DNA from: Bacteroidota bacterium
GTDB taxonomy: Bacteria; Bacteroidota; Bacteroidia; Chitinophagales; Chitinophagaceae
Assembly: GCA_013287475.1 (NCBI GenBank)
Contig: JABDDT010000023.1
Location: 1 to 37,148, forward strand
Length of the DNA stretch: 37,148 nucleotides
Direction: 5' to 3'
Position numbers and translations under genes: made by a program. Below the pieces are notes generated by a model, which saw nothing but the letters and a program-made list of their open reading frames with translations, did not search any database and was not told where the DNA came from. How positions within the stretch are numbered: position 1 is the first letter of the stretch; every line of letters starts with the position of its first letter. Positions 1 to 37,148 of this stretch are shown here, piece by piece.

Positions 1-983
1 TTAAGCTCCTCTTGATGCCTGAAAAAGTAAAGCATATACGGCCAAACCCCGGAAAAATACTTTTGAATTCTTCGGATGAAACCCAGTCGAAGTATATCAA
101 CGGGCATGAACTACAGTTTTCTCATCTGGACAAAATCTACTGGCCCAAAGAAAAATTAACGAAGAGGGATTTGCTGAATTATTATTCTGGGGTGGCACCT
201 TTTATTCTACCCTATCTGAAAAACCGGCCGCAATCACTCAACCGATTTCCAAATGGAATTGCAGGAGGAGGTTTTTATCAGAAAGATGTAAAGGGTAAGG
301 CGCCCGACTGGATTGAAAAATTTGCGTATCATAGTGAAGGTGATGCAAGAGACAAAGAATTCCTCGTATGCACAAATGAAGCGAGTCTCCTTTATATGGT
401 TTCCCTGGGATGCATCGAACTGAATCCGTGGTCCAGTACCATTAAAAGCCCGGATCGCCCTGATTGGTGTATCATTGATTTTGATCCGGATACAAATCCA
501 TTTAACCAGGTAATTGAAGCTGCACAGATCACCCACCAGATTCTTAAAACCCTGGGTATTGATTCTTATTGCAAAACTTCCGGTTCGACTGGATTACATA
601 TTTATATCCCACTAGAAGCAAAATATACTTTTGAAGAATCGAAAGAATTTGCAAAGGCGGTCGTGACGAAAGTAAATGCAGAAACCCCTGGCTTTACCAG
701 TATTGAAAGACCTCTTGAGAAACGTAAAGGGAAAATATATCTTGACTTTCTGCAAAACCGTACTCAGGCTACACTTGCTGCAGCTTATTCCCTGCGACCA
801 AAACCCGGAGCGACCGTTTCCACACCCCTGCATTGGGAGGAGGTCAAGAAAGGATTGAAGATGAAAGATTTTACCATACATAATATCCTGAATCGGATAA
901 TTAGTGAAGGGGATCTTTTCAAACCAGTACTCGGAAAAGGGATTAATTTGAAGGCAGCATTAAATGGAATTAAACAAATGTGA
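1..983 (+). CDS. ligD: DNA ligase D, C-terminal polymerase (primase-polymerase) domain, 5'-truncated by window edge
   Basis: This is the 3' end of a LigD gene, the multifunctional enzyme of Ku-dependent bacterial non-homologous end joining. The visible part is the archaeo-eukaryotic primase-like polymerase domain, which adds (ribo)nucleotides at double-strand breaks. Counting from the TTG at 12, the catalytic acidic pair is D156/D158 in IIDFDPD, the SGSTGLHIYIPL motif has H196, and the third aspartate is D245 in YLDFLQN. The frame is open to base 1 (codons AAG CTC CTC precede the TTG), so the TTG at 12 and ATG at 15 are probably internal and the ligase and/or phosphoesterase domains lie upstream. 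A stand-alone polymerase beginning at 15 is less likely but cannot be excluded. The stop codon lies inside a short tandem repeat. Confidence 0.9.
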   Translation, partial: KLLLMPEKVKHIRPNPGKILLNSSDETQSKYINGHELQFSHLDKIYWPKEKLTKRDLLNYYSGVAPFILPYLKNRPQSLNRFPNGIAGGGFYQKDVKGKAPDWIEKFAYHSEGDARDKEFLVCTNEASLLYMVSLGCIELNPWSSTIKSPDRPDWCIIDFDPDTNPFNQVIEAAQITHQILKTLGIDSYCKTSGSTGLHIYIPLEAKYTFEESKEFAKAVVTKVNAETPGFTSIERPLEKRKGKIYLDFLQNRTQATLAAAYSLRPKPGATVSTPLHWEEVKKGLKMKDFTIHNILNRIISEGDLFKPVLGKGINLKAALNGIKQM

Positions 984-1002
984 GAGTGTGAGAGTATGAT
1001 TA
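979..1002 (+). repeat. 8-base tandem array overlapping the ligD stop codon
   Basis: Two exact units TGTGAGAG (979-986, 987-994) are followed by a degenerate third unit. TGA occurs at 981, 989 and 997, exactly 8 bases apart, so all three plus-strand frames are closed; the first TGA is the ligD stop. No inverted partner arm is visible before the next gene. It belongs to the series of 7/8-base arrays in this window. Confidence 0.75.
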
Positions 1003-1039
1003 TTTCAGTTTTGTGCATAAAACAATTGCAAATTTTTGA

Positions 1040-1729
1040 ATGAAAAAGAATTTAGTTGTTTTAACCGGTGCAGGCATAAGTGCTGAGAGCGGTTTAAAAA
1101 CGTTCAGAGACAGCGACGGACTTTGGGAAGGTTATGATGTAAATGAAGTAGCAACTCCCGGAGGATGGAGGAAAAATCCTGAACTAGTTTTGAAATTTTA
1201 TAATATGCGCCGCAAGAATGTGTGCGTTGCCATTCCTAATGAAGCACATCTGGAACTTGCCAGACTGGAAGAATATTTTAATGTTCAGATAATCACGCAG
1301 AATATTGATGACCTGCATGAAAGAGCAGGATCTTCCCAGGTATTGCATCTTCACGGTGAAATTTTCAAGATGCGCAGTGAGCTGGATGATTCGCACGTCT
1401 TTTCTATCAGGGATGATATTCGCCTTGGCGACAAGGCTCCTGATGGCGGACAATTAAGACCACATATTGTTTGGTTCGAAGAACCTGTTCCACTCATAAT
1501 GAATGCAAGTCGTTTCGTACAGGGAGCCGATATTTTTGTAATCATCGGTACATCCCTTGCCGTGTATCCCGCTGCTGGCCTGATAGATTTTGCATACACA
1601 GAAATACCCAAATTTATAGTTGATAAAAATATTCCTAATACCCGTGGCATTCAAAACCTGTACATTATTGAAAAGCCCGCTACCGAAGGAATGAGACCAT
1701 TGAAAGATCAGCTCATGAAGTATATATAG
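1040..1729 (+). CDS. cobB: NAD-dependent protein deacylase, Sir2 family (SIRT5/CobB-like, lacking zinc cysteines)
   Basis: Predicted to remove acetyl or succinyl groups from protein lysines, using NAD+ and releasing nicotinamide. Visible motifs are GAGISAESG (residues 10-18), TQNIDDLHERAG (86-97), HLHG with catalytic H105, LRPHIVWFEE and GTSLAVYPAAG. Y54 and R57 in FYNMRRKN match the Tyr/Arg pair that gives SIRT5 and E. coli CobB their preference for succinyl and malonyl lysine. The stretch between HLHGE and RPHIVWF, where CobB has a Cys4 zinc ribbon, contains no cysteine; from memory this is common in Bacteroidota sirtuins and is not a sign of decay. It has 229 residues, a normal length, and starts 56 bases after ligD on the same strand, so co-transcription is possible. 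Confidence 0.93.
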   Translation: MKKNLVVLTGAGISAESGLKTFRDSDGLWEGYDVNEVATPGGWRKNPELVLKFYNMRRKNVCVAIPNEAHLELARLEEYFNVQIITQNIDDLHERAGSSQVLHLHGEIFKMRSELDDSHVFSIRDDIRLGDKAPDGGQLRPHIVWFEEPVPLIMNASRFVQGADIFVIIGTSLAVYPAAGLIDFAYTEIPKFIVDKNIPNTRGIQNLYIIEKPATEGMRPLKDQLMKYI

Positions 1730-1876
1730 CAGGGATCAGGTCTCTCCGGGGAACCGTTGACAAAGATTAACAGCACATTTTATCCGTAAATGGCTGTTTT
1801 CAGCTAAAAAGACCGGTTTCAGGTGGTTTGCTGACTAAATTTCTTTTCTTGGATCAGGCTTCTAAATCCATAGCCT

Positions 1877-1884
1877 TATATTTG
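1877..1884 (+). promoter_or_regulatory. Putative Bacteroidota -7 promoter element for the HU gene
   Basis: TATATTTG matches the TAnnTTTG consensus and lies 31 bases before the HU start codon. A TTG at 1849-1851 could be the -33 element, but its 25-base spacing is longer than usual. The start site is inferred to be near 1890. Confidence 0.6.
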
Positions 1885-1915
1885 CCCTTTATCGAAATCA
1901 ATAAAAACATTTTCC

Positions 1916-2185
1916 ATGAACAAAGCAGAACTGATTGCAAAATTAGCCGATGACGCAGGCCTTACAAAAACACAGGCTGGGGCTGCCCTCGATTCGTTTA
2001 CAGAAGCCATTGCAAAAACACTCAAAAAAGGAGACAAAGTAACACTTGTAGGTTTTGGGACTTTTTCAGTTTCAAAACGTGCAGCTCGTAATGGCCGGAA
2101 TCCACAAACAGGTGCGACCATTAAAATAAAAGCTAAAAAAGTGGCTAAATTCAAAGCAGGCAAAGAATTAGCCAGTCGCGTATAA
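1916..2185 (+). CDS. hup: HU family DNA-binding protein
   Basis: A nucleoid-associated protein that binds and bends double-stranded DNA as a dimer. At 89 residues it is the standard HU/IHF length. The N-terminal helical part (MNKAELIAKLADDAG) is followed by the conserved VTLVGFGTFSVSKR segment and the arm motif GRNPQTGATIKIKA, in which the intercalating proline follows RN. The C-terminus KKVAKFKAGKELASRV is typical. It looks monocistronic, with its own TAnnTTTG element upstream and a strong hairpin terminator 25 bases after the stop. The start is fixed by family length; no Shine-Dalgarno sequence is present, as is usual in this phylum. Confidence 0.97.
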   Translation: MNKAELIAKLADDAGLTKTQAGAALDSFTEAIAKTLKKGDKVTLVGFGTFSVSKRAARNGRNPQTGATIKIKAKKVAKFKAGKELASRV

Positions 2186-2209
2186 TAATATTTCAGTTTA
2201 TTCTTTTAG

Positions 2210-2233
2210 AGGGCCGGACGATCGGCCCTTTTT
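2210..2233 (+). terminator. Rho-independent terminator after the HU gene
   Basis: A 7 bp perfect stem, AGGGCCG pairing with CGGCCCT, encloses the 6-base loop GACGAT and runs into five T residues. It lies between convergent genes (HU plus, permease minus). It is the only classical GC-rich terminator seen in the window and contrasts with the repeat-built hairpins at the other convergent junctions. Confidence 0.88.
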
Positions 2234-2321
2234 CATATTCATTGATCGGAGAAACAACAACTTTCATAAATAGGGCAGACTGACAACACATTTTCAGACT
2301 CCCATACTCTTTTACTTGTTT

Positions 2322-3353
2322 TTAATCTGCAAGACTTTCATCCGGACTTATAAACTCTATACGATAGATACGCATTAGTAAAATGAATATTGAAATAAGC
2401 AATGGGCCAAAGATGAGGCCAATAAAACCAAATAAAGGAACACCTACAAAAACACCGAAAAGTGTGATCAAAGGATGTACATTCCCAATACGTCGCTGGA
2501 GCCAAATTCGAAAGACATTATCCATGGTTACAATAACGCCTAGTCCATATACCAGTATGATTATACCCTTTGCAGTTTCTCCGCCAGCAATCTGAATAAT
2601 AGCCAGCGGAACGTAGGTAAGTGCTGAACCGACAAGAGGCAGTATTGAAGTAAAAGCGGTAAGAGCAAACCATAGTAAAGGTTCCTTTATTCCCAGAATC
2701 AGATAAAGGATCAAGCCGGCAATTCCCTGCAAAATTGAAATCAATGGAATACCTACGGCATTTGAAATAACCATCTGTTTCATCTGGCGTTTCACACGAT
2801 CAAGGTTATCCTTACGCAACGGCAACACATCTTCCATCCATTCTTCCATCTTGTTACAATTCGTTAACATAAAATACAAAAGGAAATACATGATCACCAG
2901 GGCAACCAGTGAATTTACAGTAGCACCCAGTATAAGAGGAAGCTGCTGAAGAGCCATACCGCTGAGATTACGGATAGTTTCCTCATTCAAAAAATTATAG
3001 CCGATATGCGCTTCAAGATTTTTCAGGAAAGTAATGATTGAACCTGTTATCTCCGTAGAATGATTAATTACATAACCAATTTTCGAACTGACAGTATTTA
3101 CAAATATAAAAACCGGCATCAGAATGATTAAAAACGAAAGCAGCATAAGCATAAGTGCAGCTCCGGAAGGAGACCATTTTCTCTCTATCATCCGCTTTAC
3201 ATATTTTCTCATCAGTACATAAAAAGTAATAGCACCCAGAAAAGAAGGCAGGAATGATTTCAGGTAGGTAAAAAGGATGATGCCCATTATCATCAGAACT
3301 ATAATAAAAAAAAACTGTCTGACTTTTTCGGGTTCGAAGGTTTTCATCATCAT
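2322..3353 (-). CDS. AI-2E family transporter (TqsA/PerM-like membrane permease)
   Basis: An integral inner-membrane protein of the AI-2 exporter superfamily, whose members export the autoinducer-2 signal or small solutes or work as Na+/H+ antiporters; the substrate here cannot be assigned. The 343-residue length and hydrophobic profile fit the family: paired N-terminal helices (residues about 13-50), helices near 63-85, a soluble helical segment around 90-135, and a C-terminal bundle with LWFALTAFTSILPLVGS and the glycine-rich GVFVGVPLFGFIGLIFGPLL motif. Three consecutive ATG codons could start the protein; the longest is given. It converges on the HU gene and is divergent from the M28 peptidase gene. 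Confidence 0.88.
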   Translation of the reverse strand: MMMKTFEPEKVRQFFFIIVLMIMGIILFTYLKSFLPSFLGAITFYVLMRKYVKRMIERKWSPSGAALMLMLLSFLIILMPVFIFVNTVSSKIGYVINHSTEITGSIITFLKNLEAHIGYNFLNEETIRNLSGMALQQLPLILGATVNSLVALVIMYFLLYFMLTNCNKMEEWMEDVLPLRKDNLDRVKRQMKQMVISNAVGIPLISILQGIAGLILYLILGIKEPLLWFALTAFTSILPLVGSALTYVPLAIIQIAGGETAKGIIILVYGLGVIVTMDNVFRIWLQRRIGNVHPLITLFGVFVGVPLFGFIGLIFGPLLISIFILLMRIYRIEFISPDESLAD

Positions 3354-3473
3354 TGTTTAACGTAAGTTACTAAGACTATCTGTTGAAGTCTGCAAATATT
3401 GAATTGGATGAAGATTCATTCCCGCAGAATCGATTTCAATTTTATAAGTACTTTTATTCATATCTAAATAATT

Positions 3474-5690
3474 ATGCGCACAGGATTTTTTGTTTTATTA
3501 TTTGTTTCCCTGCATACTGTATTGCCGGCACAACAAAATCAGATTTCAGGATTCAATGATAGCAGTTCCAGGGAAGAGTTGAGAAAAGAAAAAGCATTCG
3601 ATGATCTTATAAGCAGGGAAAATATAGGCCTGACTATCCGGGATCTTTCATCGGTGCCACATAATCTGGGTTCCGTTGGAAGTAAAGAAGTAGCAGTTAA
3701 AATTCAACAAAAACTACGGGATTATGGATTTGATACACATTTAGATGTGTACCAGGTGCTGTTTCCTGAACCCAGAATCAGGATTCTTGAAATGACTTCA
3801 CCTCAGACTTATCGGGCATTATTAAAGGAACCTGCATTAAAAGAAGATCATACAAGTGGCCAGCAGGGCCAGCTCCCGACTTATAATGCCTGGAGTGCCG
3901 ATGGTGATGTAACTGCTGAACTTGTTTACGTGAATTACGGTTTACATGCCGACTATGACGAACTGGCTAAAATGGGAATTGATGTAAAAGGGAAAATCGT
4001 TATTGCCAGGTATGGCCAAAGCTGGCGGGGTATTAAACCTAAAATTGCACGGGAGCACGGGGCGATTGGTTGTATAAATTATTCCGATCCGAAAGATGAT
4101 GGTTATTATCAGGGGGACATATACCCGAAAGGATCGTTCAAGAATGAATATGGTGTTCAGCGTGGCAGTGTCATGGATATGGTTATATATCCTGGTGACC
4201 CGCTCACACCCGGGATTGGTGCTACAAAGGATGCTAAAAGGTATGCGTCGCATCTGGATGCTCCAAACCTGCTTAAAATTCCTGTGTTACCTATCAGTTA
4301 TCATGACGCAAAGCCATTGCTGGAAACCCTTACTGGGCCAGTTGCTCCCGAAAACTGGCGGGGCGCCCTGCCTATTACCTATCATGTGGGGCCAGGGAAG
4401 TCAATCGTTCATTTGCAATTGCAATTTGACTGGAAACTGGTACCATGTTATGACGTCGTCGGTAGTATAAAAGGCACAGAATTTCCGGATGAATGGGTGA
4501 TCAGGGGAAATCATCACGATGCCTGGGTGAATGGCGCTATGGATCCGATAAGCGGACAGGCCTCTATGCTGGAAGAAGCCAAGGCATTAGGCACATTGGT
4601 AAAGTCTGGTTGGAAACCCAAGCGAACTATTGTTTATTGTGCCTGGGATGGTGAAGAACCTGCATTGGTGGGATCAACAGAATGGGTAGAGGACCACGCT
4701 GCATTACTACAGAAAAATGCAGTTATCTATATTAATTCAGATGAAAACGGGAGGGGATTTTTAAATGCCGGAGGCTCGCATGCTTTGCAGGGTATGGTAG
4801 ATGAAGTTGCCAAAAATATTAATGATCCGCAAACAGGTGTGAGTATTTATGAAAGAATAAAAGCGCATAAAATTGCCACTGCCGAAAGTCCTTCACAGGC
4901 GAAAGAATTTATGGAAAAACCAAGTTTGCATCTGGAAGCACTGGGAACGGGCTCAGACTTTTCTCCTTTCCTTCAGCATCTGGGAATTCCTTCCATCAAC
5001 CTGGAGTTTACAGGTGAAGACAACGGGGGTTCTTATCATTCGATATATGATTCTTATGATAATTACATCAGGTTCATAGATCCGGGATTTTACTATTGTG
5101 CATCTCTTTCAAAAGTTGCAGGACATATCTCGCTTCGTATGCTTGATGCAGATGTTCTGCCTTTTGATTTCAGAATTCTATTCAAAGAAATTAAATCCTA
5201 TACCTTGGAACTCCAAACATTGACTGCAAACCTCAGGGAAACTACTGTCATCAACAATGAAATCATTCGAAAAAAATATTTAATCATTGCTTCAGATCCG
5301 ACAAAGCCTTATTTTCCTGCTGCTGCCAAACAGGAAGTTCCTTATATTGATTTTTCGCCATTAGAAAATGCTGTTACAAGTCTGGGAAAATCTTCAGAGC
5401 ATGCAATTGAAGTAATGGGAAATAAGGGAATGGATGCTTTACAAAAAGACAGTCTGAACAGGATGCTCTTCAGAGCGGAGCAGGAACTCCTGCTTGATGC
5501 GGGACTTCCGCTGAGGCCCTGGTATAAACATGTTTTATACGCTCCCGGATATTATACCGGATATTCAGTAAAAACTTTACCAGGTATCAGGGAATCTATC
5601 GAACAAAGAAATTTCCCCGAAGCAGAAACCGGCATTAAGCAAGCTGCATATGCTATAAATAGACTGGCGGGATATTTGTCGGCGTTGTAA
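3474..5690 (+). CDS. Secreted M28 family metallopeptidase, glutamate carboxypeptidase II (PSMA)-like
   Basis: A co-catalytic dizinc peptidase, exported by an N-terminal signal peptide (residues 1-19, ending LPAQ). The order is that of the PSMA/NAALADase group: a protease-associated (PA) insert (about 140-300), an M28 catalytic domain (about 330-560) and a C-terminal transferrin-receptor-like dimerisation domain (about 610-735). All zinc and catalytic residues can be placed: H347 and D357 in HHDAWVNGAMD, catalytic E394 and ligand E395 in DGEE, D423 in NSDENG, and H522 in SYHSIYDS. At 738 residues it is full length. The likely activity is removal of C-terminal residues from short peptides in the periplasm or outside the cell; the substrate is not deducible. 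It is followed by a repeat-built hairpin. Confidence 0.94.
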   Translation: MRTGFFVLLFVSLHTVLPAQQNQISGFNDSSSREELRKEKAFDDLISRENIGLTIRDLSSVPHNLGSVGSKEVAVKIQQKLRDYGFDTHLDVYQVLFPEPRIRILEMTSPQTYRALLKEPALKEDHTSGQQGQLPTYNAWSADGDVTAELVYVNYGLHADYDELAKMGIDVKGKIVIARYGQSWRGIKPKIAREHGAIGCINYSDPKDDGYYQGDIYPKGSFKNEYGVQRGSVMDMVIYPGDPLTPGIGATKDAKRYASHLDAPNLLKIPVLPISYHDAKPLLETLTGPVAPENWRGALPITYHVGPGKSIVHLQLQFDWKLVPCYDVVGSIKGTEFPDEWVIRGNHHDAWVNGAMDPISGQASMLEEAKALGTLVKSGWKPKRTIVYCAWDGEEPALVGSTEWVEDHAALLQKNAVIYINSDENGRGFLNAGGSHALQGMVDEVAKNINDPQTGVSIYERIKAHKIATAESPSQAKEFMEKPSLHLEALGTGSDFSPFLQHLGIPSINLEFTGEDNGGSYHSIYDSYDNYIRFIDPGFYYCASLSKVAGHISLRMLDADVLPFDFRILFKEIKSYTLELQTLTANLRETTVINNEIIRKKYLIIASDPTKPYFPAAAKQEVPYIDFSPLENAVTSLGKSSEHAIEVMGNKGMDALQKDSLNRMLFRAEQELLLDAGLPLRPWYKHVLYAPGYYTGYSVKTLPGIRESIEQRNFPEAETGIKQAAYAINRLAGYLSAL

Positions 5691-5702
5691 TCTGATTATA
5701 GG

Positions 5703-5776
5703 ATATGGATTATGAGTTATGATTTTAACTGATGGTTGATGTAAACTCATAACCCATAATCCATAATTCATAACTT
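5703..5776. repeat. Heptad-repeat inverted pair (hairpin) between convergent genes
   Basis: The left arm (5703-5725) and right arm (5744-5766) pair over 23 bp with 3 mismatches around an 18-base loop. Both arms are built of 7-base units: ATTATGA/GTTATGA on the left and CATAAYY on the right, the latter continuing to 5776. On the plus strand TAA recurs at 5750, 5757, 5764 and 5771, exactly 7 bases apart. It lies between the stops of the M28 gene (plus) and the DUF2569 gene (minus). There is no T tract, so it is not a classical intrinsic terminator, though a bidirectional terminator role is plausible. Confidence 0.8.
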
Positions 5777-5784
5777 TCATTCTG

Positions 5785-6438
5785 TTAATTCGGAGGATAT
5801 ATAAAGGTTTGTTTAACCTGCTCTGAATTCCATACATAAGCGCCCCAGATCAATGAATACAAAGACATCCTGAAAAATTGATTAAGCATTTCATGACGAA
5901 TCACCGTCATATCTAACGGCAGGCTGATATTATCATATATAATCCATAAGGCAAATTGGGCGATTAGAAAAAAACTAACATAATATATGAACATTGACGG
6001 AAAAATATCTCTTCTTCCAAAAAACCAATACAATAAAACACCCGAACTGATAAGAGAAAATAAAGAAAGAAACAATTCAAATATTGATAGAAAATGCAGT
6101 TTCATTCCACCAGCCTGTTCCAACTGTACCCAGCCTGACTTCAGGAAATAATGCTCATTCATTAATGCAAATCCCTGCAATAAAATTCTTATTGCCAGGG
6201 TAAGGCCCAATAAGACAACCCAGCCACTCAAAGGAACGCCTGCATCACTTCGCTGATCATTTGTCATTGATTTTCTATTCAAAAACCGGAATAAGATGGT
6301 AAACAGAACCCCGAATAAAAAACCAAGCCAGATAGTTATCCAGTTGATGTTTGTTTCAGGATTGGAATGAATTTTTCCATTTGCAAGTGAGAGATAATAA
6401 GAAGAGAGGAGTAAAAGAATAATACAAATTCGACACAC
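5785..6438 (-). CDS. DUF2569-like integral membrane protein of unknown function
   Basis: A 217-residue membrane protein. After a hydrophobic N-terminal helix (about 4-20) and a second segment near 32-52, a four-helix region begins with VPLSGWVVLLGLTLAIRILL (about 68-87) and continues through LSIFELFLSLFSLISSGVLL, FIYYVSFFLIAQFALWII and a C-terminal stretch. The GW-start and helix pattern resemble the DUF2569 family, whose function is unknown. The apparent start is a GTG, because no ATG exists before residue 58. A TAAGTTTG promoter-like element lies 20 bases upstream on the same strand and supports this start. The gene is monocistronic and convergent with the M28 gene. Confidence 0.75.
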   Translation of the reverse strand: MCRICIILLLLSSYYLSLANGKIHSNPETNINWITIWLGFLFGVLFTILFRFLNRKSMTNDQRSDAGVPLSGWVVLLGLTLAIRILLQGFALMNEHYFLKSGWVQLEQAGGMKLHFLSIFELFLSLFSLISSGVLLYWFFGRRDIFPSMFIYYVSFFLIAQFALWIIYDNISLPLDMTVIRHEMLNQFFRMSLYSLIWGAYVWNSEQVKQTFIYPPN

Positions 6439-6457
6439 GTTCGTTGTTTGTTGTAAT

Positions 6458-6465
6458 CAAACTTA
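6458..6465 (-). promoter_or_regulatory. Putative -7 promoter element for the DUF2569 gene
   Basis: On the minus strand TAAGTTTG matches TAnnTTTG, about 20 bases ahead of the GTG start at 6438. No clear -33 TTG was found at the expected distance. Confidence 0.45.
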
Positions 6466-6614
6466 ATGAATAAATGCCATTAAAGCGACTCCTATATATA
6501 CAGCTCTTTAACATTCCCGACTTTGGTCAAATCGGAACGCAACCCGCCTCACAAAAAATCGTACTCACTACTAAGCGCTTTTCTACATATAAGTATTAAG
6601 TAAATCAAAAAATA

Positions 6615-7487
6615 ATGCGGTTTAAATATATATTATCAGCGGTAATACCGCTGTTGCTGATTGGTGGTTTTGATTCCTGTTCAAAAAGTTCAGGTTACGG
6701 CTCGGGCGGAGGTTATACGAACCCGCCTCCAGTGGTAACTCCGGTTTATTCAATAATAGTTAAAACAGATTCCCATTTTGGGTCTGTAATAACTGATAGT
6801 TCCGGAAAAGCTTTGTATTTCTACTCATTTGACGCAAATGGAAATTCTTCTTGCAATGGCAGTTGTCTTGTGAACTGGCCGGCTTTTTATGTAAACGGTC
6901 CTTCGTTCGGCGCCGGACTTTCCCAATCAGATTTTTCTACCATCACGCGTTCAGATAATACTAAGCAGACAACCTATAAGGGATGGCCTTTATATTATTT
7001 TAAAGGGGACGCTGCTGCAGGGGATATTACCGGGGATGGGATCAATCGTATATTTTTTGTTGCCAAACCGGATTATACCCTCATGATCGCAGAAACCCAA
7101 CTGATTGGAAATGATAAAGTTTTGTACGACAGTACTTATAAAGCCGCGACTGGAAATACAATTTATATAACGGATGACCGGGGTGTTACCTTATATAGAT
7201 TTTCAAAAGATACGGCTAATACCAACACCTTTACTAAATCAGATTTTAGTAATGATGCTTCGTTTCCCATCGTTCAATTAAGCACCATACAAAGCTTACC
7301 TTCGACTTTGGATAAAAAGGCATTTGCAAGTATATCTGTATTTGGCAAAACACAATTGACTTATAAGGGATGGCCACTTTACCGATTTGGATTGGATTCA
7401 CTTGTGCGAGGCAATACACGGGGAGTCAGTATAGCATCACCTGGCTTTTGGCCTGTTAGTAATGAATATACTTCGCCGGCACCGTAA
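6615..7487 (+). CDS. Lipoprotein with four Yx(FWY)xxD repeats (COG4315 / secreted-repeat family)
   Basis: A 290-residue exported protein, probably a lipoprotein: a hydrophobic signal ends in GGFDSCS, giving a non-ideal lipobox at C22, followed by a Ser/Gly-rich tether. The body carries four copies of the Yx(FWY)xxD motif that defines this family: Y68-D73, Y127-D132, Y194-D199 and Y256-D261. They are arranged as two duplicated pairs, the second member of each pair preceded by YKGWPLY. The first pair contains C80 and C84 (CNGSC) before NWPAF; the second pair has lost both cysteines. The biochemical role of the family is not established. It starts the plus-strand cluster and the sigma-factor gene begins 44 bases later. 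Confidence 0.85.
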   Translation: MRFKYILSAVIPLLLIGGFDSCSKSSGYGSGGGYTNPPPVVTPVYSIIVKTDSHFGSVITDSSGKALYFYSFDANGNSSCNGSCLVNWPAFYVNGPSFGAGLSQSDFSTITRSDNTKQTTYKGWPLYYFKGDAAAGDITGDGINRIFFVAKPDYTLMIAETQLIGNDKVLYDSTYKAATGNTIYITDDRGVTLYRFSKDTANTNTFTKSDFSNDASFPIVQLSTIQSLPSTLDKKAFASISVFGKTQLTYKGWPLYRFGLDSLVRGNTRGVSIASPGFWPVSNEYTSPAP

Positions 7488-7531
7488 GTTGGATTGAATT
7501 CGCAGATTCTGTAGCTAGATATTAGAAAACT

Positions 7532-8104
7532 TTGGATAACATAATTCAGATCATAGAAGGGTGTAAAAAACAGGAGCCGCGGAGCCAGAAATTGCTCTAT
7601 GAGCGATTCTATGGTTATGCGCTGAAGATTGCTTTCAGATATGTGTACAGATATGATATCGCGGTAAATATCACCAATGATGGATTTGTAAAAGTATTCC
7701 GTCATATGGAAAGGTTCAGATATGAGGAAGAGGACTATCCTGAAAGATTGCTCATGGCATGGATGAAACGGATAATAATTAACACGTCAATAGATGAGCT
7801 GAGGAAAAATAATATGACACCGGAGATTGGCGGTATTCCGGAATATGTATGGGAAGAACCGGACAACAGCCAGAAAGCCGATCAGTTATTGTTATATAAG
7901 GAATTGATCAGTTATGTGAAAAGTCTTCCGCCAATGTACCGGGTAGTCTTTAACATGTTTGTAATAGACGGCTGCACGCATTTTGAAATTGCTGATACCC
8001 TGGGAATTTCAGTGGGTACGTCAAAGTCAAATTTATCACGTGCAAGGGGAATTTTACAAAAGATCATTAAAGAAAAGGAGGAATCGAAATCATGGAGCAT
8101 TTAG
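7532..8104 (+). CDS. ECF-type RNA polymerase sigma factor (sigma-70 family)
   Basis: A 190-residue extracytoplasmic-function sigma factor that directs RNA polymerase to specific promoters. Region 2 spans about residues 22-92 (LYERFYGYALKIAFRYV, with FVKVFRHMERFR and the hydrophobic MAWMKRIIINTSIDELRK block). Region 4 spans about 125-180 with the helix-turn-helix CTHFEIADTLGISVGTSKSN. The start is a TTG: the frame gives MDNIIQIIEGCKKQEPRSQ, the usual N-terminus of this group, and no ATG precedes it. Its stop overlaps the start of the next gene by 13 bases, which couples it to the membrane-anchored barrel protein, the probable regulator of its activity. Confidence 0.92.
   Translation: MDNIIQIIEGCKKQEPRSQKLLYERFYGYALKIAFRYVYRYDIAVNITNDGFVKVFRHMERFRYEEEDYPERLLMAWMKRIIINTSIDELRKNNMTPEIGGIPEYVWEEPDNSQKADQLLLYKELISYVKSLPPMYRVVFNMFVIDGCTHFEIADTLGISVGTSKSNLSRARGILQKIIKEKEESKSWSI
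8075..8081 (+). promoter_or_regulatory. Full Shine-Dalgarno sequence for the sigma-linked barrel protein
   Basis: AAGGAGG lies 10 bases before the ATG at 8092, inside the end of the sigma-factor gene. Such a complete match is unusual in Bacteroidota, where most genes lack it; it fixes the start and suggests translational coupling or tuned translation of the partner. Confidence 0.65.
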
Positions 8105-9423
8105 AAAACGATATGGACCACCTGTTTCAAAAGGCAGGCGAGCTTTATCCGCTCAAAACCTCAGGATCCGACTGGGATGCCGTGACTGGAAAACTCAATG
8201 AAGAAGGTTTTGGAGATCCGGCTGCTGTTCCCGGCATGAATAAAAGATCAAGCCGGAATAAGCGAAGCTGGCTTTTGCTATTGCTGCTCATTCCTATTGG
8301 CCTTGGTTCAGTCGTTTATTTTTCTTCATCAAAAAAACAATCAATTGGTACTTCGGCAAATAATATTAAGAAGGATGATATGAGAAAATCTGACGCCTCC
8401 TTAAAAAAACCGGGTATACTAGCAGAAAAAATAAAAACTGATCTGGAACAGAAAACAGATCCGAATAAGATTTCTCTTCAAAATGAATCATCCAGCAGCA
8501 GTACGCAAAAACTTACAAATAAAATATCAAACGTTAAGAATGGCAGCAAAATAATCATGGAACCTGCAAACAGAAATGGCAATAATTCAAAAAATACAGA
8601 TATTTCGCTTGTTACTGGCGGAGGTTTGTACGCCGGTTCTTCCGTTTCAGGAAACTCAGAAAACAATCAGAATTCTTTAGCGCCGTCACCAGCAATAAAA
8701 CCTCTTTCCCTGTCTGTATCAGGAATAAATGCAACCATAACAGTTGAAGGAAAGACATTGCCATCAGCTCCATCCGGTGCAATGAAAATAGCTCCCCCCG
8801 CAGCCAAATCAAATACAAAGAAAATTCAGGCTAACAAAGGTTTTTATCTTGGTTTCATTGGAGGCCCTGATTTCAGTACTGTTAAATTTCAATCAGTCGA
8901 ACAACTTGGGTATAGCCTGGGGGCATTGGCAGGTTATCGTTTCAATAAACATTTTGCTATTGAAACGAGTTTGCTGTGGGATAAAAAATTCTACTACACG
9001 GAGGGAAAATATTTTAGTAAAGATCAAATCCACATCCCTTCTTATTCATATATATTAAGTGTAAATGGCAATTGTAATATGTTCGAAATTCCTTTATCCA
9101 TTCGATATGATTTTGCGTCCAGAAGTAATCATGGATTTTTTATTACAGGCGGGTTATCATCTTATCTGATGAAAAAAGAAAATTATTCTGCGATTGTGGA
9201 TAGTACGGGATCTCAATGGGCTTATTCATTTAATTCAAATCATTCATCCAATTATTTTTTTTCCATTATTCACGTGAGTGGCGGTTATGAATTTACTATT
9301 AATGGAAATAATAAAATCAGGATCGAACCCTATGTAAAAATACCATTGCAGGGAATTGGAATCGGCAATTTGCCAATTTCCAGTACAGGCATATATCTTG
9401 GTATCACTCATTCTTTCCGTTAA
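8092..9423 (+). CDS. Membrane-anchored sigma-linked protein with C-terminal outer-membrane beta-barrel domain
   Basis: A 443-residue protein with three zones. Residues 1-59 are a soluble segment (with LYPLKTSGSDWDAVTGKL) that would lie in the cytoplasm. Residues 60-77 form one very hydrophobic helix. Residues 80 to about 245 are a Ser/Asn/Lys-rich, apparently disordered linker. From about 249 a beta-rich domain begins with KGFYLGFIGGPDFSTV and ends GIYLGITHSFR; its alternating pattern fits the PorT/OMP_b-brl type outer-membrane barrels. Position directly after, and overlapping, the sigma gene suggests an anti-sigma-like role; no zinc-finger anti-sigma motif is visible. How one chain is inserted, with an inner-membrane helix and a barrel, is unclear. 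The alternative is a periplasmic barrel-like fold. Confidence 0.78.
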   Translation: MEHLENDMDHLFQKAGELYPLKTSGSDWDAVTGKLNEEGFGDPAAVPGMNKRSSRNKRSWLLLLLLIPIGLGSVVYFSSSKKQSIGTSANNIKKDDMRKSDASLKKPGILAEKIKTDLEQKTDPNKISLQNESSSSSTQKLTNKISNVKNGSKIIMEPANRNGNNSKNTDISLVTGGGLYAGSSVSGNSENNQNSLAPSPAIKPLSLSVSGINATITVEGKTLPSAPSGAMKIAPPAAKSNTKKIQANKGFYLGFIGGPDFSTVKFQSVEQLGYSLGALAGYRFNKHFAIETSLLWDKKFYYTEGKYFSKDQIHIPSYSYILSVNGNCNMFEIPLSIRYDFASRSNHGFFITGGLSSYLMKKENYSAIVDSTGSQWAYSFNSNHSSNYFFSIIHVSGGYEFTINGNNKIRIEPYVKIPLQGIGIGNLPISSTGIYLGITHSFR

Positions 9424-9445
9424 GCTAAACCGTATATATTTTTAT

Positions 9446-9856
9446 ATGCGAAAAAGATATTTTTTTAGCTTCGGCATCATATTACTCCTCCTTGCTGCCT
9501 GGGGTATTTATAAAGTAACCCTGCCGCATCACAATTCATCCGGGGAACAGGCAGTAGCGGCACTTTCTGCAAGGAATCTATACAATGAATTCCTAAACTC
9601 AGAAAATATCGCCAATAAAAAATGGGTTGGAAAAGTAATTGAAGTATCCGGGAGTATTTCTTCGGTAAGCGAATCGGGTAATTATGTTTCCTTAAATCTG
9701 AAGGGCTCCGAACAGGGTGGCGTTAATTGCAGTATCCTGAAAAAAGACCTTGACACAGGCGATAAATTCAAAAGCGGAGATTCTATAACAATCAAAGGTA
9801 AATGCACAGGTTTCCTGATGGATGTGAACTTGGTTGATTGTGTGATCAAAAAATAA
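9446..9856 (+). CDS. OB-fold (tRNA_anti-like) exported protein
   Basis: A 136-residue protein with an N-terminal hydrophobic anchor (MRKRYFFSFGIILLLLAAWG) and an OB-like domain: WVGKVIEVSGSISSV, YVSLNLKG, then FKSGDSITIKGKCTGFL and VNLVDCVIKK. This layout matches the tRNA_anti-like family of short exported OB-fold proteins of unknown role. The frame is open 5' to 9356 inside the preceding gene; the ATG at 9446 is chosen because it begins the signal/anchor sequence and follows the previous stop by 22 bases. Two cysteines in the OB domain (in VNCSI and DCVIK) could form a disulphide. It is probably co-transcribed with the cytochrome gene 28 bases downstream. Confidence 0.75.
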   Translation: MRKRYFFSFGIILLLLAAWGIYKVTLPHHNSSGEQAVAALSARNLYNEFLNSENIANKKWVGKVIEVSGSISSVSESGNYVSLNLKGSEQGGVNCSILKKDLDTGDKFKSGDSITIKGKCTGFLMDVNLVDCVIKK

Positions 9857-9884
9857 TAATCAACTTATCTCATAACTGCGACAT

Positions 9885-10295
9885 ATGATAAAAAAACTTT
9901 CAATTGTAATGACGCTCGTAGTCGTGTCTGTTATTTTTTTGGGTTCATGTAACCATGAACAGTTGACATCAGATTGCAATACTCAGAATATGAGCTATTC
10001 TCAAAATGTGGTTCCCATTCTCAAAAGTAATTGTTATAAATGCCACAGTACAGGTAATAGTGTTGGCAGTTATGGTCATCTCCTGGATAATTATGATACT
10101 CTGACCAAATATTTTACTCCAAGAACATACCCCATTATTGTTGGTGGAGACACCGTCACATATATAAGTTATCTGGAAGGAGTGATAACACATACCCAAC
10201 CTTATCTGGCGATGCCTTATATGGACGGCAAACTTGATACCTGTGCAATCAAACAAATTCAAGCCTGGATAACCCAAGGAGCACCTGATAATTAA
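9885..10295 (+). CDS. Cytochrome c-like lipoprotein (single CxxCH)
   Basis: A 136-residue exported lipoprotein: the signal peptide ends in the good lipobox LGSC (lipidated C22). One covalent heme site is present, CYKCH (C50, C53, H54), in the context NVVPILKSNCYKCH seen in many Bacteroidota cytochrome-type proteins. The sixth ligand could be M110 or M113 in LAMPYM. The C-terminal IKQIQAWITQGAPDN helix is the usual last helix of cytochrome c domains. Electron transfer in the periplasm or at the outer membrane is inferred. It lies between an OB-fold protein and a YceI protein, and the YceI gene starts 10 bases after its stop. Confidence 0.85.
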   Translation: MIKKLSIVMTLVVVSVIFLGSCNHEQLTSDCNTQNMSYSQNVVPILKSNCYKCHSTGNSVGSYGHLLDNYDTLTKYFTPRTYPIIVGGDTVTYISYLEGVITHTQPYLAMPYMDGKLDTCAIKQIQAWITQGAPDN

Positions 10296-10305
10296 ATCAA
10301 ATACA

Positions 10306-10854
10306 ATGTTTTTCCGATTCTTTTACATTTTTTTAATGACCATCAGTTTTGCTGTGAAAGGCATTTGTCAGAACTATCTGACAAAAACAGGGTTTATTGG
10401 TTTTTATTCGAAGACTCCTCTCGAAGATATCAAAGCAGAAAACAATCAGGTCTATGCAGTGCTGGATCCGGTAAGCCATCATATCGCCTTCGCCGTTTTA
10501 TTAAAGGGATTTATTTTCACAAAGGAATTGATGCAGGAACACTTCAACGAAAACTATGTAGAGAGCGATAAATTCCCGAAAGCAACATTTTCAGGTATAT
10601 GCTCCGGGGAAATGGATTTTAGTAAAGAAGGAACTTACCAGGTCGTGATTAAAGGTGATTTAACGCTTCATGGAGTGACCAAAGCCATGGAGACAACGGC
10701 CCAGCTGGAAGTTAAAAAAGACCATATAAATGGGACTTCTGTATTCAAATTAAAACCGGAGGATTTTAACATCAGCATCCCAAGCATTGTAAGAGATAAA
10801 ATTACCAGTGAAATTACCGTGAAAGTTAAAATTGAATGGGTGCAAACAAAATAA
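10306..10854 (+). CDS. YceI-like lipocalin-fold protein
   Basis: A 182-residue secreted protein (signal peptide about 1-21, ending KGICQ). The YceI signature is visible: KTPLEDIKAENN near the N-terminus, FTKELMQEHFNENYVESDKF, the KATFSG strand, GDLTLHGVTK and the C-terminal ITSEITVKVKIEW strand. Characterised YceI proteins bind polyprenoid chains or isoprenoid quinones in a lipocalin-like barrel; the ligand here is inferred. The variant is divergent: it begins with TKTGFIGFYS rather than the usual SxIxF strand. It is tightly packed between the cytochrome lipoprotein and the DUF5777 barrel (5-base gap), so it is probably one operon. Confidence 0.85.
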   Translation: MFFRFFYIFLMTISFAVKGICQNYLTKTGFIGFYSKTPLEDIKAENNQVYAVLDPVSHHIAFAVLLKGFIFTKELMQEHFNENYVESDKFPKATFSGICSGEMDFSKEGTYQVVIKGDLTLHGVTKAMETTAQLEVKKDHINGTSVFKLKPEDFNISIPSIVRDKITSEITVKVKIEWVQTK

Positions 10855-10859
10855 TCAAA

Positions 10860-11780
10860 ATGAAAATCAGAAAAACTTTTTTCAGCCTGATCCTTATTCT
10901 TTCAGGCTTTCACTTATTGGCACAGGATAGCCTTCTCAAGTCACTTAACGATTCCATATCTGCCGTGCCCAATAATGGATATGTTACAGGTACATTTAAG
11001 GCTCTGTATATTGTAAATATGAAAACAATCGAAGCCCCCGCAGCGGGAGCGTTGAATGTGGAAATCCAGCATCGCTTTGGCACAATTAACACAGGGGCCT
11101 ATAATTTATGGGGGCTCGATTTTGCAACACTTCGTCTTGGACTGGATTATGGAATTACTGACAGGCTTTCAGTTGGAATCGGAAGAAGTTCGTATCTGGA
11201 AACATTTGATGGATATCTGAAATATAAATTATTGCGACAATCAGAAAGTTCAATGCCTGTATCAGTTGGTCTGCTTGGAACTTCGAGTTATTTTACAAAC
11301 CATGCACCTTTGGGAGATAATGCCAATATATCAGGTTCTTCCAGATTCAATTATACTTTACAGATGCTGATTGCGAGGAAATTCAACAGTCATTTCTCTT
11401 TAGAACTCACTCCTACCTTTATCCATTATAATATGGTTACCTCTCCTGATCAGAATAATGTATTTGCCCTATGTGGAGGCGCCAGAATGAAAATCAGCAA
11501 GCGTATGGCCATTACTGCAGAATATGATTATTTATTCCCGAATCAGCTTGTTTCGCCATTATTTCCACCCTCTCCGCCCAGAACGAATTCTCTTTCATTT
11601 GGATGGGATATTGAAACCGGGGGACATGTGTTTCAACTTGTTTTCACCAACTCCCAAAGTATGATTGAGTCGCAGTATATTGGTCAGACAGCCGGCACGT
11701 GGGGCAAAGGCTATATTTATTTTGGATTTAATATTTCACGCAATTTTAATTTGAAAGCACATAATAAGCCGAAAGCTTAA
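10860..11780 (+). CDS. DUF5777 family outer-membrane beta-barrel protein
   Basis: A 306-residue predicted barrel with signal peptide MKIRKTFFSLILILSGFHLLAQ. Characteristic segments are VEIQHRFGTINTG, NLWGLDFATLRLGLDYGITD, LSVGIGRSSYLETFDGYLKYKLL and the late WGKGYIYFGFNISRNFNL. These resemble the DUF5777 beta-barrel family, which from memory often accompanies YceI and cytochrome genes in Bacteroidota; its function is unknown. The frame is open to 10836, but the ATG at 10860 begins the signal peptide and follows the YceI stop directly. The stop codon TAA is the first unit of a heptad array (TAACGCG). It is the last gene of the plus-strand cluster. Confidence 0.82.
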   Translation: MKIRKTFFSLILILSGFHLLAQDSLLKSLNDSISAVPNNGYVTGTFKALYIVNMKTIEAPAAGALNVEIQHRFGTINTGAYNLWGLDFATLRLGLDYGITDRLSVGIGRSSYLETFDGYLKYKLLRQSESSMPVSVGLLGTSSYFTNHAPLGDNANISGSSRFNYTLQMLIARKFNSHFSLELTPTFIHYNMVTSPDQNNVFALCGGARMKISKRMAITAEYDYLFPNQLVSPLFPPSPPRTNSLSFGWDIETGGHVFQLVFTNSQSMIESQYIGQTAGTWGKGYIYFGFNISRNFNLKAHNKPKA

Positions 11781-11911
11781 CGCGTAACGCGTAACGCATT
11801 ACATTGAAAAGAAAAACATAAAAATTTTAAAGAAAACGTGCTCATACTTACATTACCCAATGCTAGTCTGGCATTACGCGTTACGCCTTAAGCGTTATGC
11901 GTTATGCGTTA
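11778..11911. repeat. Mirrored heptad arrays containing the stop codons of two convergent genes
   Basis: The plus-strand array begins at the DUF5777 stop: TAACGCG (11778), TAACGCG (11785), TAACGCA (11792), with TAA in all three frames. The minus-strand array begins at the reductase stop (11911) and has six TAA at an exact 7-base spacing (plus-strand TTA at 11909, 11902, 11895, 11888, 11881, 11874). Both genes end in GCTTAACGC. The two arms pair over about 27 bp with 4 mismatches, enclosing an AT-rich centre of roughly 75 bases. No T tract follows. No other feature is seen between the arms. Confidence 0.88.
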
Positions 11912-12883
11912 AGCATAGACCTCCGGATTCACAACAAAGGGAAGTCGCTCGCCTCTTAATCCGGCTACTGTATTTTTTGCAGCAATCAGGGACATAGCTG
12001 CACGGGTTTCTTCTGTCGCAGATCCAATATGCGGCAAAACAGAAACATTGGGCATCGAAAGCAGAGGATGATCCGGTCGCATTGGCTCCGGATTTGTTAC
12101 GTCAAGACCGGCTCCCCAGATCAATCCTTTCTGTAACGCTTCTGTGAGGTCATCTTCATTGTGAATAGCGCCGCGTGCAGCATTGATAAAAATAGCATTG
12201 CGCTTCATACATTCAAAAACTTCTTTATTGAATTTTCCTTTGGTTTCTGGGGTGAGCCCGGTGTTGACGGATAAAACATCACTATTTTCCAATAGTTCAC
12301 TGAATGAAACCCTGGTGGCCCCTAATTCCCTTTCTGCGTCTATATGATGACCCCGGTTATAATAAATGATTTTCATATCAAAAGCATAAGCACAGCGCTT
12401 TGCCAATTCAAAACCAATCTTACCCAATCCAAATATGCCAAGCGTTCTACCATGGATTTCAATTCCCAGATTAGCCGTTGGTTCAAAAAAACCCCAACCG
12501 CCTTTTTGTATCGTCTTATGCATATAAAAAGCTTTTCTTGAAGTGGCAAGGATCAATAAAAAAGCAGTATCTGCTGTTGCATTACTCAGAACACCAGGTG
12601 TATTCCCAATAGGTATTTTCAATTCCGTTGCTGCATCAATATCCACATTGTCATAACCGACACTGTGAAGACTGATAACTTTTAAATGAGCTGCTGCTTT
12701 CAGGAAAGTTTTATCAATTCGATTATTTCCGGCACTTAGAAGTGCATCAGCATTTTGGCAGTGTTCAATTAATTCCTGCGGACTCAGATCCCTTTTGGTT
12801 GTCCATTCTGAAATGCTGATACCAGCATCCATTAAATACTTTAAACCCAGATCAGGAATTTTCCTGGTAATAAATACTTTCAT
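11909..12883 (-). CDS. D-2-hydroxyacid dehydrogenase, glyoxylate/hydroxypyruvate reductase (GRHPR-like)
   Basis: Reduces glyoxylate to glycolate or hydroxypyruvate to D-glycerate in the cytoplasm. Its 324 residues contain the Rossmann motif GLGKIG (152-157), the catalytic triad R237 (AARGA), E266 (NPEP) and H285 (LPHIGSAT), and the segment AGLDVTNPEPM followed by HPLLSMPNV, which is very close to human GRHPR. After the second Rossmann strand there is N176-R177 instead of an acidic residue, which points to NADPH rather than NADH. It lies 86 bases downstream of the GH97 gene on the same strand; no motif was seen in that gap. The stop codon is the first unit of a heptad array. Confidence 0.92.
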   Translation of the reverse strand: MKVFITRKIPDLGLKYLMDAGISISEWTTKRDLSPQELIEHCQNADALLSAGNNRIDKTFLKAAAHLKVISLHSVGYDNVDIDAATELKIPIGNTPGVLSNATADTAFLLILATSRKAFYMHKTIQKGGWGFFEPTANLGIEIHGRTLGIFGLGKIGFELAKRCAYAFDMKIIYYNRGHHIDAERELGATRVSFSELLENSDVLSVNTGLTPETKGKFNKEVFECMKRNAIFINAARGAIHNEDDLTEALQKGLIWGAGLDVTNPEPMRPDHPLLSMPNVSVLPHIGSATEETRAAMSLIAAKNTVAGLRGERLPFVVNPEVYA

Positions 12884-12969
12884 TCATTTGATTTCTGAAG
12901 AAGCTTTTTCAATTAAAGAATCTTTTCGATGGATACTTAAATGAAGCCACAAATTCTCTGCCTGATTCA

Positions 12970-14973
12970 TTATTTCTCCAGTTTCATTGTAAATCCACCT
13001 CCGGCTGCCATGGCTATTTTAAAAACATCAGATATTAAGGGGTCGTGATTATTTGAAGGCCCGGAAATATTTATAGTAACCGACCTGATCAGAATTCCAT
13101 TGGGATTGAATGGTATATTAATATCATCCTGATAAATTTTCAATTTCCATGTCCCGTATCCTATCCAGTCAAATGGAATCTGCAGAGTTCTTTCTTTATT
13201 GCCGGTGATACCTCCTATCCACCAGATATTATTTTTTCTTCTGGCAATTACAATATATTGATCAGGTGCTGCACTCAACACTTTTGTATCATCCCAGCTG
13301 GTTGGAACCTCTTTGATAAATTCAAACCCGGATTGTCCTTCGTATGCTTCGGGATAATCACATACCATCGCATTCGCATTTTCCAAAACCACATACATAG
13401 CCAGCATATGCGATCTCGTTCCCAATACAAGAGGTCTCGTATATTGTGCGCGGAATTTGTCCGTAGTAACAGCCCGAAAGCCCCCCAGATGATAATCCGT
13501 ACTTCCTGCTATCAAACGAGTAAAAGCAATGTCAAGATCATGATCCGGCGAAACTCCTTTAGGATTCCATTTGTCATGTTCATAGTTCAAAGCGCCTTCC
13601 CTGGTAAATTCATTTGGATAAGTTCGGCTGAGCCCCGTTGGTTTATAAGCTCCATGAAATTGAATATGCAAATGGTGGGCAGCAGCTTTTTGAAGGATTT
13701 CGGTTTGAATGTTCACCATTTCCTGATCATCCCTGTCCATAAAATCAACCATAAGTCCTGATAGCCCCCATTGTTCAAACAAAACAAATGCACTGTCCAG
13801 TTTTGGATATAGGGCTTTCCAGTGAACCCATACACGAACACCTACGCCTTTGCTGTGCGCATAATCACAAACCTGTTTCATATTAAGTCCAGGAACTGGT
13901 TTGAGCACATTGCTATTAGGTCCGGGTATAAAACTGATTCCATCGTCCTGGTACCACTGATGCAATCCATATTCAACCACGGAATGGTATTCAATATTGT
14001 TCCGAGAACAGAAATCAATATAATATTGTTGCGTTACAAAATTATTACCGGGAGCATTTAAAGTATCAGCTGTCACATTTCCATTCCACCAGGGGAAAGT
14101 TGTTTTCCCCGGTTTTATCCATGACCAGTCATCGATCCTGTTTGGCGGAGCGAGATCCGTGATCACATTGGTTTCCAGGAATCTCCCGGGCCGTCGGCTG
14201 ATTAATATTACCCGCCAGGGACTCTCATGTGGCAGGTCAGCAACCACTGCATATTCTGGTAAGGATGGAAGAGGAGAAAGATCTGAAATAAGTCCCGATT
14301 TTGTTTTAATTAAATACATGCCTGCATAATTCAATAATGCAGCTTCGGTAATCGCAAGATATATACTATCTGAAAATTCAAAAAGCATTGGCATATCCAT
14401 CAGGCTGTCTTTCGGCAAATCCATCAAAAGTCGATGCTGATAAAACCCTTCATGTGAACTATGATAGTCTCCAAAAATCAGGGCATGGACTTTCGGGTTT
14501 CCTACTATATTAAAAGCGGACAGCTCCTTTTTGATGATAAGAGAATCTCCATTTGATTTTGGAAACCTGTACCGGAATGCAATTCCGTCGTTAAATACGC
14601 GGACTTCAACAATCAGTTCCCTTTCGGGAGATTTAATTTCTTTAAGAAAAATAGAAATCTGATGAAAAGAATCATTAACAGAAGCAGACCTTCCCGTCAT
14701 CAGAATATATTTTTCCGAAGAATCGAGCCTGATGGATTTTATAAGTCTGACTCCCTTTATAATTGAATCTTCTTTGAATACCAGGTTAATAATTGAGAAG
14801 TCGATTAATTTTCTACCCTGATAAGATACACGATAACCCGGCATACCTTTTTGGATATCAAATTCGTAAAGAATCTTTTTATCCGGGCTTTGTAAACGTA
14901 TGGGTGCAGGTTCAAAAGCGAAACTGACGGTTGTAATGAAGCATGCAAAAGCAGCAATGAGGAAAACTTTCAT
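12970..14973 (-). CDS. Glycoside hydrolase family 97, probably retaining (alpha-galactosidase-like)
   Basis: A 667-residue secreted glycosidase with signal peptide MKVFLIAAFACFITTVSFAF. The three GH97 parts are visible: an N-terminal beta-sandwich (about 22-280) opening with RLQSPDKKI, a (beta/alpha)8 barrel (about 285-565) with TFPWWNG, EYGLHQWYQDDG and GLMVDFMDRDDQ, and a C-terminal beta domain. D410 in VDFMDRDD is at the place where the retaining enzymes of the family (Bacteroides BT1871 type) carry the nucleophile; inverting SusB-type enzymes differ here. E459 (FTREG) or E465 (NYEHD) is a candidate acid/base. Anomeric mechanism and sugar are inferred. Its ATG overlaps the GH51 stop (TAATG), so the two are translationally coupled. 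Confidence 0.9.
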   Translation of the reverse strand: MKVFLIAAFACFITTVSFAFEPAPIRLQSPDKKILYEFDIQKGMPGYRVSYQGRKLIDFSIINLVFKEDSIIKGVRLIKSIRLDSSEKYILMTGRSASVNDSFHQISIFLKEIKSPERELIVEVRVFNDGIAFRYRFPKSNGDSLIIKKELSAFNIVGNPKVHALIFGDYHSSHEGFYQHRLLMDLPKDSLMDMPMLFEFSDSIYLAITEAALLNYAGMYLIKTKSGLISDLSPLPSLPEYAVVADLPHESPWRVILISRRPGRFLETNVITDLAPPNRIDDWSWIKPGKTTFPWWNGNVTADTLNAPGNNFVTQQYYIDFCSRNNIEYHSVVEYGLHQWYQDDGISFIPGPNSNVLKPVPGLNMKQVCDYAHSKGVGVRVWVHWKALYPKLDSAFVLFEQWGLSGLMVDFMDRDDQEMVNIQTEILQKAAAHHLHIQFHGAYKPTGLSRTYPNEFTREGALNYEHDKWNPKGVSPDHDLDIAFTRLIAGSTDYHLGGFRAVTTDKFRAQYTRPLVLGTRSHMLAMYVVLENANAMVCDYPEAYEGQSGFEFIKEVPTSWDDTKVLSAAPDQYIVIARRKNNIWWIGGITGNKERTLQIPFDWIGYGTWKLKIYQDDINIPFNPNGILIRSVTINISGPSNNHDPLISDVFKIAMAAGGGFTMKLEK

Positions 14974-16520
14974 TATAATAGCGTTAATACCACTACTGAA
15001 GCAGGAGGCATAGAAACATTCAATTCATTGTTTTTTATAACTGCGCCCGTAAATGATTGTGGTAATATTTTTTCCGGTTCGTCAAAACTATTATGATCCT
15101 GTATTCTGGCTGATCGCAGGATTCTGCCATTGCCAAGTTTCAGTATCGGTCCCTCAATTTGAATCCGCACAAGGTTGGTTTTTCCAGGGTCAATGTTAAC
15201 AAGTGATACATGGGTAATCCCCTCCTCATCCTTCGACGCAGAAACTGAAATGGCAGGAAGGCTGTCATTGCCTTCAGTATAAAATATATTTGACAGGCTA
15301 ACCGGGATCATTACTGCATTCTGATGCACATTATACATTTCCATTACGTGATATGTGGGTGTGAGAATTATTTTCTGTTTGTTGGTTAGAATTACGGATT
15401 GCAATACATTCACAAGTTGGGCAAGGTTGGCCATTCTTACCCGGTCACAATGATTATTAAAAATATTCAGTGTTACACCTGCCAGCATCGCATCACGCAT
15501 AGTATTTTGCTGATAAAGAAAAAATGGACTCGTGCCAGGTTCCACATCGTACCAACCGCCCCATTCATCAACTACCAGGGCCAGTTTTTTCTGAGGATCA
15601 TATTTATCCATGATCGCCACGTGCTTGGTAACCAGCTCCTCCATGCGAAGAGCCTGCTTCATGGTTGCAAAATATTGCTGCCTGCTGAATTCAGCTGCGG
15701 GCCCCTTGGCATTCCAGTCAATCACGGAATAATAGTGGAGAGAGACGCCTTCGAGCAAACCTTTGGGAACATCGCGCATCATTACTTCTGTCCAGTGGTA
15801 ATCATCAGCATTGGCGCCTGATGCCACGCGGAAAATATGATCACCATTATTCCAGTCGGTCATAAATGTGGCATATTGCCGGTAGATATTACAATAATAT
15901 TCTGCCGACATATTTCCGCCGCAACCCCAAGCTTCGTTCCCCACTCCAAAATATTTTACATGCCAGGGTTTATCACGCCCGTTGGATTTTCGCCATAAAG
16001 ACATGGGACTTATTGCTTCACCGTTTACATATTGAACCCACTGGGATAATTCCTGCACTGTTCCGCTGCCAACATTCCCCGCCAGGTAAGGATCAGCACC
16101 AATGCGCTCACACATATTCAGAAAATCGTGTGTTCCAAAACTATTGTCCTCAGTAACGCCGCCCCACCATTTATTGATCATTGTGGGGCGTTCCTTTTTG
16201 GGCCCTACTCCGTCTTTCCAATGGTATGTATCGGCAAAGCAACCGCCAGGCCAGCGCAACACAGGTACTTTGAGTCTTTTCAATGCAGCAATAATATCAT
16301 TTCGTACACCATCCGAATTGGGGATTACCTGGCTGGAATCTCCGACAAAGAGTCCGCTGTAAATACAATGACCCAGGTGTTCAGCGAAATGCCCGTAAAT
16401 GTTCTTATTGATGACAGTTTTTGCATCAGCAACATGAAGAAGGACTGTGGCAGACTGGCTATATAAACAGTTCCCGGACAGAATAAATAAAACAAACAGA
16501 ATAGAATTTAATTTCTTCAT
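14973..16520 (-). CDS. Alpha-L-arabinofuranosidase, glycoside hydrolase family 51
   Basis: Hydrolyses terminal alpha-L-arabinofuranosyl residues of plant arabinans or arabinoxylans. At 515 residues, it has signal peptide MKKLNSILFVLFILSGNCLYSQ. Family motifs are YGHFAEHLG (42-50), LRWPGGCFAD, the acid/base E196 in GVGNEAWGCGG and the nucleophile E319 in VVDEWGGWYD, with a C-terminal beta domain ending in the usual PPASVVVLTL strand. The frame is open to 16580, but the ATG at 16520 starts the signal peptide. It is followed by GH97 with a one-base overlap (TAATG). No SusC/SusD pair adjoins, so this is not a complete polysaccharide utilisation locus. Confidence 0.94.
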   Translation of the reverse strand: MKKLNSILFVLFILSGNCLYSQSATVLLHVADAKTVINKNIYGHFAEHLGHCIYSGLFVGDSSQVIPNSDGVRNDIIAALKRLKVPVLRWPGGCFADTYHWKDGVGPKKERPTMINKWWGGVTEDNSFGTHDFLNMCERIGADPYLAGNVGSGTVQELSQWVQYVNGEAISPMSLWRKSNGRDKPWHVKYFGVGNEAWGCGGNMSAEYYCNIYRQYATFMTDWNNGDHIFRVASGANADDYHWTEVMMRDVPKGLLEGVSLHYYSVIDWNAKGPAAEFSRQQYFATMKQALRMEELVTKHVAIMDKYDPQKKLALVVDEWGGWYDVEPGTSPFFLYQQNTMRDAMLAGVTLNIFNNHCDRVRMANLAQLVNVLQSVILTNKQKIILTPTYHVMEMYNVHQNAVMIPVSLSNIFYTEGNDSLPAISVSASKDEEGITHVSLVNIDPGKTNLVRIQIEGPILKLGNGRILRSARIQDHNSFDEPEKILPQSFTGAVIKNNELNVSMPPASVVVLTLL

Positions 16521-16590
16521 CGGGTTTTTAATTGATGCAAGATCTTGTCCCTTGTTTACATCATTGCGAACAGGAATCAAATGCGAAATA

Positions 16591-17013
16591 TTATTTACCA
16601 GAACAATTCACCATCCAGTGGATTCCAAAACGATCTGAAAAATTGCCATGCCAGTCACCCCAGAATTGCTTTTTAAAGGGGATATTTATTTCTCCTCCGA
16701 TGCTTAACCGTTCGAAAATATCTTTTGCTAACTCTTCATCGTGGAGACCAAGTGAAATGGAAATATTACTTCTGAGGGCTTCGTTCATTTTTTTAGACAT
16801 CACATCGCTTGCAAACATCGTGAACCTGCCGAACATGAAACGTGCATGCAGTATTTTATTTTTAAAATCATCAGGCGCATTCATTGCCGGATTATCATAT
16901 CTGGATGCGATTTCGATCCGGCCATCTAAAACATCTTTATAGAAATTCAGAGCTTCTTCGCAATCTCCCTGAAATTGAAGATAGGGTACAAGCTCTATAT
17001 CAGTATTTACCAT
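16591..17013 (-). CDS. VOC superfamily protein (PhnB-like glyoxalase/bleomycin-resistance fold)
   Basis: A 140-residue cytoplasmic protein of the PhnB-like branch of the vicinal oxygen chelate superfamily. Visible are VPYLQFQGDCEEALNFYKDVL at the N-terminus, HARFMFGRFTMFASD in the middle, SISLGLHDEELAKDIFERLSIGG, and the C-terminal WGDWHGNFSDRFGIHWMVNC, which is the family signature. Members often act as metal-dependent lyases or binding proteins, but the reaction cannot be told from sequence. It lies 70 bases upstream of the GH51 gene on the same strand and is divergent from ung; the shared upstream region carries period-7 repeats. Confidence 0.9.
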   Translation of the reverse strand: MVNTDIELVPYLQFQGDCEEALNFYKDVLDGRIEIASRYDNPAMNAPDDFKNKILHARFMFGRFTMFASDVMSKKMNEALRSNISISLGLHDEELAKDIFERLSIGGEINIPFKKQFWGDWHGNFSDRFGIHWMVNCSGK

Positions 17014-17060
17014 AATTTTTTATTTTAAATATAAGGTTTTAAACATAAAGCTTCAAGGCA

Positions 17061-17112
17061 AAAGTCTAAAGAAAAAATCGGTCAGCTGCCAACTGCCAAC
17101 CGCCAACTAACC
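17061..17112 (+). repeat. Two short heptad arrays in the VOC/ung divergent region
   Basis: A partial copy of period 7 (AAAGTCT then AAAG, 17061-17071) is followed by three heptads, CTGCCAA (17086), CTGCCAA (17093), CCGCCAA (17100), and the remnant CTAACC. No inverted arm is present. Unlike the arrays at gene ends, the unit contains no stop codon on either strand. It lies 14 bases before the ung start. Confidence 0.7.
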
Positions 17113-17125
17113 TTAAATTGCGTTA

Positions 17126-17797
17126 ATGAACGTTCAAATAGAAGCCGGCTGGAAAAAAGCCCTGGAATCCGAGTTCAATAAACCATATTTTTTACATATC
17201 GTTCATTTTCTTAAAACGGAAAAAAATATCGGTAAAATAATTTATCCTCCTGGCAGCCTGATTTTTAATGCCTTTGAAATGAGTCCCTTTGAAAAAACAA
17301 AACTGATTCTGCTGGGTCAGGATCCTTACCATGGGCCAGGCCAGGCACATGGTCTTAGTTTTTCGGTTCCCGATGGTATCCGGCCGCCTCCTTCCCTGCT
17401 GAATATATTTAAGGAATTAAATACAGATATCGGACTTGCAATACCCGGAACAGGTAATCTCAGGGCATGGGCCACGCAGGGAGTGCTGCTTCTTAATGCT
17501 TATCTGACAGTTGAAGCAAAAAAACCGATGAGCCATTCACAGATCGGATGGGGCGAATTCACAGATACGGTTATTCAGAAGCTCTCATATGTCAAACAAA
17601 ACCTGGTGTTTTTACTTTGGGGTAAGTTTGCACAGGAAAAACAGGTTCTGATCGATGAAACCAAACACCTGGTGCTAAAAGCTGCCCACCCTTCGCCTTA
17701 TTCAGCTGATAAAGGATTTTTCGGATGCAGACATTTCTCAAAATCCAATGAGTATCTCATGAAAAACAGAATTGATCCGATCGACTGGAAACTTTAA
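17126..17797 (+). CDS. ung: Uracil-DNA glycosylase (family 1)
   Basis: Excises uracil from DNA as the first step of base-excision repair. At 223 residues it is full length. The water-activating loop is GQDPYHGPGQAHGLSFS with catalytic D66; the minor-groove loop is AAHPSPYSADKGFFG with H188. The LLLNAYLTVE segment and NPEP-like PPPSLLNIFKEL are also typical. The ATG at 17126 matches the expected N-terminus. The next gene starts 17 bases after its stop, so the two are likely one transcript. The upstream divergent region contains only short repeats; no clear promoter motif was found. Confidence 0.97.
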   Translation: MNVQIEAGWKKALESEFNKPYFLHIVHFLKTEKNIGKIIYPPGSLIFNAFEMSPFEKTKLILLGQDPYHGPGQAHGLSFSVPDGIRPPPSLLNIFKELNTDIGLAIPGTGNLRAWATQGVLLLNAYLTVEAKKPMSHSQIGWGEFTDTVIQKLSYVKQNLVFLLWGKFAQEKQVLIDETKHLVLKAAHPSPYSADKGFFGCRHFSKSNEYLMKNRIDPIDWKL

Positions 17798-17814
17798 CTA
17801 AAAAATTTTCTTAC

Positions 17815-18555
17815 GTGCAAAGCATTAAAAATATTATTGGGAGAATTTGGGCAATTTGGGGAGCCCTGGTTTTTGTTACTACCATGCTGATTTTTCTGAT
17901 TCCCTTTTTTCTTTTCATTTATTTTCAAAAAGAGCCCAAAAAAACAAATAGGTTTATCAGTTATTCAAGAGTCTGGATGGATATTTTTTTAGGGCTTGTC
18001 GGTTGCCCCTTAAAAATCCAGGGGCGAGAATATTTTAGAAAAGATAAAACATATATCGTCGTTTGCAACCATAATGCCCTGATCGATGTGCCAGTTTCTT
18101 CACCAGGGATTCCGGGCGGGAATAAAACCATAGCAAAAGCCGAGATGGCTAAAATTCCTCTCTTCGGTCTTATCTATAAAACCGGAAGTATTCTTGTTGA
18201 CCGGAAAAATGAAAAAAGCAGGCGCGAAAGTTTTACTAAAATGAAGGAAGTGCTGGATATAGGACTCCATATGTGTATCTATCCCGAGGGTACAAGAAAT
18301 ACATCAGCTGAACCGATCAAACCTTTTCATGACGGTGCTTTCAGGCTCGCTGTCAACAATGGAAATTCAATCATACCTATGATCATTTTCAACAGCAGGA
18401 AGGCCAATCCACCCGATAAAGGTTTTTTTCTGTGGCCCGTAAGGTTATATATGCATTTCCTGCCTGAGATTGCAGTTAAAACAGATGAAACAGTGGAGCA
18501 GCTTAAATTGAGAGTATTCGACCTGATGAAAAATTATATTGTACAGCATCAGTAA
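17815..18555 (+). CDS. plsC: 1-acyl-sn-glycerol-3-phosphate acyltransferase (PlsC-like)
   Basis: Membrane acyltransferase predicted to make phosphatidic acid from lysophosphatidic acid. Its 246 residues include an N-terminal hydrophobic region (about 9-37), the catalytic HX4D motif NHNALID (H86, D91), TIAKAEMAKIPLFG, the substrate-binding YPEGTRN (156-162) and FHDGAFRLAV. The start is GTG, 17 bases after ung, and gives the usual N-terminal length. Its last 7 bases overlap the end of the convergent LptD-like gene, so there is no spacer for a terminator. Other PlsC-superfamily acyltransferases cannot be fully excluded. Confidence 0.9.
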   Translation: MQSIKNIIGRIWAIWGALVFVTTMLIFLIPFFLFIYFQKEPKKTNRFISYSRVWMDIFLGLVGCPLKIQGREYFRKDKTYIVVCNHNALIDVPVSSPGIPGGNKTIAKAEMAKIPLFGLIYKTGSILVDRKNEKSRRESFTKMKEVLDIGLHMCIYPEGTRNTSAEPIKPFHDGAFRLAVNNGNSIIPMIIFNSRKANPPDKGFFLWPVRLYMHFLPEIAVKTDETVEQLKLRVFDLMKNYIVQHQ

Positions 18556-21257
18556 AATGTTCGTGTCCGGTTGATATGGAGGTCGCGCAAAATACTTGAC
18601 TTTGGGTTAATGGTAATATTAAAGGAGCGGTATGGTCCGACGGGTGTAACGTTGATGGCTAACTGCCAGCAGTGCATATCCCGTGAAAGAAAGGTTGTAA
18701 GACTTTGCATCTTCAGGTTCTTTACATCGTAGTAACAATTAAAACCCATTTTCCATTTCTCCGTCAGATTAAAATCTCCATTCAGGATTAGTGCCGAATT
18801 CAGCTGGGTTACAAATTTGTTCACGACAAAAGTATTACTGAAGCTCAGCGAATAAGAAATATTTACCGACCATGAAATGTTAAAATCTACAAATTCGCCC
18901 GGGTTTTGCCTTATATAATCCAATTGCGCCTGTTGCTCTTCCTGGGTCATGGGAATCTGATTTTCTTCCAGGTTCTTTTTATCTTGTTCTTCTTTTTTAG
19001 GATCCTTGGGCTTACTCTTAAATGAAGTGGATATGGCAATATTTCCACCGATAATTTGTCCCAGACTAAATCCTTTCCCCTCCCAGGCATATTTGTTTAT
19101 ATTAATGCCCAGGGAATCGTGCTGGTATGGATTCAATGTTGTGGAAGCAGAAATATTTATCTGTTTAAATAGCGTGCTTCTCAGGTAAAAATAAATGGGG
19201 CTCAGTTTAAAGGAATCCGCGAGGTAATTATAACTCCCGTTAAATCCAAATCCATCAATCAGTTTAATTTTTTCATTCGCACCGTTAGTAGTATCCGTTT
19301 TAGATTTTACTTTCATTTCAATATTATTATCTAAACCAAAACTGGCTCCTCCGAATGTTCCCGGACTAAACGCGCTGTACACATTTCCATTGAACTGATT
19401 GAAACTTTGAATATTTCCTTCTTTAGTGTATTGAACGGGGGGGCTAGTGTAATAACTTTTAGAGAGATCAGGCGAATAACTAATGCTGATAGTCGGACGT
19501 ACGGTATGCCTGATCCCGAGTATCCTGCTGTTCTTACCAAAATTCGTAAAGGTTCCATAAATAGCCGTACTGAATCCCAGTGAGAACGCCAGGGAATTAG
19601 CAAAATAGATTCCTTTCATGGAACTCGTATCGAGCTTTTGGAGAACGGTATCCCATTTGTAATCATACTTGTTGCTAAAAATCCTGTTTTGGAAACTTAC
19701 TCCCGGTGTAATCTGTAAAAACCCCAATGGGGGGAGGGAAAGGGTTATCGGAATATTATTTTGTGCTCCATATTTAAAAGTATCCAGGATATGATGAAAG
19801 CTTGAGAGTGAATCATAAAAACTTGTATTGCCTGTAATATTAGAGCTCAGCCCGATACCCAGCTTATAATACCATTTTGGAGTTCCAATAAAATCCTTCG
19901 GTGCAAAAGGGTAAATGGTTATTGCAGTAAACCCAACTGAAGGAGCCGTAATATTTACGAGACCGTTCAGGTTATTCTGGTTATGGTTTGCATTAAGCGT
20001 CAGGTTGTATTTTCCATCATCAAAGGTTTTCGAGAATGCAATGGAAGAATTGATGGAATTATTAAAAACGGCTGTTGGATTCGTGAGATTGTAATTATTA
20101 AATTTAGCCGACATCAGGTTCACGCTTGCCGAAAAATTCTGACCGGGATGTGCCTTACTGTCAACAGTATGCGCCCATTGAAAATTGTAAGTTTTATTTT
20201 CATCATAAGCCGATTTTCCTGAACTACTGAGCGTCTTTGTATCCTGATAGGCAATGAAAAGATGGCCGGTATACCGGTATCTGACCCGGTATTCTGGTCT
20301 TAAATAGAGATTATATCCCCCATAGGAATAAATATTTGCTGTCAGGGCCACATCAAAATTATCACTCAATACTTTGTAATAGCCGATTCCATCCAGTCCC
20401 AAACCATATTGAGAACTCACGTCAAATGTGGGGGCCAGAAATCCTGAATGCCTGCCGGCTGAGATTGGGAAATACCCGAACGGAATATAAATCGGAATAG
20501 GAACGCCTTCAAATTCTGGATGTATGGGACCAGTTATAGCCATTTCTTTATTGATCAGTTTCATTTTGTTGGTTCGGAAAGCAAAATGGGGTGTATCAAG
20601 GTTACAGGTAGTGAAACGCCCGCGGAAAGCAAAATAATCATCCTTTGAAATTTTCTTCATCTTCTCTCCCATCACATACATTTCACCACTCTGCGTGAAT
20701 GTATTAATGGTTATACCTTTCTGCGTCTTCATATTGAAAACCATCGAATCTGATTCCATTTTCGTTCCTGCCTGCGTCATTTTTGGCCGGCCGATCATTT
20801 CCCCCGTGGTATCCCTCGCATAGGTGGCCAGCAGCAGGTTATTGGTCTGATCCATTCGGATATTATAGGCAGCCAGATCAATGTCTTTATATTGGGTGGT
20901 TGCTTTATTATACAGCGTGATATTTTTGGTTGGCACATCCAGTACTACAGAATCCTGTGCACTATACGCAATAGGTGCATCGAGTGAATCCTTGGAAACG
21001 GGCAGGCGGATGGTATCTACCCGCTGACTTACACTATCTGAATGAAAAGGAAGTGTGTCCAATGAAGCAGAATCAATCACGACCGTATCCTTAATTACAG
21101 GAATGTTTTTTTTTGGAATGGTATCGAGAATGGCCGGGATCGGGTGACCATGATTGAGATAATAACGAGCTGAACTGTTAACAGTTATACAAAAGAATAG
21201 CAAGGTTAAAATCAGCGTGGAAAGGTATTTTAGACTAATTTTGCACCCGTTATTCAT
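18549..21257 (-). CDS. LptD-like LPS assembly outer-membrane protein
   Basis: A 902-residue protein of the Bacteroidota 'putative LPS assembly protein LptD' group, which places lipopolysaccharide in the outer membrane. A hydrophobic export signal (about 10-30) is followed by a proline- and Asp-rich region, a periplasmic OstA-like domain (about 110-230; IRMDQTNNLLLATY, MVFNMKTQKGITIN), then HPEFEGVPIPIYIPFGYFPI, a typical LptD segment, and a long barrel (about 290-902) ending in a terminal tyrosine. A Lys/Glu-rich insertion near 755-790 interrupts the barrel, perhaps a loop. It is divergent from the amidase-MCE-OstA genes, which suggests a common envelope module. Confidence 0.88.
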   Translation of the reverse strand: MNNGCKISLKYLSTLILTLLFFCITVNSSARYYLNHGHPIPAILDTIPKKNIPVIKDTVVIDSASLDTLPFHSDSVSQRVDTIRLPVSKDSLDAPIAYSAQDSVVLDVPTKNITLYNKATTQYKDIDLAAYNIRMDQTNNLLLATYARDTTGEMIGRPKMTQAGTKMESDSMVFNMKTQKGITINTFTQSGEMYVMGEKMKKISKDDYFAFRGRFTTCNLDTPHFAFRTNKMKLINKEMAITGPIHPEFEGVPIPIYIPFGYFPISAGRHSGFLAPTFDVSSQYGLGLDGIGYYKVLSDNFDVALTANIYSYGGYNLYLRPEYRVRYRYTGHLFIAYQDTKTLSSSGKSAYDENKTYNFQWAHTVDSKAHPGQNFSASVNLMSAKFNNYNLTNPTAVFNNSINSSIAFSKTFDDGKYNLTLNANHNQNNLNGLVNITAPSVGFTAITIYPFAPKDFIGTPKWYYKLGIGLSSNITGNTSFYDSLSSFHHILDTFKYGAQNNIPITLSLPPLGFLQITPGVSFQNRIFSNKYDYKWDTVLQKLDTSSMKGIYFANSLAFSLGFSTAIYGTFTNFGKNSRILGIRHTVRPTISISYSPDLSKSYYTSPPVQYTKEGNIQSFNQFNGNVYSAFSPGTFGGASFGLDNNIEMKVKSKTDTTNGANEKIKLIDGFGFNGSYNYLADSFKLSPIYFYLRSTLFKQINISASTTLNPYQHDSLGININKYAWEGKGFSLGQIIGGNIAISTSFKSKPKDPKKEEQDKKNLEENQIPMTQEEQQAQLDYIRQNPGEFVDFNISWSVNISYSLSFSNTFVVNKFVTQLNSALILNGDFNLTEKWKMGFNCYYDVKNLKMQSLTTFLSRDMHCWQLAINVTPVGPYRSFNITINPKSSILRDLHINRTRTFY

Positions 21258-21271
21258 ACATTACAATGGTA

Positions 21272-21279
21272 CAAAAATA
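21272..21279 (-). promoter_or_regulatory. Putative -7 promoter element for the LptD-like gene
   Basis: On the minus strand TATTTTTG matches TAnnTTTG, 14 bases before the start codon at 21257. No -33 TTG was found at the usual distance. Confidence 0.4.
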
Positions 21280-21337
21280 GGTGTATCCTATCTAAGAAAT
21301 TGTGAAGATTAACATCTTGACAGTCAAAAAGAAAAGT

Positions 21338-22324
21338 ATGCTGAGAGCGTTATTCTGCGGGATCATTTCCATTTTCATTTTATTTGTTTTTTCATCTTTT
21401 CATAACAGTTATGGCCCTTCGGCAATAAAACTCCGTACGATTGTTATCGATCCGGGACATAGTCCTTGCGACCCGGGTACACATGGACTCACCTCTGCTG
21501 AAAAAGATGTCACCCTCGATATTTCACTTAAGCTGGGAGAAGCCATCAAAGCCCATTTCCCTAATACGAAAGTTGTTTATACCAGGACGACCGATGCCTG
21601 TGTGAACAACGCGACCAATCTGCATGATGATCTGCATGGCCGGGCACAGATTGCCAACCAGGCGAAAGGAGATTTATTCATCAGCATTCACTGCAATGCC
21701 ACACCGCATCCCCCCGGAGGTTATTATGAAAAAAGAGTAATCGGTCATAAGAAAAAGCTGGTATATGTAGGCAAGGGTGCCAAGAAACATAAAAAATGGA
21801 TTAATGCGCCTATATATGAATCTTACTGGGTAAAGAATACCCGGGTAGGAACGGAAACTTATATCTGGAAAGCCAGCAAACAGGAAAATAAGAATGACGC
21901 CATCAATGAACGGGAGGAGAGTGGCGAGGATGTTACAGACAGTGCTGCAGTCGCAGAAGAAGCATTTGACTTAAGTTCTCCCGAAGGCCGCATGCGGGCT
22001 GTTTTATACGAGAAAAAATATTTCGACAACAGCGCACTGTTTGCGACGATGGTTGAAGAATCCTTTGCAGCCGCGGGCAGACAAAGTTATGGCGTCAAAC
22101 AAAGAGATAAGGGCATCCAGGTATTGCAGGCAACCGGTATGCCCAGTGTGTTGATTGAAACCGGTTTTCTTACCAACAAAGAAGAAGAGGAATACTTGAA
22201 CAGCGACAAGGGACAGAATGAAGTGGTACAGAATATTATTGACGCCCTCGAACGATACAAAAATCAGGTAGAAGGTGGTACTTCAACCTCCGGATCTGCT
22301 CAACCTGATACAACCGGCAAATAA
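21338..22324 (+). CDS. N-acetylmuramoyl-L-alanine amidase (Amidase_3)
   Basis: Zinc amidase that cleaves the bond between N-acetylmuramic acid and L-alanine in peptidoglycan. An N-terminal hydrophobic segment (MLRALFCGIISIFILFVF) exports or anchors it. Zinc ligands are H41 in VIDPGH, E55 in SAEKD and H118 in FISIHCNA; the catalytic glutamate is in VLIETGFLTN. Between residues about 125 and 235 lies a long charged insertion (rich in Lys and Glu), probably an autoinhibitory or regulatory element like those seen in other cell-division amidases. A GTG at 21302 would add 12 residues; the ATG is preferred because it directly begins the hydrophobic segment. The MCE gene follows after 94 bases. Confidence 0.9.
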   Translation: MLRALFCGIISIFILFVFSSFHNSYGPSAIKLRTIVIDPGHSPCDPGTHGLTSAEKDVTLDISLKLGEAIKAHFPNTKVVYTRTTDACVNNATNLHDDLHGRAQIANQAKGDLFISIHCNATPHPPGGYYEKRVIGHKKKLVYVGKGAKKHKKWINAPIYESYWVKNTRVGTETYIWKASKQENKNDAINEREESGEDVTDSAAVAEEAFDLSSPEGRMRAVLYEKKYFDNSALFATMVEESFAAAGRQSYGVKQRDKGIQVLQATGMPSVLIETGFLTNKEEEEYLNSDKGQNEVVQNIIDALERYKNQVEGGTSTSGSAQPDTTGK

Positions 22325-22363
22325 AGGAACAGATTGAACCGGGAGTGGAATGATCTTTTTCCT

Positions 22364-22371
22364 TAGGTTTG
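22364..22371 (+). promoter_or_regulatory. Putative -7 promoter element for the MCE gene
   Basis: TAGGTTTG matches TAnnTTTG, 47 bases before the MCE start. A TTG at 22334-22336 lies 27 bases further upstream, a long spacing for a -33 element. Confidence 0.45.
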
Positions 22372-22418
22372 TAATTATATAAAATGCCGACGGAAAAGAA
22401 ATTAAAATTAAACTAAGA

Positions 22419-23414
22419 ATGAAAATTACAAACGAAACAAAAATTGGCGCGCTGGCATCGGTATCCATTGTGCTTCTCATTCTTGGATTTAATTTTCTAA
22501 AAGGAAAAGATCTTTTTGAGCATCGTAAGAAAATATATGCCGTATTCAATAATGTGAACGGACTTGAACTTTCCAATTCAGTCAGCATTAAGGGCCTGGA
22601 AGTAGGGAGCGTTTACGCCATAAGATCAACAGATAAAAGCATCAATGGGATCCTGGTGACCATCAGTATGAAAAAGGATGTGGATATTCCTAAAAATTCT
22701 GTTGCTGTTATCAGTACCGGCGTTATTAATTCATCCACTATTGTTATTGAAAAAGGAAATGCTACGGATTATGCGGAGGACGGAGATACACTGGCTACTA
22801 TAGAAAAAGGAGGTATTTTATCAGAATTTCAGCGTAACCTGAGTCCTGTAATGCAAAATCTCAACTCAACCCTTGGTTCGTTGGATTCCCTGATTCAGGT
22901 AATAGGAGGACTTTTCAATCCGGCTGTTAAAAATAATTTTTCTGCCATCATCGCCAACCTGGCAAAATCATCTGCTTCTTTACAAATATTACTAAATGAC
23001 AAAACCAGTTCTCTGGCACATTCAATGACTCATCTGGACAGTTTTACCAATAACCTCGCGAACAATAATCAACGTATCACCGGCACGCTCGACAATCTTG
23101 AGAAAACAACCAACAAACTTGCCAATGCAAAAATTGATGAAACCCTTCAAAGTGTGCAAGGGGCAACCAATTCTTTAAAAGATGCAATTAATAAAATAAA
23201 CAGCACGAATGGAACGATGGGTTTATTGCTGAATGATAAAAAACTGTATCTGAATCTGGAAAATACTGCGCGGAGTCTCAATATTTTATTGGACGATCTT
23301 CGTATGCATCCAAAACGATATGTTAATATTTCTGTATTTGGAAGCAAGGATAAAAAAGGCCCGCTGATGGCTCCCATGAATGATACAACCGCCAATCCGC
23401 CAAACAGTAAGTGA
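22419..23414 (+). CDS. MCE/MlaD family lipid-transport protein
   Basis: A 331-residue single-pass inner-membrane protein with one MCE domain, the type that forms hexameric rings in phospholipid trafficking between membranes. A short cytoplasmic start (MKITNETKIGALAS) leads into a transmembrane helix (about 10-27), then the MCE domain (about 37-120): YAVFNNVNGLELSNSVSIKG, VGSVYAI and the GVINSSTIVIEKG strand. Residues about 140-300 are predicted long helices with LNSTLGSLDSL and SLKDAINKIN, which may extend into a tube. The next gene's start overlaps its stop (TGATG). The other Mla/ABC parts are not in this window. Confidence 0.92.
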   Translation: MKITNETKIGALASVSIVLLILGFNFLKGKDLFEHRKKIYAVFNNVNGLELSNSVSIKGLEVGSVYAIRSTDKSINGILVTISMKKDVDIPKNSVAVISTGVINSSTIVIEKGNATDYAEDGDTLATIEKGGILSEFQRNLSPVMQNLNSTLGSLDSLIQVIGGLFNPAVKNNFSAIIANLAKSSASLQILLNDKTSSLAHSMTHLDSFTNNLANNNQRITGTLDNLEKTTNKLANAKIDETLQSVQGATNSLKDAINKINSTNGTMGLLLNDKKLYLNLENTARSLNILLDDLRMHPKRYVNISVFGSKDKKGPLMAPMNDTTANPPNSK

Positions 23415-25030
23415 TGAAAAAACCGGTCCTTTTACTGGCCATCCTGATATTTTGTTTGTCAGGATTTCATTCCCTTGCGCAGATTGCTGTCCCATTTAAG
23501 TCAAAAACAAGCGACAGCATCCAGACTGTATTTATCTGGCATTCTGATACACTTCGGGATTTCCATAAAGATTCTGTTGCCATCCAGTCGCTCTATGGCA
23601 ATGTAAAACTGCAAAGCGATAAAACCTTTTTTTACACCGACAGCCTCGCGATGAATCACAAGGATAATTTCATTGAAGCTTTCGGCCACGTACATATCAA
23701 TGACAAGGATTCTACAGATATATATTCAGATTACATGAAATATTTTGTGGATACCAGGAAAATTATTTTTCAGAAAAATGTTGAGCTTAAAGACGGTAAA
23801 GGAACCTTGTCCACGGAAGAATTGCATTATGATATGAATTTGCACATCGGTGATTATTATAATGGCGGGAAAGTTGTCAACAAAAGTACTACGGTCACCA
23901 GCAGAGAAGGCACTTATTATGCTGACACAAAGGATGTTTATTTTAAAAATGATGTCAAACTGAAAGATCCGGCATATGAACTTTCAGCGGACTCCCTGCT
24001 TTATAATTCCGACAATCAGTTGGCAACTTTTATTACCAATACATTCATCCGGGACAGCAGCGGACGTACGATAACAACACGTGACGGGTTTTATGATATG
24101 AAAAATCACCGTGCTCATTTTACCAAACGGGCTACTATAACCGATAAAGGAGAAACGATCATTGCAGATAATATTGCATTTGATGATAGTACCGGTATCA
24201 GCATTGCGCAGGGAAATGCAGTTTTCATGGATACCGTTCAGAACTTGACCCTGATTGCGAATTTGATGATTTCTGACAGCAAGGCGAATACTTTTTTAGC
24301 GACACAGAAACCCATAATAATTTTAAAACAGGATCAGGATTCTATCTATATTACCGGTGACACAGTATTTTCTGCCCCCATACCAGATTCTGTTTTGAAA
24401 ACACAGGATTCCGTACAGGGGATGGCAATTATACGCACAGCTAAAAATCCAAACGACAGCAGCCTTCGTTATTTGCAGGTATATCATCATGTGAGGATAT
24501 ATTCAGATTCTCTGCAGGCAGTAGCAGACAGTGTATATTATTCAGGGCTGGATTCCATTTTCCGATTATTTATAAATCCCGTAGCCTGGGCGGGCGGTTA
24601 CCAGATAACCGGTGATACGATGTTTTTATATACAAAAAATAAAAAACCCGACAGGTTATATGTTTTTGAAAACAGCCTGGTCGTTGGGAAAAGTTATACC
24701 AATATGTATAATCAGATAAAAGGTAATACGCTGAACGGGTATTTTAAAGACGGTGTAATCGATTATATGCGGTCCAAAGGAAGTGCAGAAGCAATATATT
24801 ATATTAAAGACGATAGTATGGCCCTGGTAGGTGTAAACCGTGTGAATAAGGCAGATATTATTGATATGATCTTCCTCAATAAACAATTAAATAAAGTGGT
24901 TCTTCGCCGTGATGCAGACGGCATTATGTATCCGATTAAAAAAGTGAACCTGGATGAGATGAAACTCAGAAACTTTAAATGGCTGGAAGACAGGAGACCG
25001 AAAACGAAGTATGAGCTTTTTGAAAATTAA
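23414..25030 (+). CDS. OstA/LptA-like periplasmic protein
   Basis: A 538-residue exported protein (signal peptide MKKPVLLLAILIFCLSGFHSLAQ) made almost entirely of repeated OstA-like beta units, each with a Y-x-D pattern, such as VKLQSDKTFFYTDSLAMNHK, DIYSDYMKYFVDTRKI and AYELSADSLLYNSDN. Such units stack into the beta-jellyroll bridge that carries LPS through the periplasm (LptA, the LptD N-terminus). A longer chain than E. coli LptA (about 185 residues) is usual for Bacteroidota. The ATG overlaps the MCE stop by one base, so translation is coupled. Its stop abuts the convergent SpmA-SpmB gene with no spacer. Confidence 0.85.
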   Translation: MKKPVLLLAILIFCLSGFHSLAQIAVPFKSKTSDSIQTVFIWHSDTLRDFHKDSVAIQSLYGNVKLQSDKTFFYTDSLAMNHKDNFIEAFGHVHINDKDSTDIYSDYMKYFVDTRKIIFQKNVELKDGKGTLSTEELHYDMNLHIGDYYNGGKVVNKSTTVTSREGTYYADTKDVYFKNDVKLKDPAYELSADSLLYNSDNQLATFITNTFIRDSSGRTITTRDGFYDMKNHRAHFTKRATITDKGETIIADNIAFDDSTGISIAQGNAVFMDTVQNLTLIANLMISDSKANTFLATQKPIIILKQDQDSIYITGDTVFSAPIPDSVLKTQDSVQGMAIIRTAKNPNDSSLRYLQVYHHVRIYSDSLQAVADSVYYSGLDSIFRLFINPVAWAGGYQITGDTMFLYTKNKKPDRLYVFENSLVVGKSYTNMYNQIKGNTLNGYFKDGVIDYMRSKGSAEAIYYIKDDSMALVGVNRVNKADIIDMIFLNKQLNKVVLRRDADGIMYPIKKVNLDEMKLRNFKWLEDRRPKTKYELFEN

Positions 25031-26263
25031 TCAGTGCATAAAGAAAATATATGAAATGAGAATCGCGGTAACAATTGCTGAAAGATCCGCGAGTAAAGAA
25101 ACGGGAATGGTATAACGAACTTTACTGATTCCGACTGATCCGAAATATAATGCTACGATATAAAAGGTTGAATCCGTTGTTCCCTGGAAAATACATGCAA
25201 GTTTACCTACGAAGGAATCTGGTCCATACTGAGTCATTGTCGTAATCATCATGCCCCTTCCTGCTGCTCCGCTGAGTGGGCGCATCAAAGCGGTGGGCAG
25301 TGCAGGAACAAAATCTGTTTTAATTCCAAGAAGATGAAAAAATGATCCGATTCCCCCCACTATAAAATCCAGGATACCACAACTCCGAAGAACACTGATG
25401 GCCACCAGCATTGCCACCAGATAGGGAATAACGGTAACGGCTACCTGAAACCCCTGTTTAGCGCCCGCTATAAATGATTCATATACATTTACTTTACGTA
25501 TAAGTCCCCCAACAATAAAAACTATAAACAGGAGAAGGATCAGGCCATTACTGAATATTTTAGAAAAAGGATCGATTAAATTATTGTGTACTCGAAGAAA
25601 ATAAACCAGGCCTCCTATCAGGACCGAAATGCCACCAACCCATAAAAGGATAACCGGTTGAAATAAATTAATTTTTTGTTTTATGGCAACAACAGTGAGC
25701 GCTACTACGGTCGCAACAAAAGTCACAATCATACACGGAATGAATATACTGGTGGGATCATTCGATTTTAGAATAGCCCGCTGCGCAATAATACTAACCG
25801 GAATAATTGTAAGTCCGGACGCATGTAATACCATGAACATAATCTGCGCATTGGATGCGGTATCTTTTTGAGGATTAAGTTCCTGAAGACTTTGCATGGC
25901 TTTTAATCCAAAGGGCGTGGCTGCATTGTCCAGTCCCAGAAGGTTTGCAGAAAAATTCATGACCATATGTCCCATGGAGGGATGATTCTTGGGGACTTCC
26001 GGGAAAAGTTTACTAAAAAAGGGCCCTACGATCCGTGAGAGAAAATTTATGGCGCCTGCTTTTTCCCCGACATTCATAAAACCAAGGAACAGGGATATGA
26101 TGCCGATCAATCCTATCGCTATTTGTACACTCGTTCCTGCGGAATCAAAAACTCCGTCGATAATTGTTTTAAATATTTCAGTATCCCCAAAAAAAATCAA
26201 TCTGACGAGGGCCGTAATGAAAGCCAGGAGAAAAAAAATGATCCAGAGCAGGTTGAGGGCCAT
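25031..26263 (-). CDS. SpmA-SpmB fusion, nucleoside-recognition (Gate) domain membrane protein
   Basis: A 410-residue integral membrane protein carrying two Gate domains in one chain. The SpmA-like half (about 1-200) has FLGFMNVGEKAGAINFLSRI and NFSANLLGLDNAATPFGLKA; the SpmB-like half (about 235-410) has VNVYESFIAGAKQGFQVAV, ALMRPLSGAAGRGMM and the GTTDSTFYIVALYFGSVG block. In Bacillus the two are separate spore maturation proteins. No sporulation genes accompany it and the role in this phylum is unknown; transport is a reasonable guess. The frame is open to a TTG at 26311, but the ATG at 26263 begins the first transmembrane helix and is preferred. Confidence 0.88.
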   Translation of the reverse strand: MALNLLWIIFFLLAFITALVRLIFFGDTEIFKTIIDGVFDSAGTSVQIAIGLIGIISLFLGFMNVGEKAGAINFLSRIVGPFFSKLFPEVPKNHPSMGHMVMNFSANLLGLDNAATPFGLKAMQSLQELNPQKDTASNAQIMFMVLHASGLTIIPVSIIAQRAILKSNDPTSIFIPCMIVTFVATVVALTVVAIKQKINLFQPVILLWVGGISVLIGGLVYFLRVHNNLIDPFSKIFSNGLILLLFIVFIVGGLIRKVNVYESFIAGAKQGFQVAVTVIPYLVAMLVAISVLRSCGILDFIVGGIGSFFHLLGIKTDFVPALPTALMRPLSGAAGRGMMITTMTQYGPDSFVGKLACIFQGTTDSTFYIVALYFGSVGISKVRYTIPVSLLADLSAIVTAILISYIFFMH

Positions 26264-26318
26264 ATACGGTATTCTGGGTTGAATATAAGTAAATAAATAA
26301 CGATCTCTCAAATACTTC

Positions 26319-26326
26319 TATCTTTG
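26319..26326 (+). promoter_or_regulatory. Putative -7 promoter element for ychF
   Basis: TATCTTTG, followed by C, matches the Bacteroidota TAnnTTTG consensus, 46 bases ahead of the ychF start. No TTG is found at the usual -33 distance. The spacer to the divergent SpmA-SpmB gene is about 110 bases. Confidence 0.6.
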
Positions 26327-26372
26327 CGGGCGCAAAAACAAAGAGATTTTAGAATTATTAAAATAAACTTTC

Positions 26373-27473
26373 ATGGCTTTAAAGGCAGGCATCGTCGGAT
26401 TACCGAATGTAGGAAAATCCACGCTGTTTAATGCGGTTAGTACCAGTGCAAAGGCCCAGGCCAGCAATTACAGATTCTGCACTATTGAACCTAATATCGG
26501 TCTTGTGGATGTTCCGGATCTACGCCTGAACAAGCTGGCAGAACTCGTTAACCCGAACCGGATCGTACCCACCCAGATTGAAATTGTAGATATAGCAGGC
26601 CTTGTAAAAGGGGCAAGTAAAGGAGAAGGACTGGGCAATAAATTTCTTGCCAATATACGTGAAGTGGACGCCATTGTACATGTAATCAGGTGCTTTGAAG
26701 ATGATAATATCCTTCGGGAAGAAGGCGAGATCAATCCGGTCAGTGACAAGGAAATCATTGATACGGAACTGCAACTAAAGGACCTGGATGCCATTGAAAG
26801 AAAATTCCAGAAAGCTGAAAAATTATTAAGAACTGCCGATCCAAAACAAAAAGCTGAATTCGAAATTCTTAAGAAATGCAAAACACAACTTGAAAAAGGG
26901 AAAAACATTCGGGAGCTGAATCTTGATAAAAATGAGAGGATGGCAATTGCAGATCTTTTCTTACTTACTGATAAACCGGTTTTATATGTGGCCAATGTGG
27001 ATGAAGCATCCATGCATGGAGGAAATCGTTATTCTGCAGCGCTGAGAAAAGCAGCCGAAGCGGAACATGCGCAGATCATTATTATGAATAATTCCATTGA
27101 ACAACAGATTGCAGAACTTGAAAATGCTGAAGATAAAGAGATGTTTATGGAAGAATATCACATGAAAGAGCCCGCATTGAATAAACTCATCCGTTCTACT
27201 TATGTCCTGCTCGAATTGCTGACTTATTTCACAGCAGGTGTTCAGGAAGTAAGGGCATGGACTATCCACACTGGTTGGAAAGCGCCACAGGCAGCCTCCG
27301 TAATTCATACAGATTTTGAAAAAGGATTTATCAAAGCGGAAGTAATCGCTTATGATGATTTTATAAAATATAAATCAGAAGCTGCCTGTCGTGAGGCAGG
27401 AAAGCTCCGTATCGAAGGAAAGGATTATGTGGTAAAAGACGGAGATGTCATGCATTTTCGATTTAATGTCTGA
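26373..27473 (+). CDS. ychF: Redox-regulated ATPase YchF (Obg-family P-loop NTPase)
   Basis: A ribosome-associated ATPase of the OLA1/YchF group implicated in translation and stress responses. Its 366 residues are the normal length. G1 is GLPNVGKST (9-17), followed by the NYRFCTIEPNIG switch region, the G3 segment DIAGLVKGASKGEGLG, a coiled-coil insertion (about 130-180), and NVDE (208-211) in place of the GTPase NKxD, the feature that makes these enzymes ATP-specific. The C-terminal TGS domain ends GKDYVVKDGDVMHFRFNV. It looks monocistronic with its own TAnnTTTG element and is followed by a repeat-built hairpin. Confidence 0.97.
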   Translation: MALKAGIVGLPNVGKSTLFNAVSTSAKAQASNYRFCTIEPNIGLVDVPDLRLNKLAELVNPNRIVPTQIEIVDIAGLVKGASKGEGLGNKFLANIREVDAIVHVIRCFEDDNILREEGEINPVSDKEIIDTELQLKDLDAIERKFQKAEKLLRTADPKQKAEFEILKKCKTQLEKGKNIRELNLDKNERMAIADLFLLTDKPVLYVANVDEASMHGGNRYSAALRKAAEAEHAQIIIMNNSIEQQIAELENAEDKEMFMEEYHMKEPALNKLIRSTYVLLELLTYFTAGVQEVRAWTIHTGWKAPQAASVIHTDFEKGFIKAEVIAYDDFIKYKSEAACREAGKLRIEGKDYVVKDGDVMHFRFNV

Positions 27474-27478
27474 AGAAA

Positions 27479-27543
27479 AGTATAGGAGTATAGGAGTATA
27501 AGATTTTACTAATTTCACTCCTATACTCCTATACTCTTATACT
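27479..27543. repeat. Octad-repeat inverted pair (hairpin) between ychF and the TonB receptor gene
   Basis: Three 8-base units GTATAGGA, GTATAGGA, GTATAAGA (27480-27503) face the inverted units TCCTATAC, TCCTATAC, TCTTATAC (27519-27542). The arms pair over 25 bp with 2 mismatches around a 15-base loop. Each unit contains TAG or TAA: plus-strand stops at 27483, 27491 and 27499 cover all three frames, and the minus strand has stops at 27544, 27539, 27531 and 27523. The last unit overlaps the stop codon of the receptor gene by one base. There is no long T tract after the stem in either direction. Confidence 0.88.
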
Positions 27544-30307
27544 AGAAAACATTATACCCCAAACTAATATAATACAACCCTCCTACCTGGGGATTTCCGA
27601 TTGCGTCTGTATAATAATGATTTAAAATATTGCTTGCCCCAATCTTTATCATGCTGTTATTCATTTTTGGAAGCTTCATGCTGATCTGCGCATCGAGCAC
27701 TCCGAAAGCCGGCGTATTTCCTGATACAAAAGAGGATTGGTAATAATAGCTTTCCTGCCAGCGATAAGTAAGATTAAAACCAAATACTTTCCTTATGGTA
27801 TAATTGCCTATCGAAATATTGTATTTGATTTTCGGCGTATTGAACTGTGTCAGCACATTGACATCTGCATTGGATAAATCATTGTATGCAATATTGCCTC
27901 CGACGAAAAATCCTTTTGGCAGGGTATACTGAAGTCCAAGACCCGCGCCGACAGTATTCACTTTATTGGTGCTGTTCGTATAAATGGCAAAAGTATTTGT
28001 GGGATGTACGCCGAGTGTTAGAGGATCCTTTACCAGAACAGTCAGCCCGATAAAATTATTATACTGGGCATAAAATCCATAAATATCAATAAACAGTTTC
28101 TCATCTATGATTCCCTTATATCCAATTTCCCAGGAGGATACTGTTTCGGGTTTGAATTCTTTAAACTGATACTGGGTAGGAGCCGGTCCGCCTGCCTGAT
28201 ATTCAAAAAGTGAAGCGGTATCATACGTATTACCGTCATTCAAACCATAATATGTTATAAACTGCGGGAGGCCACCAATTAAACGTGCAGAACCTGTTTG
28301 CAAGTCAATGTATTGGTTTTGATTTGATGGAAACCGGTAAGCAGTCTGAAATGAGGCACGGATGTAATTATCCTTGGCAACCTGGTAAACTGCTGTTATC
28401 CTTGGTGTGAACTTACCGGTAAAGTTGGTACTCTTATCATAGCGGCCTGCTACTGTCATTTTTAAAAGATCATTAAAAAATCCCTTTTGCAACTGCGCAA
28501 ATGCACCGCTTTCATTGATACTAATAGTACCTGCCGTATCAGCGAATATGGTACCATGGGAATTTAAAACATATTCTTTGGTTGAAGCTCCTACTGTAAT
28601 ATCGACCCACTTAACCATATCAGCGAAATTATACATGGCTTCTCCTACGTAAAGATCAGTCTGGTCATTAAACTTCCCTCCATAAGGAATGGAAGTATTT
28701 TTTATTGTATTCAGCGCTGTATTGAAAGCAGTCGTTCCGGGCTGATACCTGTTTTGATCCGCCGTGGTTCTTGCAAATGCACTCGCGGTTACATAAGCCT
28801 GTGAAGGAGTTTGGCCGGCCATAAGAGCTGCACCAAATGATTGAGCATATGCACCAATATATGTAGGCGCCCAAACAGTTGCTGTCGGTGCATAGGCTTC
28901 ATTCATATAAGTGCCGGTCACAACCATATCATAAGAGTTGCCCGCATTTTCCTGGGTCGTATAAGCTCTTACATAAAAATTCTTTCCTGCTACTTCAGCC
29001 TTGTATTGACCGATAGTTACATTCTGGAGATTATATCGGTCGGTTCCTGTATAAACAGTATTCGTGGTGCCGTAGTTTCCAGTGAGGCTTGCTGTTGTGT
29101 TATCAGAGATTTTATAATACAATCCGCCGGAAGCTTTAAAGTTATAGGCTTTATAATTGGTTAGTGTATTTTCAGCATACCCGGTCCGGGTTACACCTGC
29201 ATTTTGCGGAGAAATGCTTGCAATTTGCTTCAATTGATTGGCAATTGCAGTATCCTGGGCAGTTTGCATGTCCAAATATTGTTGAGCGGCTGAATTCAAA
29301 CCACCGGTTATAGTAAAAAATTCATTTTCATCACCATATGTATTTACTCCGTTATAGTTAGGAAGACTTCTGTCACCGGCGATAGGTGATCCCTGAATCG
29401 GAGAATAATTACTATAATTGGACGCGGTCCAGTCTTTTCCCTGTATATAATCTGCCGAAATATGAAATGCAAATTTGTTGAATGATTGCGCATAGCGGGC
29501 CATGATATCATAATAAGGTGCAGCACCCATGCTGGGATCGCTGATATGGTTCACTCCCTGTTTGAATTCTGCACTCAGTCCCTGGTATTTATATGGATCT
29601 TTACTGGTCATCAGAATTGTGCCTGTCATTCCACCAGATCCATATAGCGCTGAGGAAGCTCCTGGTAACAATTCAACATTATCAACATCGAGTTCATTGA
29701 GACCTGCAATATTTCCCACAGAAAAATTAAGGCCGGGCGCCTGGTTATCCATTCCATCCACCAGTTGATTCATGCGCAGATTACCGCTGCCATTGAATCC
29801 GCGGGTACCCATCGTTTTAAAGAGCATGGACGAAGTAACCACATCCACACCTTTTAAATTGCCTATAGCATCATAGAAAGAAGGTCCGGGAACCTCACGA
29901 ATGGCCGCACTTCCCATACGTTCTATTGAAACCGGCGATTCCAGACTCCTTATTTGTGAACGGGTAGCAGAAACTACCACTTCCGTACCTATTACGGAGG
30001 CTGGTTTCAGTTCGATATCAATCGTGGATGAAGCAGATCCAACTTCGAATTCTTTTGTTTCATATCCAATGGAAGAAATGACCAATGTAAATGGGAAGGC
30101 ATGGTTTACAGATAATTTGAAATTTCCATGGTTATCCGTAAAAGTACCGGTTGTCCCCCCTTTGATTAATACCGAAGCGGCCGGAACGGCTTCCTTACTG
30201 TCTCCGTTAGTTATTTTACCGGAAACGATTACGGCCTGGGCTAAGGATCTGTTCGAGATTAAAAAAATAAGCAGGAATGCAAATAATGCACGTGTAGAGG
30301 TTTTCAT
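27542..30307 (-). CDS. TonB-dependent receptor with carboxypeptidase-regulatory-like N-domain
   Basis: An outer-membrane active transporter of 921 residues with signal peptide MKTSTRALFAFLLIFLISNRSLAQ. An N-terminal CarboxypepD_reg-like domain (about 26-110; VSGKITNGDSKEAVPAASVL) is followed by a plug (about 112-240; VVVSATRS, SPVSIERMG, VELLPGASSALYGSGGMTG) and a barrel to the end, where the C-terminus GGLYYISLGYNVF has the typical final phenylalanine. No SusD partner is adjacent, so the substrate is open; siderophore or cobalamin-type uptake is possible. The gene is divergent from purC and convergent with ychF. Confidence 0.95.
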   Translation of the reverse strand: MKTSTRALFAFLLIFLISNRSLAQAVIVSGKITNGDSKEAVPAASVLIKGGTTGTFTDNHGNFKLSVNHAFPFTLVISSIGYETKEFEVGSASSTIDIELKPASVIGTEVVVSATRSQIRSLESPVSIERMGSAAIREVPGPSFYDAIGNLKGVDVVTSSMLFKTMGTRGFNGSGNLRMNQLVDGMDNQAPGLNFSVGNIAGLNELDVDNVELLPGASSALYGSGGMTGTILMTSKDPYKYQGLSAEFKQGVNHISDPSMGAAPYYDIMARYAQSFNKFAFHISADYIQGKDWTASNYSNYSPIQGSPIAGDRSLPNYNGVNTYGDENEFFTITGGLNSAAQQYLDMQTAQDTAIANQLKQIASISPQNAGVTRTGYAENTLTNYKAYNFKASGGLYYKISDNTTASLTGNYGTTNTVYTGTDRYNLQNVTIGQYKAEVAGKNFYVRAYTTQENAGNSYDMVVTGTYMNEAYAPTATVWAPTYIGAYAQSFGAALMAGQTPSQAYVTASAFARTTADQNRYQPGTTAFNTALNTIKNTSIPYGGKFNDQTDLYVGEAMYNFADMVKWVDITVGASTKEYVLNSHGTIFADTAGTISINESGAFAQLQKGFFNDLLKMTVAGRYDKSTNFTGKFTPRITAVYQVAKDNYIRASFQTAYRFPSNQNQYIDLQTGSARLIGGLPQFITYYGLNDGNTYDTASLFEYQAGGPAPTQYQFKEFKPETVSSWEIGYKGIIDEKLFIDIYGFYAQYNNFIGLTVLVKDPLTLGVHPTNTFAIYTNSTNKVNTVGAGLGLQYTLPKGFFVGGNIAYNDLSNADVNVLTQFNTPKIKYNISIGNYTIRKVFGFNLTYRWQESYYYQSSFVSGNTPAFGVLDAQISMKLPKMNNSMIKIGASNILNHYYTDAIGNPQVGGLYYISLGYNVF

Positions 30308-30346
30308 GACAAGCTGTTTAGGTCACAGAATATTTAAAACAAAAAA

Positions 30347-30465
30347 TAAAAATTCAAAACTTAAAAAGTAAAAAAGAAAAACTATATAAATATAACGAAT
30401 TAGGGTTTACTCTATTTTTTTTTAATTTTCACTTTTGAATTTTTACGTTTTACTTTTGAATCTTA
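30347..30465. repeat. AT-rich period-7 arrays with an inverted core in the TonB receptor/purC divergent region
   Basis: A 13 bp perfect inverted repeat, TAAAAATTCAAAA (30347-30359) with its complement at 30433-30445, lies within two AT-rich period-7 tracts. The right tract runs in heptads from 30424 (AATTTTC, ACTTTTG, AATTTTT, ACGTTTT, ACTTTTG, AATCTTA). The left tract has T-runs spaced about 7 bases on the minus strand. The tracts sit in a promoter region rather than at gene ends. The rest of the 170-base gap shows nothing else recognisable. Confidence 0.6.
30451..30458 (+). promoter_or_regulatory. Putative -7 promoter element for purC, formed by repeat units
   Basis: TACTTTTG matches TAnnTTTG and is 19 bases before the purC start, giving a short leader. 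It is created by the junction of the heptads ACGTTTT and ACTTTTG. No -33 TTG is at the standard distance. Confidence 0.45.
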
Positions 30466-30477
30466 TATCGAAAAAAT

Positions 30478-31416
30478 ATGTCCATTTATCATTTCATGGA
30501 TCAGACAGGCTTTTACAAGGGGAAGGTCCGCGATGTGTATACAATAGAAGACAGGTTACTTGTGATGATTGCATCCGATCGTATTTCTGCATTTGACGTC
30601 ATTCTTCCCCGACTGATCCCTTATAAAGGACAGGTTTTGAATCAGATTGCTGCTTACATGCTGAATGCAACCAGAGATATTTGTCCGAACTGGCTACTCA
30701 CCTCTCCCGCTCCCAATGTAAGTATTGGTAAACGTTGCGATCCCTATCGCGTCGAAATGGTGATCCGGGGAAATCTAACGGGGCATGCCTGGAGAACCTA
30801 TCAATCCGGCCAGAGAAAATTATGTGGTGTTACTATGCCGGAAGGTCTGAAAGAAAATGATTATTTCCCTCATCCGATTATTACGCCATCCACAAAAGCA
30901 GAAGCGGGTCATGATGAAGATATTTCGAAAGAAGAAATTATTGGCAGAGGATTGGTAAAAGAAAAAGATTATATCCGGATGGAAAAATATACATTGATGC
31001 TTTTTGAATACGGAAAGCAACTGGCTGCAGAAAGAGGACTTATCCTGGTGGATACCAAATATGAGTTTGGTAAAATCGGAGATACGATCTGTCTGATGGA
31101 TGAAATCCATACACCTGATTCTTCCCGGTATTTTTATGCGGAAGGATTTGAAGAAAGACAAAGGAAGGGAGAAAAACAAAAGCAACTGAGTAAGGAATTT
31201 GTACGCGAATGGCTGATTGCAAATGGTTTTATGGGAAAATACGGACAACAGGTTCCGGTAATGACTGATGAATGGATTCAAACCATTTCTAACCGTTATA
31301 TTGAATTATATGAAAAAGTAATCGGCGAAGAATTTATACCCTTGCAATTATCGGATGATGAAACATTCTTTCTTATTAACGAGAGTCTGACAAAACTTAA
31401 AATGTTACAATATTAA
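30478..31416 (+). CDS. purC: Phosphoribosylaminoimidazole-succinocarboxamide synthase (SAICAR synthetase)
   Basis: Purine biosynthesis step that joins aspartate to CAIR using ATP. The 312 residues belong to the longer form of the family (E. coli PurC is about 237). Visible are [20 protein letters not shown] at the N-terminus, [41 protein letters not shown], the signature [15 protein letters not shown] and [13 protein letters not shown] with [12 protein letters not shown]. The stop TAA is the first unit of a degenerate octad array. No other pur gene is adjacent, so purine genes are dispersed, as often in Bacteroidota. Confidence 0.97.
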
Positions 31417-31477
31417 TGTGGCGAATGCGGAAATTTCCCCATCCACTCATTGCTACATTTCTGTATTCATAACATTA
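31414..31477. repeat. Degenerate octad-repeat inverted pair between purC and trhO
   Basis: The plus-strand left arm starts at the purC stop (TAATGTGG, then CGAATGCG). The right arm on the minus strand contains AATGTAGC and AATGAGTG, with the trhO stop at 31477. AATGTGGC pairs with GCTACATT (31452-31459) including one G-T pair, then AATG pairs with CATT after a one-base bulge. Minus-strand stops at 31477, 31469 and 31455 cover all three frames. It appears to be a decayed copy of the convergent repeat hairpins seen elsewhere. The centre GGAAATTTCC is a perfect 10-base palindrome. Confidence 0.6.
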
Positions 31478-32503
31478 AGCCGAAGGCTTCAGCTTTCTCC
31501 GTGATTTATTAAAAATCTTCTGATCATTTAATTTCCCTTTTCGCAATTCCTTCTGTTGATCTTCAGGTAAATGATATATTTCTTTGCAGGTCTGGCTGCA
31601 ACAACCATCAAATGTTTCGGCACAGGCTGCACATTGAATAAAGAGCAGATGGCAGCCACTGTTTTTACAATTCGTATGGGTATCTGCGGGTTTACCACAC
31701 TGATGACAATGAGCTATTATTTCTCCCGTGATAGATTCGCCCAGCCTTTCGTCGAATACAAAATTTTTCCCCCTGAATTTATTTTCCAGCCCTTTCTCTT
31801 TCACGATGTTTGCATAATGTATTATACCGCCTTCAAGGTGGAAGACTTTTTTAAATCCTCGATGCAACAGGTAGGCACTTGCTTTTTCGCAACGTATACC
31901 TCCGGTGCAATACATGATCACCGGTTTTTCCTTTTTTTCCTCCAGTAATTTTACCGCCAGCGGAAGCTGCTCGCGGAAAGTATCACTGGGAATTTCTATT
32001 GCCCCGTCAAAATGACCCACTTCGAATTCATAGTGATTCCGCATATCCACCAACAGGGTATCCGGATCATCAGCAAGCTCATTAAAAGCTTCAGCATTCA
32101 GGTATTGCCCCTTCTTTTCCATGGTGAATTCCGGATCCAGGATCCCGTCCGCCACAATTTTCTCCCGAACTTTTATTTTTAAAACCCAGAATGATTTTCC
32201 ATCATCTGCAAAAGCCGTATTTAAACGGAGTCCTTTTAGCGGCCCAATGCTATCCAGATAATCTTTAAATTGCTCAATCCTCGGAACAGGAACGCTCACC
32301 TGTGCATTTATACCTTCACTGGCAAGATAAATTCTCCCGAAAACCTGCAATTCAGCCAGCTTAAGGTAGAGTTCATCACGAAAAACATGGGGATCCGGAA
32401 TTGGGAAATATCTATAAAAAGAAAGAGTCCTGCGTGGAAAGTTTTCTTCCCGGAGTCTTTGTTTTAGCTCTTTCTGCGATATCCTGTTGTGCAATGTCGC
32501 CAC
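31475..32503 (-). CDS. trhO: tRNA uridine(34) 5-hydroxylase TrhO, rhodanese-related
   Basis: Oxygen-dependent hydroxylation of wobble uridine 34 in tRNA, the first step to 5-(carboxy)methoxyuridine. Its 342 residues have an N-terminal ferredoxin-like domain (about 25-125; [18 protein letters not shown]) and a rhodanese domain (about 140-240) with catalytic C199 in [10 protein letters not shown] and [10 protein letters not shown]-terminal cysteine-rich segment (C266, C269, C279, C284, C291, C294, C301, C302, C306) probably binds zinc. All match E. coli TrhO (YceA). The start [13 protein letters not shown] is natural; the gene is divergent from the penicillin acylase gene. Confidence 0.95.
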
Positions 32504-32621
32504 TGCGCAAAATTACAAAAGGATCAACGTTTTATGAAACCTTCAGCTATTTTATTAAACCCTCTGTTATTGGCTAAAAATTTTTTACTTTTAAATGATT
32601 TTCAAAGCAGAAACCCGATCC

Positions 32622-35057
32622 ATGAAATTTGTTCCCTTTCTCATTTCTTCGGCTATCACTATTCTTTTAATTATTGCATTCAATACCAGGTGGGGTCCGG
32701 TTCCCCCTTTAGGCGAATTCCTGAGTCCCCAACATGGCTTCTGGCAGAATGCTGAACCGATTGACAAGGATTTTGGTCAGGATTTGCAATTGACCGGACT
32801 GAAGGAACCTGCGGAAATCTATCTGGACGATCGTCTGGTACCACATATTTTCGCTTCTAATGAAGATGATGCTTTTTACCTGCAGGGCTATTTGCACGCT
32901 AAGTTCCGGCTTTGGCAGATGGAATTTCAGACCTATGCCGCTGCCGGCCGTGTAAGTGAACTGATCGGACCAGCCGGACTAAATTACGACCGCGAAAAAA
33001 GAAGGCTTGGAATGGGCTATGCTGCTGAAAAAGCGGTTGCTGAAATTGAGAAAGACCCGGTTTCAAAAGCTGAAGCAGACGCCTATACCGCAGGTGTAAA
33101 TGCATATATATCGAATATCAAAGAAAGTGAACTTCCGATTGAATATAAATTATTGGGATATAAACCAGAACTGTGGACAAATCTGAAAACGGCGCTATTC
33201 CTGAAATTTATGTCGCTTGATCTTGCCGGTTATGAAACCGATTTTGAATATACCAATCTTCGATCCAGACTCGGTTACCTGACCTTTAATAAAATGTTTC
33301 CTATAACCCAGGACTCAATGGATCCGGTCATTCCGGTAGATACGTTCAGCCGCTTTCCGGGTATTACATTAAAAACACCACGGGGTTATGATTCTTCCTA
33401 TCTGCAAAACATGGATACAACGAGCGTTCATTCAAGCAAACCGGATAAGGATAACGGCAGTAATAACTGGGCTATCAGTGGAATTAAAACAAAAAGTGGT
33501 TCTCCTATACTTTGCAATGACCCGCATCTCGGACTAAATCTTCCATCTCTCTGGTATGAAATGCAGATCTCCTGCCCGTCTTTCAACGCTTATGGAGCTA
33601 CATTTCCCGGTGCACCTGGGGTAATAATAGGATTTAATGACAGCTGTGCATTTGGATTTACGAATGCAATGCGTGATGTAAGGGACTATTATGAAATCAG
33701 TTATAAAGACGATAGCAGAAAAGAGTACTGGTATAACGGTCAATGGGTTCCTACCGATTTCCGTTTTGAGCATATCCTTCTTAAAGACACAGCTGAATAT
33801 ATCGATACAGTTGCCTATACGGTGTTCGGCCCTGTGATGTATGATAAAAGTTTCTCTGGTAATAAAAAAACAAATAATAAATATTACGCCGTCAGATGGA
33901 AAGCCCATGATCCAAGTAACGAACTCATGATTTTTAACGGTCTCGACCATGCGAAAAACTATTCAGATTATCAGCAGTCCATTAAATGGCTTCACACACC
34001 GGGACAAAACGTAGTTTTTGCCAGTAAGAATGGCGACATTGCGATTACTGCTCAGGGCGAATTTCCTGCCAAATGGAAAAGGCAGGGCGACTTCGTAATG
34101 CCCGGTACAGACAGCACCTATCAATGGCAGGGTATGATACCGCAATCAGAAAATCCTTTTATGTACAACCCTGAAAGAGGCTTCGTAAGCAGTGCGAACC
34201 AATACCCGGTGAACCCGCTCACTTATCCTTATTACCTGGGAGGTGATTATCATAATTATCGCGCACTGACCATCAATCATTTTCTGAATCAGACAAATGA
34301 AATCGGCATTGAAGACATGATGAAATTACAATTGGATACTTATAATCCTTTTGCAGGTATGGCAAAGCCTGTTTTAATGAAAAATATAGATACAGCTGAT
34401 ATGAGTCCCGATGAATCGAAATATTACGATTTACTGAAGGACTGGGACCTACACTATGATGCGGATGGAAAAGGCAGTTCAATATTTAATATCATTTGGG
34501 ACAGCCTTAAATCCGTTGTATGGCATGATGAACTGGAAAGCGTGGGAATGCCCGGTTTTTATCCGGCAAACAGTACTTTGCTGGAGGGCATCTTAAGAGA
34601 TAGCGCTTATGAGTTCCTGGACGATATCAATACCCCGGAGAAAGAAACCCTCAGGCATGATGTGAATCTCGCTTTCAAAAAAGCTGTTCTGACCTGTAAA
34701 AACCTTGAACGGGAAGGAAGGCTTACATGGAGTAAATTAAGAGATACGCGTGTTGAACATCTCGCAAAAATAGATGCATTCAGCAGGCACGATATTGAAA
34801 ATGGTGGTGGGGAGTACGCTATCAACGCGGTGAAAAAAGATCATGGTCCGAGCTGGCGTATGATCGTACAACTTACAAAGAATACAGAAGCATATGGCAT
34901 TTATCCCGGTGGACAAAGCGGCAATCCGGGAAGTCAGTACTATGATAATTTCGTCGACAATTGGGCTGCTGGAAAATATTATCCATTATGGATGATGGCG
35001 AAAGACGAAGAAACTGATAAAAGGGTGAAAGCCATTATCAGGGTAACGAAACAATAA
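32622..35057 (+). CDS. Penicillin acylase family protein (N-terminal nucleophile amidohydrolase)
   Basis: A secreted or membrane-anchored Ntn hydrolase of the penicillin G acylase/acyl-homoserine-lactone acylase superfamily. The 811 residues contain an N-terminal hydrophobic segment (MKFVPFLISSAITILLIIAF), an alpha-subunit region (about 50-230), a linker, and the self-cleavage site before the catalytic serine S280 in DNGSNNWAISG, which becomes the first residue of the beta subunit. Later motifs are PILCNDPHLGL, FGFTNAMRDVRDYYE and the C-terminal GGQSGNPGSQYY, all typical. The frame is open to 32595 (nine extra residues); the ATG at 32622 fits the export signal better. The true substrate (beta-lactam, lipid amide, signal molecule) is not predictable. 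Confidence 0.93.
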   Translation: MKFVPFLISSAITILLIIAFNTRWGPVPPLGEFLSPQHGFWQNAEPIDKDFGQDLQLTGLKEPAEIYLDDRLVPHIFASNEDDAFYLQGYLHAKFRLWQMEFQTYAAAGRVSELIGPAGLNYDREKRRLGMGYAAEKAVAEIEKDPVSKAEADAYTAGVNAYISNIKESELPIEYKLLGYKPELWTNLKTALFLKFMSLDLAGYETDFEYTNLRSRLGYLTFNKMFPITQDSMDPVIPVDTFSRFPGITLKTPRGYDSSYLQNMDTTSVHSSKPDKDNGSNNWAISGIKTKSGSPILCNDPHLGLNLPSLWYEMQISCPSFNAYGATFPGAPGVIIGFNDSCAFGFTNAMRDVRDYYEISYKDDSRKEYWYNGQWVPTDFRFEHILLKDTAEYIDTVAYTVFGPVMYDKSFSGNKKTNNKYYAVRWKAHDPSNELMIFNGLDHAKNYSDYQQSIKWLHTPGQNVVFASKNGDIAITAQGEFPAKWKRQGDFVMPGTDSTYQWQGMIPQSENPFMYNPERGFVSSANQYPVNPLTYPYYLGGDYHNYRALTINHFLNQTNEIGIEDMMKLQLDTYNPFAGMAKPVLMKNIDTADMSPDESKYYDLLKDWDLHYDADGKGSSIFNIIWDSLKSVVWHDELESVGMPGFYPANSTLLEGILRDSAYEFLDDINTPEKETLRHDVNLAFKKAVLTCKNLEREGRLTWSKLRDTRVEHLAKIDAFSRHDIENGGGEYAINAVKKDHGPSWRMIVQLTKNTEAYGIYPGGQSGNPGSQYYDNFVDNWAAGKYYPLWMMAKDEETDKRVKAIIRVTKQ

Positions 35058-35066
35058 AACCGGCAT

Positions 35067-35441
35067 ATGTTGAAATATATTTTATCAATAATTGTAACAG
35101 CACTGCTGGCTTTCCTTTCTGGAATTTATATGCCCTGGTGGGGAATTGCTATAGCCGCATTTCTGGTAAGCGCAGCAATACCTCAAAAGCCTTCCTTCTC
35201 ATTTCTTTCGGGTTTCCTGGGTGTATTTCTTTTGTGGGAAGTGCTGGCCTGGTGGATAGACAATAAAAACAATGGCATTCTTTCACAGAAAGTCGCGAGT
35301 TTATTTAAACTTGGAAATTCTTCAGTATTGCTGATCGTTATAACTTCCATCATAGGCGCCCTGGTGGCCGGATTTGCTGCCCTGGCAGGATCTTATCTCA
35401 GAAGACTGATTTATCCCGTTCCACCTGCGGAAACTGTTTAA
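35067..35441 (+). CDS. Small integral membrane protein of unknown function
   Basis: A 124-residue protein with about four predicted membrane helices: residues 3-23 (YILSIIVTALLAFLSGIYM), 24-40, 46-63 (FLSGFLGVFLLWEVLAWW) and 88-113 (VLLIVITSIIGALVAGFAAL). I do not recognise a named family. It starts 9 bases after the penicillin acylase stop, so the two are almost certainly co-transcribed; the protein may assist that enzyme, but nothing in the sequence shows how. The ATG at 35067 directly begins the first helix. Confidence 0.72.
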   Translation: MLKYILSIIVTALLAFLSGIYMPWWGIAIAAFLVSAAIPQKPSFSFLSGFLGVFLLWEVLAWWIDNKNNGILSQKVASLFKLGNSSVLLIVITSIIGALVAGFAALAGSYLRRLIYPVPPAETV

Positions 35442-35479
35442 CCCCTGAAGCAGAAAATCAAATCCTTTATTTTCTCTCC

Positions 35480-37148
35480 ATGAGGACAATTATTTTTTTC
35501 TTATCCTGTTTCCTTCTCTGTTCCGGTGCCTATGCTATAAAAATCAGTGGTACGGTTACAGATGACAAGGGAAATATTCTTCCATTTGCATCCGTTTTTA
35601 TCAAGGGAAGCTCCCAGGGAACCACGAGTAATAACCGCGGTAAATATTTTCTGGATCTTCCTGCAGGAACTTATACCATCGTTTGCCAGTATGTAGGTTA
35701 TGGGCGTCAGGAAAAAATTGTAATACTATCTGCTGAATCCATTACGCTCGATTTTCATATGTCAGTCCAGCAAACAAATCTGAAAGAAGTAGTGGTAAAA
35801 TCAGGTGCAGAAGATCCGGCGTATGAAATTATCCGGCATGCTATAAAGAAAAGGAAATCCTATGAAAATCCTCTGGATTCCTTTACATGTGAAGCATATA
35901 TTAAAACTCTCATAAGGAGCCATAGCCTTCCTTCAAAAATTCTTGGTAAAACCTTTTCTGACGAAGACAGAAAGGATTTGGGAGTAGATTCTGAAGGCCG
36001 TGGAATTATTTATCTGTCTGAATCACTCACAAAAATTGCATTCAAAAAGCCGGACAAAATCAAACTGGAAGTTATTTCCGGAAGGGAAAGCGGTTCGAAC
36101 GGATACGGATTCAACTTCCCCACTTTTATCAACTTCTATAGCAATAATGTGAACATATTTATTACTCAGCTCAGTCCCAGGGGATATGTATCCCCGATTG
36201 CTGACGGAGCTCTTAATTATTACAAGTATAAATTTCTTGGTTCGTTTATTGAAGATGGAAAAGAAATCAATCAGATCCGCGTGATTCCAAAAAGAAGATT
36301 CGAGCCCCTGTTCTCGGGCACTATCAATATCACAGACGGAGACTGGAGAATTCACAGCCTGGATTTAGTGCTGACAAAAGATTATCAGCTTGAGATCGTA
36401 GATACCCTTTCGATCAAACAAATACACGTACCGATCACCCCTCAGGTGTGGCGTACACAAAACCAGGTAGTGAATTTTTCATTCAAGAAATTTGGTATTG
36501 ATGTTTCCGGAAATTTCCTGAATGTTTACAGCAATTATGAACTGACACCACGGTTCAGAATAAAATACTTCAACAATGTGGTTGTAAAATATGATACCGG
36601 AGTAAATAAAAAGAGCTTTACTTACTGGGATTCACTAAGGCCCGTTCCATTGGCTCCGGAAGAACTGGAGGATTTCCGGGTTAAGGACAGCATTTTTAAA
36701 AGCCACAATGACTCAGCCAGTCTGCAGAGAACAGCTGATTCCCTTCGAAAAAAACAAGGCCGCATAACAGTATTGAATATATTCTTTAACGGGATAAAAA
36801 GGTCAGATTATGATCCCAATCATCCTTTTAGCATTAATGTGCAGGGCATTTTACCTCTTATTGAATATAATACAGTGGAAGGATTCGTTTTAAACGGTGA
36901 AGCGAGTTTTTTAAAAGAATACAAAAAGACTGGTAACAGCATTGAGTTCATACCACATATAAGATATGGATTCAGTAATGGCCGACTGAATGCATGGGGA
37001 ACCCTGCGACTGTCCAGGAGAAAATTCGCTACAGATTTAGACGGAGAAGCTTTAAGCCGGTCTGCCTGGACATTCAGTGGAGGCACAAGGGTAAGCCAGT
37101 TCAATCCGGATAACCCGATTGGTCCGGTATTGAATGAATTCTATACAC
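35480..37148 (+). CDS. DUF5686 protein with carboxypeptidase-regulatory-like domain, 3'-truncated by window edge
   Basis: The first 556 codons are visible and the frame is still open at the window end. A signal peptide (MRTIIFFLSCFLLCSGAYA) precedes a CarboxypepD_reg-like beta-sandwich (about 22-105; ISGTVTDDKGNILPFASVF, VGYGRQEKIVI, LKEVVVKSGAE) and then the DUF5686 region (from about 115; DPAYEIIRHAIKKRKSYENP, FTCEAYIKTLI, GRGIIYLSESL). From about 440 the sequence looks like a large outer-membrane barrel (RITVLNIFFNGIKRSDYD, FVLNGEASF). Family members are about 800-900 residues, so a third is missing. The function of DUF5686 is unknown. It starts 38 bases after the small membrane protein and may share a transcript with it. 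Confidence 0.9.
   Translation, partial: MRTIIFFLSCFLLCSGAYAIKISGTVTDDKGNILPFASVFIKGSSQGTTSNNRGKYFLDLPAGTYTIVCQYVGYGRQEKIVILSAESITLDFHMSVQQTNLKEVVVKSGAEDPAYEIIRHAIKKRKSYENPLDSFTCEAYIKTLIRSHSLPSKILGKTFSDEDRKDLGVDSEGRGIIYLSESLTKIAFKKPDKIKLEVISGRESGSNGYGFNFPTFINFYSNNVNIFITQLSPRGYVSPIADGALNYYKYKFLGSFIEDGKEINQIRVIPKRRFEPLFSGTINITDGDWRIHSLDLVLTKDYQLEIVDTLSIKQIHVPITPQVWRTQNQVVNFSFKKFGIDVSGNFLNVYSNYELTPRFRIKYFNNVVVKYDTGVNKKSFTYWDSLRPVPLAPEELEDFRVKDSIFKSHNDSASLQRTADSLRKKQGRITVLNIFFNGIKRSDYDPNHPFSINVQGILPLIEYNTVEGFVLNGEASFLKEYKKTGNSIEFIPHIRYGFSNGRLNAWGTLRLSRRKFATDLDGEALSRSAWTFSGGTRVSQFNPDNPIGPVLNEFYT

Follow-up and report, generated by a model that had tools for sequence, protein, structure and literature searches.

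Several gene ends in this stretch of Bacteroidota DNA carry short tandem arrays with a unit of 7 or 8 bases, which raises the question of what they are and whether they are there for the stop codons that they often contain. A preliminary description listed five such regions (979-1002, 5703-5776, 11778-11911, 27479-27543 and 31414-31477), called their units unrelated, and read them either as duplications around stop codons that are kept as fail-safe stops or as neutral slippage. We analyzed the whole stretch of 37,148 nt (the window), 40 further stretches of the same genome (G000), 40 more from relatives and 80 named Bacteroidota loci. This bacterium and several of its relatives have many short arrays with a 7- or 8-base step, often as facing mirror pairs behind genes.

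Arrays in the window

Four of the five regions hold arrays, three of them as inverted pairs and one as a single octamer array; the fifth is a weak palindrome. At the junction of the convergent ORFs 3474-5690 and 5785-6438, a left arm of degenerate heptamers TATGGAT/TATGAGT (5704-5727, plus strand; inverted repeat I4, 92%) faces a right arm of AACTCAT/AACCCAT/AATCCAT heptamers (5740-5775, minus strand; Tandem Repeats Finder, lag scan and inverted repeat). Within 5703-5776 the right arm alone is called as an array, and the left arm is visible as its inverted match. In the second pair, the left arm of TAACGCG heptamers (11772-11802, plus strand) holds the TAA of ORF 10836-11780, and the right arm, with the inward unit TAACGCN (11871-11921, minus strand), holds the stop of ORF 11909-12883, which is on the minus strand and 2-hydroxyacid dehydrogenase-like by Pfam. 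Both arms were found by Tandem Repeats Finder, by the lag scan and as an inverted repeat. The third pair is made of octamers, with a left arm of AGTATAGG/AGTATAAG (27479-27503, plus strand) behind a YchF-like ORF (26373-27473) and a right arm (27517-27543, minus strand) that touches the stop of a TonB-receptor-like ORF (27542-30307, minus strand); these arms were found by Tandem Repeats Finder and as an inverted repeat, and the ORFs were named from Pfam. No array was called at the orthologous junction in one relative, G016. The best inverted-segment scores for 5703-5776, 11778-11911 and 27479-27543 are 19, 18.5 and 20, and the maxima in 40 dinucleotide shuffles of each are 9.5, 12 and 12.

The single octamer array at 979-999 (TGTGAGAG in 2.6 copies, a rotation of AGTGTGAG, with no strand assigned) was found by Tandem Repeats Finder and in the sequence itself, is below the length needed by the lag scan, and overlaps the stop of a LigD primase-polymerase-like ORF (12-983, Pfam). 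It lacks an inverted partner, scoring 6 where shuffles average 7.1 and reach 10 at most. The weak palindrome at 31414-31477, also without a strand, lies between convergent SAICAR-synthetase (purC) and rhodanese-like ORFs (Pfam) and is called as an array by neither Tandem Repeats Finder nor the lag scan; it scores 9.5, with a shuffled mean of 5.9 and a maximum of 8. The stop-codon contacts noted earlier at 981, 11778, 11911, 27542 and 31414 all match the ORFs and the sequence.

Arrays strongly tend to lie at gene ends but do not always do so: two regions between divergent genes, 30336-30457 and 17077-17111, were missing from the earlier list. The former is a degenerate A-rich heptamer pair, with a left arm at 30336-30384 (plus strand; inverted repeat I1, 49 nt, 73%; Tandem Repeats Finder and lag scan) and a right arm at 30408-30456 (minus strand; Tandem Repeats Finder, lag scan and inverted repeat), and its inverted score of 17.5 compares with a shuffled mean of 10.2 and a maximum of 14.5. 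The latter is a single heptamer array of AACTGCC, with no strand assigned, found by Tandem Repeats Finder and the lag scan. Over the window, the lag scan calls six period-7 and three period-8 arrays, two of them overlapping, and 200 shuffles of the window's intergenic DNA gave 0.035 period-7 and 0.015 period-8 arrays per replicate.

Periods, unit families and pairing

Periods 7 and 8 are almost the only ones in intergenic DNA, both in G000 (window plus 40 stretches) and in the pooled relatives and named loci, from whose array calls one stretch reading N was excluded. Among the named loci, those of Longitalea arenae and Chitinophaga rupis carry arrays. In 20 G000 stretches chosen by contig number only (400 kb, 38,495 bp intergenic), periods 7 and 8 take up 45 and 11 bases per kb, which together make between 5 and 6% of intergenic DNA, and periods 4-6 and 9-13 are at zero, as are dinucleotide shuffles of the whole G000 sample. 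No such arrays were found in 50 kb of E. coli, of which just 4,803 bp are intergenic. The G000 total is 193 period-7 and 58 period-8 arrays, and 11 of the 251 lie wholly within an ORF of at least 100 aa; ORFs in all statistics are mechanical (at least 80 or at least 100 aa), which leaves start codons and part of the intergenic regions uncertain. Low-complexity units (one base at all or all but one positions) were excluded from the relatives' arrays, from the orientation and inward-unit counts of relatives, and from the mismatch, ortholog and core counts. BLAST gave at least 60 matches, and 40 of 99 candidates were scored.

The units were described as unrelated, and locally they are, but genome-wide they fall into repeated families. 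For example, AACGCNTAACGCNTAACGC has 78+64 overlapping matches across the genome and GAGTATAAGAGTATAAGAG has 22+32. Unit families differ from genome to genome. Array density is uneven. With respect to an origin-to-terminus account of this, the single DnaA-domain match lies on an array-bearing contig (C22), and no ribosomal protein L2 was detected in the incomplete G000 genome. A mixture of two organisms would also be possible; codon-usage components shift with array density and form no two clear groups.

About half of the arrays are paired: 119/251 have an inverted partner that matches almost exactly and lies no more than 250 bp away, compared with 0/251 when flanks are shuffled (arrays containing N were excluded from this count and from later analyses). 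Within pairs each unit has one orientation, and a reversed exact unit was found neither among the 119 paired arms of G000 nor in five relatives. Read inward, units have more G than C in 60 of 87 genome-unit combinations from 18 genomes, less in 10 and equal numbers in 17; related genomes are not independent here, and the summed G-C sign per genome is positive in 14, negative in 1 and zero in 3.

Gene ends and stop codons

The association with gene 3' ends holds up: 114 of 378 3' ends have an array within -20 to +10 bp, compared with 31 of 434 5' ends, and in the stretches chosen by contig number only the counts are 29/186 and 9/224. Arrays are present in 40/64 convergent, 63/162 co-directional and 20/102 divergent regions. 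Few sites are common to species. In 56 comparisons of orthologous gene ends, which are non-independent in that several relatives are set against the same G000 gene, an array was found on one side only in 22, on both sides in 1 (with different units) and on neither in 33. The small number of shared sites argues against a gene-specific function.

The faster closure of all three frames that had been proposed for array-bearing ends is also real: it occurs within 30 nt at 54% of 114 array ends, whereas shuffling the same stretches gives 16% and the 210 array-free ends give 9%. This is consistent with fail-safe stops, in which duplications around stop codons would be retained since all frames then close behind the gene, as are the start of arrays at or close to the stop codon, the excess of units with a stop inward only (34) over outward only (7), and the phase of the gene's own stop, which at 121 array-bearing ends coincides with the same unit triplet in 50 cases and with another stop in 8. 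However, at the same ends the unit stop is in another phase in 46 cases and the units are stop-less in 17. The stop content of units is not above what base composition gives, the outcome that the preliminary description had itself named as counting against its reading: 57 of 87 inward units hold a stop when 53.1 (sd 3.6) are expected by letter permutation (18 genomes), and in a smaller set 47 of 68 do when 41.5 (sd 3.1) are expected, so there may be a weak extra preference for stops. The other frame-closing periods (4, 5, 10 and 11) are at or near zero, reaching no more than 0.33 bases per kb in G000 and 1.73 in relatives, and arrays also occur between divergent genes. In the main family, nAAnGCn, it is the T of TAA that varies, and the G and C, which are not part of the stop, stay fixed. 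Given that the units are dispersed families, most arrays are probably not local copies of their own gene's stop. The stop codons in the arrays look like a side effect, and we regard fail-safe stops as a very unlikely explanation.

Fixed cores, alternative origins and a putative reader

Deviations from an array's own consensus at the seven positions of nAAnGCn are 0.163/0.012/0.013/0.193/0.013/0.013/0.374 in G000 (117 arrays, 601 units), i.e., the core deviates in about 1% of units and the other positions in 16-37%, although the family filter requires the core in the consensus and so favors low core values. A similar trend is seen in a second species, G005, with 0.14/0.054/0/0.065/0.011/0.032/0.323 (26 arrays, 93 units). 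Beyond nAAnGCn and the AGTnTnnn octamers, position bias in G000 is weak (p 0.004-0.03), and recombination among older variants could account for some of it. Since main-family units keep a fixed core, something seems to maintain or copy the arrays.

Neutral slippage alone, the other reading offered at the outset, fits poorly with these fixed positions. We consider it unlikely that the arrays arise from polymerase slippage in preferred steps of 7-8 bp, with purifying selection acting on nothing but insertions into genes and promoters, even though exact two-copy duplications of period 7 are in excess in G000 outside arrays (12, with 3.4 expected) and, with arrays unmasked, in the 80 named loci (44 and 5.8), where period 8 is too (11 and 3.4). 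A polymerase-contact explanation for heptamers has also been published (Mrazek 2007, as cited in PMC4679880 and PMC4692102). The corresponding period-8 count for G000 outside arrays is 1, with 1.8 expected; 20 relatives' stretches with few or no arrays have 2 of period 7 (1.0 expected) and 4 of period 8 (0.2 expected), and period 6 exceeds expectation as well (22 and 13.0 in G000, 36 and 22.4 in the named loci). Against slippage are the thirty-fold contrast among unit positions of the main family, the occurrence of a single unit family at scores of sites, the one orientation per unit, and a positional pairing between arms that exceeds the mean of unit-permuted arms in 42/58 pairs. Unit identity is 0.81 for adjacent units and 0.72 for units at least three apart (103 arrays); this greater likeness of neighbors is as tandem duplication predicts, and to that extent slippage fits.

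The arrays could instead be bidirectional terminators or hairpins that protect RNA 3' ends, selected as RNA structure, which we think is possible but doubtful. As with intrinsic terminators, stable hairpins are predicted behind genes, array ends folding at -27.8 kcal/mol per 100 nt compared with -17.5 when shuffled (112 ends) and array-free ends at -18.4 compared with -15.4 (196 ends), and convergent regions are the richest in arrays. Unlike intrinsic terminators, just 6/51 array hairpins have a T tract after the stem, compared with 11/27 other hairpins, and by a second measure the counts are 23/112 array ends and 76/196 array-free ends. The 5' arm has G>C to G<C in a ratio of 36:13 in array hairpins and 9:13 in other gene-end hairpins, and 132/251 arrays are without a near-exact partner. 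Selection on the RNA strand was considered and rejected: arm mismatches at co-directional sites are of the G-U type in 47 cases and of the A-C type in 44 (excluding the stretch reading N), so there is no sign of a conserved RNA hairpin. The hairpin explanation would overlap with the one we prefer, below, if the putative reader acts on RNA ends.

An origin from mobile elements is highly improbable. REPINs are dispersed inverted pairs with one orientation, a likeness to the arrays, and the outer ends of 11775-11914, GCTTAAC/GTTAAGC, agree with the attC core pattern. We set aside RAYT/REPIN because Y1_Tnp has no match in the array-bearing G000, G005, G006 and G016, genomes that are just 58-86% complete, although it does in G015, G025 and G026. 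Integron attC sites were rejected because an integron integrase is above cut-off in 0/33 genomes. The fixed orientation also suggested reverse-transcribed repeats of a telomerase-like origin, but RVT_1 has no match in five array-bearing genomes (G000, G005, G006, G015 and G016, of which G015 is 99% complete); the array-bearing G025 and G026 do have one. The spacers between arms also speak against a mobile element, as their length varies over 3-168 nt (5th-95th percentile, 99 pairs).

Of published cases, the GGGAATC heptamers of Xanthomonas come closest (Rehm et al. 2015, PMC4692102); they are described as intergenic arrays of (GGGANTN)n, with GGGGA(C/T)T in Nostoc. There, positions 1-4 and 6 are conserved and the others vary, 70 opposite-strand convergent pairs are counted in Xcc and 75 in Xac, the average distance is 28 nt from the 5' neighboring ORF and 160 nt from the downstream ORF, few lie between divergent ORFs, and the function is given as unknown. 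The G000 arrays share with these the dispersed intergenic tandem units (heptamers of at least two units, with octamers in addition), the fixed and variable positions, the opposite-strand convergent pairs, and the location near gene 3' ends and rarely between divergent genes; we read "convergent orientation" in that paper as having the G-rich strand inward. In contrast, quadruplex-capable G-tracts would be rare here, judging from GGG on either strand in 15/251 units (e.g., AGTATGGG and ATATGGG), and that paper follows one quadruplex-capable unit per organism, unlike the many families, two periods and species-dependent units seen here. TAACTGA direct repeats form intergenic heptamer arrays in Beggiatoaceae, cyanobacteria and five Bacteroidetes (MacGregor 2015, PMC4679880), in an account that already notes their three-frame stops and mentions other Bacteroidetes heptamer arrays. 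That single unit is mostly directly upstream of start codons, the main genome having 169 direct sets but a single indirect one, whereas G000 arrays favor 3' ends, and TAACTGA is missing from the G000 family list. DNA uptake signals of Neisseria and Pasteurellaceae (Kingsford 2007, PMC1852404) are also dispersed short motifs in inverted pairs at gene ends, but they are single 9-11-nt motifs in predicted intrinsic terminators, not tandem arrays. Among the open-licence papers covered, we found no description of inverted 7/8-bp pairs across Bacteroidota.

The explanation that we favor, tentatively and at somewhat less than an even chance, is that the arrays are a dispersed class of tandem 7-/8-bp unit arrays behind genes, often in inward-facing pairs, whose core is held by a putative reader. 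Arrays would lengthen by tandem duplication in 7-8-bp steps and reach new gene tails through copying from other arrays, and a reader working unit by unit would hold them to the core. This reader would most likely be a factor that binds nucleic acid in a sequence-specific manner and acts at transcript ends. On this view the composition of the units, together with the tolerance of gene tails, would account for both the stop codons and the rarity of arrays within genes. We infer that the arrays extend the Xanthomonas-type heptamers, as tandem recognition units with a putative reader and inward-facing pairs. More speculatively, and with a rather low probability, gene tails in many bacteria may be lined with tandem units for an undescribed factor that takes one 7-/8-nt unit per subunit or module, single- or double-stranded; unit and reader would co-diverge into species-specific sets, and inward pairs would flag, from either side, where transcription units end.

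If nothing reads the arrays, the position bias demands a copying mechanism that favors some bases of a unit, which to our knowledge would be new. If a factor does read them, this class of bacterial repeats, known but so far without an explanation, would gain a function and a testable partner.

Tandem arrays in the window and in its genome

Four of the five gene-end arrays of the preliminary description were recovered by Tandem Repeats Finder: a period-8 array at 979-999, and three sets at junctions of convergent ORFs that are inverted pairs in the inverted-repeat scan, of period 7 (5703-5776, 11778-11911) or period 8 (27479-27543). The fifth, at 31414-31477, failed as an array in both Tandem Repeats Finder and the array scan. 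Further array sets lie between divergent genes at 17077-17111 and 30336-30457. The window holds 9 arrays, versus 0.05 per replicate in all from its shuffled intergenic DNA under the identical scan, and Pfam names for the flanking ORFs are YchF, TonB receptor, SAICAR synthetase, rhodanese, 2-hydroxyacid dehydrogenase and LigD primase-polymerase. The heptamers at the outer ends of 11775-11914, GCTTAAC and GTTAAGC, are perfect reverse complements of each other; we take them to match the attC core pattern, which is probably a coincidence of the unit.

In G000, the genome of the window, region 11700-12000 as a BLAST query has at least 60 matches, many of them minus-then-plus pairs spaced roughly 75-150 bp. 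We sampled 40 additional stretches of this genome, the first 20 mostly picked on contigs with matches and the other 20 by contig number. Across 424 intergenic regions (74,742 bp), periods 7 and 8 account for 85 and 26 bases per kb, multiples follow, remaining periods up to 13 reach at most 0.6, and shuffles give zero; coding DNA of the sample has 0.58 and 0.19. The stretches picked by contig number have 45 and 11 bases per kb, with zero for the rest of periods 4-13. Resolving overlaps left 251 arrays, of which 193 have period 7 and 58 have period 8. In degenerate forms that are our own summary of the observed units, the heptamer families include TAACGCN, TAAAGCY, TAATTGT, TTGACSG and TTATGRR, and the octamer families AGTATRRG, AGTGTGAG and AGTGTGGT.

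Density differs by stretch (L009-L048) from 0 to 12 arrays per 10 kb and tracks GC (Spearman 0.57) and a codon-usage component (Spearman 0.60); the cause may be that the assembly is composite, or it may be a domain effect. L033, a 20-kb stretch made up of a single open reading frame per the ORF caller, has zero arrays.

Gene ends and stop codons

The proposed association with gene 3' ends was borne out: an array boundary falls at -20 to +10 bp of 114/378 3' ends versus 31/434 5' ends in the G000 sample, and of 29/186 versus 9/224 in the stretches picked by contig number. Among regions of at least 60 bp, 40/64 convergent, 63/162 co-directional and 20/102 divergent ones bear arrays (8/24, 22/90 and 5/50 in the contig-number stretches). 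With a window of -25 to +15, relative G005 shows the bias too (33/65 3' ends versus 8/65 5' ends); numbers are small in G006 (5/25 versus 3/33), G015 (5/76 versus 2/76), G026 (8/70 versus 4/80) and G025, where there is no difference (2/28 versus 2/28). AAGT is a frequent start of octamer arrays and may mark a defined border: at 18/32 octamer ends of the 121-end set below, for example at window 27476-27479, it sits no more than 14 nt past the stop codon.

Fail-safe stops were one of two readings offered in the preliminary description, and one part of this stands, as the three reading frames are closed early at array-bearing ends. The stop content of the units is explained mostly by composition: an inward stop is present in 57/87 units versus 53.1 expected, and an outward stop in 30/87 versus 29.3. 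A weak extra preference is possible because a smaller set of 68 units had 47 with a stop versus 41.5 expected (sd 3.1). At 121 array-bearing ends, the gene's stop is in phase with an identical unit triplet in 50 cases and with another stop in 8, while 46 are out of phase and 17 are on stop-less units.

Paired arms and constraint on the unit

For nearly half of the G000 arrays (119/251), a near-exact inverted partner lies no more than 250 bp away; with the flanks shuffled this number falls to 0. No reversed copy of any exact unit was found among these 119 paired arms, nor in paired arms of G005, G006, G015, G025 and G026. Spacers between arms vary widely in length around a median of 52 nt (99 pairs, all sampled genomes). 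Across 87 genome-unit combinations from 18 genomes, the inward strand is mostly G-rich (G>C in 60, G<C in 10, equal in 17), a skew absent from gene-end hairpins without arrays (9 to 13). Composite sites at L022:4333-4462, L026:16618-16703 and L020:6969-7083 have a left octamer (AGTGTGAG or AGTATAAG) and a right heptamer (inward TTGACGG), and the units of their two arms are not complementary.

In the main family, nAAnGCn, the four core positions differ from the array's own consensus in ~1% of 601 G000 units and the three non-core positions in 16, 19 and 37%, with low core values favoured by the family filter, which demands the core in the consensus. This filter cannot easily be the source of the thirty-fold contrast. 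In G005 (93 units) the trend is the same, although position 4 deviates in 6.5% of units and one of the core positions in 5.4%; the bias is milder in octamers and weak in other families. Adjacent units are more similar than units further apart, as local duplication predicts. Pairing between the arms is above the average for unit-permuted arms in 42/58 pairs (average 27.8 vs 25.8), yet G-U is not preferred among the arm mismatches at co-directional sites (47 vs 44).

Distribution, turnover and interpretation

The genus set comprised 33 genomes, the window's own included. The top named purC matches carry the label Chitinophagaceae or individual genus names, the latter genera presumably also being Chitinophagaceae. 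The AGTATAAG pattern is present in 2/33 genomes (G000 and G005) and TAACGC in 4/58 (G000, G005, G015 and G016); further genomes have arrays of periods 7 and 8 built from different units. Pooled values for periods 7 and 8 are 22 and 4.4 bases per kb in 40 stretches of relatives, against 8.1 and 2.0 in 80 named Bacteroidota loci; other, non-multiple periods reach at most 1.7 and 0.8, period-7 shuffles give zero in both sets, and period-8 shuffles 0 and 0.45. The 140 arrays in relatives are spread over 42/119 loci, 52 of them partnered and 25 within ORFs. Some other genomes had zero arrays in the single stretch sampled, and E. coli had zero in 50 kb, of which 4,803 bp is intergenic. Saprospiraceae arrays at L172:10457-10709 have inward units GGGTTTT and GGGTGTT, which to us resemble telomere repeats by sequence and orientation.

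Species have few sites in common. The YchF/TonB-receptor junction measures 68 bp in the window, with an array pair, and 33 bp in G016, with zero called arrays; the stop positions match. Five species have the same C-terminal 11 YchF residues, and only the window's species has an array there. Over 56 orthologous gene-end comparisons, arrays were in G000 only in 15, in the relative only in 7, in both in 1 (with differing units) and in neither in 33.

Among the open-licence papers searched, the nearest published kin are the Xanthomonas and Nostoc heptamers (PMC4692102) and the TAACTGA repeats, whose all-frame stops had been pointed out (PMC4679880). The present set differs from these in its many unit families per genome, its octamer class, its measured core/spacer contrast and its few sites shared between species.

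Among the rivals to the reading that we favour, RNA hairpins rank first. The odds that we give the readings exceed a sum of one because this rival overlaps the recognition-unit reading. Neutral slippage, the alternative already named in the preliminary description, comes second, fail-safe stops third, with early frame closure on one side and composition-like stop content on the other, and mobile elements last. Our favoured reading is that the arrays are tandem recognition units: a putative reader would maintain the units, the arrays would enlarge through 7-8-bp duplication, and they may spread to new sites.
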